DNA from: Gammaproteobacteria bacterium | GTDB taxonomy: Bacteria; Pseudomonadota; Gammaproteobacteria; Burkholderiales; Burkholderiaceae_C | DNA: 64,000 nucleotides | Reading direction: 5' to 3' | Assembly: GCA_025359085.1 (NCBI GenBank) | Contig: JANYHL010000082.1 | Span: forward strand, 62,001-126,000 | Shown: piece by piece, positions 1 to 64,000 of the stretch | Position numbering within the stretch: position 1 is the first letter of the stretch | Layout: each line of letters begins with the position of its first letter | Made by a program: the position numbers and the translations under genes | Notes under the pieces: generated by a model | The model's input: only the letters and a program-made list of their open reading frames with translations | What the model was told of the DNA's origin: nothing | Database searches by the model: none

Positions 1-192
1 TCGCGTGGGGTCATGTCGCTCGGCGACAGAGCTGCGGAGTTCGTCACCCACTACTCGGACTTCCGCCGTGAGGGCGGTCGAATCCATGCGGGCCGGGAAG
101 ACCAGTTCGCGGTTGGGCAATACATCGGTTACTCGATCATCGATAGCGTCGAGTATCCTGAAACCATGCCAGACAGCGATTTCGCACCGTGA
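1..192 (+). CDS. C-terminal fragment of an unrecognised protein (cut by window edge)
   Basis: Frame 1 is open from the first base to a TGA at 190-192 and gives 63 residues, ending ...DSVEYPETMPDSDFAP. The fragment is acidic and mixed in composition with no membrane segment, and it lies upstream of the RpfE-like gene on the same strand. I do not recognise the family. The overlapping open frame that begins at base 5 has low-complexity Ser/Arg-rich content and is not credible. A real gene is likely because the composition looks natural, but its start lies outside the window. Confidence 0.5.
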   Translation, partial: SRGVMSLGDRAAEFVTHYSDFRREGGRIHAGREDQFAVGQYIGYSIIDSVEYPETMPDSDFAP

Positions 193-332
193 GTTTTTGA
201 CCTGCCGCGGGGCTACAGTGGCATTGGATATGAATTCATTCGCGGGGGCGGAGCTTGGCATATTGCCTTGCAAGACCGGCGCCGCTGCACCTTGCCCCGC
301 CTGTGGTGGCCGCCATGCGGGACAATCCACCC

Positions 333-1277
333 ATGCACCTCCTGATTCCATTCGCCTTTTGCAGTTCCGAGGGCTGCCGCCCGGCGCTGGCGCCGCTCCA
401 GCTCCCGAACCTTCAAAAACTGCTGCGCCGCCTGACAGCGCAGCCGATGGACAGCGGCGACGAAGCCAGTCTGTCGCCACCGCACGAACGCGCCTTGGCG
501 CGCGCCCTGGGTTTGCCGACGCAGGACGGCTTGATTCCTTGGGCCGCGCTGCAGGCGCAAACCACCCTGGCCGCCGCGACCGACTCGGCCTGGGCCTTCA
601 TCACCCCCTGCCACTGGCGCACCGGGGCCAAGCATGTCGCCATGGGCGGCGTGCCGCTGCCTGATTTTGAGGCGAAGGAATCTCTTGCCCTGCTGACCGC
701 GATGCAGCCCTATTTTGCTGAAGACGGCATCCGCTTGCACTACGAGAAGCCTGGGCGTTGGCTGGCCTGCGGCGATAGGTTCAATGGCCTGCCCACGGCC
801 TCGCTGGACCGCGTGGCCGGGCGCGACGTGGCGCCCTGGCTGCCCGGCACCAGCAACGCGATTCCCTTGCAACGCCTGCAAAGTGAAATGCAGATGCTGC
901 TCTACCACCACCCGGTCAACGACGCCCGTTCAGCGCGTGGCGTGCCGAGCGTCAACTCGTTCTGGGTCAGCGGCAGCGGCGTCTTGCCCGAGTTGCCGCG
1001 CGTTGCGGCCGCTGCGTCCCCACCGGTGGTGGTGAGCAGCTTGCGCGCTGCAGCCCTGACCGAAGACTGGCCCGCCTGGGTGCAAGCCTGGCAAGCGCTG
1101 GACGGCACCGAATGCGCCGCGCTGTGGGCCACGCTGAATCAAGGTGGTAGCGCTGAACTCACCTTGTGTGGCGAACGCAACGCCCAGACCTTCAGCGCCG
1201 AACCAGCCTCGTTTCTCCAAAAAATTTCAGATCTTTTTGGCTCCAAGCCCCCGTCCCTATTGCTTGAGCAGCTATGA
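333..1277 (+). CDS. RpfE-like / phosphoglycerate-mutase-annotated protein upstream of recJ
   Basis: A 314-residue protein starting MHLLIPFAFCSSEGCR. This ATG is preferred over an upstream in-frame ATG at 255 because the N-terminus here is the one typical of the family. In xanthomonads the gene beside recJ is rpfE, and comamonads carry a homologue in the same place, often annotated as a regulator or phosphoglycerate mutase. No catalytic motif is obvious, so the biochemical role is unknown. Its stop overlaps the recJ start (ATGA), implying translational coupling. The last ten or so codons lie in copy 1 of the dispersed AT-rich repeat, so the C-terminus is probably repeat-derived. Confidence 0.8.
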   Translation: MHLLIPFAFCSSEGCRPALAPLQLPNLQKLLRRLTAQPMDSGDEASLSPPHERALARALGLPTQDGLIPWAALQAQTTLAAATDSAWAFITPCHWRTGAKHVAMGGVPLPDFEAKESLALLTAMQPYFAEDGIRLHYEKPGRWLACGDRFNGLPTASLDRVAGRDVAPWLPGTSNAIPLQRLQSEMQMLLYHHPVNDARSARGVPSVNSFWVSGSGVLPELPRVAAAASPPVVVSSLRAAALTEDWPAWVQAWQALDGTECAALWATLNQGGSAELTLCGERNAQTFSAEPASFLQKISDLFGSKPPSLLLEQL

Positions 1278-1287
1278 AAATATTAGT
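1243..1287 (+). repeat. dispersed AT-rich repeat, copy 1 (spans RpfE-like/recJ junction)
   Basis: Contains the conserved AAGCCCCCGTCCCTATTGC block followed by GCTATGAAAATATTAG. It is closest to copy 6 at 31999, which shares GTCCCTATTGC. The GCTAT arm provides the ATG of recJ and the other half encodes the end of the upstream gene. Confidence 0.7.
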
Positions 1288-2998
1288 CCGAGAGATTCCG
1301 CCCCGCTCTGCCTGGGCGCTGGAGCAAGCCGGCATTCACCCGCTGCTGGCCCAGCTTTATGCCGCGCGCGGCGTGCAAAGCGTGCAGGAACTTGACGACG
1401 GCCTGGCGCGCTTGATTGCGCCCACTGAAATGCGGGGTTTGAGCGCGGCAGCGGCCCTGCTGGCCGACGCGATGGCGGCTGACAAAAAACTCTGCATCGT
1501 GGCCGACTATGACTGCGACGGCGCCACCGCCTGCGCGGTCGGCATTCGGGGCTTGCGCCTGCTCGGTGCCAAGCATGTGACCTACATCGTGCCCGACCGC
1601 GTGGTCGACGGCTACGGCCTGACGTCACCGATTTCAGAACGCGTCAAGGCCAGCGGTGCGGACGTGCTGATCACGGTGGATAACGGCATCGCCAGTTTTG
1701 ACGGTGTCGCCACCGCGCGTGCGCTGGGCCTGCAGGTGCTGGTGACGGACCACCACTTGCCCGCCAGCCGGGACGGCCAGATCGTGTTGCCCGAGGCGGA
1801 TGTGATCGTCAACCCGAACCAACCCGGCTGCACGTTTGCCAGCAAATCCATCGCCGGTGTCGGCGTGATGTTTTATGTGTTGCTGGCGCTGCGCGCCGAG
1901 CTGCGGCAACGGGGCGTGTTCAATGCAGCCACGCAACCGAAACTCGATGCCCTGCTGCCGCTGGTGGCCCTGGGCACGGTGGCCGATGTGGTCAAGCTCG
2001 ACGCGAACAACCGCCGCCTCGTGGCCCAAGGGCTAAAAAGGGTGCGAGCCCTGATGCTGCCTACCGGATTAGCTTCACTTTTCATAGCAGCCGGACGCGA
2101 CGCCACAAGCGCCACCACCTTCGACTTTGGCTTTGCTTTGGGGCCGCGCATCAACGCCGCCGGGCGCCTGTCCGACATGACCTTGGGCATTGAATGCCTG
2201 CTGACTGACGACGCGGCGCGCGGCTTGGAGCTGGCCAAAGCACTTGACGGCATCAACCGCGAGCGCCGTGAGATTGAAGGCAGCATGCGCGAACAGGCTT
2301 TGGCCGTGGCCGAAGCGTTGTTTAACGACAACGAGGAGCCACCCGCCGCCATCTGCGTGTTTGATGCCGACTTTCACGAAGGCGTGGTCGGCATCGTGGC
2401 CTCGCGCATCAAGGACAAGCTGCACCGCCCGACCTTTGTCTTTGCCGCCAGTGGCGCACCCGGACACGCGCATGAGCTCAAAGGCTCGGGCCGGTCCATC
2501 CCCGGCTTTCACCTGCGCGACGCGCTCGACCTGGTGGCCAAGCGCCACCCCGGCGTGCTGCTGCGTTTTGGCGGCCATGCCATGGCGGCCGGCTGCACCC
2601 TTGCCAAAGAAAATTTGGCCACCTTTGAGCAGAGCCTGAGCCAGGTGGCGCAGGAGTGGCTGGATGCCGCCACTTTGCTGCGCCGCCTCGACACCGACGG
2701 CCCGCTCAAACCCGAGTACCGCCGGGTCGAACTGGTGGATGTGCTGCACAAAGAGGTGTGGGGCCAGGGCTTTGCGCCGCCCACTTTCAGCGAAGAGGTG
2801 GAGGTCGTGTCGCAACGCCTGGTGGGGGAGAAACACCTGGCGCTCAAGCTCAAGCACCAGGGCCAGCCGGTGGACGGTATCTGGTTTGGCCACACCGAAC
2901 CGCTGCCGGCGCGCGTCAAGCTTGCGTTCCGGCTGGATGCCGACGCCTGGAACGGCATGCGCCGGGTGCGGTTTTTGGTGGAGGCGGCGGAGCTGTAA
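1274..2998 (+). CDS. recJ: single-stranded-DNA-specific 5'-3' exonuclease RecJ
   Basis: 574 residues, the usual RecJ length. RecJ degrades single-stranded DNA 5' to 3' in RecF-pathway recombination and mismatch repair. Metal-binding DHH-superfamily motifs are visible in order: DYDCDG (78-83), TVDNG (134-138), TDHH (158-161) and GPRINAAGRL. The C-terminal DHHA1 part carries GSGRSIPGFHLRDAL and RFGGHAMAAG. The ATG overlaps the upstream stop by ATGA. Both the start codon region (copy 1) and a weak internal copy (about residues 258-272) coincide with the dispersed repeat. The identification is secure. Confidence 0.97.
   Translation: MKILVREIPPRSAWALEQAGIHPLLAQLYAARGVQSVQELDDGLARLIAPTEMRGLSAAAALLADAMAADKKLCIVADYDCDGATACAVGIRGLRLLGAKHVTYIVPDRVVDGYGLTSPISERVKASGADVLITVDNGIASFDGVATARALGLQVLVTDHHLPASRDGQIVLPEADVIVNPNQPGCTFASKSIAGVGVMFYVLLALRAELRQRGVFNAATQPKLDALLPLVALGTVADVVKLDANNRRLVAQGLKRVRALMLPTGLASLFIAAGRDATSATTFDFGFALGPRINAAGRLSDMTLGIECLLTDDAARGLELAKALDGINRERREIEGSMREQALAVAEALFNDNEEPPAAICVFDADFHEGVVGIVASRIKDKLHRPTFVFAASGAPGHAHELKGSGRSIPGFHLRDALDLVAKRHPGVLLRFGGHAMAAGCTLAKENLATFEQSLSQVAQEWLDAATLLRRLDTDGPLKPEYRRVELVDVLHKEVWGQGFAPPTFSEEVEVVSQRLVGEKHLALKLKHQGQPVDGIWFGHTEPLPARVKLAFRLDADAWNGMRRVRFLVEAAEL
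2045..2090 (+). repeat. dispersed AT-rich repeat, copy 2 (weak, inside recJ)
   Basis: An AGCCCT block, a 20-odd base spacer, then AGCTTCACTTTTCATAGCA resembling the GCTAT-n-ATAGC arm of the other copies. It lies in frame within recJ. The match is degenerate and could be chance. Confidence 0.4.
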
Positions 2999-3024
2999 AC
3001 GCCTGCCTATGCGAAAATGCTCTT

Positions 3025-3924
3025 GTGATCTCCCATCTCAACGCCGACCTTCATTCCCACTCCACGGTTTCCGACGGCACGCTGACGCCTGAAGCCCTGG
3101 CGGCCCGTGCCAAAGCCAATGGGGTGGAGTTGTGGGCGCTCACGGACCACGATGAAATTGGCGGTCAGGCGCGCGCTGCCGCCGCCGCCCAGGCCTTGGG
3201 CATGGACTACCTCACCGGGGTTGAGATTTCTGTCACGTTCCTGCATCAAACTGTCCACATTGTGGGTTTGGGTTTTGACGCCGACAACGCAGCGCTGGTC
3301 AACGGCCTGCGGCAAACCCGGGGCGGACGCGAACAGCGCGCCCGGGAGATGGCGGCGGGGCTGGCGAAAGTCGGCATTCAAGGTGCTTTTGAGGGCGCGC
3401 TCAAGTACGCGGGCAACCGCGACCTGATCTCACGCACGCACTTTGCCCGTTTCCTGGTGGAGTCGGGCGTTTGCCGAGAAACTTATGAGGTCTTTCGAAA
3501 ATACCTGACCGAAGGCAAGCCCGGCTTTGTTGAACACCGCTGGGCCAGCCTGAAAGACGCTGTGACCTGGATCACGCAGGCCGGTGGTCTGGCGGTGATT
3601 GCGCACCCGGCGCGCTACAAATTTTCTGCCAATGAAGAATTTGCCCTGTTTACCGAATTCAAGGGGTACGGCGGACGCGGCGTCGAAGTGGTCACCGGCA
3701 GCCACACCCCAGCCGAATACATCAGCTATGCCGACGCCGCGCGCGAGTTCGGCCTGGCGGCCTCGCGCGGCAGCGACTTCCACAGCCCCGACGAGAGCCA
3801 CACCGAGATTGGCACCCTGCCGTCCTTACCGGGTCAACTGACGCCGGTCTGGGACTTGCTGGCCGAGCGGATTCAAACCGCGTCTCACCCCAGCTTGGGG
3901 GCCGCCCCCTCCGCAATTCCTTAA
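3025..3924 (+). CDS. PHP-domain 3',5'-nucleoside bisphosphate phosphatase / RNase AM (YciV/RnmA-type)
   Basis: 299 residues from a GTG start, VISHLNADLHSHSTVSDGT. The frame is open further upstream, but only as recJ shadow. The PHP signature DLHSHS near the N-terminus, LTDHDEIGG, and HP and SDFHSPDE further on are the metal ligands of this family. Characterised relatives hydrolyse 3',5'-bisphosphate nucleotides and trim short RNA 5' ends. The gene follows recJ by 26 bases and precedes the EamA transporter by 7, so all are probably co-transcribed. In E. coli the family member (YciV) neighbours yciO, and a YciO gene also lies close downstream here. Function is by family inference. Confidence 0.85.
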   Translation: MISHLNADLHSHSTVSDGTLTPEALAARAKANGVELWALTDHDEIGGQARAAAAAQALGMDYLTGVEISVTFLHQTVHIVGLGFDADNAALVNGLRQTRGGREQRAREMAAGLAKVGIQGAFEGALKYAGNRDLISRTHFARFLVESGVCRETYEVFRKYLTEGKPGFVEHRWASLKDAVTWITQAGGLAVIAHPARYKFSANEEFALFTEFKGYGGRGVEVVTGSHTPAEYISYADAAREFGLAASRGSDFHSPDESHTEIGTLPSLPGQLTPVWDLLAERIQTASHPSLGAAPSAIP

Positions 3925-3931
3925 CGCCTCC

Positions 3932-4831
3932 ATGGCATTCTGGCGCACTCAGCAAGGGGCTGGCATTTCTCTGATTATGCTGGCGACCCTGGCCTTTGCG
4001 GTCCTCGACACCGTCACCAAACACGTCGTCACGCTGGTGCCGGTGCTGATGCTGCTGTGGTTTCGCTATGTGTTTCAGGCGGTGTTGACCTTGGTGCTGC
4101 GCTTTCCGGTGCAGCAGCGCAGTTTGTTCAGCACCCCCAATCCGCGCTTTCAAACGCTGCGCGGCGTGCTGCTGCTCATTACCAGCGGCTGCTCATTTTT
4201 TGGCCTTCGTTATTTGCCCGTAGGTGAATTCACCGCGATGGTGATGTTGTCGCCGCTTGTCGCCACGGCCATGGCTGCCTGGGTGCTGAAAGACCATGTG
4301 TCGCATCGGCGCTGGCTGCTGATGACTTGCGGCCTGGTCGGCGTTTTGCTGGTGGTTCGTCCCGGTGGTCAGGTGTTCGGCTGGGCCCTGCTGTTTCCGG
4401 TGCTGCTGGTGACCTCCTACGGCTGGTTTCAGGTGCTCACCAGTCGCTTGAGCAGCGAAGAAAACCCCTACACAACGCACTTTTACACCGGTCTGGTGGG
4501 CGCGGTGGTGATGAGTCCGATCGTGATTTTCAGTTGGAACACCGCCGCCCTGCTGAGCTATTGGCCGTGGTTTGTGCTGGTCGGATTTTTAGGCACCTTT
4601 GGCCACTTGATGTTGATTCGGGCCTATGCCCGCGCCTCGGCCCCGGTGCTCACGCCCTACCTGTATTCGCAAATTGCCTTCGCCACCTTGGCGGGCTGGA
4701 TGGTGTTCCAGCATGTGCCTGACGCCTTGGCCTGGTTGGGCATTGCCGTGATTGCGGCCAGCGGCGTGGGCAATGCGGTGCTGTCAGCGCACGAAGTGGC
4801 CAAGCAGCGCCGTCCTGCCACTGCCGCTTAA
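3932..4831 (+). CDS. EamA-family (DMT) transporter
   Basis: 299 residues, almost entirely hydrophobic, with roughly ten predicted membrane helices in two repeated EamA halves. The first includes LIMLATLAFAVLDTVTKHVV; the second begins about residue 150 with a cytosolic loop SRLSSEENPY between the halves. Members export metabolites or amino acids across the inner membrane; the substrate cannot be told from sequence. It begins 7 bases after the PHP phosphatase gene, suggesting the same transcript. Confidence 0.85.
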   Translation: MAFWRTQQGAGISLIMLATLAFAVLDTVTKHVVTLVPVLMLLWFRYVFQAVLTLVLRFPVQQRSLFSTPNPRFQTLRGVLLLITSGCSFFGLRYLPVGEFTAMVMLSPLVATAMAAWVLKDHVSHRRWLLMTCGLVGVLLVVRPGGQVFGWALLFPVLLVTSYGWFQVLTSRLSSEENPYTTHFYTGLVGAVVMSPIVIFSWNTAALLSYWPWFVLVGFLGTFGHLMLIRAYARASAPVLTPYLYSQIAFATLAGWMVFQHVPDALAWLGIAVIAASGVGNAVLSAHEVAKQRRPATAA

Positions 4832-4889
4832 GCAGTATTTGCGGCAGCGCTGCCCTTCTGATTGACCCAACTTCACCGACAATACGCCC

Positions 4890-5513
4890 ATGCCTCAACT
4901 GTTCGAAGTTCATCCTGTCAACCCGCAACCCCGCTTGCTCAAGCAGGCCATCGCGCTGCTCGACCAAGGGGACATCCTGGCGGTCCCAACCGACTCCAGC
5001 TACGCCCTGGTTTGCCACCTGGACGACAAGGCAGCGGCCGACAAACTACGCCAAATCCGCGGCGTGGACGACAAACACCACCTGACGCTGTTGTGCCGCG
5101 ACCTCTCCGAACTGGCCAACTACGCGCAGGTGGACAACCAGCAGTTTCGGCGCATCAAGTCGGCCACGCCTGGGCCCTACACCTTCATTCTGCAAGCCAG
5201 CAAGGAAGTGCCACGCCGCCTGAGCCACCCCTCACGCAAGACCATTGGTCTGCGCGTGCCCGAGCACAAGGTCTTGCAGGCGCTGCTGGACCTGCACCAC
5301 GGCCCGCTGCTGGCAACCACCTTGATCCCGCCGGGTGAAACCGAGCCCATCAATGACGCAGAGGAAATTCGTGAGCGCTACAAAAAACAGATTGCGGCCG
5401 TGATTGACGCTGGCGCCTGCCCGCGCGAGCCCACCACAGTCGTCGATTTGACCGAATCGGAGCCCGTCATTGTCCGCCAGGGTCGAGGTCCGCTGGCCGC
5501 TCTTGGCTTATAA
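4890..5513 (+). CDS. yciO: YciO, Sua5/YciO/YrdC-family protein
   Basis: 207 residues of the TsaC/YciO fold. The nucleotide/carbamoyl-binding region VPTDSSYALVCHLDDK is near residue 30, followed by RQIRGVDDKHHLTLLCRDL, TPGPYTFIL and SHPSRKTIGLRVP. TsaC relatives make threonylcarbamoyl-AMP for the t6A modification of tRNA. YciO is the shorter paralogue, with weak or uncertain activity, often annotated L-threonylcarbamoyladenylate synthase. The length and sequence fit YciO better than TsaC. Confidence 0.88.
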   Translation: MPQLFEVHPVNPQPRLLKQAIALLDQGDILAVPTDSSYALVCHLDDKAAADKLRQIRGVDDKHHLTLLCRDLSELANYAQVDNQQFRRIKSATPGPYTFILQASKEVPRRLSHPSRKTIGLRVPEHKVLQALLDLHHGPLLATTLIPPGETEPINDAEEIRERYKKQIAAVIDAGACPREPTTVVDLTESEPVIVRQGRGPLAALGL

Positions 5514-5545
5514 GACACCGATCAAACCCATCAGATATTGACCCC

Positions 5546-6214
5546 ATGGATATTGCCAACCTGATTCAAACCGTTGCCTTGTACGCGTTGCCGGTGCTGT
5601 TCGCCATCACGGTGCATGAGGCCGCGCACGGCTATGTCGCCCGACATTTTGGTGACAACACGGCCTATGTGCTGGGGCGCGTCACACTCAACCCGCTCAA
5701 GCACATCGACCCGGTGGGCACTATTTTGATGCCGCTGCTGCTGTACTTTGCGACCTCGGGCGCGTTCCTGTTCGGCTATGCCAAGCCGGTGCCGGTACGC
5801 TTTGACAAGCTGCGCAATCCCAAGCGCGACATGGTCTGGGTAGCGCTGGCCGGGCCAGGGGTCAATTTCATCCAGGCCTTTCTCTGGGGGGCGCTGCTTT
5901 TCATACTCAAAGGCACGGGCGTGGCCGAGCCTTTTTTTACCAAGATGGCACAAGGCGGCATTCTGGTCAATCTGGTGATGTTTGCCTTCAATCTGTTCCC
6001 GCTGCCGCCACTCGACGGTGGACGCATTCTGGTCGGACTGTTGCCCTACCGTCAGGCCGAACTGGTGTCGAGAGTGGAGCCCTGGGGGTTTTTCATTGTG
6101 ATGGCACTGGTGATTTCAGGCATTGTCAGCACGCTTTGGCTGCAACCCCTGATGGCGCTGAGCTACTTCGTACTTGACATCTTGCTCACCCCGTTTGCCC
6201 TGATTTTTGGCTAA
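5546..6214 (+). CDS. site-2 protease family (M50) membrane metalloprotease
   Basis: 222 residues with several membrane helices. The zinc motif HEAAH (H24, E25, H28) sits in the first helix and the third ligand motif PPLDGGRI (D157) in a later one, the classic M50 pattern. It lacks a PDZ domain, unlike RseP, and matches the short YwhC-like S2P branch found next to trpS in many betaproteobacteria. It presumably cleaves membrane-embedded substrates; the target is unknown. The trpS start lies 32 bases downstream, suggesting one operon. Confidence 0.9.
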   Translation: MDIANLIQTVALYALPVLFAITVHEAAHGYVARHFGDNTAYVLGRVTLNPLKHIDPVGTILMPLLLYFATSGAFLFGYAKPVPVRFDKLRNPKRDMVWVALAGPGVNFIQAFLWGALLFILKGTGVAEPFFTKMAQGGILVNLVMFAFNLFPLPPLDGGRILVGLLPYRQAELVSRVEPWGFFIVMALVISGIVSTLWLQPLMALSYFVLDILLTPFALIFG

Positions 6215-6246
6215 CCTCCCGCCTTTATTGCCCAACCAATCCCCTT

Positions 6247-7545
6247 ATGAGTTCCACGCGCTTTCTGACCGGCATCACCACCTCCGGCACGCCCCACCTC
6301 GGCAATTATGTCGGCTCCATCCGGCCCTCGGTACGGGCCAGCCTGCGGGCCGATGTGGAGAGTTTTTATTTCCTGGCCGACTACCACGCCTTGATCAAGA
6401 TTGACGAGCCGGAGCGCATCCAGCGCTCGACGCTGGAGATCGCTGCCAGCTGGTTGGCCGCCGGACTGGACCCCGAGCGCGTTGTTTTCTATCGCCAGTC
6501 CGACGTCCCCGAAATCCCCGAACTCACCTGGCTGCTGACCTGCGTTACCTCCAAGGGCTTACTCAATCGAGCCCATGCCTACAAAGCGGCCGTGGACCAG
6601 AACACGGCTGCGCAAGAAGAACCCGACGCTGCCGTGAATGCCGGGCTCTTCATGTATCCAGTGCTGATGGCAGCCGATATTCTGATGTTCAACGCGCACA
6701 AAGTGCCCGTGGGACGTGACCAAGTGCAACACATTGAGATGGCGCGGGACATCGCGCAACGCTTCAACCATCTTTATGGCGACCACCTTACCCTGCCAGA
6801 AGCTGAAATTGAAGAAAGCGTCGCCACTCTTCCCGGCTTGGACGGGCGAAAGATGAGCAAGAGCTATGACAATCACATTCCGCTTTTTGCGCCACGTGAG
6901 CAATTACGCAAGCTGATTGCCGGCATCCTGACCGATTCACGCGCACCGGGCGAGCCCAAAGACACCGAGGGCTCAGCGCTGTTCCAGATTTACCAGGCCT
7001 TTGCCACACCGGATGAAACCGCTGCACTGCGCCAAGCCTACGTTGACGGCATCTCGTGGGCAGATGCCAAGCACCTTTTGTTTGAGCGTATTGACTTGGA
7101 GATCGGCCCCATGCGCGAGGCCTATCTGGCGCTCATGAACGATCCGGCGAGGATTGAGACCATCCTGCATTCGGGCGCTGCCAAGGCCCGTCAAATTGCT
7201 GCGCCTGTTATGCGCGAATTGCGTCAGGCAGTCGGCTTGCGGGATCTGCGCACCCAAAGCGGTAAAGCCGCCAGCACCGTCAAATCAGCTTTGCCTGTTT
7301 TCAAGCAATACCGCGAAAGCGACGGCCAGTTTTACTTCAAACTAATGGATGCTCAGGGTCGTCTGCTGCTGCAAAGTGTCGGCTTTGCCTCACCCAAAGT
7401 GGCGGGCCAGACCATTGCCCAGTTGCAGACCCAAGGCGCGAGCGCCCTGGCTGAACTGAAAGACCAGTTGCAATGGGGTTTGGACGTGCAAGCCCAGGAC
7501 ATTGCAGACGCGCTGCAAGCGCTGCTGAATGCCAAAACCCGGTAA
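6247..7545 (+). CDS. trpS: tryptophan--tRNA ligase with C-terminal extension
   Basis: 432 residues, about 100 more than the usual bacterial TrpRS of about 330. The class I HIGH-like motif is TTSGTPHLGNY near the N-terminus; KMSKS appears as GRKMSKSYDN near residue 203. The catalytic part charges tRNA-Trp. The extra tail contains DGQFYFKLMDAQGRLLLQS followed by GFASPKVAGQTIAQLQ, which resembles the small YegP/DUF1508 domain (GKFYFNLKAANHQ type). That domain assignment is my inference from memory. A tRNA-Ser gene follows 43 bases downstream. Confidence 0.95.
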   Translation: MSSTRFLTGITTSGTPHLGNYVGSIRPSVRASLRADVESFYFLADYHALIKIDEPERIQRSTLEIAASWLAAGLDPERVVFYRQSDVPEIPELTWLLTCVTSKGLLNRAHAYKAAVDQNTAAQEEPDAAVNAGLFMYPVLMAADILMFNAHKVPVGRDQVQHIEMARDIAQRFNHLYGDHLTLPEAEIEESVATLPGLDGRKMSKSYDNHIPLFAPREQLRKLIAGILTDSRAPGEPKDTEGSALFQIYQAFATPDETAALRQAYVDGISWADAKHLLFERIDLEIGPMREAYLALMNDPARIETILHSGAAKARQIAAPVMRELRQAVGLRDLRTQSGKAASTVKSALPVFKQYRESDGQFYFKLMDAQGRLLLQSVGFASPKVAGQTIAQLQTQGASALAELKDQLQWGLDVQAQDIADALQALLNAKTR

Positions 7546-7588
7546 GTGGCGGTCGGGGCCGCTGCTACAATCCAAAGCTTGAGTCGCA

Positions 7589-7676
<88 letters not shown>

Positions 7677-7690
7677 AGTAGCTAGTAAAC

Positions 7691-7712
7691 ACGGGCCTTC
7701 GGGCCTGTTTTT
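7691..7712 (+). terminator. rho-independent terminator after tRNA-Ser
   Basis: ACGGGCC-TTCG-GGCCTGT stem with one G-U pair, followed by a short T run. It ends the trpS/tRNA-Ser transcript. Confidence 0.8.
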
Positions 7713-7826
7713 ACGTCTACACCCGTCACTTCAACTGATTGCTGTATGCGCAAGACACGGAGTTCTTGAACTGCATAATCTGAACTGGTAGATACAAGAA
7801 CAGTCAATCAGGAAAGACGGCACGTC

Positions 7827-8090
7827 ATGCTCGACGACATCAAGAAAACGCTTTGAGCTGCGGCCGACAAACTGCGCGCCAACATAGATGCAGCCGAATA
7901 CAAGCCCCTGGTGCTGGGCCTGATCTTCGTCAACAACATCTCCAACACTTTTGCCGCCCGCCGCGCTGAACTCACCGCCCGGCGGACAATTATTACTTCG
8001 AGGATGCCAGCCTTGACAACCTGGCCGCCGAACTCGAAGACCGCGAATCTGACAAGGAGCTCAACACCTTCTGGTTGCCGGCAGCCGACT
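7827..8090 (+). pseudogene. hsdM: truncated, frameshifted remnant of type I restriction methyltransferase HsdM
   Basis: From ATG 7827 the frame reads MLDDIKKTL, then a TGA at 7854-7856 where HsdM proteins usually have Trp, then AAADKLRANIDAAEYKPLV and GLIFVNNISNTFAARRAELT. Homology continues after a frameshift near 7984 in another frame as DNYYFEDASLDNLAAELED and ending [10 protein letters not shown]. This is the recognisable HsdM N-terminus (about 85 codons). The rest is missing, abutting the 3' end of hemL. Together with a nonsense codon and a frameshift, the gene is dead. Its place beside tRNA-Ser suggests the scar of a lost genomic island. The 110 bases between the terminator and this ATG show nothing else. 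Confidence 0.8.
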
Positions 8091-9401
8091 TCATTTTGAA
8101 ATTAACTTGAACACCGTTCGCGCCGCTGCCACCGCGCCAGCAATGTCTTCGTCGGTATGCGCTGCACTCACAAAACCGGCCTCATACAATGCCGGTGCGA
8201 TGTAAATACCGTGATCCAACAATCCGTGAAAAAGTTGATTAAAGCGCGCGCTGTCGGACTTCATAACCTGGACGTAGTTTTGCGGCAAGGCATCCAGCAG
8301 AAAGAAACCAAACATACCCCCCTCGCTGTCAGCGCTGAAAGCCACACCTTCGGCGGTTGCGGCAGCTTTCAGCCCGTCGGTCAGTGAGCGGGTTGTGCGC
8401 GCAAGCTTTTCATAAAACCCGGGTTTGCTGATTTCACGCAGGGTGGCCAGGCCGCAGGCAGTCGCGACGGGGTTACCGGACAGGGTGCCGGCCTGATAGA
8501 CCGTGCCCAAGGGCGCCAGATGCTCCATGACAGCACGTTTGGCACCAAACGCCGCCAACGGCATGCCGCCGCCAATCACCTTGCCCATGACGGTCATGTC
8601 GGGCTCAAAGCCGGGGATTTCTTTGGCATAAACGCTTTGTGCGCCGCCCAGCGCCACGCGAAATCCAGTCATCACCTCGTCAAACACCAGCAGCGCGCCA
8701 TGCTGGGTGCAAAGTTCGCGGCAGCGTTTCACAAACGGCACGCTCGCCCGCACAAAGTTCATATTGCCGCAGATTGGCTCCATCATCAGGCAAGCAATTT
8801 CATCGCCTTGCACTGCAAAGGCTTCCTCTAGCTGTTCTATGTTGTTGTATTCCAGCACCACGGTGTGTTGCACCACTTCAGGCGGTACCCCGGCGCTGGT
8901 GGGATTGCCAAAGGTGGCCAGGCCTGAGCCGGCCTTCACCAAAAGAGCATCAGCATGCCCGTGGTAGCAGCCCTCAAACTTGATGAGTTTGCTGCGACCA
9001 GTGGCGCCGCGCGCCAGGCGAATGGTGCTCATGGCGGCCTCGGTACCTGAGCTGACCAAGCGCACCATATCCATGGATGGAACCAGGCGCAGAATTTCTT
9101 CGGCCAGCTCAACTTCGCGTTCAGTTGGCGCGCCGTAAGAAAAGCCCTCCAGTACAGCGGCCTGGACCGCTTGCACCACCGCCGGGTGCCCGTGCCCCAG
9201 AATCATGGGCCCCCAAGAGCCAATGAAATCGATGTATCGCTGGTCATTGGCATCCCAGAAATAGGCACCTTGAGCATGTTTGACAAAGCGGGGCGTGCCC
9301 CCAACCGCCTTGAAGGCTCTGACCGGCGAATTGACGCCACCAGGAATTACGCGTTTGGCCCGTTCGAACAAAATTTGGTTGTTATCTGTGTTGAGTGTCA
9401 T
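8091..9401 (-). CDS. hemL: glutamate-1-semialdehyde 2,1-aminomutase
   Basis: 436 residues from [16 protein letters not shown]. An in-frame ATG 36 bases upstream adds an implausible N-terminus and is not used. HemL converts glutamate-1-semialdehyde to 5-aminolevulinate, the second step of the C5 tetrapyrrole route, using PLP. Motifs seen are [11 protein letters not shown] near the start, [16 protein letters not shown], the DEVMTGFR aspartate, and the Schiff-base lysine in [16 protein letters not shown]. It is transcribed away from rubA; the two genes share about 220 bases of intergenic DNA. Confidence 0.97.
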
Positions 9402-9623
9402 GGGGAAAGAGTTCAGAGTAGGAAAAAATAGGGGCAACTGCTTGGTTTGTCAGCACTTTGCCAACGACTCACTCGAGAATTTGACTACTAGGGAAACCAT
9501 GGGGGCTGATGTGAGCGGAGCAGCGTGTTTCTTCAGGCAAAATACTGTAATGCGTGGCTGCGACGAAGTTTACAAAGCCATCTTTTTTCAGTGTTCGCAT
9601 TCTATTCGAAGGCTCTTTAAGCT

Positions 9624-9797
9624 GTGAAATTGACCAAAACCTGGATGTGTCTGATTTGTGGATGGATCTATGACGAAGAAAGAGGGAATCCCGATCATGG
9701 TGTCAGCCCGGGAACAATCTGGAGTGCGGTGCCGGTGAACTGGACATGCCCTGAGTGTGGCGCCCGCAAGGAGGATTTCGAAATGGTGCAAATCTAG
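9624..9797 (+). CDS. rubA: rubredoxin
   Basis: 57 residues from a GTG start: MKLTKTWMCLICGWIYDEER at the N-terminus. Two CxxC knuckles (CLIC and CPEC, followed by GARKEDFEM) supply the four cysteine ligands of a single iron, with the family's conserved IYDE and PD.G..PGT.W...P..W. It transfers electrons in the cytoplasm; the partner is unknown. It sits just upstream of pilG, an order I know from other betaproteobacteria, though no functional link to pili is established. Confidence 0.95.
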   Translation: MKLTKTWMCLICGWIYDEERGNPDHGVSPGTIWSAVPVNWTCPECGARKEDFEMVQI

Positions 9798-9857
9798 GCA
9801 CCGTATTGAAATGTGTACTATCGCTGAAATTAATCACCCATTCAGGAGCCTTGTTTT

Positions 9858-10259
9858 GTGAATACGACTGGATCGACGTTCAAAGTTCTGGTGATTGACG
9901 ACAGCAACACCATTCGGCGCAGTGCCGAGATTTTTTTGAAGCAGGGTGGACATGAAGTCATGCTCGCTGAAGATGGTTTCGATGCCTTGGCAAAGGTCAA
10001 TGACTACCAGCCCCATCTCATTTTTTGCGACATCCTGATGCCCCGGCTCGATGGCTATCAGACCTGTGCGATCATCAAGCGAAACGCCAAGTATTCAGAT
10101 GTACCCATTGTCATGCTGTCCTCCAAAGACGGTGTTTTTGACAAAGCGCGCGGACGCATGGTTGGGGCGCAAGATTATTTGACCAAACCATTTACCAAAG
10201 ACCAATTATTGCAAGCTGTACAGCAGTTTGGCAAAGTGACCCAAGGAGTTAATGAATGA
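9858..10259 (+). CDS. pilG: Pil-Chp response regulator PilG
   Basis: 133 residues from a GTG start. A single CheY-like receiver domain: acidic pocket IDD near residue 14, phospho-acceptor D58 in FCDILMPRLDGY, conserved S/T in MLSSK, and K110 in YLTKPF. In Pseudomonas, PilG acts downstream of the PilL (ChpA) kinase to promote pilus extension and cAMP production. It heads the pilGHIJL run and overlaps pilH by ATGA. Confidence 0.93.
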   Translation: MNTTGSTFKVLVIDDSNTIRRSAEIFLKQGGHEVMLAEDGFDALAKVNDYQPHLIFCDILMPRLDGYQTCAIIKRNAKYSDVPIVMLSSKDGVFDKARGRMVGAQDYLTKPFTKDQLLQAVQQFGKVTQGVNE

Positions 10260-10621
10260 CTATCCATAAAGTGCTGATCGTGGACGACTCAAAAACCGAG
10301 TTGATGTTCATGACCAATTTGCTGCAAAAAAACGGCATGTCTGTGCGCACGGCGGAGGGCGCTGATGAAGCGTTGCGTCGGCTCGCAGAAGAAAAGCCCG
10401 ACCTGATCCTCATGGACGTGGTGATGCCGGGTCAAAACGGATTTCAGCTGACGCGCTCGATTAATCGCACGCCCGAGTATTCGGATATTCCGATCATCAT
10501 GTGTACCAGTAAAAATCTGGAAACAGACCGGGTATGGGGTATGCGCCAAGGCGCACGCGACTACATCACGAAGCCGGTTGATGCAGCCGAATTGTTGGTC
10601 AAGATCAAGGCGCTGGGCTAA
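10256..10621 (+). CDS. pilH: Pil-Chp response regulator PilH
   Basis: 121 residues, a lone receiver domain with acidic VDD at residues 9-11, phospho-acceptor D54 in LMDVVMPGQNGF and K106 in YITKPV. In the Pseudomonas system PilH opposes PilG, acting as a phosphate sink or retraction factor. Its ATG overlaps the pilG stop (ATGA), so the two are probably translated together. Confidence 0.93.
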   Translation: MTIHKVLIVDDSKTELMFMTNLLQKNGMSVRTAEGADEALRRLAEEKPDLILMDVVMPGQNGFQLTRSINRTPEYSDIPIIMCTSKNLETDRVWGMRQGARDYITKPVDAAELLVKIKALG

Positions 10622-10635
10622 ATCCTCAGGATCGC

Positions 10636-11166
10636 ATGGCTAATCGCGAAGCTCTTCGAGAACTCCAGACCCGCCTCGCCAGCCGATTGCAGGCGGCTCG
10701 CTCGGGTGGCGTGTCAGTTGCCTGGCTGGCCGTCAAGGCGGGCGAATCAAACTATCTTTTCCCACTGGCGCAATCCGGTGAGATATTTCCACTGATCAAC
10801 GTTCAGGTGGTTCCGTATTGCCAACCTTGGTTCATGGGTGTTGTTAATCTTCGCGGCGGCCTCTTTGGCGTTGTTGATCTGGCAAACTTCATGAGCGACA
10901 GATCGTTACGGTCTCGAACCGAACAGTCGCTCGCTGAGTGCAGTGTTATCACTTTCAGTTCGGCGCTGGAACTCAACTGCGCTTTGATGGTGGATAGCCT
11001 GTCCGGACTTCGCAAGCGTGACTCTTTCTCCGATGCCGAACTGCCGCCCGAGGGTTCCCCGGTTTTTTTCGGCACCCGGTTTACCGATCTCAACGGCGCG
11101 CACTGGCAGGAAATCAACTTGCAGTCTTTGTCTCAACTTCCCGAATTTCTCAGCATTAGCGCTTAA
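10636..11166 (+). CDS. pilI: CheW-like coupling protein PilI
   Basis: 176 residues with one CheW domain. Characteristic segments are SGEIFPLINVQVVPYCQPWF, MGVVNLRGGLFGVVDLANFM and the receptor-facing SLSGLRK. It couples the PilJ receptor to the PilL kinase at the pole. It starts 14 bases after pilH. Confidence 0.92.
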   Translation: MANREALRELQTRLASRLQAARSGGVSVAWLAVKAGESNYLFPLAQSGEIFPLINVQVVPYCQPWFMGVVNLRGGLFGVVDLANFMSDRSLRSRTEQSLAECSVITFSSALELNCALMVDSLSGLRKRDSFSDAELPPEGSPVFFGTRFTDLNGAHWQEINLQSLSQLPEFLSISA

Positions 11167-11187
11167 GTTTTTACCTAAGGTTTCATT

Positions 11188-13467
11188 ATGTCCGTCGTTG
11201 ATCAACTGAAAAATTTGTTTGGCAAAAAAGCGCCCGAATCTAATCAGGATTCTCGTTTTAGCCATGGCGTGCCGGGCGTCACCATCTATCCAATGGAGAT
11301 GGAACAAATGACGGGCGCAACAGACAACAAACAACGAAGTTCGGTTGCACCGGGTCAGCTCGCTGAGGGCCAGGTGCAGGGGATTGATGAAGAAGCAAGC
11401 AACCTGATCGCCCTTCCGGTTTTGGGGCAAAGAACGGTCGTCCAGCATCAACGCTTGCTTTCCATTCTGCTGGGTCTGGCATTGGTTTTGTTAGCCGTTG
11501 TGACTTTGTTGGCATTGAACCAAGCGAACAAGGTGGCGCAGCAATTAGGAGCCACGGGACAGTCGCTGATGCAGTCACAGCGTCTGGCGAAGTCGGTTTC
11601 TCAGGCATTGGTGGGTGGTGCAGAGGCGTTCCCCGACGTGATAGAGAGCGCTGGCGTTTTGGTCAAGTCAGTACATGGTCTGAAAGCCGGTGACAAGCAA
11701 ATGGGTTTGAGTGCCTTGAGTTCAGATTATTTACCGGAGCTTGACAAAATCACGCCGCTGACGGAGCGAGCCGAAAAGAATGCAGCAATTGTGGTGGGAC
11801 AACAAAAAATCTTGACCCAGGTGAGTACAGCCCTTCGGCTTATCAATCGGCAATCTTCCGATTTGCTGGAAATAGCAGAGACAGTGTCCTCGCTCAAATT
11901 ACAGCACAACGCCCCCGCAACCGAAATATCGGCGGCCGGTCAGTTGGTGATGTTAACGCAGCGTATTGGCAAGTCTTCCAATGAGTTCCTGACGGTGGAG
12001 GGCGTGAGTCCGGAGGCGGTTTTTCTGCTGGGCAAGGACTTGAACTCATTCAAGGAAATCGCTCAAGGCATGCTGGATGGCAGTCCCGAGTTGCGTCTGG
12101 TCGCCTCCAAAGAGCCGCAAACACGTGAGCAGTTGACTGCCTTGATCAGTCTTTTTGAGGAGACCCGAAAGCAGGCAGGCGCAATTTTGGGCAATCTACA
12201 GGGGCTGGTTTCGGCCCGTGAAGCCCAAGTTTCCATTATTGCGGACAGCGAACCTCTGCGTCGCAGTCTTGAAGAATTGCAAGGCAAACTGTCATCAAAA
12301 GCAGGTCTTGGGGCGGGTGCTTTGTCAATGCTGGTAGGTTCTGTCTTGTTAGCCTTGCTTTGTGCTGGTGGCCTGTCCTATGTTCAGTTGCTTGACAGCC
12401 GCAAACGCCAGGTCGCGGCAGAGGCGCAGCGCCTGGAAGCTGAGCGCCAGGAAAAGGAGGCAAAGCGGGTGAACGATGCCAATCAGGCGGCTATTTTGCG
12501 TTTGATGAATGAGCTGCAAACTGTCGCTGAAGGCGATTTGACGCAAGAGGCGACAGTTACAGAGGACATCACGGGAGCCATTGCCGATTCCGTGAACTAC
12601 ACGGTGGAAGAGTTGCGCTCTTTGGTGGGTAACGTGCAAAGCACGGTGACCCGTGTAGCGCAAACGACAGCTGACGTGGACACGACATCAACGGAGTTGT
12701 TAGCAGCCTCGAATGAGCAATTGCATGAAATTCGGGAGACTGGTCGTTCGGTCGTGGATATGGCTTCACGGATCAATGACGTGTCTGTGCAGGCGCAGGA
12801 GTCTGCCTCGGTGGCGAGGCAGTCGCTGCAGGCGGCGGAGGTGGGTTTGAAGGCGGTGCAAAACGCCATTGGCGGCATGAACTCAATTCGGGACCATATA
12901 CAGGAAACCTCGAAACGTATTAAGCGCTTGGGCGAATCGTCCCAGGAAATTGGTGAAATCACAGAGCTGATCTCCGACATTACCGAGCAGACAAACGTGT
13001 TGGCGCTCAATGCCGCCATTCAGGCTGCGTCGGCTGGTGAAGCGGGGCGGGGCTTCTCGGTGGTGGCAGAGGAAGTACAACGGCTCGCCGAGCGATCGGC
13101 CGATGCGACACGTCAGATTTCGGCACTTGTCAAGGCGATTCAGACGGACACCCAGGATGCGGTGGGTGCCATGGAGAGGTCAACCCAAGGGGTAGTGGAA
13201 GGTGCAAAACTCTCGGACAGCGCGGGCACCGCGTTGACAGAAATTGACCAGGTGTCGCGCCGTCTGGCCGAGCTGATCGAACAAATCTCCAACTCGACTT
13301 CCCGCGAGGCAACCCTGGCGAATGTGGTGGCGGACAATATCCAACACATTTTTGCGGTTACAGAACAGACCGGAGAGGGAACGCGTTCCACGGCGGCTCA
13401 AGTCCGCGAACTCTCAAAAATGGCCGAAGAGTTGCGACAGTCAGTATCACGATTCAAGATTGCCTGA
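11188..13467 (+). CDS. pilJ: methyl-accepting chemotaxis protein PilJ
   Basis: 759 residues. A cytoplasmic N-terminal stretch of about 88 residues precedes TM1 (about 90-111, SILLGLALVLLAVVTLLAL), a helical periplasmic part of about 260 residues with PilJ-type repeats, and TM2 (about 376-400). A HAMP-like region follows, then the kinase-control hairpin EQTNVLALNAAIQAASAGEA near 600. In Pseudomonas, PilJ senses surface contact through pilin. The long cytoplasmic extension before TM1 is characteristic of betaproteobacterial PilJ as I recall it. No CheR or CheB genes (PilK, ChpB) are adjacent. Confidence 0.94.
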   Translation: MSVVDQLKNLFGKKAPESNQDSRFSHGVPGVTIYPMEMEQMTGATDNKQRSSVAPGQLAEGQVQGIDEEASNLIALPVLGQRTVVQHQRLLSILLGLALVLLAVVTLLALNQANKVAQQLGATGQSLMQSQRLAKSVSQALVGGAEAFPDVIESAGVLVKSVHGLKAGDKQMGLSALSSDYLPELDKITPLTERAEKNAAIVVGQQKILTQVSTALRLINRQSSDLLEIAETVSSLKLQHNAPATEISAAGQLVMLTQRIGKSSNEFLTVEGVSPEAVFLLGKDLNSFKEIAQGMLDGSPELRLVASKEPQTREQLTALISLFEETRKQAGAILGNLQGLVSAREAQVSIIADSEPLRRSLEELQGKLSSKAGLGAGALSMLVGSVLLALLCAGGLSYVQLLDSRKRQVAAEAQRLEAERQEKEAKRVNDANQAAILRLMNELQTVAEGDLTQEATVTEDITGAIADSVNYTVEELRSLVGNVQSTVTRVAQTTADVDTTSTELLAASNEQLHEIRETGRSVVDMASRINDVSVQAQESASVARQSLQAAEVGLKAVQNAIGGMNSIRDHIQETSKRIKRLGESSQEIGEITELISDITEQTNVLALNAAIQAASAGEAGRGFSVVAEEVQRLAERSADATRQISALVKAIQTDTQDAVGAMERSTQGVVEGAKLSDSAGTALTEIDQVSRRLAELIEQISNSTSREATLANVVADNIQHIFAVTEQTGEGTRSTAAQVRELSKMAEELRQSVSRFKIA

Positions 13468-13511
13468 CCCTATTCAGTCTGAACTTGTTGCCCCCAGGAG
13501 TGCCCGATCCC

Positions 13512-16500
13512 ATGCAAGAAAACGCTGCCCCGACTGGCGCCCATGAACCGGCGATCCACGACCTTGGGCCTCTGGCCTGGGTGCTCGAAGAGCTGCGTAA
13601 ATCGTTGACTGGAGCGACCAAAGCCCTTCGTCGATTCGTGCGTGATGCCGAGTTGGCACGTGGTTCTGATCTGGCTGCGCTGGATGCCAGTCAGTTGCGT
13701 ATCGCCCGCCAGCAATTGCATCAGGCAGTGGGTGCCCTGGAGATGGTCGGTATGGCCGTACCAGCCAAGATACTGCGATCAATGGAGGCGCTGGCGCAAC
13801 GATTTGTGCAACGCCCCGAACTGTGTAGTGAGGAAGCCGCTAACAAGGTGGAACGCGCCAGTTTTGCGCTGACTGAATATCTGGAAGGGATTCTCAAGGG
13901 AAAGAGCGCCTCCTCTGTTGCCTTGTTTCCTCAATACCGTGATGTCTTGGAGCTGGTGGGCAGTGATCGTGTGCATCCAGCCGACCTGTGGCCCATTGAA
14001 TTGCGCTGGATGGACGTGGCGCTGCCACAAGAGGTGCCAGCGCTGGCCTACGATTCCTCGGTTCGTACTCGCCTCGATCAGGCAGTTCTGAAAATCGTCA
14101 AATCGGGCGATGTGGCTGCGGCACAAGCCATGTGCGGTATCAGTTTGGGGTTCGCAGCGGCTCAAAATGATTTGAAAGCACGTATTTTCTGGAAGATTTC
14201 TGCTGCTTATTTTGAAGCAGTGTCTTTGGGTCTGTGCCCCACTGACGTCTATGGCAAACTGGCAGCTTCAAGAATTCTTCTTCAGTTCAGAACCCTGGCC
14301 CGGGGTGAGCCGGGCATTTCCGAGCGACTGGTCCAGGATTTGTTGTTTTTTTGTGCGCAAGCCGTGCCAACGCTGGCCGCCGATGCGCCGGTACTGGCTG
14401 CCGTTCGGGCCGCCTATGGGTTGACCCAGACGAAATCATTCGATTACGAGCGGCCTCAATTTGGACGTTTTGATCCGGCCTTACTGGTTCAGGCCCGCAA
14501 ACGTATTGCGGCTGCCACCGAAACATGGTCGGCACTTGCGGGAGGCGATACCAACCGCTTGAAGGTGGCCCTTGACCAATTCAGTCTGGTGACCGACTCC
14601 GTGTTGAAAATACACGCCGAAAGTGGGGAATTGGTGCGGGCATTGATGCAGGCAATTGAGAAAACAGCCCTGTCAGGCGAGGCCCCTGCCCCCGCACTTG
14701 CCATGGAAGTGGCGACCGTGGTGTTGTACCTGGAGGCCGCCTATGACGACCTGGATCCGACTGACTCGCAGATGAAGGAGCGCAGCAGCAGTCTCGCAGC
14801 GCGGATGGAGCATGTCAACGCGGGCGGACAACCCGAGCCCCTTGAGGCCTGGATGGAGGAGTTGTATCGCAGGGTCAGTGACCGTCAGATCATGGGCAGT
14901 GTCGTTGACGAGTTGCGAACGACGCTAGGAGGCGTTGAGAAATCGCTGGATTCATTCTTTCGAAATCCACTTGATAAAGTTCCATTGCATGAGGTTCCCA
15001 GCCAGTTGGCCCAAATGCGAGGAGTTTTCTCGGTTTTGGGTCTTGATCAGGCCGCAGTGGCAGCGCTGCGCATGCGTGACAGCGTTGAGAAATTTCTGGT
15101 TGACGATATTGATGCCGATGCCGCGCGAGCGGGCATTTTTGAGAAGCTGGGCAACAGCCTGGGCGCTCTCGGATTTTTGATTGACATGCTGAGTTACCAG
15201 CGCACACTGGCCAAAAAACTGTTTGTATACGACGAGGAATTGGGTGAATTCAAGCGTCTGATGGGGCGTGAAAAGGTGAGTGAGCGGACCGAGGAGCTCG
15301 CACCGCTGCCAAGTGTGGAACGCGTTATCGATGACGTGCTGACTGACTTTCAAATACCTTTCAGCCTGCCGACAACAGTGGCTGCCGAAGCGCCAGCCCC
15401 GCTGTTGGTTCTGCCAGCAGAACCGCTCAGTCCTGTAGCGGTCGCACCCATTGAAGACGACGATGAAACCGAATTAAAGGACATTTTCCTGGAAGAAGCC
15501 CGAGAGGTGGTGCAGGTTGGGTTTGGGGCGCTTCGTGCGCTGGCAGATGAACCGACTGATCTTGGGCAACAAACGACATTGAGACGCGCTTTCCATACGC
15601 TCAAGGGCAGCTCACGCATGGTGGGACTCAATGAATTTGGTGAAGCGGCCTGGTCCATGGAGCAGTTGTTCAATACTTGGTTGGCGGAGCAAAAACCGGC
15701 CAGCCCTGAGCTGCTTCGTCTTGCAGACAAGGCGATGCATGGTTTCAACCGCTGGGTCGAAGATATTGCGGCAGGAGAAGATGCACAGTGGGACGCGCAG
15801 ACCTTTCGCAGGGCTGCCGATGGTTTGCGCCTTGACAACACCGAAGTCGACCTTGTTTTGCCAGGCGAGGAGATGCCAGCCCCGGTCGAGGGTGCGAGTC
15901 CGTATCCCGATTTTGTTTCAACCCAGATTTTTGACCTGGACGTGGCTCAGGCTTTGGATGTCAATCTCGCCTCGGCTCTGGATGACGATGCGCGCTTGTC
16001 ATCAGCTGTTTCGGTACCGGATGTACCCCTGGTGCTTGACGACTTTGATTTTGGCGTTAGCGCGGACTTCGCGCCACCAGCGGATGAGGCAGCGGTTCTT
16101 TTGAATGCTCAGGACACCGTGGAGACGTTCTCATCCGAGCTTGGGGAGCTCGTGAATGAAACCGCCGATCTCCAGCCAGAGCCTCAACAGGCCAGTCTTT
16201 TGGATTTATATCTGGAAGAGCAGGTCAAGGTGATCGGGTCCCTGCGCATCGATATCCCGCTTTACAACGTTTACCTGAACGAAGCAGATGAGTTGTCTCG
16301 GCGCCTACTGACAGAATTGAGCGAATGGGCGTTGGAGCTGCATCGACCAGTTGAGGAGACGACAATAGCACTGGCGCATTCCCTGGCTGGCAGTTCGGCC
16401 ACGGTCGGTTTTTTTGCCCTGTCCGAAATGGCACGGGCACTGGAGCACGCCTTGCAGCATGTACGGCTCCATGTGCAGGGTATTCCCGAGCACGCCCAAG

Positions 16501-19274
16501 TATTCATTGCGGCGGCGGAAGACATGCGTCGCCTGCTGCACCAATTTGCAGCCGGATTCCTCAAGGAACCTAATCAAGCCCTGCTCGACGCACTCAAGGC
16601 CATTCTGGAGATTGAGTTTGCGGCCCTTGCGGCAGGTGTTACTGACAGCTTTTACGATGGTCTACTGGATGAGTCGGAAACTTCCGAGCGCTCCGACTTT
16701 GATCAAATCGCGGTCGACATCCTGCCAGAAGCAGCAATAGAAGAAGAGCCAGCAGCGGAGTTGTTCGTCGCGCCCGAGTTAATGGCAGAGAACGGTGGTT
16801 CGAAGGCTGGTTTGACGGGGGCGCTTGCCGAGCCGGTGGTGTCGGATCAGAGCTTGGCAGAGCCGCTCGTATCGACACCTGCCGTCGACATCCTGACAAG
16901 CACCGCAGTCAGCGATGATGAAGTGGAGCGTATTGACGCAAATGATGCGCTTGACGTCGACCTGTTCCCGATTTTTGAGGAGGAGGCGCTTGAACTGTTG
17001 CCGCAGCTTGGCGGCGCCTTACGACAATGGATTGCTCGCCCGGTCAACCTGGGTGCTCGCCATGAAGTGCTACGGGTTCTGCATACGCTCAAAGGCAGTG
17101 GGCGACTGGCCGGCGCCATGAAGTTGGGTGAGATGACTCACCGCATGGAAAGCGCGATTGAGCAGATGGGGAGCGAGGCTTTGTCGGCCGGGAAGCTGGA
17201 GCCTCTATTGGCGCGTTTTGATGCCATACAAGCCAACTTTAACCAGTTGCGAGCGACACCTGAACAGGCTTTGCGTCTGCCAGAGGTCAGTCCGCAGGCC
17301 CGAGAAGGCATCGTTTCTGTCGCCCTCGGCGAGACCTTGGCGGCAAGTAGCGAACCGAGAAAATCGGTAGCATCCGATACATCGGCATTTATCCCTCGGG
17401 CATCGCCGCGCCCGGGAACTCAACAAACCGTGCGCGTGCGTTCACAGTTGCTGGACCGCCTGGTCAACCAGGCCGGCGAGGTGATGATCACGCGCTCGCG
17501 GATGGAGGCCCGCCTGGGTCAGTTGCGAGGATCCCTCGGTGAGCTAACCGGCAATCTGGATCGTTTGAGAAATCAGTTGCGCGATATCGAGGTGCAGTCG
17601 GAGTCCCAGATGCAGTCCCGACTGGCGCAAGCCAAAGACACGGCGCAGGGTTTTGATCCGCTGGAATTTGACCGCTTTACCCGGGTGCAGGAGCTGACGC
17701 GGATGATGGCCGAGTCGGTGCATGACGTCGCCACGGTGCAGCGTAATTTACTGCGGGCAGTGGAAGGTAGCGAAGACGATCTGATCGCACAGGGGCGCCA
17801 GGCCCGCGAGCTGCAACGCGACCTGCTCCGCACCCGAATGGTCGAATTTGACGGCATCTCCGATCGTTTATACAGTGTCGTTCGCCAGGCCGCCAAGGAG
17901 AGCAACAAGCAGGTCAAACTCAACATTAAAGGGGGTTCACTGGACATGGATCGCGGAGTGCTTGATCGCATGGCACCCGTGTTTGAACATTTGCTGCGCA
18001 ATTCAGTGGCGCACGGTATTGAAGACTCGGCGCGGCGCGTGGCGGCGGGCAAACCGGCGGCGGGCACGATCAGCATCCATCTGCACCAACAAAGCAACGA
18101 TGTGACCGTGGAGTTCAGTGACGACGGTGCCGGGCTGGATATGGACCGAATCCGCGAAAAAGCACGCATCAATGGCCAGTTGTCGGCGCAGGGAACCTTG
18201 TCCGATGCGGAGGCCGCTGACCTGATCTTTACCCTCGGTTTTTCCACTGTCGAGAAAGTCACCGAGTTGGCCGGGCGTGGCATTGGCATGGACGTCGTGC
18301 GCTCAGAAGTCAACGCGTTGGGGGGTCGTATCGAAACATCGACCGAACGTGGCCAGGGAACAAAGTTCAAGCTGGTGCTGCCGCTCACGACGGCGGTGAC
18401 GCAAGTCGTCATGTTGCGCATCGGTGAGTTGGTGATCGGCGTGTCAGCCAGTCTGATTGAGATGGTACGACGTGTGCCGATTGCCGATCTTGAGCGCGCC
18501 CACCAAGACCACGTGTTTGCCTTTGGGGACGAACAGGTGCCGTTTTTCTGGGGTGGCGCCCTGTTACAGGCGTCGGCTTACAGTAGCGAAACCCACACCA
18601 AGACCTTGCCGGTGGCTATTTTCCGCAGTGCGGGTCAAAGAATTGCAGCGCACTTCGATGAAGTGCTGGGTAATCAGGAAGTGGTGGTCAAAAACCTCGG
18701 ACCCCAATTGTCCCGCCTGCCAGGCCTGACCGGTATGTCGGTGTTGGCCTCAGGTGCCGTGGTCCTGATCTACAACCCGGTGGCCTTGGCGGCCGTTTAT
18801 GGAGAACGAGCGCACCAACTGAGTCTGGCCGCGGTGCAGGCGATAGGGCAAACCGCCACACCCGTGCCGGCGTCCTCCCTGGCCCGGGTCAGTCAGATGC
18901 CTCTGGTGTTGGTGGTAGACGATTCCATCACGGTGCGCCGTGTCACGCAGCGCCTGCTCAAGCGCGAGGGCTTTCGGGTCGCACTTGCCACCGACGGTCT
19001 GCAGGCGCTGGAGCGTTTACAAGAGGAAAAGCCAGCGGTCGTGCTGTCGGACATTGAAATGCCGCGCATGGATGGCTTTGATCTGGCACGCAATATCCGA
19101 GGCGATGCCAAATTGCGCGATCTGCCCATCATCATGATTACTTCGCGCATTGCGGAGAAACATCGTGAACGGGCCCGCGAACTCGGTGTTGATCATTACC
19201 TGGGCAAACCGTATTCTGAAGACGAGCTGATTGGCCTGGTGCGCCAATACTGCCTGTCTACGGTTGAGGATTAA
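13512..19274 (+). CDS. pilL: Pil-Chp hybrid sensor kinase PilL/ChpA
   Basis: 1,920 residues from the ATG preceded by CAGGAG. Earlier in-frame TTG (13485) and GTG (13500) starts are possible. The N-terminal 690 residues are helical with no clear phospho-site. Three Hpt sites follow: H695 (FHTLKGSSR), H956 (LAHSLAGSS) and H1191 (LHTLKGSGR). Next come the CheA dimerisation helix pair and an HATPase with N box LLRNSVAHGIED near 1,495 and GRGIGMDVVRSEV. A CheW domain follows, then a receiver domain with D1847 in LSDIEMPRMDGF. It autophosphorylates and feeds PilG and PilH. Other ChpA proteins carry more Hpt-like sites, so the N-terminus may hold decayed ones. Confidence 0.95.
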   Translation: MQENAAPTGAHEPAIHDLGPLAWVLEELRKSLTGATKALRRFVRDAELARGSDLAALDASQLRIARQQLHQAVGALEMVGMAVPAKILRSMEALAQRFVQRPELCSEEAANKVERASFALTEYLEGILKGKSASSVALFPQYRDVLELVGSDRVHPADLWPIELRWMDVALPQEVPALAYDSSVRTRLDQAVLKIVKSGDVAAAQAMCGISLGFAAAQNDLKARIFWKISAAYFEAVSLGLCPTDVYGKLAASRILLQFRTLARGEPGISERLVQDLLFFCAQAVPTLAADAPVLAAVRAAYGLTQTKSFDYERPQFGRFDPALLVQARKRIAAATETWSALAGGDTNRLKVALDQFSLVTDSVLKIHAESGELVRALMQAIEKTALSGEAPAPALAMEVATVVLYLEAAYDDLDPTDSQMKERSSSLAARMEHVNAGGQPEPLEAWMEELYRRVSDRQIMGSVVDELRTTLGGVEKSLDSFFRNPLDKVPLHEVPSQLAQMRGVFSVLGLDQAAVAALRMRDSVEKFLVDDIDADAARAGIFEKLGNSLGALGFLIDMLSYQRTLAKKLFVYDEELGEFKRLMGREKVSERTEELAPLPSVERVIDDVLTDFQIPFSLPTTVAAEAPAPLLVLPAEPLSPVAVAPIEDDDETELKDIFLEEAREVVQVGFGALRALADEPTDLGQQTTLRRAFHTLKGSSRMVGLNEFGEAAWSMEQLFNTWLAEQKPASPELLRLADKAMHGFNRWVEDIAAGEDAQWDAQTFRRAADGLRLDNTEVDLVLPGEEMPAPVEGASPYPDFVSTQIFDLDVAQALDVNLASALDDDARLSSAVSVPDVPLVLDDFDFGVSADFAPPADEAAVLLNAQDTVETFSSELGELVNETADLQPEPQQASLLDLYLEEQVKVIGSLRIDIPLYNVYLNEADELSRRLLTELSEWALELHRPVEETTIALAHSLAGSSATVGFFALSEMARALEHALQHVRLHVQGIPEHAQVFIAAAEDMRRLLHQFAAGFLKEPNQALLDALKAILEIEFAALAAGVTDSFYDGLLDESETSERSDFDQIAVDILPEAAIEEEPAAELFVAPELMAENGGSKAGLTGALAEPVVSDQSLAEPLVSTPAVDILTSTAVSDDEVERIDANDALDVDLFPIFEEEALELLPQLGGALRQWIARPVNLGARHEVLRVLHTLKGSGRLAGAMKLGEMTHRMESAIEQMGSEALSAGKLEPLLARFDAIQANFNQLRATPEQALRLPEVSPQAREGIVSVALGETLAASSEPRKSVASDTSAFIPRASPRPGTQQTVRVRSQLLDRLVNQAGEVMITRSRMEARLGQLRGSLGELTGNLDRLRNQLRDIEVQSESQMQSRLAQAKDTAQGFDPLEFDRFTRVQELTRMMAESVHDVATVQRNLLRAVEGSEDDLIAQGRQARELQRDLLRTRMVEFDGISDRLYSVVRQAAKESNKQVKLNIKGGSLDMDRGVLDRMAPVFEHLLRNSVAHGIEDSARRVAAGKPAAGTISIHLHQQSNDVTVEFSDDGAGLDMDRIREKARINGQLSAQGTLSDAEAADLIFTLGFSTVEKVTELAGRGIGMDVVRSEVNALGGRIETSTERGQGTKFKLVLPLTTAVTQVVMLRIGELVIGVSASLIEMVRRVPIADLERAHQDHVFAFGDEQVPFFWGGALLQASAYSSETHTKTLPVAIFRSAGQRIAAHFDEVLGNQEVVVKNLGPQLSRLPGLTGMSVLASGAVVLIYNPVALAAVYGERAHQLSLAAVQAIGQTATPVPASSLARVSQMPLVLVVDDSITVRRVTQRLLKREGFRVALATDGLQALERLQEEKPAVVLSDIEMPRMDGFDLARNIRGDAKLRDLPIIMITSRIAEKHRERARELGVDHYLGKPYSEDELIGLVRQYCLSTVED

Positions 19275-19331
19275 ATTAGCCTCTAGCCCTCGTTGATACT
19301 GAATAGTACGCTATTTATTAAGTAGCAAAAT
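19274..19331 (+). repeat. dispersed AT-rich repeat, copy 3 (intergenic)
   Basis: A full copy between the convergent pilL and phrB genes: TTAGCCTCTAGCCCTCGTT, a spacer with GATACTGAATAGTAC, then GCTATTTATTAAGTAGC. Near-identical in its first half to copy 7 at 42213. Confidence 0.85.
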
Positions 19332-20809
19332 CAACGGGCTGGGTGATTTTTCTTGACGATCGCATAGCGCTGCAGGGTGAGCGCGCGCGCTGCAGCGTGC
19401 GCCACGATCGGCGCCGGGTAGTTTTGGCCGAGCGTCACGCCCGCCATTTGCAGTTCAAGCGGTTGGGCGGTCCACGGTGCGTGAATGACTTTGCTCGGTA
19501 GTCGGGCCAGTTGCGGCAAGTAGCGACGGATGAAATTGCCCTCGGCATCAAACTTTTGACTTTGGCTCACCGGATTAAAAATCCGGAAGTACGGTTGCGC
19601 ATCGCAACCGCTGGAACTGACCCACTGCCAGCCACCGTTGTTGGCCGCCAGGTCAAAGTCATTGAGGTGCTGCGCAAAGTATTTTTCACCCCAGCGCCAG
19701 TCAATCCCGAGGTCTTTCACCAGGAAGCTGCCCACCACCATGCGCAGGCGATTGTGCATATAGCCGGTCTGGTTGATCTGGGCCATGGCGGCATCGACCA
19801 GCGGATAACCGGTGCGGCCATCGCACCAAGCCTGGAACAAGGCATCAGCGTGCGGGCCCTGCTCCCATTGGATCGCGTCGTACTCGGCCTTGAAAGAGCC
19901 TTGCGTTACGTGCGGAAAATTCGCAAGAATCGAAAAATAAAAATCGCGCCAGATCAGCTCGCCCAGCCAGACCGCCGCCCCTGGGCTACCGTGCATCTTC
20001 CTTTGCAACGCAATGGCCGCCAGTTGGCGAACCGACACCGTGCCAAAGCGCAGGTGCACACTGAGGTAGCTCGGCCCCTTGACCGCCGGCAAGTCCCTCG
20101 TTTCATGGTAGCGGTCCATGCGTTCAAAAAATTCTTCAAACAGCTGGGCCGCGCCCGATGCGCCGGTGGGAATTTTGAGTTGACTCAGGTTGGTTTTTTC
20201 AAAGCCGATAGCGGCCAGTGTCGGCACCGCTTGTTGCAGGCCGTTTGGCCGGGGTTTCAATGCCTGCGCAAGCGCTGCGCAATCCTGGCTGCGCAAATGC
20301 TGCGGCGTCACCGTCGCCAGCCAGGTGTTCTTGTAAGGTGTGAACACGCCATAGGGCGTGCCGGCCTTGGTCAATATCTCCCGACCTTCAAAAATCACAT
20401 GATCCTTGCAGGTGTGCAGGGCGATACCGGCTTGCGCCAGGGCAGCCCTGACCTTCTCATCGCGCGCCAGCGCCTGCGGCTCGTAGTCATGGGCCGCAAA
20501 CACCGCTTGCACCTGCAGTGCGGTGGCGAGCGTCACAATGTCCTCGCTGGCAACCGCGTGGCGCACGATCAGGCCCACGCCCGCCTTAGCACTGAGTTGG
20601 CGCAAGGAGTCATCCAGTTCGCACAGCGACTCCCGGATGAATTCGACTCGGCGATCCGCGCGCGGCAGGATGTCAAGGATGTCACGGTCAAAGACAAAAA
20701 CGCAGTGAAGCTGGCGGCAAGCCCCCAATGCCAGGCACAGGGCGGCGTTGTCCGTTACCCGCAGATCACGGCGAAACCACATCAAACCAGAATCAAATTG
20801 CTTGTTCAT
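19331..20809 (-). CDS. phrB: deoxyribodipyrimidine photo-lyase (cryptochrome/photolyase family)
   Basis: 492 residues from MNKQFDSGLMWFRRDLRVTD. The frame is open well upstream, but that part is antisense to yqgE. The N-terminal antenna domain (WFRRDLRVTDNAAL) and the C-terminal FAD domain are complete: LIWRDFYFSILANFPHV, GYPLVDAAMAQINQTGYMHN, NDFDLAANNGGWQWVSSSG, YFRIFNP. It splits cyclobutane pyrimidine dimers using blue light. It diverges from yqgE with only 21 bases between start codons, so the two share a very compact promoter region. Confidence 0.95.
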   Translation of the reverse strand: MNKQFDSGLMWFRRDLRVTDNAALCLALGACRQLHCVFVFDRDILDILPRADRRVEFIRESLCELDDSLRQLSAKAGVGLIVRHAVASEDIVTLATALQVQAVFAAHDYEPQALARDEKVRAALAQAGIALHTCKDHVIFEGREILTKAGTPYGVFTPYKNTWLATVTPQHLRSQDCAALAQALKPRPNGLQQAVPTLAAIGFEKTNLSQLKIPTGASGAAQLFEEFFERMDRYHETRDLPAVKGPSYLSVHLRFGTVSVRQLAAIALQRKMHGSPGAAVWLGELIWRDFYFSILANFPHVTQGSFKAEYDAIQWEQGPHADALFQAWCDGRTGYPLVDAAMAQINQTGYMHNRLRMVVGSFLVKDLGIDWRWGEKYFAQHLNDFDLAANNGGWQWVSSSGCDAQPYFRIFNPVSQSQKFDAEGNFIRRYLPQLARLPSKVIHAPWTAQPLELQMAGVTLGQNYPAPIVAHAAARALTLQRYAIVKKNHPAR

Positions 20810-20830
20810 GATCACCGTTAAAATTATCAA

Positions 20831-21430
20831 ATGCCTGCAGATTTTGCCCTGACCAATCTGACGAATCACTTCCTGATCGCCATGCCCGGTCTGCGCGACG
20901 AAATCTTCTCCCGCAGCGTCGTCTATGTGTGCGAGCATAGCGAGCGCGGTGCGCTCGGGTTGGTCATCAACAAGCCCTGCGATATCGACTTGAAACGCCT
21001 GTTTGAGAAAGTAGAACTGCCGATGTGCCGCGCTGATCTCTCCAGCGCGCCCGTTTTTTTGGGTGGACCGGTGCAAACCGAGCGCGGTTTTGTGCTGCAT
21101 GAAGCAACTTTTACCAAGGCCGCCCAACCGGTCGAATCAGTTTACGCCTCCACCATGGTGATCCCGGGTGGTCTGGAGATGACCACCTCCAAAGATGTGC
21201 TTGAAGCGATTTCTACCGGGGCCGGGCCGCGTAAAGTGTTGGTGTCGCTAGGCTATTCCGCCTGGGGCGAAGGACAATTGGAGTCTGAAATCTCGGAAAA
21301 CAGCTGGCTCACCGTGGCCGCCAGCAACAATGTTATTTTTGACACTCCGGTGGCCCAGCGCTACGAACAGGCCTTGTTGTTGCTCGGTTTGGAGCTGTGG
21401 ATGCTGTCGCCCGACACCGGGCACGCCTGA
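20831..21430 (+). CDS. yqgE: YqgE/AlgH family protein (UPF0301)
   Basis: 199 residues with the family signatures NHFLIAMPGLRDEIFSRSVV, LGLVINKP, FLGGPVQTERGFVLHE and GYSAWGEGQLE. Biochemical function is not established in the family. The gene conventionally sits upstream of ruvX, as here, and leads a run into the pyrimidine genes. Confidence 0.93.
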   Translation: MPADFALTNLTNHFLIAMPGLRDEIFSRSVVYVCEHSERGALGLVINKPCDIDLKRLFEKVELPMCRADLSSAPVFLGGPVQTERGFVLHEATFTKAAQPVESVYASTMVIPGGLEMTTSKDVLEAISTGAGPRKVLVSLGYSAWGEGQLESEISENSWLTVAASNNVIFDTPVAQRYEQALLLLGLELWMLSPDTGHA

Positions 21431-21474
21431 CGCACTTGACGATGCCTTTACCCTCCTTGCCAATGCCTCCCTCC

Positions 21475-21915
21475 ATGCCCGAGCCTCTGGCAAACGTGAT
21501 TCCCGTTCAAAATTCAGTGCACGTTGCAGCGAACTTGCAAACTTTTCTGGCCCTTGACTTCGGCATGAAGCGTACCGGCTTTGCCGTCGGCAATCGCTTG
21601 TTGCGTACCGCCCAGCCGCAGGGCACGATTGCCGCCGAAGGTGATGCGCGCTTTGCCAAAATTGCGCTCCAGCTCAAGGAATGGCAGCCTGATGCGCTGG
21701 TGGTCGGGATCCCCTTTCACCCGGACGGCGCCGCACACGAGAACACGCTGCGGGCGCGGCGGTTTGCGCGCCAGTTGCAGGGCCGCTTCAAACTGCCTGT
21801 GTTTGAAGTCGACGAGCGTTACACCACGACCGAGGCGCTGGCGCAGGGCGCGCGCGACGCCGATGCAATGGCTGCCTGCATTATTCTTGAACAATTTTTA
21901 AGGAGTATTCCATGA
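21475..21915 (+). CDS. ruvX: Holliday junction resolvase-like RuvX (YqgF)
   Basis: 146 residues from MPEPLANVIPVQ. In-frame starts at 21397 (GTG) and 21442 (ATG) are also possible and none has a clear ribosome site. The RNase H-like core shows FLALDFGMKRTGFAVG with the first catalytic aspartate, DALVVGIPFHPDG, VFEVDERYTTTEA and a terminal DADAMAACIILEQFL. The family processes the 5' end of 16S pre-rRNA and may resolve junctions. Its stop overlaps the pyrR ATG. Confidence 0.92.
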   Translation: MPEPLANVIPVQNSVHVAANLQTFLALDFGMKRTGFAVGNRLLRTAQPQGTIAAEGDARFAKIALQLKEWQPDALVVGIPFHPDGAAHENTLRARRFARQLQGRFKLPVFEVDERYTTTEALAQGARDADAMAACIILEQFLRSIP

Positions 21916-22409
21916 GCATACTGGCGCTGGACGCTGAAGGCCTGTACCTTGAGTTGCTGACGGGCGTGCGCGCCTTTTTTCGCCCCAACATGCATTTGAT
22001 CGGGGTCACTTCGGGGGGTGCCTGGCTGGCCGAGCGTTTGCAACGCGACCTGAGCCTCTCAGGCCCCCACGGCGTGATCTCCTCTGCCCTGCACCGTGAC
22101 GATTACGCCCACCGTGGCATGACAGTTGCGGCGCAAACGCAAATTCCTTTTGAGGTCAATAACGCCAACATCATCCTGCTCGATGATGTGTTGTTCACCG
22201 GGCGCACCATCCGCGCGGTCATCAATGAATTGTTTGACTTTGGTCGGCCTGCCAGTATCAAGCTGGCGGTGTTGGTAGACCGCGGCGGCCGCGAGCTACC
22301 GATTCAAGCCGACGTGTGTGCGGCGCGCATTGTGCTGCCTGCGAACCAGTCCCTGTCTCTGGCGCGCTGTGAAGCCGGGGTGTTCAGTTTTAACGTGAAG
22401 GCGCGCTAG
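21912..22409 (+). CDS. pyrR: bifunctional pyr operon regulator / uracil phosphoribosyltransferase PyrR
   Basis: 165 residues. The PRPP-binding motif IILLDDVLFTGRTIRAVI lies mid-protein, with RDDYAHRG and VLVDRGGRELPI matching PyrR. In Gram-positives it attenuates pyr transcription by binding mRNA; in proteobacteria the regulatory role is less clear. It overlaps ruvX by ATGA and is followed 3 bases later by pyrB. I saw no obvious PyrR-binding attenuator in the short spacers. Confidence 0.93.
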   Translation: MSILALDAEGLYLELLTGVRAFFRPNMHLIGVTSGGAWLAERLQRDLSLSGPHGVISSALHRDDYAHRGMTVAAQTQIPFEVNNANIILLDDVLFTGRTIRAVINELFDFGRPASIKLAVLVDRGGRELPIQADVCAARIVLPANQSLSLARCEAGVFSFNVKAR

Positions 22410-22412
22410 ACC

Positions 22413-23375
22413 ATGCTTTACAAACGCAATCTCCAGCTCAATAAAAACGGCGAGCTGATTCACCTGCTCTCGACCGAGGGCTTGCCCAAGAGCATCCTGA
22501 CTCAGGTCCTGGACACCGCCACCAACTTCGTCAGCATTGGCGACCGCGAAGTCAAGAAAGTGCCGCTGCTGCGCGGCAAAAGCGTGTTCAACCTGTTTTT
22601 TGAGAACTCCACCCGCACCCGAACCACCTTCGAGATTGCCGCCAAACGGCTCAGTGCCGATGTCATTAATCTCGATATCGGGCGCTCCTCGGCGGTCAAA
22701 GGCGAGTCGCTGCTTGACACCATCGCCAACCTGAGCGCCATGGCGGCTGACCTGTTTGTGGTGCGCCACAGCGAATCAGGCGCGCCCTATCTGATTGCGC
22801 AGCATGTGGCGCCGCATGTGCATGTGATCAATGCCGGCGACGGGCGCCATGCGCACCCCACGCAAGGCTTGCTCGACATGTTCACCATCCGCCATTACAA
22901 AAAAGATTTTTCCAACCTGACGGTGGCCATCGTCGGCGACGTGCTGCACTCGCGCGTGGCCCGCTCTGACATTCACGCCCTCACGACGCTGGGTTGCCCT
23001 GAAGTGCGGGTGGTTGGCCCCAAAACCATCGTGCCGGGCGACATGGCGCAAATGGGCGTGCGCGTCTGCCACACGCTGGAAGAAGGCATCAAAGGCGCTG
23101 ACGTGATCATCATGCTGCGTCTGCAAAACGAGCGCATGAGTGGCGCGTTGCTGCCCTCCAGCCAGGAGTTTTTCAAGAGCTTTGGCCTGACGCCGGAGAA
23201 ACTGCAACTGGCCCAGTCCGATGCCATCGTGATGCACCCGGGGCCGATCAACCGCGGGGTGGAGATTGACTCGGCGGTGGTGGACGGCAAACAGAGTGTG
23301 ATCTTGCCGCAGGTGACTTTTGGTATTGCCGTACGCATGGCGGCGATGAGCATCGTGGCAGGGAATGAGGCCTGA
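22413..23375 (+). CDS. pyrB: aspartate carbamoyltransferase catalytic subunit
   Basis: 320 residues. Carbamoyl-phosphate-binding [39 protein letters not shown], and the aspartate-domain [16 protein letters not shown] are all present. It makes carbamoyl-aspartate in the second step of UMP synthesis. The immediate downstream partner is a dihydroorotase homologue that has lost its metal ligands, matching the Pseudomonas-type class A ATCase made of PyrB plus inactive PyrC'. No pyrI is present. Confidence 0.96.
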
Positions 23376-23376
23376 T

Positions 23377-24681
23377 ATGAAAACACTGACAAATATTCTG
23401 ATTCAAGGCGGCCGGGTCATGGACCCGGCCAGTGGTTTTGATGAAATAGTGGATGTAGCCCTTGCCAATGGGACGATTCTAGCTATCAAAAATATAGCTT
23501 CTGATTTCCGGCCCGATCAAATCGTCGACGCCAGCGGCTGCATCGTGATGCCCGGTTTGGTGGACCTGGCGGTGCGGCTGCGCGAGCCCGGTCATGAACA
23601 TGAAGGCATGCTGGAGTCGGAAATGGCCGCGGCAATGGCCGGCGGGGTCACCAGCCTGGTGTGTTGGCCTGACACCGACCCGGTGCTCGATGAGCCGGGC
23701 CTGGTCGAGATGCTGCGCTTTCGGGCCGAAAAACTGAACCAAGCCCGGGTTTATCCGCTCGGCGCCTTGACCCGCAATCTGGCCGGTGAATCATTGTCCG
23801 AGATGCAGGAGCTCACCGAGGCCGGCTGCGTAGGGTTCAGCCAGGCTGAAGTTCCGCTGCCCAACACCCAAGTCATGCAACGCGCGTTTCAATACGCCAG
23901 CACCTTTGGCTACGCCGTCTGGTTGCGCCCGCAGGACTTATTTTTGGGTCAAGGCGTGGCCGCCAGTGGCGCCTTGGCGACCCGCTTGGGACTGAGCGGC
24001 GTGCCGGTGGCGGCTGAAACCATTGCCCTGCACACCATTTTCGAGCTGATGCGCGCGACGGCTGCACGCGTGCATTTATGCCGCCTCAGCAGTGCCGCGG
24101 GCGTGGCCTTGGTGCGTCAGGCCAAGCTCGACGGCTTGAATGTGACTTGCGACATCAGCATCAATTCACTGCATTTGACCGATGCCGACATTGGTTACTT
24201 TGACAGCCGGGCTCGCCTCAATCCGCCCCTGCGCCAGCAACGTGATCGCGATGCGCTGCGTGCCGGTTTGTTGGATGGCACCATCGATGCACTGGTGTCC
24301 GATCACACACCCGTGGACGAGGACGCCAAAACGCTGCCGTTTGCCGAGAGCGAACCGGGTGCCACGGGCGTGGAGTTGCTGCTGAGCCTGGCCCTCAAAT
24401 GGAGCCAGGACAGTGGCGTCAGTCTGGCGCGGGCCTTGGCCGTGGTGACCAGTGGACCGGCCGCCGTTTTGGCTACCTCGCTCGGCAAAAGACAGGCCAG
24501 CACCGGGCGTCTGGTCGCCGCCGGCGCGGCCGACCTGTGCGTGTTTGACCCGGCAGCCGCCTGGACCGTGCAGAGTGATGCCTTGCGCAGCCAGGGCAAG
24601 CACACGCCGTTTTCCGGCTATGAGTTGCCGGGTCGGGTACGCTGCACGATCATGGCGGGGCGGATTGCGTTCGGGGAATAA
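23377..24681 (+). CDS. dihydroorotase-like protein, probably inactive (PyrC'/PyrX type)
   Basis: 434 residues; ATG 23377 is preferred to ATG 23365, which overlaps pyrB. The amidohydrolase fold is clear (VMPGLVDLAVRLREPGHEHE, SDHTPVDEDAKTLPFAESEP). The first metal motif, DxHxHLR in active enzymes, reads DLAVRLR here (A65, R67), and the usual AHxS is CRLSS. Active-site histidines are therefore missing, as in the non-catalytic partner that holds class A ATCase together. Residues about 26-43 are encoded by dispersed-repeat copy 4. A separate active dihydroorotase should exist elsewhere in the genome. Confidence 0.9.
   Translation: MKTLTNILIQGGRVMDPASGFDEIVDVALANGTILAIKNIASDFRPDQIVDASGCIVMPGLVDLAVRLREPGHEHEGMLESEMAAAMAGGVTSLVCWPDTDPVLDEPGLVEMLRFRAEKLNQARVYPLGALTRNLAGESLSEMQELTEAGCVGFSQAEVPLPNTQVMQRAFQYASTFGYAVWLRPQDLFLGQGVAASGALATRLGLSGVPVAAETIALHTIFELMRATAARVHLCRLSSAAGVALVRQAKLDGLNVTCDISINSLHLTDADIGYFDSRARLNPPLRQQRDRDALRAGLLDGTIDALVSDHTPVDEDAKTLPFAESEPGATGVELLLSLALKWSQDSGVSLARALAVVTSGPAAVLATSLGKRQASTGRLVAAGAADLCVFDPAAAWTVQSDALRSQGKHTPFSGYELPGRVRCTIMAGRIAFGE
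23454..23505 (+). repeat. dispersed AT-rich repeat, copy 4 (inside pyrC-like gene)
   Basis: TGTAGCCCTTGCCAATGGG then AGCTATCAAAAATATAGC. Closely matches copy 10 read on the opposite strand. Translated in frame as part of VDVALANGTILAIKNIASDF. Confidence 0.75.
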
Positions 24682-24812
24682 GCCGGCCCGAAAACCCAGT
24701 CAAGGGGCGGCCGCCCTGCCCAGGCAATGCGCCGCAATTGATGTACGACAAACCAATTCAACCGGGGTCGCTTGAAACTTGGCGCTGCATCACGTCACTT
24801 CAAGGGACTTCC

Positions 24813-26867
24813 ATGAGCCAGAAACTGTCTGCCAACATTCGCACGGTTGCCTTGGTCGGCCACGGTGCCGCCGGTAAAACCACCCTGACTGAAAGCTTGC
24901 TGGCCAGCTGTGGCGCCATCACCGGCCGGGGCTCGGTGGACAAGGGCAGCACGGTCTGTGATTTCGACCCGATCGAGAAAGAACTGGGCCACTCATTGCA
25001 ATCGGCGGTGGTCAGCCTCAAAACCGGTGGCATCCAAATTCACCTGATCGACACTCCCGGCTACCCCGACTTCGCCAGCCAGGCCATCAGCGCGCTGGCC
25101 GCCGTGGACACGGCACTGGTGGTCATCAACGCGCAAACCGGCATTGAACTCTCGACCGAGCGCATGTTCACGCTGGCCGGTGAGCGTGGCCTGTGTCGCA
25201 TGATTTTAGTTAACAAAATCGATGCCGACAACATCGACCTGTTGGCCCTGGTCAACGACATTCGCGCACGTTTTGGCAAGCAATGTCTGTTGCTGGAGCT
25301 GCCGCTGCACCACAGCCAGGACGTGGTCGAGCTGCTCGGTCACGCGGATGGCGAGAGCGACTTTGCCTCGGTGGCGGCGGCGCACCGCGCCCTGATCGAC
25401 CAATTGATTGAAGAAGACGATAGCCTGCTGGCGCGCTACCTGGAAGACGGCCTGGAGCCCAGCCCGCAAGAATTGCACGCACCCTTTGAGCGCGCGCTGC
25501 GCGCCGGTCACCTGATTCCGATCCTGTTTGTGTCAGCCAAGACCGGTGCTGGCGTGCTGCAACTGCTCGATGCACTGGCCAAACTGGCGCCGAGCCCGGC
25601 GGAGGGCAACCCACCCCCGTTTTATCGGGGCGAGCCGGGCCAGCCCGCCAAAGCCTTGCTGGCGCAGCCCGATGATGAGCTGCCGGTGCTGGCCCATGTT
25701 TTCAAGGTGGTGGTCGACCCCTTTGTCGGCAAGCTGGGTGTGTTTCGGGTCTACCAGGGCACCGTGCATAGAGACGCTCAGCTGTTTGCAGGTTCAACCA
25801 AACGCGCTTTCAAAGTGACCCACCTGTACCGGCTGCAGGGCAAGGACTATATTGAAACTCCGGCGCTCATCCCCGGCGACATCGGGGCCATTGCCAAGGT
25901 TGATGAAATTGAGTTCGACTGCGTGCTGCACGAGTCGCACGACCAAGACAGCATTCACCTCCAACCCTTGGCGTTTCCGCTGCCAATGCAAGGACTGGCG
26001 GTGCAACCCCGGCGCAAGGGCGACGAGCAGCGCCTGTTTGAAGTTCTGAACAAGCTGGCGCTGGAAGACCCCTGTTTCAAGATTGAGCGCCATCCGGGCA
26101 CCCATGAGACCGTGATTCGGGGCCTGGGCGAGATGCACCTGCGCACCAAGCTGTTGCGCATGCAGCAGCAGTACAAGCTGGAGCTTGACACCAGTGCGCC
26201 GCAAATTGCCTACCGCGAGACCATCACGGGCCAGGCCGAGGGCCACTGCCGCCATAAAAAACAAAGCGGCGGGGCGGGCCAGTTTGGTGAGGTGATGCTG
26301 CGGGTGGAGCCGCTGGCGCGCGGGGCGGGATTCGAATTTGCGGACCAGGTCAAGGGCGGCGCCATTCCGGGCGTGTTCATGGCGGCGGTTGAAAAAGGCG
26401 TGCGCCAGGCTCTGCTTGAGGGCGCAGTGGCGGGTTTTGGGCTGGACGATCTGCGCGTTACGGTGCTCGATGGCAAAACCCATGCCGTCGACGGCAAGGA
26501 CATCGCCTTCACGACCGCCGGGCGCAAAGCCACGCTCGATGCCGTGCTCAAGGCCAGCCCGATCGTGCTCGAGCCCTTGGTCAACATCGAGGTGCTGGCC
26601 CCCGAGAGCAGCATCGGCGACCTCACGGGCGATCTGGCGGCCAAGCGCGGCCATGTCACCGGCACGCAGCCGCGTCCGAATGGCAGCGTGGTCATCAGCG
26701 GACAAATTCCGTTGGCCGAACTGGATGACTACCAAGGCCGCCTGAAATCGCTCACGGGCGGCCAAGGCTCGTACAACCTCACGTTTTCTCACTATGCGGC
26801 CGTGCCTGGCGGCACCCAGAAGCAGCTCGCCAGCAAGTACCAGGCGGGCAACCTGGGCGACGAGTAA
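24813..26867 (+). CDS. elongation factor G-like translational GTPase (paralogue)
   Basis: 684 residues from MSQKLSANIRTVALVGHGAA; an in-frame ATG at 24738 is less likely. GTPase motifs are GHGAAGKTTL (P-loop), DTPGYPDF, and NKIDADN. Domains II to V follow, ending with the EF-G domain IV/V run (SGGAGQFGEV, GAIPGVFMAAVEKGV). It is a stand-alone, shorter EF-G paralogue with no rpsL, rpsG or tuf beside it, so not the housekeeping translocase. Its cellular role is unknown. A strong hairpin follows. Confidence 0.9.
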   Translation: MSQKLSANIRTVALVGHGAAGKTTLTESLLASCGAITGRGSVDKGSTVCDFDPIEKELGHSLQSAVVSLKTGGIQIHLIDTPGYPDFASQAISALAAVDTALVVINAQTGIELSTERMFTLAGERGLCRMILVNKIDADNIDLLALVNDIRARFGKQCLLLELPLHHSQDVVELLGHADGESDFASVAAAHRALIDQLIEEDDSLLARYLEDGLEPSPQELHAPFERALRAGHLIPILFVSAKTGAGVLQLLDALAKLAPSPAEGNPPPFYRGEPGQPAKALLAQPDDELPVLAHVFKVVVDPFVGKLGVFRVYQGTVHRDAQLFAGSTKRAFKVTHLYRLQGKDYIETPALIPGDIGAIAKVDEIEFDCVLHESHDQDSIHLQPLAFPLPMQGLAVQPRRKGDEQRLFEVLNKLALEDPCFKIERHPGTHETVIRGLGEMHLRTKLLRMQQQYKLELDTSAPQIAYRETITGQAEGHCRHKKQSGGAGQFGEVMLRVEPLARGAGFEFADQVKGGAIPGVFMAAVEKGVRQALLEGAVAGFGLDDLRVTVLDGKTHAVDGKDIAFTTAGRKATLDAVLKASPIVLEPLVNIEVLAPESSIGDLTGDLAAKRGHVTGTQPRPNGSVVISGQIPLAELDDYQGRLKSLTGGQGSYNLTFSHYAAVPGGTQKQLASKYQAGNLGDE

Positions 26868-26880
26868 GCCACCAAAAGAC

Positions 26881-26919
26881 AAAAAAAAGCCCGCCAAAGC
26901 TTTGCTTTGGCGGGCTTTT
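26881..26919. terminator. bidirectional rho-independent terminator
   Basis: Perfect 12-bp stem GCCCGCCAAAGC / GCTTTGGCGGGC with an A run upstream and a T run downstream, between the convergent EF-G-like and crystallin-domain genes. Confidence 0.92.
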
Positions 26920-26926
26920 CAAGTTC

Positions 26927-28360
26927 TTACTGGCGCGGCTCACCCTGCGCATTGACGGCCACGGTGTTGCCGGGCGGTGTCGTCATCTGAATGCGATGTT
27001 CCTGACCCCGGAAGTTGTAGCTAACGTCCCAATACTGGGGCTTCTGGTTGGGTACGTTTTCGCAGCGCCGCACGTCTTGGGCTGCTGCCTGTTGGCCGCC
27101 GCCGACGTTGGCACCAAGAGCGGCCCCGGCGATCGCGCCGCCGACGGTGGCGAGGTCCTTGCCGGTGCCACCGCCAACCTGATGGCCCAAAATGCCGCCG
27201 AGCAAGGCGCCGGCAATCGCAGCCGGCGCGTTGTTGTTTTGGGAAACTTGACCGGGCTCGACCCAGCAGCGCTGTTCAGGCGTACCCATCACCGCACGCA
27301 CCGAGGTGACGTTGGCTTCAAACAGCCGTTCGTCGCGTTGCGGGCGGAAATCGGGCGCCGCCACGGGGGCCGCGACCAGCGCGGGAGCATAACGACGGTC
27401 GTCGATGCGCTCATTGTGGTCCAGCATGCGCACCGACGAGATGCGGTCGTTCAAGCCCATGGCCCGCAATGACGGGTAGTTGCCCTGACGCAAAACCACG
27501 CACTGTCCGCGGAACTGGACGTCGTCGCAGACCTCCCAACGCTCGCCCACGACAACCACGGATGAGGCACGGTCATTGAAGCCAAAGCGGTTGAAGTTGT
27601 TGACTTCGCGGGCCGTGGTGAAGGACCGGCCGTTCAGTCCCTCGTTTTCGTAGAAAGTGATCTGCGCAGCTACTGGCGCTACCGCGGCTGCGAGTGCTGG
27701 CGCATAACGGCGCTCATCAATGCGCTCATTGCGGTCGAGCGCTCGCACCGATGACACGCGGTTGTTCAAGCCCATGGCACGCAGTGACGGATAGTTGCCC
27801 TGACGCAAGACCACGCACTGCCCATTGAAGCGAACATCGTCGCAGACCTCCCAACGCTCACCCACCACCACCGCCGATGAAGCGCGGTCATTGAAGCCAA
27901 AGCGGTTCAAATTGTTGACCTGCGCGCCGGTAGTGAAAGAGCGGCCGGATAAGCCCTCATTTTCATAAAAGGTAATCTGCGGGGCTGCAGCAGCGATCAT
28001 CGGAGCCGGTGCCGGCGCATAGCGCCGGTCATCGACGCGGGTGTTGCGGCTCACGGCGCGCACCGAGGTGATGCGGTTGCTCAAGCCCATGGCATTGAGT
28101 GACGGGTACTTGCCCGGGCGCAGCACGACACAGCGGCCGCTGAAGCGTTGGTCTTCGCACGCTTCCCAGCGCACCCCGACGACCACCGCCGACGAGGCGC
28201 TGTCGTTAAAGCCCCGGCGCGCCAGGTTATCGACCGTTCTGGAAGTCGTGAAGGACTCGCCTTGATAGCCTTCCTGCTCGAAGAGAGTAACTTGGGCTGA
28301 CGCGTGCGCGGCCAGGGCCACGGCGGTCACTGCCAATGCGTTTTTCAATAGTGCGTTCAT
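26927..28360 (-). CDS. secreted triple beta/gamma-crystallin protein with C-terminal glycine zipper
   Basis: 477 residues from MNALLKNALAVTAVALAAHA, a signal peptide likely cut after HASA. Three Greek-key beta/gamma-crystallin domains lie at about 23-103, 127-208 and 233-313, each with TFYENEGLxGRSFTT or VTLFEQEGYQGESFTT, RWEVCDD, CVVLRQGNYPSLRAMGL and RxSSVR. Linkers repeat IDxRRYAPA. The C-terminus has a glycine-zipper stretch (about 382-424, GALLGGILGHQVGGG) of the Rickettsia 17-kDa type. Domains 2 and 3 are nearly identical, pointing to recent duplication. Bacterial crystallin domains often bind calcium; here the role is unknown, probably envelope-associated. Confidence 0.9.
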   Translation of the reverse strand: MNALLKNALAVTAVALAAHASAQVTLFEQEGYQGESFTTSRTVDNLARRGFNDSASSAVVVGVRWEACEDQRFSGRCVVLRPGKYPSLNAMGLSNRITSVRAVSRNTRVDDRRYAPAPAPMIAAAAPQITFYENEGLSGRSFTTGAQVNNLNRFGFNDRASSAVVVGERWEVCDDVRFNGQCVVLRQGNYPSLRAMGLNNRVSSVRALDRNERIDERRYAPALAAAVAPVAAQITFYENEGLNGRSFTTAREVNNFNRFGFNDRASSVVVVGERWEVCDDVQFRGQCVVLRQGNYPSLRAMGLNDRISSVRMLDHNERIDDRRYAPALVAAPVAAPDFRPQRDERLFEANVTSVRAVMGTPEQRCWVEPGQVSQNNNAPAAIAGALLGGILGHQVGGGTGKDLATVGGAIAGAALGANVGGGQQAAAQDVRRCENVPNQKPQYWDVSYNFRGQEHRIQMTTPPGNTVAVNAQGEPRQ

Positions 28361-28796
28361 TCGTTGTTCCTGTAAAAGGTTGTGGTGGGTTGCCAATCCA
28401 CACCGGAATGCGACTGGCATCCAGAAGTCCAGTAACACAGTGGGAACTATCTTCTCTGCATCAGAGGGCGTCTGTGCGGCAGCAAACATAAGTCAGCCAG
28501 TTCATGAATTAATTTGCTATTATTTATATAGCTACTTACCTATAGTGAACGAGGGCTAGAGCCGAAATTGACTTAGCAGTTGGGGGCTGACAGGAACGCT
28601 TGTTCGGTGCCCGCACTGAGGCCCGCCGCTTGACGTGGTCAGGCCAAAAACGGCGGCAGAACCGATAATCGGCCATCCGTGACGCGCTGTCACCTCTTTA
28701 TGCAAACCGGAATCCATTGATGTCAACTGCCCCCCCCCTGCTTCTCCTGCCCCAGCCAGCGGGCACGCCGCCTGTTGGACTGGCCGGAGGAGGCGC
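28361..28796. other. 436-base intergenic region between divergent genes
   Basis: It holds the leader of the crystallin gene, repeat copy 5 (28511-28568), and about 200 bases without any gene-like frame. It ends with a strong ribosome site GGAGGAGG a few bases before the trhP ATG. An 8-C run occurs near 28730. Confidence 0.6.
28511..28568 (-). repeat. dispersed AT-rich repeat, copy 5 (intergenic)
   Basis: Reverse-oriented full copy: GCTATTATTTATATAGC, spacer, then GAGGGCTAGAGCCGAAATT. Lies between the divergent crystallin-domain gene and trhP. Confidence 0.85.
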
Positions 28797-30155
28797 ATGA
28801 GCTTCAAAACCCCTGAACTGTTGGCACCGGCCGGCTCGCTGAGGATGCTGGAGACGGCTTTTGCCTTTGGTGCCACCGCGATTTATGCGGGCCAACCCCG
28901 CTACAGCTTGCGCGTGCGCAACAATGACTTTGGTGACATTGCGGTGCTGCAGCAGGGCATTGAGCACGCGCACGCGCTAGGACATAAGTTTTACCTGGTG
29001 TCCAACATCTTCCCGCATGGCAACAAGATCAAGAGCTATGTGCAAAACATGGCGCCGGTGATTGCCTTGAAGCCCGACGCCATGATCATGTCCGACCCCG
29101 GCCTGATCATGATGGTGCGCGAGACCTGGCCCGAGATGGAAATCCACCTCTCGGTGCAGGCCAACACGGTCAACGCCGCCGCCGTGCGCTTCTGGAAAGC
29201 GGTGGGTGTGAGCCGGGTGATACTGTCGCGTGAGTTATCGCTCGACCAGGTCGAGCAAATCCGCCAGGACTGCCCGGACACCGAACTGGAAGTGTTTGTG
29301 CACGGCGCGCTGTGCATTGCCTACTCGGGGCGCTGCCTGCTGTCAGGCTATTTCAACCACCGCGACGCCAACCAGGGCAGTTGCACCAACTCCTGCCGCT
29401 GGGACTACAAGACCTTGTCCGGCGTGGTCGATGCCTCGGGCGATTTGCTGGCACCGCAGGCGGCGCTTGAGCGCGAGCAGGAACAGGCGCAACGCGGCGC
29501 GGCCCCGGATCAGGTCTACCTGATCGAGGAAGGCCAGCGTCCGGGCAGCTACCTGCCGATTGAAGAGGATGAGCACGGCACCTATGTCATGAATTCCAAG
29601 GACTTGCGCGCCATCGAGCACGTCAAGCGCCTGGTCGAGATTGGCGTCGATTCGCTCAAGATCGAGGGCCGCACCAAAAGCCCGTATTACGTGGCCCGCA
29701 CGGTGCAAAGCTACGCCCGTGCCATTGCTGACGCGGTGGCCGGGCGCGAACTCGATCCCGCTTTGCTCGGGCAACTCGAAGGGTTGGCCAACCGCGGCTA
29801 CACCTCGGGCTTTTTCCAGCGGCATACGCCGGAGTCGACGCAAAATTACCTGCGGGGTTATTCGGAGTCCGGCCGCAGCCTGTACGTGGGCGATGTGGCG
29901 GCTTTTGACGCGACCCGGGGCTTGGCCCAAGTCACCGTGAAGAACCGTTTTGCCGTGGGTGACTGGCTGGAGATCATCCACCCAAGCGGTAACTTTGATC
30001 TGCACCTTGAGCGCATGGAGGCTGCCGACGGGCAAGCCACGACGGTGGCCCCCGGCAGTGGTCACATCGTGTGGTTGCCCTTGCGTGCCAGTACGGTGGG
30101 CGCTTTTGTGGCGCGTTACGTGACGGCGCCGGAAGCGCAAACCGCATCCGCCTGA
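28797..30155 (+). CDS. trhP: tRNA 5-hydroxyuridine modification protein TrhP (YegQ), peptidase U32 family
   Basis: 452 residues preceded by a strong GGAGGAGG. The N-terminus TPELLAPAGSLRMLETAFAF and the U32 signature EVFVHGALCIAYSGRCLLS are clear, and the cysteine cluster continues QGSCTNSCRW. E. coli YegQ (TrhP) and its homologues form 5-hydroxyuridine at tRNA position 34 from prephenate. The family was earlier called peptidase, without good evidence for proteolysis. arfB follows 9 bases later. Confidence 0.93.
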   Translation: MSFKTPELLAPAGSLRMLETAFAFGATAIYAGQPRYSLRVRNNDFGDIAVLQQGIEHAHALGHKFYLVSNIFPHGNKIKSYVQNMAPVIALKPDAMIMSDPGLIMMVRETWPEMEIHLSVQANTVNAAAVRFWKAVGVSRVILSRELSLDQVEQIRQDCPDTELEVFVHGALCIAYSGRCLLSGYFNHRDANQGSCTNSCRWDYKTLSGVVDASGDLLAPQAALEREQEQAQRGAAPDQVYLIEEGQRPGSYLPIEEDEHGTYVMNSKDLRAIEHVKRLVEIGVDSLKIEGRTKSPYYVARTVQSYARAIADAVAGRELDPALLGQLEGLANRGYTSGFFQRHTPESTQNYLRGYSESGRSLYVGDVAAFDATRGLAQVTVKNRFAVGDWLEIIHPSGNFDLHLERMEAADGQATTVAPGSGHIVWLPLRASTVGAFVARYVTAPEAQTASA

Positions 30156-30164
30156 GCCACCGCC

Positions 30165-30602
30165 ATGAGCGAACCTACCTCTGCGCTCCGGCTGCAAATC
30201 GACGAAGCCGAGGTTGAACTCTCGGCCATCCGGGCGCAAGGAGCGGGCGGGCAAAACGTCAACAAGGTCTCCAGCGCAATTCATCTGCGTTTTGACATCA
30301 CCGCCTCCTCCCTGCCGCCAGAGGTGAAAGAGCGCTTACTGGCGCTGCATGACAGCCGCATCACCAAGGACGGTGTGCTGGTCATCAAGGCGCAGCAGCA
30401 GCGCACGCAGGAGATGAACCGGCTGGACGCCCTCATGCGCCTGCATGAATTGGTCAACACGGTGGCGCTGCCACCCAAGACCCGCCGCGCCACCAAGCCC
30501 AGCTACGCATCAAAGCAAAGACTGCGCGTGGCCAAGAGCCAGCGCGCCGAGATCAAGGCCTCGCGCGGCCGGGTCGACAAATGGGGCGCCGCCGCGCAAT
30601 AG
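30165..30602 (+). CDS. arfB: alternative ribosome-rescue peptidyl-tRNA hydrolase ArfB (YaeJ)
   Basis: 145 residues. The catalytic GGQ lies at 28-30 in RAQGAGGQNVNKVSSAIHLR, and the C-terminal tail is basic and Ala-rich (RVAKSQRAEIKASRGRVD) as needed to enter the mRNA channel of stalled ribosomes. It releases peptides from non-stop complexes independently of tmRNA. It is clustered with trhP and rbgA. Confidence 0.95.
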   Translation: MSEPTSALRLQIDEAEVELSAIRAQGAGGQNVNKVSSAIHLRFDITASSLPPEVKERLLALHDSRITKDGVLVIKAQQQRTQEMNRLDALMRLHELVNTVALPPKTRRATKPSYASKQRLRVAKSQRAEIKASRGRVDKWGAAAQ

Positions 30603-30653
30603 GACAATAGCGGGGTCGTCGGCCCATCTGGATCGGCAAAAGGAACAAAGAGA

Positions 30654-31610
30654 ATGGCAATCCAGTGGTTTCCGGGTCATATGCATTTGACCCAAAAAGC
30701 GATACAAGAACGGGTCAAGAACATCGATGTGGTGATTGAGCTGCTCGACGCACGCCTGCCCGGCTCCAGCGCCAACCCGATGCTGGCCGAGCTCATGGCG
30801 GGCAAGCCCACGCTCAAAGTGTTGAACAAACAAGACTTGGCCGATCCAACGCGCACCGCCCTGTGGCTGACACATTACAACGCTCAAGCGGGCACGCGAG
30901 CGATCGGGCTCGACGCCAGTGTCAGCGCGCCGGCCAAGGCGCTGATCAAGGAATGTTTTGCGCTGGCACCCAGTCGGGGCGGCATGGTCAAGCCGATGCG
31001 CGTGCTGATCTGCGGCATTCCCAATGTCGGCAAGTCCACACTGATCAACACCCTGACCGGCAAACGCGCCACCAAAACCGGCGACGAGGCGGGCATCACC
31101 AAACTGGAGCAGCGCATCGCCCTGGCCGATGATTTTTACCTCTATGACACGCCCGGCATGCTGTGGCCGCGCATCATTGTTGCCAAGAGCGGCTACAACC
31201 TGGCCGCCAGCGGCGCCATCGGCCGCAACGCGTTCAACGAGGAAGAGGCGGCGCTGGAACTGCTGGCCTACCTGAAAGTGCATTACCCAGCGCTGTTGGC
31301 GGCGCGCTACAAACTGGACGCGATGGATGGTTTGCAAGATGAGGAATTGCTGGAGGCGATTGGCCGCAAGCGCGGCGCGCTGCAAAGTGGCAAGGGGGTC
31401 AACACGCAAAAAGCCGGCGAGATCGTGATTTACGACTTTCGCGCCGCCGCGCTGGGGCGCATCACGCTCGAAACCCCGCAGGAATTTGCCCAATGGCTGG
31501 CCGAGGGGCAAAAACTCGATGCTGCGCGCCAGGTCAAAAAAGATGCGATTGAACTTGACCGCAAGATCCGGTTCAAAAAAATCCCACGTCCCGATTTGAG
31601 ATCATCCTGA
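30654..31610 (+). CDS. rbgA: ribosome biogenesis GTPase YlqF/RbgA
   Basis: 318 residues with a circularly permuted GTPase order. The N-terminus WFPGHMHLTQKAI is typical; G4 NKQD (58-61) precedes the P-loop GIPNVGKST (121-129) and DTPGML. RbgA assists late assembly of the large subunit. An AAAGGAACAAAGAG stretch upstream is the probable ribosome site. Confidence 0.94.
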   Translation: MAIQWFPGHMHLTQKAIQERVKNIDVVIELLDARLPGSSANPMLAELMAGKPTLKVLNKQDLADPTRTALWLTHYNAQAGTRAIGLDASVSAPAKALIKECFALAPSRGGMVKPMRVLICGIPNVGKSTLINTLTGKRATKTGDEAGITKLEQRIALADDFYLYDTPGMLWPRIIVAKSGYNLAASGAIGRNAFNEEEAALELLAYLKVHYPALLAARYKLDAMDGLQDEELLEAIGRKRGALQSGKGVNTQKAGEIVIYDFRAAALGRITLETPQEFAQWLAEGQKLDAARQVKKDAIELDRKIRFKKIPRPDLRSS

Positions 31611-31683
31611 GCCTTGGTCGAATCGTTCACCGTCATGCGCACCCAAGCCGCTTTGCGCACAACCCCAACTCTTTGGATGGCGT

Positions 31684-31977
31684 TCAGGTCTCACGGTGCA
31701 GCGTCAGATCCGAACACGGATACGCGACACAGGGCAGCACATAGCCTTCCAGCTTTTCCTCGGCGCTCAGGCCGGGCCATTCGATCTGGTAGCGCACCTG
31801 GCCCTGCGCCAGTCGCCCAATGCAGGTGCGGCAGGTGCCGTTGCGGCAGGAGCTCGGCCAATCCAGGCCGCCTTGCTCCAGCGACAGCAACAGCGGCTGA
31901 TTTGACCAGGCGTCAAATTGCTGCCCGCTTGGTGCGACACTGGCGAGGAAAAATGGAGGGGTGTCGGTACGGCTCAT
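31684..31977 (-). CDS. plant-type [2Fe-2S] ferredoxin
   Basis: 97 residues. Cysteines C44, C49, C52 (SCRNGTCRTC) and C83 match the CX4CX2C...C pattern of plant/XylT-type [2Fe-2S] ferredoxins. It is small and soluble, with no fused reductase. Electron partners are unknown. It converges on rbgA from the opposite strand and its promoter side faces repeat copy 6. Confidence 0.92.
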   Translation of the reverse strand: MSRTDTPPFFLASVAPSGQQFDAWSNQPLLLSLEQGGLDWPSSCRNGTCRTCIGRLAQGQVRYQIEWPGLSAEEKLEGYVLPCVAYPCSDLTLHRET

Positions 31978-31998
31978 CTTTGTATTGTATTTTGCATT

Positions 31999-32055
31999 AA
32001 ATTGGGCTTTAGCCCGCGTCCCTATTGCGTAATAAGCTATAAAATAAATAGCAAT
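31999..32055 (+). repeat. dispersed AT-rich repeat, copy 6 (intergenic)
   Basis: Full copy with a perfect GGGCTTTAGCCC palindrome (32004-32015) followed by GCGTCCCTATTGCG and GCTATAAAATAAATAGC (32036-32052). It lies between divergent ferredoxin and DHH genes, right in their promoter region. Confidence 0.85.
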
Positions 32056-32075
32056 TAAATTAAACTCGTCTTTCC

Positions 32076-33002
32076 ATGAAAACCATCCTGCCCCTGCGTC
32101 TTTTGATCAAACCCGACCACAACGACCCGCAACCGCTCATTCTTTACCATGGCCGAAACTGCCCGGACGGTTTTGCGGCGGCGCTGGCCGCCTGGCTGTA
32201 TTACGCGGGCCAGGCCGAGTTTCTCGGGCTTGACCATGGCGACATCAAGTCGGTGGATGACCTGCCCGCACTGGCCGGTCGCGCGGTTTATATCCTTGAT
32301 TTTTCGTTTTCACCCGAGATCACGCGCCAGATTGAAGAACGCTGTGCCAAGCTGGTGATGCTTGATCACCACAAGAGTGCCGCTGACAAACTGAGCGGTT
32401 TTGCCTGTCGCTGTGGCGTGGTGCATTTCGACATGCACAAGTCGGGCGCCCGCCTGGCCTGGGAGTTCTTTCAGCCTGAGCAAGCCCTGCCCGATCTGGT
32501 ACGTTTTGTGGAAGACCGCGACATCTGGGTCTGGCAATACCCCGAGAGTGCAGCTTTTCTGGCGGCGCTCGACATGGAACCGTTCAAATTTGAGCGCTGG
32601 CGTGACATCGCAGCATTTGATGCCGCGCAGCTGGTCAGCTTCGTGGTGCGCGGTCGCGCCATGGACGAGAAGTTCAGCAAGCTTGCCACCGATATCGCCG
32701 AGGGGGCGCAACCCCTTAGCTTCAATGATCAGCACGGGCTGATGGTCAATGCACCCGGCGTGTTTCACAGTCTGGTGGGGGAAATATTGTGCAAGAAAAG
32801 TGGCACCTTTGCCTTGATGTGGAGCGTTGACAAGAGCGGCCAGGTCAAGGCGGGCTTGCGATCGGAGCGCGGCTTCAGTTGCATTCCGCTGGCCGAAAGC
32901 ATGGGCGGTGGCGGCCACGCGCAGGCGTGCGGCTTCAAGATGGAGTTGCAGCGGCTGCCCGAACTGCTGAGCGGTACCTTCGGCGCCCCAGCCAGCCCGT
33001 AA
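32076..33002 (+). CDS. DHH-family phosphoesterase
   Basis: 308 residues. LYHGRNCPDGFAAALAAW (D31) corresponds to the first metal motif, LDFSFSP to the second, and LDHH (96-99) to the DHH motif; the C-terminus ends with GGGGHAQACGF, a DHHA1-like signature. It resembles exopolyphosphatase or oligoribonucleotide phosphodiesterase members of the superfamily; the substrate cannot be assigned. It is monocistronic, with no adjacent partner. Confidence 0.88.
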   Translation: MKTILPLRLLIKPDHNDPQPLILYHGRNCPDGFAAALAAWLYYAGQAEFLGLDHGDIKSVDDLPALAGRAVYILDFSFSPEITRQIEERCAKLVMLDHHKSAADKLSGFACRCGVVHFDMHKSGARLAWEFFQPEQALPDLVRFVEDRDIWVWQYPESAAFLAALDMEPFKFERWRDIAAFDAAQLVSFVVRGRAMDEKFSKLATDIAEGAQPLSFNDQHGLMVNAPGVFHSLVGEILCKKSGTFALMWSVDKSGQVKAGLRSERGFSCIPLAESMGGGGHAQACGFKMELQRLPELLSGTFGAPASP

Positions 33003-33167
33003 CGCCCGGCGGGCGGTATGAAACCCTGCAACTCTTGAGCTTATCCATGTTTAAAACTATTCCTATAAATCAACTACTTACACCACCCTCAACAAATTCA
33101 GAGCCGAATTTGGAGCCCGATGAGCGCCCGCGCCTCTGAAAAACGTGGGAAAACTACTGTTTCAATA

Positions 33168-33173
33168 TATAAT
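33168..33173 (+). promoter_or_regulatory. candidate -10 box for the lipoprotein gene
   Basis: A perfect TATAAT 107 bases before the ATG at 33281. No convincing -35 is seen 17 bases upstream. If used, the transcript carries a leader of about 100 bases with two inverted repeats (33182-33211 and 33236-33253). An alternative TTGACA at 33233-33238 overlaps the second palindrome. Confidence 0.45.
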
Positions 33174-33181
33174 TTCTCCCT

Positions 33182-33211
33182 AAGTAAAAAGAGCTCGAGT
33201 CATTTTTACTT
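33182..33211 (+). repeat. 9-bp inverted repeat in lipoprotein leader
   Basis: AAGTAAAAA (33182-33190) and TTTTTACTT (33203-33211) are perfect inverted arms around a 12-base loop containing CTCGAG. Confidence 0.7.
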
Positions 33212-33235
33212 GGTCCTTGCAGTTTTTCTGCATTG

Positions 33236-33253
33236 ACAATTTCCGGAAATTGT
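33236..33253. promoter_or_regulatory. 18-bp perfect palindrome upstream of lipoprotein gene
   Basis: ACAATTTCCGGAAATTGT reads the same on both strands. It lies 27 bases before the ATG and overlaps a TTGACA hexamer, so it could be an operator or an mRNA hairpin. I do not recognise a matching regulator. Confidence 0.6.
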
Positions 33254-33280
33254 TTTGTTAACTTATTAGGTAATCTTGAA

Positions 33281-33571
33281 ATGAATAAATCGCTTGTTTT
33301 GGCCGCCGTTATTGCTGCTGCTGCTTTGGTCGCTTGTGGTAAAAAAGAAGAGGCTCCCGCACCCGCTGCTGCGCCTGCCCCTGCTGTTGTTGAGGCTGTG
33401 AAAGATGCTGGCATGGCTGCTGCTGCTGCCACTGACGCTGCTTCTGCTGCCACCAACGCTGCCTCCGCCGCGACGGGTGCAGCTGCTGCTGCTGTTGGTG
33501 CTGCTGGCGACGCTGCCAAGGCTGCCGTTACTGAAGCAGCCAAGCCTGCCGTAGAAGCTCCCAAGAAGTAA
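33281..33571 (+). CDS. small alanine-rich lipoprotein
   Basis: 96 residues from MNKSLVLAAVIAAAALVACG; an in-frame upstream start at 33233 is rejected because the signal peptide begins here. The lipobox LVAC marks lipid attachment at C19. The mature part is about half alanine with a Pro-Ala stretch and repeated ATDAASAATNAASAAT blocks that would form an amphipathic helix. Its function is unknown; it resembles small helical envelope lipoproteins. It has its own leader and terminator and so is probably monocistronic. Confidence 0.85.
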   Translation: MNKSLVLAAVIAAAALVACGKKEEAPAPAAAPAPAVVEAVKDAGMAAAAATDAASAATNAASAATGAAAAAVGAAGDAAKAAVTEAAKPAVEAPKK

Positions 33572-33596
33572 ATTCAACCTTTACTGCTTTGTAGCT

Positions 33597-33624
33597 AAAA
33601 AACCACCGTCAGGTGGTTTTTTTT
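33597..33624 (+). terminator. rho-independent terminator after lipoprotein gene
   Basis: AAACCACC-GTCA-GGTGGTTT stem followed by a T run, 26 bases after the stop. Confidence 0.92.
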
Positions 33625-33934
33625 GGCGTGCGCCCATGGAGGCACCCCCTTACTTGGCTGGTCCCAGGTCAATCTGATGAGGTCGTGATTCCGAGCAGGC
33701 CGCACGTCCGAGGGTACTATCGCTCAAACGCGGCACTTTTTCGGCCACGCCGCAGCGTCTCGTGACCTTCAATAGGATGGTCGGTATTGATTTGATGTGC
33801 GGGGCCCGCCTTATTCATCCTTAGCTGCTTTGCCTGCGTAGGACAAGCGGAGGTTTCCAGGTTGTCGGCGCAGCTTTGACAGTTGGCGGACGGCTCCAAG
33901 ACTAAACTGCTGCCAATGCACCTGCACCCCAACC
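33625..33934. other. 310-base region without a recognisable gene
   Basis: Between the lipoprotein terminator and the antiporter start. The only open frame (minus strand, 33717-33947) is short and overlaps the antiporter start; its composition (NTDHPIEGHETLRRGRK) does not match a family I know. I see no repeat copy or tRNA here. Confidence 0.5.
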
Positions 33935-35269
33935 ATGAATAACGCACAGTGGTTTGTTCTGATCGGCGGGTTATTGCTCGTCCGGGGCCTCACGCCTTCC
34001 GTGCTTAAGCGCTCGCCGGTCACCGCTGCCATTATTTATCTGGCGGTGGGTTTGCTGGTGGGACCAAGCGTGCTCAATCTCTTTCATTTCAATCCACTCA
34101 AGGAATCAGCGCTGCTGGAGGTACTAACTGAAGTCGCGGTCTTGATTTCCCTGTTTTCTGCGGGCGTCAAAATGCCGGTACCGTTCAGCTTTTCGCGCTG
34201 GCGCGCGCCGCTTCTGCTGGCCACTGTGTCGATGAGCATGACGGTGGCGCTGGTTGCCGCCTTTGCCTACTACGTGCTGGATTTGTCCTGGGGTGCCGGC
34301 GTGTTGCTGGGTGCGATCGTCGCACCGACCGACCCGGTGTTGGCCACCGATGTGCAAAGCCGCCACCCAGGCGACCGTGACCAGCTGCGCTTCACCCTGA
34401 CCTGCGAGGCGGGCATGAACGACGGTAGCGCGTTCCCCTTTGTCATGCTCGGGCTGGGCATGCTGGGGCTGCATGAGCTGGGCGATGCCAACCTGAATTG
34501 GGTGGTGGTCGATGTGCTGTGGGCCACCGTGGGTGGCATTGCAATTGGCATCGTTGCCGGTGTGGTACTGGCACGCCTGGGCTGGAAACTGCGTCGTGCG
34601 CCACACCAACATGAATTAATGGACGACTTCCTCGGTCTCGGGCTGATTGGCGTCGTATATGGCTTGTCTGTGATGCTGAACGCCTGGGGATTTTTAGCCG
34701 TTTTTTCCGCCGCTGTGGCGCTACGTCAGACTGAGCTGAAGCTGGCCAAAACAACGCGGCAGAGCACGGATGAAAGGCTGGCTCCGCTTACCCTGGATGC
34801 GCAGACAGATCAGATCACCCCTGCAAGCCCCGAGCCTGAGCCTGAGCCGCTGCCAACGGTGAGTGAAGGATCGCTGGTGTTCAAGGAACATCTGGAGCGG
34901 CTGTCGGAGGTGATGCTGGTTTTGTTGGTCGGCGGCAGCTTGTTTTTGAATTCGTGGAGTTGGGCCGCCGTTGGCCTGGCGCTGTTTTTGTTTCTGGTAG
35001 CCCGCCCGATCAGTGTTTTTTTCGGCCTGTGGGGCACGCATACCAGCTGGAGAATACGCGCCATGACAGGCTGGTTCGGTGTGCGCGGCATTGGTTCACT
35101 CTATTATTTGATGTACGCCATTCAGCACGGTTTGCCCGAACCGTTGGGCCTGCAATTGATTCAACTAACACTGATTGTGGTGTCGCTTTCCATACTTATG
35201 CACGGCATCAGCGTCAAGCCCTTGATGGCGTATTTCTGGAAGCGCAAGACGCATCGATCAACGCCTTAG
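33935..35269 (+). CDS. cation:proton antiporter (CPA family)
   Basis: 444 residues, about 12 membrane helices. The ion-translocating signatures APTDPVLATDVQ and EAGMNDGSAFPFVML are intact, placing it in the CPA (NhaP-like) antiporters that exchange Na+ or K+ for protons at the inner membrane. A hydrophilic loop near residues 270-310 (PASPEPEPEPLPTVSEG) is longer than usual. It has no adjacent Trk/Kef regulatory gene and ion specificity is not readable. Confidence 0.9.
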   Translation: MNNAQWFVLIGGLLLVRGLTPSVLKRSPVTAAIIYLAVGLLVGPSVLNLFHFNPLKESALLEVLTEVAVLISLFSAGVKMPVPFSFSRWRAPLLLATVSMSMTVALVAAFAYYVLDLSWGAGVLLGAIVAPTDPVLATDVQSRHPGDRDQLRFTLTCEAGMNDGSAFPFVMLGLGMLGLHELGDANLNWVVVDVLWATVGGIAIGIVAGVVLARLGWKLRRAPHQHELMDDFLGLGLIGVVYGLSVMLNAWGFLAVFSAAVALRQTELKLAKTTRQSTDERLAPLTLDAQTDQITPASPEPEPEPLPTVSEGSLVFKEHLERLSEVMLVLLVGGSLFLNSWSWAAVGLALFLFLVARPISVFFGLWGTHTSWRIRAMTGWFGVRGIGSLYYLMYAIQHGLPEPLGLQLIQLTLIVVSLSILMHGISVKPLMAYFWKRKTHRSTP

Positions 35270-35302
35270 AAGATGGCGCAATGACGGCGGTTAAACTCGC
35301 GC

Positions 35303-35320
35303 CTGTCATAAAAATGTCAT
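35303..35320 (+). promoter_or_regulatory. PhoB box upstream of the DUF47-pit genes
   Basis: CTGTCATAAAAATGTCAT matches the 18-base Pho-box consensus (CTGTCATAWAWCTGTCAY) at 17 positions, 32 bases before the DUF47 gene. It predicts PhoB-dependent induction of phosphate uptake under phosphate limitation. Confidence 0.75.
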
Positions 35321-35351
35321 TTGACTGATATATTTTTCACTGGAGTAAGCG

Positions 35352-35999
35352 ATGCTGTTTGCCAAGTTGTTGCCGCGTGAAGGCAATTTTTTTGAAATGT
35401 TCAACCAGCATGCGGACCGAATCGTCGAGGCGGCCCACGCGTTTTCCAAACTGGTGGCCAATTACAGTGATCCGCACTTGCGCGAGAAATTCAATCAGGA
35501 CGTGGATATCGCTGAGCGCGCGGCCGACCGAGTGACTCATGACGTCAATAAAAGTATTCACAAGACTTTTATCACGCCGATTGATCGTGAGCAAATTCAT
35601 ACGCTGATCAACACCATGGACGACATCGCCGACCTGATTCAGGACTCGGCCGAAACCATGGCGCTGTATGACGTGCGTCATATGACTCAGGATATCGAGC
35701 GCCTGACCGACGTCAGTGTGAAATGTTGTGAGCGCGTGCGCGACGCCGTCAAGATGCTGGCAAAAATTGCCGATCCTGCCACGGCCGAAGCGGCCCTGAA
35801 AACCTGCGAAGAGATTGATCAGCTGGAGTCGGACGCCGACCGCATCCTGCGCAGCGCCATGAGCAAACTCTTTCGGGAAGAGCCGGATGTGCGGGAATTG
35901 ATCAAGCTCAAGGCGATCTATGAGTTGCTGGAGACGATCACCGACAAATGCGAAGACGTTGCCAACGTCATCGAGGGCATCGTCCTCGAAAACTCCTGA
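35352..35999 (+). CDS. DUF47 family (PhoU-like) phosphate-transport accessory protein
   Basis: 215 residues, all helical, of the TIGR00153/DUF47 family related to PhoU: KLLPREGNFFEMFNQHA at the start, ITPIDREQIHTLINTMDDIA near 75, and a terminal ITDKCEDVANVIEGIVLENS. These proteins pair with PiT transporters and probably modulate them. It is 12 bases upstream of pit and downstream of a Pho box. Confidence 0.92.
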   Translation: MLFAKLLPREGNFFEMFNQHADRIVEAAHAFSKLVANYSDPHLREKFNQDVDIAERAADRVTHDVNKSIHKTFITPIDREQIHTLINTMDDIADLIQDSAETMALYDVRHMTQDIERLTDVSVKCCERVRDAVKMLAKIADPATAEAALKTCEEIDQLESDADRILRSAMSKLFREEPDVRELIKLKAIYELLETITDKCEDVANVIEGIVLENS

Positions 36000-36011
36000 G
36001 ACCGGTCCGTC

Positions 36012-37022
36012 ATGGCATCGGTTCACGTGGGGCTGTGGGTGGTGGTGTTGCTGGTGGTGCTGGCCGTGGTGTTCGATTTCATGAATGGTTTTCATGACGC
36101 TGCCAATTCAATTGCCACGGTGGTGTCTACCGGTGTACTCAAGCCGGGGCAGGCTGTGCTTTTTGCAGCGTTTTTCAATTTCGTTGCAATTTTTGTTTTT
36201 CAATTCAGCGTTGCTGCCACGATCGGTAAAGGGCTGGTTCAGCCCGGCGTTGTGGACGTCAACATTGTCTTTGGCGCACTCATTGGCGCCATCAGCTGGA
36301 ATTTCATTACCTGGTATTTCGGCATTCCCAGCAGTTCGTCCCATGCGCTGATTGGCGGCATTGTGGGTGCTGTCATGGTCAAGGCCGGGGCCTCGTCCCT
36401 GGTATTCGCCAGTGTCATGAAGACCGTGCTATTCATCTTCGTGTCACCCTTGATGGGATTCTTGCTCGGGTCTCTCATGCTGATCACGGTGTCCTGGACT
36501 TTGCGCCTGAGTACCCCGAGTCGAGTGGACCGCTGGTTTCGGCGCCTGCAATTGGTGTCGGCCGGCGCATACAGCCTGGGTCATGGCGGCAATGATGCGC
36601 AGAAAACCATCGGGATTGTCTGGATGCTGTTGATCGCGACGGGTTACACCGCAGTTGGCGATCAATCGCCCCCGACCTGGGTCGTGGTGACCTGCTATTC
36701 AGCCATCGCCGTGGGCACCATGTTTGGTGGCTGGCGCATTGTCAAAACCATGGGGCAACGGCTTACCAAGCTCAAGCCGGTGCATGGCTTTTGTGCGGAG
36801 ACCGGGGGCGCGATCACCCTTTTCATGGCGACAATTCTGGGTATTCCTGTTTCGACGACGCACACCATCACCGGCGCCATCGTGGGTGTGGGCGCCACCC
36901 AGCGCGCCAGCGCAGTGCGTTGGGGTGTGGCCGGCAACATCATGTGGGCCTGGATTCTGACTATTCCGGCCACCGCCTTGATTGCGGCGCTGGCGTACTG
37001 GCTCAGCTTGCAGATTTTTTAA
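36012..37022 (+). CDS. pit: inorganic phosphate transporter, PiT family
   Basis: 336 residues, about 10 membrane helices. Both inverted PiT signatures are present: FDFMNGFHDAANSIATVVST near the N-terminus and GHGGNDAQKTIGIVWM in the second half. It is a low-affinity proton- or metal-phosphate symporter of the inner membrane. It is the second gene of the DUF47-pit pair. Confidence 0.95.
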   Translation: MASVHVGLWVVVLLVVLAVVFDFMNGFHDAANSIATVVSTGVLKPGQAVLFAAFFNFVAIFVFQFSVAATIGKGLVQPGVVDVNIVFGALIGAISWNFITWYFGIPSSSSHALIGGIVGAVMVKAGASSLVFASVMKTVLFIFVSPLMGFLLGSLMLITVSWTLRLSTPSRVDRWFRRLQLVSAGAYSLGHGGNDAQKTIGIVWMLLIATGYTAVGDQSPPTWVVVTCYSAIAVGTMFGGWRIVKTMGQRLTKLKPVHGFCAETGGAITLFMATILGIPVSTTHTITGAIVGVGATQRASAVRWGVAGNIMWAWILTIPATALIAALAYWLSLQIF

Positions 37023-37076
37023 CAGCTTGACAACAGTTGACAACCGACAGAGCTTCAAGCCATTTAGTTACCGATT

Positions 37077-37523
37077 TCATTGAGAAATTTTGCGCGCTTC
37101 CTCGATTTGGTATTCGAAATAGCGTTGAAAACTGAACACCAGGCTGCTCATCAACACGGTGGTGCCCAGCAGCAGCGCCAAGCTGATGGCGCCAATGGTG
37201 AACCAGTTGGTGCGCCCGGATGCCGCATCCGCGGAGGCTGACGGGTTGAACCGGGCGTTCCACTTCTCAGGCGTCATCAAACCATAAACGATAGCATTCA
37301 AGGCGCAACCGGCCATGGTGAAGCCCAGCAACGGGATCAAGACCCAACTCCCGAGGTCGTCCAGACCGTTTTGCTGCACACGCTCAAGGCCATACAGGCC
37401 CAATGCCGTGGGTACCGGCAGCAGCCAACCGAGCAGGTCCCCCTTGCCATACAAATAAAAACGGTGCAGCCCCAAGGGGCCGCCGATAAAGGTCAGCCAA
37501 GCGGCCACAGTCTTGTTTTTCAT
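37077..37523 (-). CDS. TM2-domain-like membrane protein
   Basis: 148 residues from MKNKTVAAWLTFIGGPLGLH, an opening typical of TM2 proteins (GLHRFYLYGKGDLLGW). About four hydrophobic segments are seen, the last (GAISLALLLGTTVLMSSLVF) near the C-terminus, followed by a charged tail. The function is unknown. Its ATG overlaps the stop of the upstream GNAT gene by ATGA, so the two are translationally coupled. Confidence 0.75.
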   Translation of the reverse strand: MKNKTVAAWLTFIGGPLGLHRFYLYGKGDLLGWLLPVPTALGLYGLERVQQNGLDDLGSWVLIPLLGFTMAGCALNAIVYGLMTPEKWNARFNPSASADAASGRTNWFTIGAISLALLLGTTVLMSSLVFSFQRYFEYQIEEARKISQ

Positions 37524-38056
37524 GAGCTTGCTGATGTTTGCGGGGCGCGGGTAGCGCCCAGACCCAAGGCTCTGTCCATCATGACCACATCCAGCCATTG
37601 ATCAAATTTCCAGCCACATGATTTGAGCACGCCAACCATGGAAAACCCAGCTGATCGGTGCACACCGACTGAACCCAGGTTGGCGGAGTCGCCGATGACG
37701 GCGATCAATTTTCGTACGCCGGCTTTTTCGGCCTGAGTTATCAGTTCTGCCAGCAACGCGCGCCCCAGGCCTTGCCCTATGGCTACATCGGCCAGATAGA
37801 TTGAGTCCTCGGCCGAGAACCGGTAAGCCGGGCGTGGCTTGAACCAGTTGCAATAGGCAAAGCCCAGCACCTGGTCGCCTCTTGCTGCGACCAGATACGG
37901 CAACCCTTTGTCCAGCACGTCGGCGCGGCGCTGCGCCATCTCGTCTGGCGAGGGTGGGTCAATCTCAAAAGTGCCGGTGCCATGCAGCACATGATGGGCA
38001 TAAATGGCGGCGATGGCCGGAATGTCTTCTATTTGGCTGGGGCGAATGAGTGTCAT
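37520..38056 (-). CDS. GNAT-family N-acetyltransferase (phosphinothricin-acetyltransferase-like)
   Basis: 178 residues. Opens MTLIRPSQIEDIPAIAAIYA like the Pat/Bar branch (IRPATxxDxPAIxxIYxHHV), with GTGTFEIDPPSPDEMAQR, VLGFAYCNWFKPRPAYR and the acetyl-CoA loop AIGQGLGRALLAELI. Relatives acetylate phosphinothricin, methionine sulfoximine or similar small amines; the substrate here is not known. The segment before the acetyl-CoA loop is a few residues different from the usual VYV.P..RG.G. It is divergent from rpsP. Confidence 0.88.
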   Translation of the reverse strand: MTLIRPSQIEDIPAIAAIYAHHVLHGTGTFEIDPPSPDEMAQRRADVLDKGLPYLVAARGDQVLGFAYCNWFKPRPAYRFSAEDSIYLADVAIGQGLGRALLAELITQAEKAGVRKLIAVIGDSANLGSVGVHRSAGFSMVGVLKSCGWKFDQWLDVVMMDRALGLGATRAPQTSASS

Positions 38057-38070
38057 AAAAAATGGAACGT

Positions 38071-38076
38071 TATAAT
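38071..38076 (+). promoter_or_regulatory. candidate -10 box of the rpsP operon
   Basis: TATAAT 114 bases upstream of rpsP and 15 bases from the divergent GNAT start. The -35 is poorly defined. Confidence 0.5.
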
Positions 38077-38189
38077 GTACGGCTATTCAGTGTGTCGCTG
38101 GCCGGGTGGCCATGTCGCGTGTCTCAAACGCTGAATTAGATACTGAATCAAATGATGGATGTCAAACTCCGTCTCCCAAAGGATAAATC

Positions 38190-38441
38190 ATGGTCGTCAT
38201 CCGACTCGCCCGTGGCGGTGCAAAAGCACGCCCGTTTTTCAATATTGTCGTCGCTGACAAGCGCACCCGTCGTGACGGCCGTTTCATCGAACGTCTTGGT
38301 TTTTACAACCCGATTGCAACAGCCAATGAAGAGAGTATCCGCATTGCCCAGGACCGCCTGACCTACTGGCGCAGCGTGGGCGCTCAAGCCTCTCCCACGG
38401 TGGAACGCCTGATCAATCAAGCAGCCAAAAAAGCGGCTTGA
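38190..38441 (+). CDS. rpsP: 30S ribosomal protein S16
   Basis: 83 residues, [20 protein letters not shown], the standard S16. AAAGGA precedes the ATG. It leads the conserved rpsP-rimM-trmD-rplS order; a GC-rich repeat separates it from rimM. Confidence 0.97.
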
Positions 38442-38448
38442 AGTTTTA

Positions 38449-38527
38449 TGGCCCCCACGCTTGCCGCTTCGCGTGCTGCGCTGCCCCCCAAAGGGCTGCA
38501 GTCGCCTTGGGGCAGCCCGGCGGCGCC
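38449..38527 (+). repeat. GC-rich dispersed repeat between rpsP and rimM
   Basis: Begins GCCCCCACGCTTGCCGCTTC and ends GGGGCAGCCCGGCGGCG, a type of element I recall from many comamonad intergenic regions. Internal inverted arms (38481-38494 with 38505-38515, CTGCCCC / GGGGCAG) could fold in the transcript and reduce rimM expression relative to rpsP. Only this copy is seen here. Confidence 0.6.
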
Positions 38528-38536
38528 TGATTTGTG

Positions 38537-39100
38537 ATGCTGCCTGGCCTTGAAGCCGCCGAATTACCGGCGGATGCTATCGAAGTTGGGCGCATCGCCG
38601 ATGCTTGGGGCATCAAAGGCTGGTTCAAAGTCCTGCCCTACAGCGCCGATCCCGAGGCGCTTTTTTCTTCCAAGCGCTGGTTTCTACTGCCCGCCGAAAA
38701 AGGTGCCAAGACTTTTTCCGGCGTCGCCCAACTGGTGATCAAGGAAGCCAAAGTGCATTCAGACACCGTGGTCGCTTCAGCCCAGGAGGTGGATGACCGC
38801 ACTGCCGCCGAGGCCTTGCGTGGGGCACGTATTTTCGTCGCTCGCTCCAGTTTTCCAAGCGCAGAAAAAGACGAATACTACTGGGTTGACCTGATTGGTC
38901 TGGACGTCGTCAACCGTGAAGGCTTGACGCTTGGCACGGTGAGAGAACTGCTCTCGACCGGGGCACAGACCGTGCTGGTGCTGGACTATGCACAAGACGG
39001 CAAGCCGCAGGAGCGGATGATTCCTTTTGTCTCGGTTTATATCGATGAGGTCGATTTGCCCGGCCGTCGCATTCTGGCGGATTGGCAAGCGGACTTCTAA
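38537..39100 (+). CDS. rimM: 16S rRNA processing protein RimM
   Basis: 187 residues from ATG 38537 (a GTG lies 3 bases earlier). The N-terminal RimM domain (VGRIADAWGIKGWFKVLP) and a PRC-barrel (EYYWVDLIGLDVVNREG) are complete. It aids 30S maturation and binds S19. trmD begins 10 bases after. Confidence 0.95.
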   Translation: MLPGLEAAELPADAIEVGRIADAWGIKGWFKVLPYSADPEALFSSKRWFLLPAEKGAKTFSGVAQLVIKEAKVHSDTVVASAQEVDDRTAAEALRGARIFVARSSFPSAEKDEYYWVDLIGLDVVNREGLTLGTVRELLSTGAQTVLVLDYAQDGKPQERMIPFVSVYIDEVDLPGRRILADWQADF

Positions 39101-39110
39101 GCCTTACCCC

Positions 39111-39857
39111 ATGCGTTTTGACGTCGTCACGCTGTTTCCAGAGCTGTTCGCCCCTTTTCTGACCAGTGGCATCACGCGCCGCGCGTTTGAGTCGGGCCAG
39201 GTCAATGTCCAACTGGCGAACCCACGTGATTTTGCGGCAGGCAACTACAAGCGGGTTGATGATCGCCCGTTTGGTGGCGGCCCCGGCATGGTCATGCTGG
39301 CCGAGCCCTTGACGCAATGCCTGAAGAACATCCAGTCGCAGCGCACCGAAATCGCCCCGGTGCTGCTTTTTTCGCCTGCGGGCCAGCCGCTCAACCATGC
39401 CATGGTTCAGCGTTGGTCTGACAGCCAGGGCGCAATCCTGATTTGCGGCCGCTACGAGGGCCTGGATCAGCGCTTTATCGATGGCTACGTGACTGAGCAG
39501 ATCAGCCTGGGCGACTTTGTGCTGTCGGGTGGCGAAATTGCGGCCATGGCCTTGCTCGACGCCGTGGCGCGTCTGCAACCCGGCGTATTGAATGCTGCGG
39601 ACAGCCACCAACAGGATAGTTTTAACCCGGTATTGGATGGCTTGCTGGATTGCCCGCATTACACCCGGCCCGAGCAATGGTCGGGGCAAGCTGTGCCGGA
39701 GGTGCTGCTGTCAGGCCACCATGTCCAGATCGAGCGCTGGCGGCGCGAACAGCGGCTGGCGCTAACCTTGCGTCTGCGCCCCGAGTTGATCGACCAGGCG
39801 CGCCGGGCGGGACGTTTGAGTCGCGTCGACGAAGCTTTTCTTGCCAGCCAGGTCTGA
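39111..39857 (+). CDS. trmD: tRNA (guanine(37)-N1)-methyltransferase
   Basis: 248 residues from MRFDVVTLFPELFAP. The SPOUT trefoil-knot motifs DRPFGGGPGMVMLAEPL, ICGRYEGLDQRFID and ISLGDFVLSGGEIAAM are complete. It methylates G37 of tRNAs including tRNA-Pro(GGG), which is also encoded in this window. Confidence 0.97.
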   Translation: MRFDVVTLFPELFAPFLTSGITRRAFESGQVNVQLANPRDFAAGNYKRVDDRPFGGGPGMVMLAEPLTQCLKNIQSQRTEIAPVLLFSPAGQPLNHAMVQRWSDSQGAILICGRYEGLDQRFIDGYVTEQISLGDFVLSGGEIAAMALLDAVARLQPGVLNAADSHQQDSFNPVLDGLLDCPHYTRPEQWSGQAVPEVLLSGHHVQIERWRREQRLALTLRLRPELIDQARRAGRLSRVDEAFLASQV

Positions 39858-39918
39858 GCGGCGCCTGGCGATCCTGGCCAAAGTCGCCCGTCGTGGACGA
39901 AGCGACACTTGATCCGGC

Positions 39919-39924
39919 TATAAT
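39919..39924 (+). promoter_or_regulatory. candidate -10 box upstream of rplS
   Basis: TATAAT within the 168-base trmD-rplS gap, about 100 bases from the rplS ATG. It suggests rplS can be transcribed separately; the -35 is weak. Confidence 0.45.
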
Positions 39925-40025
39925 GTTGGGCTTACCGATCCTCTGGCTGGCCGTTTGACTGCTATTTGCAGTTGGCTCTTTGTGTCAATCCCGACACTGG
40001 CGCATCCAAGATCATTTAGGACCTC

Positions 40026-40406
40026 ATGAATCTGATTGAAACCCTTGAGCAGGAAGAAATTGCTCGTCTTGGAAAAATAATTCCCGTCTTTGCCCCAGGT
40101 GACACCGTCGTTGTGAGCGTCAACGTGGTTGAAGGTGCACGCAAACGTGTGCAGGCCTATGAAGGCGTCGTGATTGCAAAACGTAATCGCGGCTTGAACA
40201 GTGCCTTTACCGTGCGCAAGATTTCCAGCGGCGAAGGTGTGGAGCGTACTTTCCAGACCTACAGCCCCTTGATCGCGGGTATCGAAGTCAAACGGCGTGG
40301 CGATGTGCGTCGTGCCAAACTGTATTATTTGCGTGAACGTAGCGGCAAGTCGGCACGTATCAAAGAAAAACTGCCAGCCCGCAAAGCCAAGACGGCCGCA
40401 GTCTAA
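40026..40406 (+). CDS. rplS: 50S ribosomal protein L19
   Basis: 126 residues, with [20 protein letters not shown] and [18 protein letters not shown] typical of L19, and a slightly extended basic C-terminus ([11 protein letters not shown]). It closes the rpsP operon and is followed by a terminator. Confidence 0.97.
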
Positions 40407-40425
40407 AGCGGGTTGTCTTACAAAG

Positions 40426-40460
40426 AAGCCGTCCCAGCGGAAGTTTGGGGCGGCTTTTTT
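40426..40460 (+). terminator. rho-independent terminator after rplS
   Basis: AAGCCGTCCCA / TGGGGCGGCTT stem (one G-U pair) followed by TTTTTT. Confidence 0.9.
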
Positions 40461-40487
40461 GTTGTCTTTTTCAGGTGCTGATTTCTC

Positions 40488-41189
40488 ATGACCATCGACT
40501 TGCCCAACAGTGCGCTGTCCAGCTTGCCGCAATTTGACCCGCGTCAGATTCCGGTGATCGGCGTGGACACTCATTTGCCGGCGGTGCCACTGGCCGCGTT
40601 GCAGGCGGCGGCGCTGCAAGCACGCTTTAGTTCACCCCCGGCCTGGCAGCCGGAGGTCATCGCCGAGCCCCGTTTTTCGCAGCGCGCACCGAGACATGCC
40701 GCCGTCTTGTTGCCGATCGTGCTGCGCGAACAGCCGACGATTTTGCTCACCGAACGCACATTGCATTTGTCCAACCATTCGGGGCAAATTGCTTTTCCCG
40801 GCGGCACGGCCGACGACGACGATGCCGATGCAGCGGCCACCGCTTTGCGCGAGGCGCAGGAAGAAGTCGGGCTCGACCCCACCTTTGTGCAGGTGCTGGG
40901 TGCGCTGCCTGAGTACCTGACCGGTTCGGCGTTCATCATCACGCCGGTGGTGGCACTGGTGCAGCCGGGTTTCACGCTGACGCCCAATGCTTATGAGGTG
41001 GCTGACATTTTTGAGGTACCGCTGGAATTCCTGATGAACCCCGCGCATCATCAGCGCCACGCGTTTGAGTGGCAAGGGGTTCGGCGCGAATGGTTCTCCA
41101 TGCCCTATCAGGATCAGTCGCAGCAGCGCTTTATTTGGGGCGCCACGGCGGGCATGCTGCGTAACTTCTACCGTCTGCTGTCAGCCTGA
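40488..41189 (+). CDS. Nudix hydrolase, CoA pyrophosphatase type (NudL-like)
   Basis: 233 residues. The Nudix box is GGTADDDDADAAATALREAQ continuing EEVGL, with the preceding SGQIAFPGG characteristic of the YeaB/NudL CoA-diphosphatase branch. It would cleave coenzyme A to phosphopantetheine and 3',5'-ADP. It sits between the ribosomal operon and a CbiB-like gene. Confidence 0.9.
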   Translation: MTIDLPNSALSSLPQFDPRQIPVIGVDTHLPAVPLAALQAAALQARFSSPPAWQPEVIAEPRFSQRAPRHAAVLLPIVLREQPTILLTERTLHLSNHSGQIAFPGGTADDDDADAAATALREAQEEVGLDPTFVQVLGALPEYLTGSAFIITPVVALVQPGFTLTPNAYEVADIFEVPLEFLMNPAHHQRHAFEWQGVRREWFSMPYQDQSQQRFIWGATAGMLRNFYRLLSA

Positions 41190-41214
41190 TGCATTGTGCC
41201 GTTATGATGAAGCC

Positions 41215-42201
41215 ATGAGCTTTATCTCAGTGCTTTTTGCCCTGCTGCTTGAGCAGGCCCGACCTTTGAGCAAAGGTAACCCGATTCATGCCGGGCTGCG
41301 TGCCTGGGTGCGTTGGAGCACCCAAAATTTTGACGCTGGCAAACCGTTTCATGGCTGGCTGGCATGGGGGTTTTCGGTGGGCGGCCCCTCCGTGGCGGCC
41401 TTGATCATTTACTGGTTGCTGATCACGTTTCTGGGTTGGCCGGTGGGGGTGATCTGGAGCGCGGCCGTGCTGTATACCTGCTTGGGCTTTCGGCAGTTCA
41501 GCTCTCATTTCACCCAGATTCGGGATGCTTTGGCCGATGGTGACGAAGAGCACGCCCGCGAGTTGCTGGCCAGTTGGCAACAGATGGATGCCAGCGAGTT
41601 GCCGCGCAGCGAGATCGTGCGGCACGTCATTGAGCATTCGGTGTTGTCGGCCCATCGCCATGTGTTTGGTGTGCTGGCCTGGTTTTCGGTGCTGGCGGCG
41701 TTTGGCTTTGGCCCGACCGGTGCCGTCTTGTACCGATTGAGTGAATTTGTCGCCCGTTACTGGCAACACAAAAGCAAAGCCGATCAGCAGCCGGTCAGTG
41801 ATGCGCTGCAACAGACCGCGACGTTGACCTGGGCGGCCATTGACTGGCTGCCTGCCCGCACCACGGCGATCAGCTTTGCGGTGGTGGGCAGTTTTGAGGA
41901 TGCAATTGATGGCTGGAGAAATTACGAGCCACGCTTTGTCGGAGACAACGACGGTATTGTGCTGGCCGCGACGGCGGGGGCAGTGAACATCAGATTGGGT
42001 GTTGCCGCCCCGGTGACTGCGGTTGCCCCCCCTGGCGCACCGGCGTTGCCACCCAGGACCCAGGACCGGCGCAAAGAAGCCAGGCCGGGACAGACCCCTG
42101 AGTTGGCCCACATGGGCATCATTGTGGGTCTGGTATGGCGCGCCGTGGTGATGTGGATGTTTCTGCTCGCCCTGTTGACGTTGGCCCGGCTTTTGGGCTA
42201 A
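41215..42201 (+). CDS. CobD/CbiB family membrane protein
   Basis: 328 residues from MSFISVLFALLLEQARPLSK. Multiple hydrophobic segments; the architecture resembles CbiB/CobD adenosylcobinamide-phosphate synthase and AmpE-like proteins. It is followed by hisC, which in other genomes is sometimes a CobC/CobD-like aminotransferase, but no other cobalamin gene is in view, so a corrin role is uncertain. A proline-rich linker (TAVAPPGAPALPPRTQDRRK) precedes the last helix. Confidence 0.75.
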   Translation: MSFISVLFALLLEQARPLSKGNPIHAGLRAWVRWSTQNFDAGKPFHGWLAWGFSVGGPSVAALIIYWLLITFLGWPVGVIWSAAVLYTCLGFRQFSSHFTQIRDALADGDEEHARELLASWQQMDASELPRSEIVRHVIEHSVLSAHRHVFGVLAWFSVLAAFGFGPTGAVLYRLSEFVARYWQHKSKADQQPVSDALQQTATLTWAAIDWLPARTTAISFAVVGSFEDAIDGWRNYEPRFVGDNDGIVLAATAGAVNIRLGVAAPVTAVAPPGAPALPPRTQDRRKEARPGQTPELAHMGIIVGLVWRAVVMWMFLLALLTLARLLG

Positions 42202-42212
42202 TTTTTTATACA

Positions 42213-42271
42213 AAATTAGCCTCTAGCCCCCGTCAATAGTGCATAAGTAGCTATTTAAATTGAAGCAAAAT
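42213..42271 (+). repeat. dispersed AT-rich repeat, copy 7 (overlaps hisC start)
   Basis: Full copy: AAATTAGCCTCTAGCCCCC, spacer CGTCAATAGTGCATAA, then GTAGCTATTTAAATTGAAGC. The TTG of hisC (42260-42262) lies inside its 3' end. Confidence 0.85.
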
Positions 42272-43360
42272 ACGGACCTGAACGCCTTGTTTTACAGCCC
42301 GGTCGTGAGTCGACTCGTGCCCTATGTGCCGGGGGAACAACCCCAAATTGACGGCTTGGTCAAGCTCAACACCAACGAAAACCCCTACCCCCCGTCAGCC
42401 CGTGTGATTGCCGCCATCCAGTGGGCGGCGCAGCAGGGTTTGCAGCTATATCCCGATCCTGAATCAACGGCACTGCGTCAAACCATTGCGGCCCATCACG
42501 GACTGGCGGCGCAGCAAGTGTTCCTGGGAAACGGCTCCGATGAGGTACTTGCGCATGCATTTTTCGCCTTTTTTCAGCAGAACTGCCCGCTGTTGATGCC
42601 CGACATCAGCTACAGCTTTTACCAGGTGTATTGCCGACTCTACGGTATCCCGGTTGAAACCGTGCCTTTGACCGACACCCTGGGCCTTGACGTCGCGGCG
42701 TACGCCCGTGCCGACGGAGCGGCTGTGGCGGGCGTGGTCATTGCCAACCCCAATGCCCCCACCGGTGTTGGCCTGGGGCTGCAACAGGTTGAACGACTCC
42801 TGCGCCTGCACCCGCAGCGCGTCGTGCTGGTGGATGAGGCCTATGTCGACTTCGGCGGCGACAGCGCCCTGCCACTGATTGCGCGGTATCCCAATCTGCT
42901 GGTGGTTCACACCTTGTCCAAGTCACGTTCACTGGCCGGTTTGCGGGTCGGTTTTGCCTGCGGTCAGCCTCACCTGATTGAGGCGCTGGAACGGGTCAAG
43001 AACAGCTTCAACTCCTATCCGCTGGACCGATTGGCCATTGCGGGCGGGGTCGCGGCTTTTGAGGATCTGGCCTATTTCGGGCAAACGCGCCGCGCCGTGA
43101 TGAGCAGCCGCGAAGGGTTGGTGCTGGCATTGGAAGATTTGGGCTTCCAGGTGCTGCCCTCAAAAGCCAATTTTGTGTTCGCACGCCATCCGCAGCACGA
43201 TGCGGCCCATGTTGCCACCGCCCTGCGCGCGCGCGGCGTGCTGGTGCGGCACTTCAAGCTGCCGCGCATCGAGCAGTACTTGCGGATCAGCATCGGCACG
43301 CCCCTGCAATGCGATGCCTTGGTGCAGGCGCTGGACTCAGTACTTGCGGCGCTGACTTAG
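42260..43360 (+). CDS. hisC: histidinol-phosphate aminotransferase
   Basis: 366 residues. The fold-type I PLP motifs are complete: [11 protein letters not shown] near the start, [27 protein letters not shown] and the PLP lysine in [15 protein letters not shown]. It catalyses the transamination step of histidine synthesis. The only plausible start is TTG 42260, inside dispersed-repeat copy 7, with no good ribosome site; there is no nearby in-frame ATG. It stands apart from other his genes. Its 3' end overlaps convergent rsgA by 24 bases. Confidence 0.93.
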
Positions 43361-44257
43361 CTCGGCATACAAATCGCTATATATTTTATAGCGATTGGCG
43401 CTTATTCCATCAGGGCTGCCGTCGGGTTTGACGGCGGCCATCACGCCACAGCCGGGTTCATGCAGGTGGCTGCAGTTATAAAACTTGCAGTTGGCCACAT
43501 GGGGTTTGAAGTCCGGCATGTAAGCGGCCAACTGGGCCGGGTCGATGTGGTTCAGACCAAACTCCTGGAAACCCGGCGAGTCGATCAACGCCGTGGTCTT
43601 GTCCGCGTCAACCCAGTACCAGGTGGTGCTGGTGGTGGTGTGTTTGCCCGAGTTGAGGGCTTGCGAAATTTCACCGGTCTGGGCCAGCGCGCCGGGCGCC
43701 AGCAGATTGATCAAGGTGCTCTTGCCCGCGCCCGACGGCCCCAGCACCAGCGTCGTTTTGCCGTGCAGCAGCTTGAGCAGTTCCGCCTGATCGACATCAC
43801 CCGACTGCTTGAGCGACAGCGGCAGCACGCCGTAATGCATTCGCCGGTAAGGACGCAGCCACGCCCAGGCGCGCGCGAAGGGCTCGACCAGATCACTTTT
43901 GTTGAGGGCAATGATGGGCGTGATGTGCTCGGCTTCGGCCGCGATCAGCGCGCGCGAGAGCTGGCTGCTGGAGAACTCAGGCTCTGCGGCGATCAGGATC
44001 AGTATCTGGTCCAGGTTGGCCGCAAATGACTTGGTCCGAACTTCATCCTGGCGGTAAAAGACATTGCGGCGTTCTTCGATCTTCTCGATCGTGCCTTCGT
44101 CCTGCGAGGCCTGCCACAAGACGCGGTCACCCACCAGCCCCTGGCTTTTTTTGCCGCGCGAGTGGCAGATCAAGCGTTTGCCTTGCGGCGTCTCCACCAG
44201 AAAGTGGCGACCATAGTTGGCGACGATCAAGCCGCGGTCGAGGGTGGCCCGTTCCAT
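43337..44257 (-). CDS. rsgA: ribosome small-subunit-dependent GTPase RsgA
   Basis: 306 residues from [19 protein letters not shown]; the longer frame upstream is shadow of the pterin dehydratase gene. An OB domain is followed by the permuted GTPase ([10 protein letters not shown] then [14 protein letters not shown] and DSPGFQEF) and a zinc knuckle [14 protein letters not shown]. It matures the 30S subunit. The last 27 residues are partly encoded by dispersed-repeat copy 8 ([12 protein letters not shown]). Confidence 0.95.
43375..43420 (-). repeat. dispersed AT-rich repeat, copy 8 (3' end of rsgA)
   Basis: CGCTATATATTTTATAGCG then GCGCTTATTCC and a GGGCT block, aligned with copy 10. In frame at rsgA residues about 280-295. 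Confidence 0.65.
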
Positions 44258-44279
44258 CAAGCGTGTCCCGGCGGCGGCG

Positions 44280-44615
44280 TCATGCCAACAAGGCGTCAAC
44301 CCGCGCGGCGCTGTCAAAATCGGCGATCGAGAGACCGCCCACGTCATGGGTGTGGAAACGCACCACGCAGCGCTGGAAATGCACCGATAAATCAGGGTGG
44401 TGATCTTGCCGGTGGGCGATGAAGGCCAGCGCATTCACGAAGGCCATGGTCTCGTGGTAATTGGCAAAGCTGAAGGTCTTTTCAATGGCCACGTCGGCCC
44501 CATCGCCAGTCAGTCGCCAACCTTCGAGTCGGGCCAGATTAGCTACTATTTCTGTAGCATTAAACGCATGTTTGACAGGGGCTAGAGCCTCATTTGTCTT
44601 AAGAATCGTGTTCAT
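44280..44615 (-). CDS. phhB: pterin-4-alpha-carbinolamine dehydratase
   Basis: 111 residues. The active-site signature AHRQDHHPDLSVHFQRCVV followed by FHTHDVGGLSIADFDSAA is complete. It dehydrates 4a-hydroxytetrahydrobiopterin in phenylalanine hydroxylase recycling; phhA is not in the window. rsgA follows after 22 bases. Residues about 8-25 are encoded by dispersed-repeat copy 9. Confidence 0.93.
   Translation of the reverse strand: MNTILKTNEALAPVKHAFNATEIVANLARLEGWRLTGDGADVAIEKTFSFANYHETMAFVNALAFIAHRQDHHPDLSVHFQRCVVRFHTHDVGGLSIADFDSAARVDALLA
44542..44594 (-). repeat. dispersed AT-rich repeat, copy 9 (5' end of phhB)
   Basis: GCTACTATTTCTGTAGC, spacer, then GGGGCTAGAGCCTCATTT. Read in frame in phhB as EALAPVKHAFNATEIVA. 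Confidence 0.75.
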
Positions 44616-44636
44616 GGTGTTATTCGTTCGCTGGAT

Positions 44637-45914
44637 TCAGGTTGTCATCCGTGCCAGGCGCTCGGACGCCGGCGGATGTGAATAATAAAACCTCACATAC
44701 AGCGGGTCAGGCGTCAGCGTCGAGGCGTTGTCTTCATACAGCTTGAGCAGAGCCGTGGCGAGGTCTGGGCCGCTGGTATGAAGCACGGCATAGGCATCGG
44801 CTTCAAACTCGTGTTTGCGCGAGAACTGGGCCAAGACAGGCGCGATGAAGAAACTGAAAACTGGCAAGGCCAGCATGAACAGCAGCAGCGCCAGCGCGTC
44901 GTTGGGCGCGTTCAGATTGGGCTGTACCCCCAGCCCGCTGTAAAACCACGCCTTGGTGGCCAGCCAGCCCAGCAGGGCAAAACCCAGCAGGCTCAAGGCA
45001 AACATGGACACGATGCGCTTGATGATGTGCTTGTGCTTGAAGTGACCCAGCTCATGCGCCAGCACGGCGTCCACTTCACTGGCGGACAGTTTGGCCAGCA
45101 AGGTGTCATAAAACACCACGCGCTTGGACGCGCCAAAGCCGGTGAAATAGGCATTGGCGTGGGCACTGCGTTTGGAGCCATCCATCACAAACAAGCCCTT
45201 GGCGGCAAAGCCGCACCGCTGCATCAGCGCCGTCACGCGGGCCTTGAGTGCTTCATCCTCCAGTGGCGCAAACTTGTTGAACAGCGGCGCAATGAAAGTC
45301 GGGTAGATCAGCAGCAGCAGCAAGTTGAAACCCATCCAGACGCCCCAGGCCCACAGCCACCACCAGCCGCCCGCGGCGCCCATCATCCATAAAATCAGCG
45401 CGGCAATCGGCAGGCCCACGACGGCACCGATCAGACCGGACTTGAGCAAGTCCAGCAGCCAGAGCTTGGGCGTCATCTTGTTGAAACCAAAGCGCTCTTC
45501 GATCACGAAGGTCTGGTACAGCGTCACGGGCAAATCAATCAGGCCGCTGATCAGCACAAAGGCCGCGAGCAGCGCAATTTGCTGCCCCATGCCGCCGCCC
45601 AGCCACCCGAGCAGCGCCTGGTTGAGGCTGGACAGCCCACCCAGCAGGGTCCACCCCAAAAGTACGGCAGCACCCAGGACCAGCTCCAGCAGACCAAAAC
45701 GTGCTTTGGTGATGGTGTAGTCGGCCGCTTTCTGGTGCGCGGAAAGCAGGATGGTCTGGGCAAAGGCCGACGGCACTTGCCCGCGGTGAAGCGCCACATG
45801 CCGGATCTGCCGGGCGTTGAGCCAGAAGTTCAACACCAGGCCGAAGAGTAGCGTCGCCGCAAAAGCGACGGTTAATAGCCATGAAAGGGAAATGGAGGGA
45901 AACGGATCAGCCAT
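44637..45914 (-). CDS. M48 family metalloprotease (Ste24/CAAX protease type)
   Basis: 425 residues from [20 protein letters not shown]. Several membrane helices precede the zinc motif HELGH (287-291) and the downstream EFEADAYAV glutamate ligand. This Ste24-type architecture resembles CAAX prenyl protease 1; bacterial members act in envelope protein quality control. It diverges from orn with under 40 bases between starts. Confidence 0.92.
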
Positions 45915-45951
45915 GGCGAGCGAGTTTATGTCATCGGCGACAATTCCCGCC

Positions 45952-46539
45952 ATGGATTTCATCAACACCCCTGTGACGAGCGCATCGCTGGCCAAATCTG
46001 ACCAAAACCTGGTGTGGCTTGATTGCGAGATGACGGGTCTTGACCCGGAGATTGAACGGATCATTGAAATTGCCGTGATCGTCACCGGACCTCACCTTGA
46101 ATGCCGAATCGAAGGCCCGGTGCTGGTGATCCATCAAAGCAACGAACTGCTTGACCAGATGGACAAGTGGAACAAAGGCACCCATGGCAAAAGCGGCTTG
46201 ATCGACAAGGTCAAGGCATCGACCGTGCTGGAGGCACAGGCGGAGACGCAGCTGATCGAGTTCCTGAGTCAGTATGTGCCCAAGAAGGGCAGCCCCATGT
46301 GTGGCAACAGCATTGGGCAGGACCGGCGTTTTTTGGCGAAATACATGCCCAAGCTGGAAGCATTTTTTCATTACCGCAATCTGGATGTGAGCACGCTCAA
46401 GGAGTTGTCCAAACGCTGGCGCCCCGATGTGTACAAATCGTTTAAAAAGATGCAACGCCACACCGCCTTGGCCGATGTGCATGAGTCGATTGACGAACTG
46501 GAACACTACCGCAAACACTTCATCAAACTGACTGATTAG
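45952..46539 (+). CDS. orn: oligoribonuclease
   Basis: 195 residues from [20 protein letters not shown]; upstream in-frame ATGs at 45913 and 45928 are possible, but would overlap or abut the divergent protease gene. DEDDh motifs [22 protein letters not shown] and [14 protein letters not shown] are complete. Orn degrades 2-5-base RNA fragments and pGpG, ending RNA and c-di-GMP turnover. Confidence 0.95.
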
Positions 46540-46775
46540 GTAGAAACCCGAATCCATGCCATAATTCAAGGCTGTACTGCAAGCTGCCGTGCATATTTGT
46601 ACATCTCCCTTCATTCACAGGCCTACAGCGAATTCGCATTTGCGTTTTCCACAAAAGGGCCCCAGCGCTGATTGAACTCCTTGTGAGTCAGAGCAGGTTT
46701 CGTTTGATGGTTGATGTTTTTTAACCATTGACGGAGCAGTCGCCTACCCTGCGGCGCTCGCGTGTGAGTAAATTC

Positions 46776-48653
46776 ATGACTGACGCTTTTTCAACGACAG
46801 GCGAAACATCGCTTGTCGAAAACTTTTCCAATGCCATCCCGCAGACGACGCAAAACCTTGCGCCAGTCGCTACGGCAATTCAAACTGCCGCGGTTGAACC
46901 CGTCGCCGAGGTCCCCAATGGCTTTGTCACTCTGGGCCTCGCGCCCGAGTTGATTCAAGCCGTGAAAGACCTGGGTTTCACCCAGCCCACCCCGGTGCAG
47001 CTGAAGACCATCCCCCTGGCCATGCAAGGCCACAGTGCAGCCGATGACACAGCACGTTTTATTGACTTGATGGTGTCAAGCCAGACCGGCAGTGGCAAGA
47101 CCGCCGCTTTTCTGTTGCCGGTGCTGCACACCCTGCTGACCCAGCAAGCGCAAGCCGAGGCGAAAGAACGTAGCGATTTCGAGCGCGCCGTGGCTGACGC
47201 TGCGGCTAAAGGCGAAGCCCCGCCCAAGCGCGCCAAGCGCAAAGACCCGACCAACCCACGCCATTTCGCACCGGCCGCACCCGGCGCCTTGATTGTTTGC
47301 CCGACGCGGGAACTGGCCCAACAAGTCGCCCACGACGCCATTGATCTGGTGCAGCATTGCCGCGGCCTGCGCGTTGCCAATATTGTGGGCGGCATGCCTT
47401 ACCAGTTGCAGATTGCCAAACTGCAAAATGCCAATCTGGTGGTCGCCACCCCCGGGCGTTTGCTGGATCTGCAGCGCTCGATGCAAATCAAGCTTGATCA
47501 GGTGCAGTTCCTCGTGGTTGACGAAGCCGACCGAATGCTGGACCTGGGTTTCTCCGATGATCTCGCTGAAATCAATCAGTTGACCATTGAGCGCAAGCAA
47601 ACCATGATGTTCAGTGCCACGTTCGCACCGCGCATTCAGCAACTCGCTTCACGCGTGATGCGCGAACCGCAAAAACTGCAAATCGATTCGCCGCAAGAAA
47701 AACACGCCAACATCAGCCAAAAGCTGTTCTGGGCAGACAACGCCCAGCACAAGCGCAAATTGCTCGACCACTGGTTGCGCGACACCACCATCAACCAGGC
47801 GCTGGTGTTTGCCAGCACCCAGATCGAGTGTGACGGCTTGGCCAACGACCTGCAGCAAGAAGGTTTCTCCGCTGTTGCCTTGCACGGTGCTTTGAGCCAG
47901 GGCCTGCGCAACCGCCGCTTGATGGCCTTGCGCCAAGGTCAGGTGCAGATTCTGGTCGCAACCGATGTGGCCGCGCGCGGCATCGACGTGCCCACCATCA
48001 CCCATGTGTTCAATTTCGGTTTGCCCATGAAGGCTGAAGACTACACCCACCGTATCGGACGCACCGGTCGCGCCGGGCGTGACGGCATTGCCGTGACCTT
48101 TGCCGAGTTCCGTGATCGGCGCAAGATCATGGACATCGAGCACTACAGCCACCAGCAGTTCAAGGGCGAAACCATTCCCGGCATGGAGCCGCAACAGCGT
48201 TTCCCTGATTCGCGCCCCACTTCCAATTTTGGCGGCCGTGAAAGCCGCAGTGGTGGCGGTGACTACCATTCGCGTGAACGCAGTTTTGGTGGCGGCGGCG
48301 GCGGCGGTGGCGCTGGCCGTGCGGGCGGCTTCGGCGCTAACCGGGGTGGCTTTGCGGACAGAAACGCGGGCGCGCCCCGTGATTCAGGCAACAACGGTTA
48401 CCAAAATGCCAGCAATGGCGGTTTTGGTCAACGCGATACCCGCAGTGGCGGCGCACCCGAAGGTTTCAACTACGAACGCAAAGGCGGCTTCAATGATCGT
48501 TTTGCCGGCGCCCGCAACGACGGTGCTGCACCGCGCGGTGATTTTGGTGCCCGCAAGCCTGCGTTTGGCAAGCCGATGGGTGTGAAACCCGGCAACGGCG
48601 GCAAGGTGTTTGTTCCGCGCGACGCCAAGAAACGCCCTGCGCGCAGCGCTTGA
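46776..48653 (+). CDS. DEAD-box RNA helicase (RhlE-like)
   Basis: 625 residues from ATG 46776 (an in-frame TTG at 46728 is less likely). The Q motif GFTQPTPVQ, P-loop SSQTGSGKT near residue 103, VVDEADRMLDLGF near 248, FSATF and HRIGRTGRAGRDG are all present. A charged insert near 150-185 (KERSDFERAVADAAAKGEAP) is typical of betaproteobacterial members. The last 130 residues are Gly/Arg/Asn-rich with a GGGGGGGGAGRAGG run. The leader of about 200 bases has a TGCCATAAT extended -10-like box near 46557. Such helicases unwind structured mRNA or rRNA, often in the cold. Confidence 0.93.
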   Translation: MTDAFSTTGETSLVENFSNAIPQTTQNLAPVATAIQTAAVEPVAEVPNGFVTLGLAPELIQAVKDLGFTQPTPVQLKTIPLAMQGHSAADDTARFIDLMVSSQTGSGKTAAFLLPVLHTLLTQQAQAEAKERSDFERAVADAAAKGEAPPKRAKRKDPTNPRHFAPAAPGALIVCPTRELAQQVAHDAIDLVQHCRGLRVANIVGGMPYQLQIAKLQNANLVVATPGRLLDLQRSMQIKLDQVQFLVVDEADRMLDLGFSDDLAEINQLTIERKQTMMFSATFAPRIQQLASRVMREPQKLQIDSPQEKHANISQKLFWADNAQHKRKLLDHWLRDTTINQALVFASTQIECDGLANDLQQEGFSAVALHGALSQGLRNRRLMALRQGQVQILVATDVAARGIDVPTITHVFNFGLPMKAEDYTHRIGRTGRAGRDGIAVTFAEFRDRRKIMDIEHYSHQQFKGETIPGMEPQQRFPDSRPTSNFGGRESRSGGGDYHSRERSFGGGGGGGGAGRAGGFGANRGGFADRNAGAPRDSGNNGYQNASNGGFGQRDTRSGGAPEGFNYERKGGFNDRFAGARNDGAAPRGDFGARKPAFGKPMGVKPGNGGKVFVPRDAKKRPARSA

Positions 48654-48750
48654 TGCCCGTTCTGTGCCAGGGACGCAGCGCAATCAACACCAAAAAATAG
48701 GTCTTCCGCTGGCCACTGGCGGCGACCGCAGCCAAGCGGACGCCATCAAC

Positions 48751-48788
48751 AAAAAACCCCCGTAAATCATTGATTTACGGGGGTTTTT
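48751..48788. terminator. bidirectional rho-independent terminator
   Basis: Perfect stem ACCCCCGTAAATCA / TGATTTACGGGGGT flanked by A and T runs, between the helicase gene and the opposing tRNA-Ser. Confidence 0.93.
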
Positions 48789-48830
48789 ACTTTGTTGATG
48801 GACTTCTTTGGAAGCCTAAAAACTGATTTT

Positions 48831-48923
48831 TGGCGGAAACGGAGAGATTCGAACTCTCGAGGAGGCTCTACACCCCCTACTCCCTTAGCAGGGGAGCACC
48901 TTCGGCCACTCGGTCACGTTTCC
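48831..48923 (-). tRNA. tRNA-Ser (anticodon GCT)
   Basis: On the minus strand the acceptor GGAAACG (48923-48917) pairs with CGTTTCC, followed by G and CCA. The anticodon loop CTGCTAA gives GCT, reading AGC/AGU. The long variable arm (about 20 bases) fits the serine class. Length 93. Confidence 0.96.
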
Positions 48924-48962
48924 TGAACAGCCAATATTATCTCATGAGTCGGACGGTATTTT

Positions 48963-50231
48963 TTAAGCGGGCGCCTGTTCCAGCTCAAAAGCCTTGTGCA
49001 ATGCGCGCACCGCCAGCTCCATGTACTTCTCGTCAATCACCACCGAGGTCTTGATTTCAGACGTGGAAATCATTTGAATGTTGATGCCTTCTTCACTCAG
49101 GACACGAAACATTTTACTGGCCACGCCCACATGGCTGCGCATGCCAATGCCGACAATCGACACCTTGCAGATTTTGGCGTCACCCGCCACCTCCAGGGCG
49201 CCCAGCTTGGGCAGCACTTCTTCTTTCAGCAGATCGATCGTCTTGGCGTAGTCACCCCGGTTGACCGTGAAGCTGAAGTCAGTCCGGCCATCTTTGCTGA
49301 TGTTCTGAATGATCACATCGACTTCAATATTGGCATCGGCCACGGCACCCAGAATCTGGTAGGCAATACCGGGCTTGTCGGGCACGCCCAGCACGGAGAT
49401 TTTGGCTTCGTCGCGGCTGAATGCGATGCCGGAAACAATGGCTTGCTCCATGTGTTCGTCTTCCTCAAAAGTGATCAGGGTGCCAGAAGCGGCTTCCTCG
49501 TTGATATCAATGTCCCAGGGCGTAAAACTGCTCAAGACCCGCAGCTTCACTTTGTATTTACCGGCAAATTCAACCGAGCGAATCTGCAGCACTTTGGAGC
49601 CCATGGAGGCCATCTCCAGCATCTCCTCAAAGCTCACCGTCTTTAAGCGACGGGCGTCGGGCACGACCCGCGGGTCGGTGGTGTAGACGCCATCGACATC
49701 GGTATAGATCAGGCATTCATCGGCCTTCATGGCCGCAGACACGGCCACCGCCGACGTATCCGAGCCACCGCGCCCCAGCGTGGTGATGTTGCCCAGTTCG
49801 TCCAGCCCTTGAAAACCGGTGACGATGACCACCCGGCCCGCGTCCAGATCAGCGCGCACCTTGGTGTCTTCAATCGACTCGATGCGGGCTTTGGTGTACG
49901 CGCTGTTGGTGCGAATCGGCACTTGCCAGCCGGCATAGCTGACGGACTCCAGGCCCTCCGCTTGCAGTGCAATGGCCAGCAAGGCGCTGGAGGCCTGCTC
50001 GCCGGTGGCGGCCAGCATGTCGAGCTCGCGGCTATAGGAATCCGTCGCCTTCGCAGGTGCCAGCTCTTTGGCCAGCGCCAGCAAACGGTTGGTTTCGCCG
50101 CTCATGGCGCTGGGTACAACCACCATCTGGTGGCCGGCCCGCGCCCATTTGGCAACGCGTTTGGCGACGTTGCGGATACGCTCGGTGGAGCCCATCGACG
50201 TGCCGCCGTATTTGTGAACAATCAATGCCAT
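48963..50231 (-). CDS. lysC: aspartate kinase
   Basis: 422 residues, MALIVHKYGGTSMGSTERI. The kinase signature KYGGTSMG, GRGGSDTSAVAVSAAMKADE and tandem C-terminal ACT domains (ISVLGVPDKPGIAYQILGAV; VGIGMRSHVGVASKMFRVLS) are clear. It phosphorylates aspartate at the head of the lysine, threonine and methionine pathways and is likely feedback-inhibited through the ACT domains. It begins 9 bases after tilS ends. Confidence 0.96.
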   Translation of the reverse strand: MALIVHKYGGTSMGSTERIRNVAKRVAKWARAGHQMVVVPSAMSGETNRLLALAKELAPAKATDSYSRELDMLAATGEQASSALLAIALQAEGLESVSYAGWQVPIRTNSAYTKARIESIEDTKVRADLDAGRVVIVTGFQGLDELGNITTLGRGGSDTSAVAVSAAMKADECLIYTDVDGVYTTDPRVVPDARRLKTVSFEEMLEMASMGSKVLQIRSVEFAGKYKVKLRVLSSFTPWDIDINEEAASGTLITFEEDEHMEQAIVSGIAFSRDEAKISVLGVPDKPGIAYQILGAVADANIEVDVIIQNISKDGRTDFSFTVNRGDYAKTIDLLKEEVLPKLGALEVAGDAKICKVSIVGIGMRSHVGVASKMFRVLSEEGINIQMISTSEIKTSVVIDEKYMELAVRALHKAFELEQAPA

Positions 50232-50240
50232 TGCTAAGAT

Positions 50241-51206
50241 TTAGTAGTGCAAAACTGAGGGATTGTACCAATGCAGCGTCGCAGCTCTGCGCTCGCAAAA
50301 GCCCGTGCCAACCTTGATTCGAATCTGGTGGCCTCGCGTGGTGCAAACGGCAATCTGGTCCAGCAGCTCAGTCAATTGCGCCGTGCTGGGCACAGTTTGA
50401 AAAGCGGTGTTGAGCCAATGGCGCAGCACATTGGCTTGTCGTGGGCGACTCAACCCTTGCAGCAACGCAATCACGGGTGGGATACCAATGTGCGCCATAT
50501 CTTGCGCCGCCACATCAAGCAACACCGCCTGCGCCTGCGCGGCATGAGCGGCACTGCGCGCAAAAGTATCGCGAAATTGCGCAAAGGTGGCGTCCAACGC
50601 GGGCAGCAAGCGCGCTCGGATACGGTTGCGGGTGAACTGTTCATCGCCATTGGTCGGGTCCTCAATCCACGCCGCTCCACGAGCGACCAACCAGCGCCGG
50701 ATTTCTGACGCCGCCACCCGCAGCAGCGGGCGGTGGTATGTGAGCCCGGCGCGCTGCCAACTCGCCGGCATGGCGCTCATGCCTGGCAAGCCAGCACCCC
50801 GACTCAGCGCCAGCAGCAGCGTTTCCACCTGATCGTCGGCATGCTGCGCTATTGCTATATTTTTTATAGCTGATTGCCCATATTCCACGAGGGCTACAGC
50901 CTCAAAAGCCTTGTATCTGGCACGGCGAGCTGCATCTTCGGGGCTCTGGCCCGAGGCGTGACGCGCGTCCACGCGCTTGACCACCAGCGGCAAGCCCAGC
51001 CGCGCGCAAACCGTCTGGCAGTGCTGTTCGAACTCATCGCCCGCCGCCTGCAGACCGTGGTGAATGTGGATGGCGTGCACCTGCCCCGGCCATTTTTCAG
51101 CACAGGCCAGCAGCAAAGCGGTGGAGTCTGCCCCGCCACTGAAGCCCACCGCCAGCGGCAGGGTCGGCCTGAAGGCCGCCATGGCGTCCGAGAGGGTGGC
51201 AGTCAA
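50241..51206 (-). CDS. tilS: tRNA(Ile)-lysidine synthase
   Basis: 321 residues. The PP-loop SGGADS (23-28) and the second motif AQHADDQVETLLLALSRGAG are intact; the C-terminal domain is short. It makes lysidine at C34 of tRNA-Ile(CAU) and is essential. Residues about 101-119 (FEAVALVEYGQSAIKNIAI), just before HADDQ, are encoded by dispersed-repeat copy 10, yet overall spacing between motifs is normal. Confidence 0.94.
   Translation of the reverse strand: MTATLSDAMAAFRPTLPLAVGFSGGADSTALLLACAEKWPGQVHAIHIHHGLQAAGDEFEQHCQTVCARLGLPLVVKRVDARHASGQSPEDAARRARYKAFEAVALVEYGQSAIKNIAIAQHADDQVETLLLALSRGAGLPGMSAMPASWQRAGLTYHRPLLRVAASEIRRWLVARGAAWIEDPTNGDEQFTRNRIRARLLPALDATFAQFRDTFARSAAHAAQAQAVLLDVAAQDMAHIGIPPVIALLQGLSRPRQANVLRHWLNTAFQTVPSTAQLTELLDQIAVCTTRGHQIRIKVGTGFCERRAATLHWYNPSVLHY
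50854..50907 (-). repeat. dispersed AT-rich repeat, copy 10 (inside tilS)
   Basis: GCTATATTTTTTATAGC (50854-50870), spacer TGATTGCCCATATTCCAC, then GAGGGCTACAGCCTC. Strong match to copies 4 and 8. Confidence 0.8.
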
Positions 51207-51255
51207 ACGGCCACCTGACTACAGACTGCAAACAATGGAAAAGGGCCGGTCCGCG

Positions 51256-52233
51256 CTACTTGGCCGCCGCCTTGGTATCAATGAATCGGCCATAGCTTTG
51301 CAGCCGTTCATAGCGACGCTCCAGCAGTTCCTTGACCTTGAGGTCGTTGACCTGGCGAAAGGCGTCATTCAAGGCGCGCTTGAGAAAGGCGGCCATCTGC
51401 TTGTAATCGCGGTGCGCACCGCCGACCGGCTCATTGACGATCTTGTCAATCACGCCGAGCGCCTTGAGCCGGTGCGCGGTAATGCCCAGCGCGTCTGCCG
51501 CCTCTTGGGCCTTGTCGGACGTTTTCCAGAGGATGGAGGCACAGCCTTCGGGACTGATCACCGAATAAATCGAGTACTGCAGCATCAGCACCTGGTCGCC
51601 AATGGAGATCGCCAAGGCACCGCCCGAACCACCTTCGCCAATGATGGTGGTGATGATCGGGACCTCCAGCTGTGCCATCTCGAAAATATTGCGGCCAATG
51701 GCCTCCGACTGCCCCCGTTCTTCGGCATCAATGCCGGGATAGGCACCGGGCGTATCGACAAAGGTGAACAAGGGCAAATTGAATTTTTCAGCGGTTTTCA
51801 TGAGGCGCAGCGCCTTGCGGTAGCCCTCCGGCTTGGTCATGCCAAAGTTGCGCAGACCCCGCTCTTTGGTGTCACGCCCTTTTTGTTGGCCCAGCACCAT
51901 GCAGGGCGTGCCATTGAAACGCGCCAGCCCGCCCACAATGCTCTGGTCATCCGCAAAATGACGGTCTCCGTGCAATTCCACAAAATGGGTGAAGATGTCG
52001 TTGATGTAATCCAGCGTATAAGGCCGCTCTGGATGACGGGCAATTTTGGTGATTTGCCACGGTGTCAGATCGCTGTAAATGTCTTTGGTGAGCTGCTGAC
52101 TTTTCTTGGCCAGTTGACCAATTTCAGTCGAAATATCCACCGCCGACTCGGTCTGCACATAGCGCAGCTCTTCAATCTTGTTTTCGAGATCGGCAATCGG
52201 CTGCTCAAAATCGAGGAATGTTTTCTTAGCCAC
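51256..52233 (-). CDS. accA: acetyl-CoA carboxylase carboxyltransferase subunit alpha
   Basis: 325 residues, [20 protein letters not shown]. The carboxyltransferase core is typical: [36 protein letters not shown] and [10 protein letters not shown]. It works with AccD to transfer carboxyl to acetyl-CoA in fatty-acid synthesis. It lies upstream of tilS-lysC on the same strand with a gap of about 50 bases. Confidence 0.97.
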
Positions 52234-52306
52234 AAACTTTTCCTTTAAATAGTCGGGGACAGCACTTGTTCGGCTTTCGCATCGCGGCGATCCACCCCAA
52301 ACGTTT

Positions 52307-52957
52307 TCAATATTCCACCGGCAGCGGGTCCAATGAGCGCCAAATATACCAAGTTGCCACGCTGCAATACGGCGCCCAGGCGGCGGCTACTTCGCGGGCG
52401 TCGCTGCGGCTGACCGTGTCACCCGAGAAATAGTTCTTGCTGATGCCATTGAGCAGCCCTACATCGTCCAGCGGAAGTACATTGGGGCGCATCAGGTGGA
52501 AGATCAAAAACATCTCAGCCGTCCAGCGACCAATGCCGCGAATGGCAATCAACTCGGCAATGATTGTTTCATCGTCCACGGTCTCCCAAGTTTCGACGTG
52601 CACCGCGCCACTGTCAAAGTGCAGCGCCAGGTCCACCAGGTATTCCACCTTGCGCACACTCAAGCCCGCTGCGCGCATGTCATCGACCTTGAGCTTGAGC
52701 ACATTGGCGGCAGTGATCTGTTTCGGTAGCAGCGCAAAACGATTCCAGACGGTCTGAGCCGCCTTGACCGAAATCTGCTGCCCCACCACGCTGCGCGCCA
52801 GCGTGACAAAAGCATCACCCCGGGTCTGCAGGCAAGCTTCGCCAAACTGCGGAATGAGCCGCTTCATGACCCGGTCTTTTTTCATCAGGTGCTTGCACGC
52901 GTCGCTCCAGTAGGCTGGGGACGCCATCACTGACGCTATAGTTTTAGTAGTTACCAT
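52307..52957 (-). CDS. DNA-3-methyladenine glycosylase II-type (AlkA/HhH-GPD)
   Basis: 216 residues from ATG 52957; GTG 52969 or ATG 52927 ([10 protein letters not shown]) are alternatives. The HhH-GPD core [19 protein letters not shown] and the catalytic aspartate in [10 protein letters not shown] are present, with [18 protein letters not shown] near the start. It removes alkylated bases from DNA. The first eight residues of this start lie in repeat copy 11; family members usually begin near MASPAYW, so the repeat may have inserted just upstream of the original start. Confidence 0.88.
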
Positions 52958-52988
52958 TGAACTATCCACGGGGGCTAGAGGCCGAAAT
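52935..52988 (-). repeat. dispersed AT-rich repeat, copy 11 (5' end of AlkA-like gene)
   Basis: GCTATAGTTTTAGTAGT, spacer, then CGGGGGCTAGAGGCCGAAAT. Covers the possible GTG and ATG starts of the glycosylase gene. Confidence 0.8.
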
Positions 52989-53002
52989 GATCATTATAAA
53001 AA

Positions 53003-54397
53003 TCATGCTGCCACTTCCCAGAAAGTGCCTGCAGCCGAATCCTTCAAAACGATACCCTGGGCCAACAGGTGTTGGCGAATACGATCAGCTTCGGCAAAAT
53101 TTTTAGCGGCCTTGGCCGCCGCCCGCTGCGCAATCAACGCTGCAATGGAGGCCTCGTCGAGCGTGGCGCCGGCCTGCAAGAACAGCTTGGGATCGCCTTG
53201 CAGCAAACCCAGGCAAGCGCCCAGCGCCTGCAGCAGACCCGCCAGGAGGGGGGAGCGGGTTTTATTGACCTCGGTCGCCAGCTCAAACAGCACCGCCACG
53301 GCCTCGGGAGTGCCAAAGTCTTCATCCATCGCCGCCTTGAAACGCGCGGCAAAAGGACCCGTCCAATCAATGCTGACATTTTTGGAGGGGGCGACCAGGT
53401 CCAGCGCGGTGTACAGTCTTTTGAGTGAGTTGCGGGCGTCGTCCAGATGCACATCGCTGTAGTTCAAGTCGCTGCGGTAATGCGTGCGGATCAGGAAAAA
53501 TCGGACCGTCTCGGCGTCATATTTGCTCAGTACCTCGCGGATCGTGAAAAAATTACCCAGACTCTTGGACATCTTCTCACTGTCGAGCTGAACCATGCCG
53601 TTGTGCATCCACACCCGGGCCAGTGGCTGGCCGCTAGCGCCCTCACTTTGCGCAATCTCGTTTTCATGGTGCGGAAACTGCAAATCTACGCCGCCGCCAT
53701 GAATATCAAAGCTTTCTCCCAAAGTCTGGCAACTCATGGCGGAGCACTCTATGTGCCAACCTGGGCGACCCTTGCCATACGGATAACCAAGAGCGGCGCT
53801 GTCCCACTTGGCATCGTCGGGCTCCGACTCCTTGGCCGCTTTCCATAATACAAAGTCCAAGGGGTCGTCCTTGCCATCCGTGGCGGCGACGCGTTCACCG
53901 GCGCGCAAATCATCCAACGACTTGCCTGACAACTTGCCGTAGCCTGCAAACTTGCGCACGGAATAGTTCACATCCCCACTGGAGGACTGATAGGCCAGGC
54001 CTTTGGCTTCAAGCTGTTGGATCAAGCCCAGCATCTGAGGGACGTAGTCCGTGGCACGGGGCTCCACCGTTGGCGCCTCGATGCCGAGCCTGCTGATGTC
54101 TTGGTGCATGACCTCAATCATCTCGTCGGTGAGCGCACGAATGGTGATGCCGCGCTCCAGCGCCCGCTTGATGATTTTGTCATCGATGTCGGTGATATTG
54201 CGAACGTAGGTGACCCGGTAGCCGCTGCATTTGAGCCACCGTTGCACCACGTCAAACGCCATGGCCATGCGGGCATGCCCGATGTGACACAGGTCGTAAA
54301 TCGTCATGCCGCAGACGTACATGCGCACGTGGCCGGGCTCCAGTGGTGACAAGGTTTCCAATGCACGCGACAGCGTGTTGTAGATGCGCAAACTCAT
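53003..54397 (-). CDS. cysS: cysteine--tRNA ligase
   Basis: 464 residues from [20 protein letters not shown]. Zinc ligand C29, HIGH (38-41), EDFGTPEA-type linker, zinc ligands in HIECSAM and FPHHENE, and KMSKS in [11 protein letters not shown] are all present. It charges tRNA-Cys. The upstream neighbour is a divergent TPR gene. Confidence 0.97.
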
Positions 54398-54583
54398 GGA
54401 TGTTTCAAGCGACGGCGTCAGGGAGTCGACCGGATGGCGGCCTCGGCAAAGACTGTAAATGGGTGGGCAATTATGAGGGCGTCGAAAAACACCCCCTAAG
54501 CTACAATTCTTCGCAGTATATAGCCCCGTCGAGTGGACAGCCACGATTGGCGGGCGTTGACCCTGTAGGAATCAAAAAGCCCC

Positions 54584-55618
54584 ATGAAGCTCGCCCGCAC
54601 CCCCTTTTTCACCACCCTTCGCCTGCTGACACTGGCGCTCGCCTGCACTGCGTCAGTCGCCTACGCAGACGACTATGGCGACGTCAACCAGCTGCTGCAG
54701 GCGGGCAAGCTGAGCGAGGCCATGGTCAAGGCCGACAATTACCTTGCGACCAAGCCCGCCGACCCGCAGATGCGCTTTCTCAAAGGTGTTATCCAGCGCA
54801 ATCTGGGCAAGCAAGCCGAGGCCATTGCCACCTTCACCAAGCTCACGCAAGACTACCCCGAGTTGCCCGAGCCCTACAACAATCTGGCTGTGCTCTATGC
54901 GGGTCAAAACCAGTTTGACAAGGCCCGTGCCGCACTGGAGATGGCCATCCGTACCAACCCCAGCTACGCCACGGCCCATGAAAACCTGGGCGACATTTAC
55001 GCTCGACTCGCCAGCCAGGCCTACAACAAGGCGCTGCAACTCGATGGTGCCAATGCGGCCGTGCCGCCCAAGCTGGCCCTGATTCGGGAATTGTTTAACC
55101 CCAACAACAAGGGACAGCGCCCCGCCACCGCCGCGCTGGCGGCCGTCCCGGCGGTAGCTGTCGCAAAACCGTCAGCGCCAGCGCGGACGGCCACCACTGC
55201 AGTGCCAGCCGCCGTACCTTCAGCCACAACAGCCCCGGTTGCACCGGCCAAGCCAGCCGCCAACGACAGCACGGCCCAAGAGTCCCGAGAAGTGGAAGAA
55301 GCCGTGCAGGCCTGGGCCACGGCTTGGGCGACCAAAGACCTGACGGCGTACCTGGGCGCTTACGGCAAAGAATTTAACCCGGCTGGCAAGCAATCGCGCA
55401 GCGCCTGGGAAGCAGAACGCCGCAATCGCATCGTCGGCAAAAACACCATCAGTGTCAAACTGGAGAACGTCAGCGTCACGGTCAATGGCACCCAAGCCGT
55501 CGCCAGGTTCCGTCAGGACTACCGCTCGGGTGCACTGGCGGTATCGAGCCGCAAAACGCTCGAATTGTTCAAAACCGGCAACCGATGGCTGATCGTCAAG
55601 GAAAGCACGGGCAACTGA
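54584..55618 (+). CDS. exported TPR protein with SnoaL/Cds6-like C-terminal domain
   Basis: 344 residues. A signal peptide (LALACTASVAYA) is followed by TPR helices (about 30-150: LQAGKLSEAMVKADNYLATK, RFLKGVIQRNLGKQAEAIAT, YNNLAVLYAGQNQFDKARAA). A Pro/Ala-rich linker precedes a C-terminal SnoaL-like domain (VEEAVQAWATAWATKDLTAY to ELFKTGNRWLIVKESTGN). The next gene, an L,D-transpeptidase, ends in a similar domain, so the two are probably functionally linked in the periplasm. Confidence 0.85.
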   Translation: MKLARTPFFTTLRLLTLALACTASVAYADDYGDVNQLLQAGKLSEAMVKADNYLATKPADPQMRFLKGVIQRNLGKQAEAIATFTKLTQDYPELPEPYNNLAVLYAGQNQFDKARAALEMAIRTNPSYATAHENLGDIYARLASQAYNKALQLDGANAAVPPKLALIRELFNPNNKGQRPATAALAAVPAVAVAKPSAPARTATTAVPAAVPSATTAPVAPAKPAANDSTAQESREVEEAVQAWATAWATKDLTAYLGAYGKEFNPAGKQSRSAWEAERRNRIVGKNTISVKLENVSVTVNGTQAVARFRQDYRSGALAVSSRKTLELFKTGNRWLIVKESTGN

Positions 55619-55684
55619 TGACCGCCAGCGGGTCACAGCGCGCCTGGCTGGTGGTACGGCTTTCATTCATCGCCTGAGACCCTC

Positions 55685-56929
55685 ATGAAGCGGTATTTTC
55701 TGTTTCTCTTTTTCCCAGCCCTGGTCGGTCTGGCGATGAGTGCTAACGCCGCCGCGCACAAGAAGCCCGTGGCCCAAGCCAAGCCTGTCGCGAGCGTCAA
55801 GCACCAAGCCGTGCCGAAGGCCGACCTGGCTGAAGCACGCCTGCTGGCCATTTACCAACTCATGGCCAAAGGCCAGAGCCGTGAAGCCTTGGCCCACGCC
55901 GAGCAACTGGTCAAGGAGCACCCGCATTTTCAATTGGCACAACTGGTCTACGGCGACCTGCTGGCCGCGCGCATGCGCCCCATTCGACTGGTGGGGGACG
56001 TACCGGCGTCCATGCTGCAAGCCGGTGCTCACGTACTCGACGAACTGCGCGACGAGTCGCAGCTGCGCTTGAAGGCATTACGTGAACGCCCTCCCCCAGG
56101 CGCGCTGCCCTCGCAATTTTTGGCCTTGTCAACGCGCAACAAACACGCCATTGCCATTGATGCGTCCCGCTCGCGCCTGTACCTGCTGGAAAATCGACCC
56201 ACCGGACTGACACTGATTGCCGATTATTACGTCTCCATCGGGAAATCCGGGCTGTCAAAAAACACCGAGGGCGACTTGCGAACCCCCATGGGCGTGTACT
56301 TCATTACCAGCAACCTCGACCCCAAATCGCTGAAAGAGTTTTACGGCTCAGGCGCCCTGCCCATCAACTACCCCAACGTACTCGACAACGCACGCGGCAA
56401 AACAGGTGGCGGCATTTGGCTGCATGGAACGCCGCCGGGCCAGTTTTCGCGCGCGCCCATGGCCACCGACGGCTGTGTCGTTCTGGCCAACCCCGACTTG
56501 ATGGCACTGATCCGGACCGTCGAAGTCCGCACCACCCCGGTCGTGATCTCGCAAAGTCTAAAATGGGTCACGCCCACCACGGCTCGTTCTGAAAGCCAAC
56601 CTTTTGAAGAAGCCTTGACGGCTTGGCAAAAGGCCAAAACCAGTGGCAATATGAACCAAGTGCTGAGTTTCTACAGCCCCAGCTTCAATAGCAACGGCAA
56701 AACCTTGACAGAATGGATGCCGTTTCTGCGCAGCGAGTTGAACAAAGTACAGGGACGCGCCATCGAGCTCAAGGATTTGTCCCTGCTTCGCTGGACCGAC
56801 ACGGCTGACACCATGGTGGTCACTTTTGGTGAAGTAACCGAGGGCACCCGTACTGGGCCGACCAAACGCCAGTACTGGGTGCGTCAAGGCAGTCATTGGA
56901 AAATATTTTACGAAGGAGTTATTGGATGA
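55685..56929 (+). CDS. periplasmic L,D-transpeptidase (YkuD) with SnoaL/Cds6-like tail
   Basis: 414 residues with an N-terminal signal (LFFPALVGLAMSANAAA). A short helical/TPR-like part is followed by the YkuD domain with HGTPPGQFS and the catalytic cysteine in MATDGCVVLANPD. The C-terminus repeats the Cds6-like fold seen in the preceding gene (ALTAWQKAKTSGNMNQVLSF to YWVRQGSHWKIFYEG). It would form 3-3 peptidoglycan crosslinks or attach proteins to peptidoglycan. Its stop overlaps the ppiA ATG. Confidence 0.92.
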   Translation: MKRYFLFLFFPALVGLAMSANAAAHKKPVAQAKPVASVKHQAVPKADLAEARLLAIYQLMAKGQSREALAHAEQLVKEHPHFQLAQLVYGDLLAARMRPIRLVGDVPASMLQAGAHVLDELRDESQLRLKALRERPPPGALPSQFLALSTRNKHAIAIDASRSRLYLLENRPTGLTLIADYYVSIGKSGLSKNTEGDLRTPMGVYFITSNLDPKSLKEFYGSGALPINYPNVLDNARGKTGGGIWLHGTPPGQFSRAPMATDGCVVLANPDLMALIRTVEVRTTPVVISQSLKWVTPTTARSESQPFEEALTAWQKAKTSGNMNQVLSFYSPSFNSNGKTLTEWMPFLRSELNKVQGRAIELKDLSLLRWTDTADTMVVTFGEVTEGTRTGPTKRQYWVRQGSHWKIFYEGVIG

Positions 56930-57525
56930 AATCTACACGTTTTTCGGCCCTAGCCCCCGCAACTATTGCGGTTGCAGCTATTATTTCAATAGCATCAGAC
57001 GCATGGGCGCAAGCGCCCGCCCAGGTTAAATTTGCCACCACGGCCGGTGATTTTGTGGTCGAGGTATACCCCGACAAGGCACCAAAAACGGTCGAAAACT
57101 TTTTACAGTACGTCCGCGACAAACATTACAACGGCACCATCTTCCACCGCGTGATCCCCAACTTCATGATCCAGGGCGGTGGTTTTGACGCCCAGTACGC
57201 CGAGAAGAGTACCCGCGCGTCCGTTGTGCACGAAGGCCGGGAAGCACTGGCCAAAGGCGGCATGAAGAACGTGACCGGCACGCTGGCGATGGCCCGCACC
57301 AATGATCCCCAATCTGCCACCGCGCAATTTTTTATCAATGTCAAAGACAATGCGTTTCTGGACCCCTCGCCGCAGCAATATGGCTACACCGTATTTGGCA
57401 AGGTCACCAGCGGCATGGAGGTGATCCAGAAGATCAAAACCGTGCCCACCGGCCCGGCAGGTCCTTTTGGCTCGGACGCGCCAAAAACGCCAATTATTAT
57501 CAACTCTGCAACCCTGGTGAAGTAA
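56926..57525 (+). CDS. ppiA: periplasmic peptidyl-prolyl cis-trans isomerase (cyclophilin, PpiA)
   Basis: 199 residues from ATG 56926, preceded by GAAGGAG and overlapping the transpeptidase stop. Signal peptide to about ASDAWA, then the cyclophilin core [35 protein letters not shown] and VFGKVTSGMEVI. It isomerises Xaa-Pro bonds of envelope proteins. Residues about 7-24 of the signal peptide (SALAPATIAVAAIISIAS) are encoded by dispersed-repeat copy 12. Confidence 0.94.
   Translation: MKSTRFSALAPATIAVAAIISIASDAWAQAPAQVKFATTAGDFVVEVYPDKAPKTVENFLQYVRDKHYNGTIFHRVIPNFMIQGGGFDAQYAEKSTRASVVHEGREALAKGGMKNVTGTLAMARTNDPQSATAQFFINVKDNAFLDPSPQQYGYTVFGKVTSGMEVIQKIKTVPTGPAGPFGSDAPKTPIIINSATLVK
56944..56996 (+). 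repeat. dispersed AT-rich repeat, copy 12 (ppiA signal peptide)
   Basis: TCGGCCCTAGCCCCCGC, spacer AACTATTGCGGTTGCA, then GCTATTATTTCAATAGC (56977-56993). Fully in frame. Confidence 0.75.
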
Positions 57526-57528
57526 ATC

Positions 57529-58035
57529 ATGAGCAACCCCCAAGTCGAACTCCACATCGCGAACTACGGCGTCATCACCCTTGAACTCGATCAAGACAAG
57601 GCACCCAAGTCAGTGGCCAATTTTTTGAGTTACGTCAACAAGGGCCACTATGACAACACCATTTTTCACCGTGTCATACCCGGCTTCATGGTGCAAGGCG
57701 GCGGCATGGAACCCGGCATGAAAGAAAAAAAGGGCGACCAATCAATCGCCAACGAGGCTGACAACGGCCTGAAGAACCTCAACTACACCGTCGCCATGGC
57801 CCGCACCGGCGACCCGCATTCGGCCACCGCCCAGTTTTTCATCAATGTTGCCGACAACGGTTTTCTGAACCACACCGCCATTTCAGCCCAGGGCTGGGGC
57901 TATGCGGTGTTTGGCAAGGTCGTCGCGGGCAATGATGTGGTTGACAAAATCAAGACCGTGAAGACCGCCCGCAAAGGCTACCATGATGACGTGCCGGTGG
58001 ACGACGTGGTGATTGAAAAGGCTGTGGCACTCTGA
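57529..58035 (+). CDS. ppiB: cytoplasmic peptidyl-prolyl cis-trans isomerase (cyclophilin, PpiB)
   Basis: 168 residues with no signal peptide: [20 protein letters not shown]. Core motifs [35 protein letters not shown] and [16 protein letters not shown] are intact. It is the cytoplasmic partner of the adjacent periplasmic ppiA, which lies 3 bases upstream; the pair looks like an ancient duplication. Confidence 0.95.
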
Positions 58036-58036
58036 C

Positions 58037-58870
58037 ATGAGCGCCGCCAGGCCGAGGGACCCGGCGCCGACAGCGGCGACACCCTGGCCGGTATTGCAAG
58101 CCCCGGCCCACTGGCGGCGCCTTGATTTCATCTCTGACCTGCACTTGCAGGCCGGCGACCCCGCCACCTTCAAGGTCTGGCAACACTTTATGCAGACGAC
58201 GCGGGCTGACGCCGTGTTTATCCTGGGGGATTTGTTTGACGTGTGGGTCGGTGACGACGCATTGGCCACTCCCGGCTTTGAAACCCGCTGCGCGCAGGTA
58301 CTCCAAACCGCTTCGCAACGACTGGCCATTTTTTTAATGCACGGCAACCGCGATTTTCTGCTGGGCGCGACCTTTGCCCAAGCGGGCGGTCTCACCTTGC
58401 TGGATGATCCCTGCGTACTGATCTTTGCAGGGCAACGCTGGCTGCTTTCGCATGGCGACGCCTTGTGCCTGGGAGACACCGACTACCTGCAGTTTCGCGC
58501 CCAGGTGCGCAGTGCGGCGTGGCAACAAGATTTTTTAAGCCTGCCTCTGGCGCAACGCCAGCACATGGCGCAAGGCATGCGGATGCAAAGCGAGACCCAT
58601 AAACGCAGCGGCGCTCCGTATGTCGACCTGGACGAGCCAATGACCTGTCACTGGTTGGAGATGGCTCAGGCCAGCACACTGATTCATGGTCACACCCACC
58701 AGCCCGCCGACCACCCGCTGGCCGATGGTCTGCACCGCATCGTCTTGAGCGATTGGGACGCCTGCGCAACGCCACCGCGTGCCGAAGTGCTGCGCCTGAG
58801 TGTGGCCGCTGCGGGTCAAGCCAAAGGCAGCACCGTGCAGCGCCTGGAAGCGACGCTGCAACTGGATTGA
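58037..58870 (+). CDS. lpxH: UDP-2,3-diacylglucosamine diphosphatase
   Basis: 277 residues from ATG 58037, one base after the ppiB stop. Metallophosphoesterase motifs are FISDLHL, GDLFDVWVGDD, MHGNRDFL, LSHGD and HGHTHQP. It makes lipid X in lipid A synthesis at the inner membrane. The N-terminus is about 30 residues longer than in E. coli LpxH, Pro/Ala-rich. Confidence 0.94.
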   Translation: MSAARPRDPAPTAATPWPVLQAPAHWRRLDFISDLHLQAGDPATFKVWQHFMQTTRADAVFILGDLFDVWVGDDALATPGFETRCAQVLQTASQRLAIFLMHGNRDFLLGATFAQAGGLTLLDDPCVLIFAGQRWLLSHGDALCLGDTDYLQFRAQVRSAAWQQDFLSLPLAQRQHMAQGMRMQSETHKRSGAPYVDLDEPMTCHWLEMAQASTLIHGHTHQPADHPLADGLHRIVLSDWDACATPPRAEVLRLSVAAAGQAKGSTVQRLEATLQLD

Positions 58871-58997
58871 TGGTTTCCAAACCTTGCTGTCATGAAGGAA
58901 CTTTGCCAGCGCCCCGATAGGTAGCCTCGTTTTGGGCTGGCAGTCAATCGCGGGCTTTGTACGCCGTTGCAGCGTAAGAGTCTGATTTACCAATGAA

Positions 58998-59031
58998 AAA
59001 GGCCTTCAAGAATCGCTCCTTGAAGGCCTTT
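58998..59031. terminator. rho-independent terminator downstream of lpxH
   Basis: AAAGGCCTTCAAG / CTTGAAGGCCTTT stem, loop AATCGCTC, flanked by A and T-rich ends. It can serve both lpxH and the opposing tRNA-Pro. Confidence 0.9.
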
Positions 59032-59042
59032 ATACTGTCTAT

Positions 59043-59119
59043 TGGTCGGTGTGAAAGGATTCGAACCTTCGACCCCTTGCACCCCATGCAAGTGCGCTAC
59101 CAGGCTGCGCCACACACCG
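59043..59119 (-). tRNA. tRNA-Pro (anticodon GGG)
   Basis: On the minus strand, acceptor CGGTGTG pairs with CACACCG followed by A and CCA. Anticodon stem CTTGC/GCAAG encloses ATGGGGT, anticodon GGG (codons CCC and CCU). The T arm is GAAGG-TTCGAAT-CCTTTC. Length 77. Confidence 0.96.
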
Positions 59120-59157
59120 ATTAAGAATGCAATTATAACCGCTGGTCACCCGCAGCT

Positions 59158-59607
59158 TCAGCGCGCCAGGGAGAGGAGCTCACGAATTTCAAATAACTCC
59201 CTGCGCACCAACAGCAACGGGTCTGAACCGTCATCAGACGCCATGTCCATCTGGGTGTCGTCAAAGTCATTCAATTCGGAATCGTTGAGCTCAAAAACCT
59301 CGAGGCCATCCAACGCCATTTCACCATGGCACTTTTTATCGCGCTCAAGCTGCAGGATTTCCTGCATTTTTTGGCGCGCACCGCTGATGGTGAAACCCTG
59401 GTCGTAGAGCAAATCGCGGATGCGCCGGATCATCAGCACCTCGTGGTGCTGATAGTAGCGACGGTTGCCGCGCCGCTTCATGGGTCGCAGTTGCGTAAAC
59501 TCTTGCTCCCAATAACGAAGCACATGCGGCTTGACGCCACACAAGTCGCCCACTTCACCAATGGTGAAATAGCGTTTGGCAGGTATGGGAGGGAGGGAGT
59601 TCTCCAT
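59158..59607 (-). CDS. MerR-family transcriptional regulator
   Basis: 149 residues from MENSLPPIPAKRYFTIGEVG. The winged-helix N-terminus KRYFTIGEVGDLCGVKPHVL is complete with LRYWEQEFTQLRPMKRRGNR, followed by a helical part and an acidic C-terminal tail. It is the MerR-like protein customarily found after ihfA; no metal-ligand cysteine cluster is seen, so its effector is unknown. Confidence 0.92.
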   Translation of the reverse strand: MENSLPPIPAKRYFTIGEVGDLCGVKPHVLRYWEQEFTQLRPMKRRGNRRYYQHHEVLMIRRIRDLLYDQGFTISGARQKMQEILQLERDKKCHGEMALDGLEVFELNDSELNDFDDTQMDMASDDGSDPLLLVRRELFEIRELLSLAR

Positions 59608-59710
59608 TTGAATCAATGCGGCCGGAGAATAATTTTGCAGGTTACCGCAAGTCACCACGGTGTGTAAAGCAGCAAATCAGCTCCAGACACCAAATAACCA
59701 CACCCCGACC

Positions 59711-60046
59711 CTAGGGCGCTAAAGGCATCCGATCTTGATCCTGAATTTGCTCTTTGAGTTTGTAGCCAGCATGAAACGTCACCACCCGGCGCGCCTGAAT
59801 GGGAATGGTCTCACCAGTGCGCGGGTTGCGCCCGGGACGGGGCGCCTTGGTGCGGATCTGAAAATTTCCAAAACCTGAAATTTTGACGTCACCGCCCTGT
59901 ACCAGGCTGTCAGCCACCAGATCAAAAAACGCGTCCACCATGTCTTTGGATTCGCGTTTGTTCAAACCTATTTTTTCAAACAGCAGCTCAGCCAACTGCG
60001 CCTTCGTCAGTGCTGGCATCTCCAGGCTTTCAACCGGCAGGTCCAT
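59711..60046 (-). CDS. ihfA: integration host factor subunit alpha
   Basis: 111 residues from [20 protein letters not shown]; a start at 60019 (MPALTKAQ) would give the shorter E. coli-like form. The DNA-bending arm motif [20 protein letters not shown] and [12 protein letters not shown] match IHF-alpha. It bends DNA with IhfB. It follows pheT, as in many proteobacteria. Confidence 0.94.
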
Positions 60047-60083
60047 GGGGTACTCGCTTCTTGTTCGGATTGATGATGAATGA

Positions 60084-62513
60084 TCAGGTTCGCTGACGCG
60101 CACCCAGTTGGCTCACAAGTGAAGCAAGCACCGCTTGCGTCGCGTTGTCAATTTGTTCTTCGGTCAGCGTGGCGTCTTCGCCATTGAATGTTAAACGTAT
60201 TGCATAACTTTTCGCCAAGTCGGGCGCGTCCATATCTTTGGCGCTCTTGGGTCGATAAATATCAAACAAAACGGCGTTGCGCAGCAGACCTGCCGTGGGC
60301 GCAGACCCAATGGCGGCCCGCAAGGCAGCATGCGTCACGTTTTCATTCACCATCACGGCGATGTCACGCTCCACCGCTTGATGCTTGGCCACGCTTGTGA
60401 ATACCGGAACCTCGCGCTGCAGCAAGGCATCGAGCTCAAGTTCAAACATGAGCGGCGCTTGCGCCAGATCGTAGGCTTGTCGCCACTTGGGATGCAGCTC
60501 TCCGACGAAGCCTATCGCCATGCCATCGAGCAAGACTCGGGCGCAACGCCCGGGGTGCATGGCGGGATGCTGTGCAGGCTCAAAGACACAATGGCGCGGC
60601 GCCAACAAAGTCTCCACATCTCCCTTGATGTCAAAGAAATCGACCGGCCGCTCTTTGTGCCCCCACTGCAGTTCATCAGCACTGCCACACACCAGACCGG
60701 CCACGCGCATGGGCTGATCAAGGCCTTCGACCGTGGCATCGGTATTTTTGACGGAAGCATCACGCAAGAAAACGCGGCCAAGCTCAAAGACGCGCACGCG
60801 CTGCGCTTTGCGGTCAAGGTTGAACTTCAAAACCTGCAACAGCGAACCCAACAGCGACGAGCGCATCACGCTCATCTGACTGGCGATCGGGTTCAGCAGT
60901 TTGATCGGATTCGGGTTGGCGCACAGCTCATGCTCCCATCGTTCCTCGACAAAACTGAAGTTGATGGTTTCCTGATAACCCAGCGCGGCAATGCTGCGGC
61001 GCAGGGCAAACGGACTGCGCTGCGTCTCGGGGCGAATCTTGGCGGTGATCGGTGCCAAGGGCGGGGTCTGCGGCAGGTTGTTGTAGCCCACCATGCGGGC
61101 GACTTCTTCGATCAGGTCTTCTTCAATTTGCAGGTCAAAGCGGTACGACGGCGGCGCCACCGTGATGATGCCCTCGCTCTGGGTGATCGCCAAGCCCAGA
61201 CGCGCCAGGGCGTCAGCGCATTGCGCCTGGCTCAAAGGCATGCCAATCACTTTGCTGGCGCGTGCCACACGCAGGTTGACAGCGGGCGCAACCGGTATGT
61301 TCACCTGTTGGTCGTCAATCGGGCCACAAACGGTGTCAGCCGTGCCACAAATGTCAATGATCAACTGGGTGATGCGTTCGAGGTGTTCCACGGTCTGGCT
61401 CGGGTCAACCCCGCGCTCAAAGCGGTGACCGGCATCGGTGGAGAAGTTGAAGCGGCGTGAGCGTCCGGCGACGGCTTTCGGCCACCAAAAGGCCGCTTCC
61501 AGGTAAATATTTTGGGTAGCGTCCGACACCGCAGTCGCGTCCCCGCCCATGATGCCCGCCAGTGACTCCACTAGGGCGTCATCGGCAATCACGCCCACCT
61601 TGTCGTCCACCGTGACGGTGGTGCCATTGAGCAGTTTGAGTTGTTCACCCGGCTGGCCCCAGCGCACATCGAGTCCACCGTGGATTTTGTCCAGATCAAA
61701 AATATGCGACGGACGCCCCAGCTCAAACATCACGTAGTTGGAAATATCCACCAATGCCGTCACACTGCGCTGGCCGCAGCGTGCCAGCCGCTCCACCATC
61801 CAGGGCGGCGTACTGGCAGCAGAATTGACGTGGCGCACGATCCGACCGGAGAAGCGCCCGCACAGATCAGGTGCACTGACTTTCACTGGCAAGGTGTCCA
61901 CGCCGGCCACCTTGACGACGCAGAAGCGGGGGGCCTTCAAAGCTGCGCCGGTCAAAGCGGCAACTTCACGCGCCACGCCGTAGACACTCAGGCAATGTGC
62001 CAGATTGGGCGTGAGTTTAAGCGTGAACAAGGTGTCGTCCAGGTTCAAATGCTCACGGATGTCTTGTCCCAGCGGCGCATCAAGCCCCAGCTCCAGCAAG
62101 CCGCCATGATCGTTTGACAGTTTGAGTTCTCGGGCTGAACAAAGCATGCCGTGGCTCTCGATGCCACGCAACTTGCCGACCTTGATCAAAAAAGCTTGAC
62201 CGTCCTCACCGGGCGGCAGCACCGCACCGACCAAGGCGCACGGCACCTTGATGCCGACCCGTGCATTGGGGGCGCCACAGACGATAGTGAGCAACTCCGC
62301 CTGCCCGACATCCACCTGGCAGACGTGCAGCCGATCGGCATTGGGATGCTGCGCTGCTTCCTTGATTTCACCCACAACGACCTTGGTGAACGGTGGCGCA
62401 ACGGGCCTGAGTTCTTCTACCTCAAGCCCTCCCATGGTGAGCGTCTGCGCGAGTTGCTCAGTGGACAGGGGCGGGTTGCAGAATTCGCGCAACCAGGATT
62501 CAGGGAATTGCAT
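60084..62513 (-). CDS. pheT: phenylalanine--tRNA ligase beta subunit
   Basis: 809 residues. A tRNA-binding domain ([20 protein letters not shown]), B3/B4 editing region, B5 domain, catalytic-like core and C-terminal FDX-ACB domain ([20 protein letters not shown]) are in the standard order. It pairs with pheS, 125 bases upstream on the same strand. Length is close to the E. coli protein. Confidence 0.97.
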
Positions 62514-62638
62514 AGTCTTTAGTGGGTTGGGGGACCGGGCTGGCAGCTAGCAGCGCAGCGCGTGGTCCCGCAAAACTTTTTAAGGGGTTGAGGACAGCGC
62601 TTGATCGCTTCGCGCAAAGAAGGCCTGTCTTGTCAGGT

Positions 62639-63712
62639 TTACACAAATTGCGACAGAAAGCGAACATCGCCGTCAAAAAATAAACGCAGATCATTCACGC
62701 CATAGCGCAGCATGGCGAGTCGGTCCGGCCCCATGCCGAAGGCAAAACCAATGTATTTTTCAGGTTCCAATCCCATATTGCGAATCACGTTGGGATGCAC
62801 TTGTCCCGAACCCGCCACTTCCAGCCAGCGACCCGCCAGCGGTCCGCGTTGGAACTGGATGTCAATCTCGGCACTGGGCTCGGTAAACGGGAAAAAACTG
62901 GGGCGAAAACGCAGCACCAGGTCATCCGACTCAAAGAAGGTGCGGCAAAAATCGGTAAAGACAAATTTCAGGTCTTTGAAACTGACGTTCTCGCCGACCC
63001 ACAGGCCTTCGCACTGATGAAACATCGGCGAATGGGTCGCATCGCTGTCGACGCGGTAGGTGCGCCCCGGCGCAATGACGCGAATCTCGGGCATATCGCC
63101 TGAAAAAAGTTCTTGCGCTGGCCCCACACCCGCCTGCGCGCGGTGGCGTTTGACATGCTGCACCGCATAGCGGATCTGCATCGGGCTGGTATGCGTGCGC
63201 AGCAGATTGGGGGCATTGGCAGTACCGCCTTCGACATAAAAAGTGTCGTGCATGGACCGCGCCGGGTGGTCCTGCGGCGTATTCAGTGCTGTGAAGTTGA
63301 ACCAGTCCGACTCGATCTCTGGCCCTTGCGCCACATCAAAGCCCATCGAGCCAAAGATCGCCTCAATGCGCTCCAGCGTGAGCGACACCGGGTGCAAACT
63401 GCCCTGGCCCCGCTGGCGGCCAGGCAAGGTCACGTCCAGTGCTTCGGCTTGAAGTTGCAACTGCAATTCGGCATCGGCCAGTGCCTGGCGGCGCTGGTTC
63501 AAGGCCGCTTCAATCGTCTGCTTGGCCAGATTGATGATGGCGCCGCGCGACTTCTTCTCGTCCACAGACAACGCAGCCATGCCCTTCATCAACTCAGTGA
63601 TGCGGCCCGACTTGCCCAAAAACAAGGCTTTGGCATTTTCCAGGTCGGCCGGTGTGCGGGCTTGCTCGAAGGCGGCTTTGGCGCTGTCAACGACGATGTT
63701 CAACTCGTTCAT
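62639..63712 (-). CDS. pheS: phenylalanine--tRNA ligase alpha subunit
   Basis: 357 residues from [26 protein letters not shown] upstream is the likely ribosome site. Class II motif 2 [20 protein letters not shown] and motif 3 [18 protein letters not shown] are complete. An in-frame ATG 15 bases upstream is less likely. Repeat copy 13 occupies the gap to rplT. Confidence 0.97.
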
Positions 63713-63749
63713 AAGTTCTCTTGTCATTGAAAAAGGGCTAGTGCCATTT

Positions 63750-63805
63750 AAAGCTCTAGCCCTTGTCTCTATTGCATAGTACGCTACTAAATAAATAGCG
63801 TATCA
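63750..63805 (+). repeat. dispersed AT-rich repeat, copy 13 (rplT-pheS gap)
   Basis: CTCTAGCCCTTGTCTCTATT, then GCATAGTACGCTACTAAAT and AAATAGCGTA. A second GGGCTAG at 63735 forms an inverted pair with CTAGCCC (63756-63762). Confidence 0.85.
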
Positions 63806-63813
63806 GCGTGAAC

Positions 63814-64000
63814 TCAAGCGGCCAGCTTGGCCTTGACTTGTTCCACGATGGCGGCAAATGCGGCCATGTCGTGCACTGCAATATCGCTCAAGACCTTGCG
63901 GTCAACCTCGATATTGGCCTTCTTCAGACCGTTGGCAAACTGGCTGTAGGTCATGCCACACTGACGAGCAGCGGCATTGATACGGGCAATCCACAACTGA
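63814..64000 (-). CDS. rplT: 50S ribosomal protein L20 (partial, runs off the window)
   Basis: 62 C-terminal residues, [20 protein letters not shown] to [10 protein letters not shown], the conserved L20 ending. The start lies beyond base 64000. It precedes pheS on the same strand, the usual infC-rpmI-rplT-pheST order. Confidence 0.96.

What the first reader, a model, noticed from the sequence alone, without database searches (positions are those of the whole stretch)
1243..63805. A family of about 13 short two-palindrome repeats, many inside reading frames
Copies of 45-60 bp share a GGCT-nn-AGCC block (variants GGGCTAGAGCC, CTCTAGCCC) about 25 bases from a GCTAT-n7-ATAGC hairpin. They occur near 1243, 2045 (weak), 19274, 23454, 28511, 31999, 42213, 43375, 44542, 50854, 52935, 56944 and 63750, in both orientations. 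Four are purely intergenic. The rest lie in or at the ends of genes without breaking them, in different frames and strands. The known parallel is the in-frame palindromic elements of Rickettsia; similar AT-rich repeats exist in comamonads as I recall, but their entry into coding sequence deserves attention.
Basis: partly seen in the sequence, partly recalled or inferred. Interest (0 to 1): 0.7.

Follow-up and report, generated by a model that had tools for sequence, protein, structure and literature searches.

The report
Genome-wide DNA motif overwriting comamonad genes
A 59-base two-hairpin DNA signal recurs about every six thousand bases in this Rhodoferax-like bacterium, and inside several genes it is spelled out with unusual codons over protein sequence that was already there rather than inserted, which looks more like the DNA-uptake signals of other bacteria than like jumping repeats.

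Summary
The host is Rhodoferax-like, about 500 copies by extrapolation.

The 'in-frame insertion' reading mostly fails. In pyrC and tilS, orthologues have no element-sized gap; motif-rich genomes use rare codons that spell the motif, motif-poor relatives other codons. Of eight further genic copies compared with solved structures, chosen by eye, five lie over existing sequence (0-8 residues difference) and three beside 20-25 extra residues. No spanned copy has an insertion gap in two sister species. Core motif positions change 2.4-3.3 times more slowly than spacer positions.

Copies lack orientation bias inside genes, are more evenly spaced than chance, show genome-specific dialects, and are abundant or nearly absent genome-wide, with at least four changes on a gene tree. 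These are traits of DNA-uptake sequences, but uptake was not tested and no receptor was identified. Rivals: another genome-wide DNA-binding signal, or a REP system of the RAYT transposase, which usually accompanies the motif but persists without it.

The parts
1234..1292 (+). copy across the end of ORF 303-1277 and the start of recJ; it holds the upstream stop and the recJ ATG
19273..19331 (+). copy between two convergent gene calls, touching both ends
   Evidence: same site in G365 and G374
23445..23503 (+). copy inside pyrC (dihydroorotase), residues 27-47 of the ORF from 23365, written over residues shared by orthologues
28511..28569 (-). intergenic copy between divergent gene calls
31999..32057 (+). 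intergenic copy
42213..42271 (+). copy running into the called 5' end of an aminotransferase class I/II ORF
43371..43429 (-). copy in the C-terminal codons of rsgA; scores 40 here, 25.5 in G374 and 9.7 in G365, with substitutions only
44537..44595 (-). copy at the N-terminus of a pterin-4a-carbinolamine dehydratase ORF, or just upstream (start uncertain)
50849..50907 (-). copy inside tilS, residues 100-120; the same site carries the motif in 12 of 12 other genomes examined (chosen as motif-rich or near relatives)
52930..52988 (-). copy at the 5' end of a HhH-GPD base-excision glycosylase gene (start uncertain)
56940..56998 (+). copy in the N-terminal, signal-peptide-like (by eye) codons of a cyclophilin peptidyl-prolyl isomerase gene
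63746..63804 (+). intergenic copy

Best explanation
Shown for the copies examined: a 59-position DNA signal, used in either orientation, is kept at fixed sites across three sister species and, at several genes, across the genus. In several genes it is spelled over existing coding DNA by substitution, with little change to the protein. Genomes have their own dialects, and the signal is abundant or nearly absent genome-wide. Inferred: it is read as double-stranded DNA by a recognition system that co-varies with the dialect, because spacing is rigid and orientation does not matter.
For: In-place origin: PyrC orthologues (30 loci, own included) have no gap in the element region; TilS orthologues only 2-4-codon gaps in a few motif-free genomes. 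Motif-rich genomes spell GTA GCC CTY ... GCT ATT AAA AAT ATA GC, motif-poor ones other codons. TrpF aligns ungapped, with QFHG where the two structures shown have QLHG. No clean insertion gap at any of 14 own copies spanned by G365 or 13 spanned by G374 at about 85% nucleotide identity; the motif is kept in 13 of 14 and 13 of 13. Core positions differ at 8-10%, weak positions at 25-27%, flanks at 15%. 46 copies internal to genes: 25 same, 21 opposite orientation. Spacing CV 0.73; 0 of 2000 class-matched and 4 of 2000 one-per-gene placements were as even. All-or-none: PyrC or TilS sites score above 15 in 10 of 10 genomes with 47 or more copies and 0 of 13 with 18 or fewer; not GC, since low-copy G006 has 54% GC. 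Dialect of copies at four orthologous sites follows the genome's other copies: joint permutation p 4e-4, mean rank of the own matrix 2.5 of 8, best in 8 of 27. PMC1626085 passages give the same traits for USS/DUS: not insertions, no orientation bias, regular spacing, coding and non-coding. PMC4212676 passages report selective DNA uptake in the comamonad Verminephrobacter and same-species-only transformation in Acidovorax temperans, which sequence homology could also explain.
Against: No uptake data for this motif and no receptor found. ComEC is present in 38 of 40 genus genomes, high- and low-copy alike, and gave no match in two motif-bearing ones, G023 and G365. At 59 positions and about one per 6 kb it is much longer and sparser than USS/DUS (about 10 bases, one per kb). 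Three of eight genic copies compared with structures look like 20-25-residue insertions. It also occurs in phage genes: 19 stretches in 17 viral contigs. A RAYT gene accompanies it in 74 of 78 family genomes with 9 or more listed copies.
Confidence: 0.42

Rival explanations
1. A binding site of an intracellular genome-wide factor (nucleoid, segregation, replication or repair protein), kept by ordinary selection at fixed, evenly spaced sites, with no link to DNA uptake.
For: Fixed sites, constrained core, even spacing, either orientation, rigid 59-position spacing, dialects. Present in phage genes too. ComEC does not track copy number.
Against: Repeated near-complete absence within one genus (4 or 5 changes on two gene trees of moderate support) is odd for a housekeeping function; the information content of about 55 bits in the 70 best copies far exceeds what one site per 6 kb needs.
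Confidence: 0.27
2. A REP-like non-autonomous element mobilised by the RAYT (REP-associated tyrosine transposase) of these genomes; genic copies are tolerated insertions or conversions, old and no longer moving.
For: The one Y1 transposase match in this genome is a REP_Tyr_transpos (NF047646) flanked by two copies. RAYT is in 74 of 78 family genomes with 9 or more listed copies against 126 of 221 others. A copy just 3' of RAYT scores >14 in 13 of 16 high-copy but 1 of 14 low-copy genus genomes. Insertion-like genic copies in TlyA, RlmJ, HAD.
Against: 15 of 16 genus genomes with 18 or fewer copies still have a nearly full-length RAYT match of 66-84% identity, so it is not sufficient; G008 has 75 copies and no RAYT match, though it is only 82% complete. 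Other sites are as conserved as the RAYT site: tilS 12 of 12, pyrC 10 of 10 genomes examined. Overlays on existing residues cannot be simple insertions. The family-wide association is not corrected for phylogeny.
Confidence: 0.2
3. Rickettsia-type in-frame palindromic insertions that generate new peptide segments.
For: Genic copies encode recurring peptides such as ALAPV..AIK.IA; three cases carry 20-25 extra residues.
Against: PyrC and TilS orthologues in the genus, and TrpF, TruB, SDR, ECH_2 and PgeF against structures, show no 20-residue insertion; no empty sites at spanned copies in two sister species.
Confidence: 0.06

Closest known systems
DNA uptake sequences (USS of Pasteurellaceae, DUS of Neisseriaceae)
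   Same: Occur in coding and non-coding DNA, USS shown not to be insertions, no orientation bias, regular spacing, dialects by lineage (PMC1626085 passages; PMC3630211 abstract; compared)
   Different: 59 positions with hairpins instead of about 10 with or without flanking AT motifs; one per about 6 kb instead of one per kb; uptake not shown. PMC1626085 (2006) says uptake sequences were not known outside the two families named
REP/RAYT systems and GTAG-/CGTC-tagged REPs (PMC3733652: abstract, sections 6 and 15, passages)
   Same: Palindromic, hundreds of copies, RAYT gene with flanking copies, some copies inside genes; CGT, often CGTC, follows the left palindrome
   Different: Longer (59 against 20-40 bases), AT-rich right hairpin, several genic copies by substitution rather than insertion, RAYT kept where the repeat is nearly absent
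Spaced motif pairs in Acidovorax ebreus, Polaromonas naphthalenivorans and Rhodoferax ferrireducens (PMC5217627, section 13 and passages)
   Same: GCTTAT(N)5AAGCG fits the middle of the G033 dialect; R. ferrireducens T118 had the most motif pairs of all genomes there; the first two are listed as potential novel motifs of unknown role
   Different: That work saw pairs of pentamers and listed mostly intergenic ones; in the parts I saw it describes neither a 59-base unit, overlay in genes, nor dialects. Identity of the Polaromonas and R. ferrireducens pairs with this family was not tested
Rickettsia palindromic elements
   Same: Palindromic repeats within reading frames
   Different: Those are in-frame insertions; here most genic copies tested are not
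Beta-proteobacterial repeat element BRE (PMC3110155 passages)
   Same: Found in comamonads, some copies inside genes
   Different: 75-91 bases and 64-79% GC in Bordetella, at most 29 copies per genome listed; letters could not be compared

Membership tests
DNA uptake sequence (USS/DUS) | arises in existing sequence by substitution, not by insertion | tested here: inconclusive
   Met at PyrC, TilS, RsgA and TrpF, and largely at TruB, SDR, ECH_2, PgeF; not at TlyA, RlmJ, HAD
DNA uptake sequence (USS/DUS) | no orientation bias | tested here: met
   25 same, 21 opposite among 46 internal copies
DNA uptake sequence (USS/DUS) | more regular spacing than random | tested here: met
   CV 0.73; strictest control 4 of 2000
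DNA uptake sequence (USS/DUS) | about one copy per kb of a short core | tested here: not met
   about one per 6 kb, 59 positions
DNA uptake sequence (USS/DUS) | raises DNA binding or uptake by competent cells | not testable with these tools
   needs a bench assay; only indirect reports for other comamonads
DNA uptake sequence (USS/DUS) | lineage dialects matched to a receptor | tested here: inconclusive
   dialects shown, receptor unknown; ComEC not informative
REP/RAYT | RAYT gene flanked by the repeat | tested here: met
   L001 two copies; 3' copy in 13 of 16 high-copy genus genomes
REP/RAYT | repeat spread depends on RAYT | tested here: inconclusive
   74 of 78 against 126 of 221, but a RAYT match persists in 15 of 16 motif-poor genus genomes
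REP/RAYT | insertion or empty-site polymorphism | tested here: not met
   no insertion gap at the spanned copies of three species; unspanned copies and strain level not tested
Rickettsia palindromic element | in-frame insertion absent from orthologues | tested here: not met
   PyrC, TilS and five of eight structure comparisons; three of eight compatible with insertion
MITE | terminal inverted repeats and target-site duplication | not tested
   AAAT-like ends seen by eye, duplication not analysed
BRE | 75-91 bases, 64-79% GC | tested here: not met
   59 positions, GC 0.29-0.59 in 138 copies

The most novel reading that the evidence does not exclude
Comamonads carry a third, independently evolved DNA-uptake (self-recognition) sequence system, with an unusually long, multi-hairpin motif that forms species dialects, rewrites codons genome-wide, and has been lost several times within one genus.
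Probability: 0.35. Interest if true: 0.88.

Novelty: new variant of a known kind. Interest (0 to 1): 0.72.

Why it matters
A long DNA signal that is abundant or nearly absent genome-wide, changes dialect between species and sits over existing codons gives a direct way to study how genomes are rewritten to match a recognition system. If it is an uptake signal, it would add a third group of them, in environmental bacteria where transformation has been reported to be selective. It also shows that 'in-frame palindromic insertions' need an orthologue check.

Tried and rejected
In-frame insertion as the general origin: rejected for the cases tested, though not for TlyA, RlmJ and HAD. The eight structure comparisons were chosen by eye from 20 scanned proteins, four of them because the family match hinted at extra length, so 5 to 3 is not an unbiased ratio. 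RAYT as sufficient driver: rejected because a RAYT match persists in motif-poor genomes; my first eye count of RAYT-adjacent copies (14 of 16 against 0 of 14) was replaced by scores (13 of 16 against 1 of 14), and the independent-pair test there was powerless (3 pairs). Base composition as cause: rejected. RNA structure selection: no compensatory changes within this genome; between genomes the middle arms do change together (GCGCTT..AAGCGC against CCCTT..AAGGG, consensus lines), judged only by eye. Rfam: no family at the copies at E <= 1. ComEC as discriminating gene: uninformative. Copy-free 26.9-kb stretch of C87 as a prophage: not established (2 of 10 proteins with PHROG matches, mostly of unknown function). 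A first viral scan is void: its pattern matched 0 of 147 own copies; the corrected one matched 32 of 147 and found 19 stretches, so phage frequency is not known, nor the hosts. Site age beyond the genus could not be read because letters were no longer given. The broad matrix scored up to 23 in reversed sequence of motif-rich genomes and twice above 14 in 308 kb of motif-poor genomes, so the >14 threshold carries some false hits.
Full report
The finding listed 13 places of a two-palindrome repeat. A model with 59 positions, built from 12 of them and one copy outside, recovers 12 at E <= 5e-9 and rejects the 2045 place. Since these copies trained the model, I rescored the window with a weight matrix from 70 copies outside it: the same 12 score 30-76 bits and nothing else passes 8. 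The reversed window, 1.28 Mb of order-4 Markov sequence and 160 kb of two motif-poor relatives gave none above 8. The consensus is about AAATTGGSCTCTAGCCCCCGTCAATATTGCGTAAGCAGCTATTAAATTAATAGCAAAT, with AGCCC, GCTA and TAG best conserved and at mostly fixed distances.

Place. The genome (3.16 Mb, 149 contigs) has a RAYT protein 76-91% identical to those of the 80 loci kept, many titled Rhodoferax, so the host is taken as Rhodoferax-like. In the family 109 of 299 genomes and 61 of 141 genera have at least one.

Context. In 863 kb of own sequence with simple gene calls of mine, 147 copies above 20 bits split into 65 intergenic, 46 internal to genes, 11 inside near gene ends and 25 overlapping gene ends, while 88% of the DNA is coding. 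Internal copies are 25 in the gene's orientation and 21 against it. Two reading frames (A-L-A-P..A-I-x-x-I-A in the gene's orientation, and one reverse frame) hold 49 of 57 genic copies. Stop codons alone do not explain this, since another frame (same orientation, phase 0) is stop-free in 55 of 147 copies against 67 for the favoured one, yet holds 2. Genic copies score lower than intergenic ones (median 41 against 57).

Insertion or overlay. At PyrC, 30 loci of the genus (own included, best 30 of 56 genomes with a match) align without a gap in the element region. Motif-rich genomes read GTA GCC CTY GCC AAT ... GCT ATT AAA AAT ATA GC; motif-poor ones spell nearly the same residues with other codons. 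TilS behaves the same, with gaps of 2-4 codons in a few motif-free genomes. The rsgA site scores 40 here, 25.5 and 9.7 in two sister species, with substitutions only. Eight further genic copies, chosen by eye from 20 proteins scanned for families, four because extra length was suspected, were compared with solved structures. TrpF aligns without gap, with QFHG where the two structures shown have QLHG. TruB, SDR, ECH_2 and PgeF differ by 4-8 residues in length. TlyA and RlmJ carry 23 and 25 extra residues at the copy, and a haloacid dehalogenase about 20, in pieces, partly beyond the copy. So overlay occurs repeatedly, but it is not the only mode.

Maintenance. Of 28 own copies on contig C127, 14 are spanned by the alignment to sister genome G365 and 13 by G374. 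None shows a clean insertion gap, though a few have 1-3-base indels; 13 of 14 and 13 of 13 keep the motif above 20 bits. The reciprocal table shows the same for the spanned copies of G365 and G374; copies in unspanned parts were not tested. In these pairs strongly conserved positions differ at 8.2% and 10.5%, weak positions at 26.9% and 25.5%, flanks at 15.0% and 14.6%. In more distant genomes the same sites carry it: tilS 12 of 12, pyrC 10 of 10 examined. These genomes were picked as motif-rich or near relatives, so they are not random samples.

Abundant or nearly absent, and dialects. At PyrC or TilS the motif scores above 15 in 10 of 10 genomes with a count of 47 or more and in 0 of 13 with 18 or fewer. 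Of 21 genomes with both sites read, 7 have both, 11 neither and 3 are mixed. GC does not explain this: motif-poor G006 has 54% GC. On a RAYT gene tree high and low counts need at least 4 changes; on a pyrC tree with the start of the gene, site included, removed, presence needs 5; branch support is moderate. Genomes differ in the middle segment, for example GCGCTT..AAGCGC, CCCTT..AAGGG or CCCCCGT..GCG. Copies at four orthologous sites in up to seven genomes tend to fit their own genome's matrix: mean rank 2.5 of 8, best in 8 of 27, joint permutation p 4e-4. The matrices rest on 8-132 copies each, and the largest is this genome's.

Spacing. Distances between copies are more even than chance: CV 0.73 against 0.97 for uniform placement (0 of 1000), 1.02 for class-matched placement (0 of 2000) and 0.91 when each gene or gap may take only one copy (4 of 2000).

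RAYT. The one Y1 transposase match in the genome is a REP-associated one flanked by two copies. This first suggested a REP system. But a nearly full-length match is kept in 15 of 16 motif-poor genus genomes, and G008 has 75 copies without one, though incomplete. The 3' copy is no better conserved than the tilS or pyrC sites, and substitutions rather than insertions account for several genic copies. Against that, 74 of 78 family genomes with 9 or more listed copies have it, against 126 of 221 others. I keep the RAYT reading as a rival.

Phages. With a pattern that matches 32 of 147 own copies, 19 stretches of 17 viral contigs carry the motif, all scoring 29-61 on rescoring. Some lie in phage-type genes: near the C-terminus of a terminase large subunit and of DNA methyltransferases, and before the AAA domain of a primase-helicase. 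Hosts and density are unknown.

Reading. Substitution origin, no orientation bias, regular spacing, presence in coding and non-coding DNA and lineage dialects are traits that PMC1626085 (passages) and PMC3630211 (abstract) give for uptake sequences. PMC2397512 (section 9) argues that neisserial DUS often arise by recombination, facing gaps in other genomes, which could cover the insertion-like cases. In comamonads, PMC4212676 (passages) reports selective DNA binding in Verminephrobacter eiseniae and transformation of Acidovorax temperans only by its own species' DNA. I therefore commit to an uptake-like self-recognition signal as most likely (0.42). The uptake step is unproven, ComEC is uninformative, and the length and sparsity differ from known cases.

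Novelty. My searches turned up no description of the unit in what I saw. PMC5217627 (section 13 and passages) lists pieces as potential novel motifs: GCTTAT(N)5AAGCG in Acidovorax ebreus, which fits the middle of one dialect, and a pair in Polaromonas naphthalenivorans, and it finds the largest number of motif pairs in R. ferrireducens. PMC3733652 (abstract, sections 6 and 15, passages) already shows REPs inside genes beyond Rickettsia; the four comamonad names I searched for do not occur in its main text. Most subscription papers are outside the library.

Noticed in passing
L001:1462-2166 and its 3' flank: The RAYT gene lies upstream of an ORF that I read as gltB (recalled, not searched) and is followed by TGTCCCCAATTATT/CTGACCCCAATTATT repeats, resembling the GGGGWSAS terminal repeats of 'TIRtrons' in PMC3733652.
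   Followed up: partly
L379-L397 (viral contigs): The motif occurs in phage-type genes of unknown host, including a terminase large subunit, DNA methyltransferases and a primase-helicase.
   Followed up: partly
own genome, genic copies listed: Many genic copies identified by family search lie in translation or RNA-modification genes (truB, tilS, tlyA, rlmJ, rsuA-like, rsgA, two class I tRNA synthetases); enrichment was not tested.
   Followed up: no
G000:C87:1-26884 (L045, L046): A 26.9-kb stretch without any copy above 20 bits, with many short genes mostly of 47-59% GC, possibly an acquired island.
   Followed up: partly
window 27369-28298: Three tandem 300-base repeats with 315-base period, the second and third 79% and 66% identical to the first.
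   Followed up: no
window 33365-33550: Low-complexity GCTGCT-rich tract of nine overlapping 48-base repeat matches.
   Followed up: no
window 57258-57364 and 57765-57871: 107-base stretches 74% identical at 507-base spacing; the first lies in the cyclophilin gene, the second in the next ORF.
   Followed up: no
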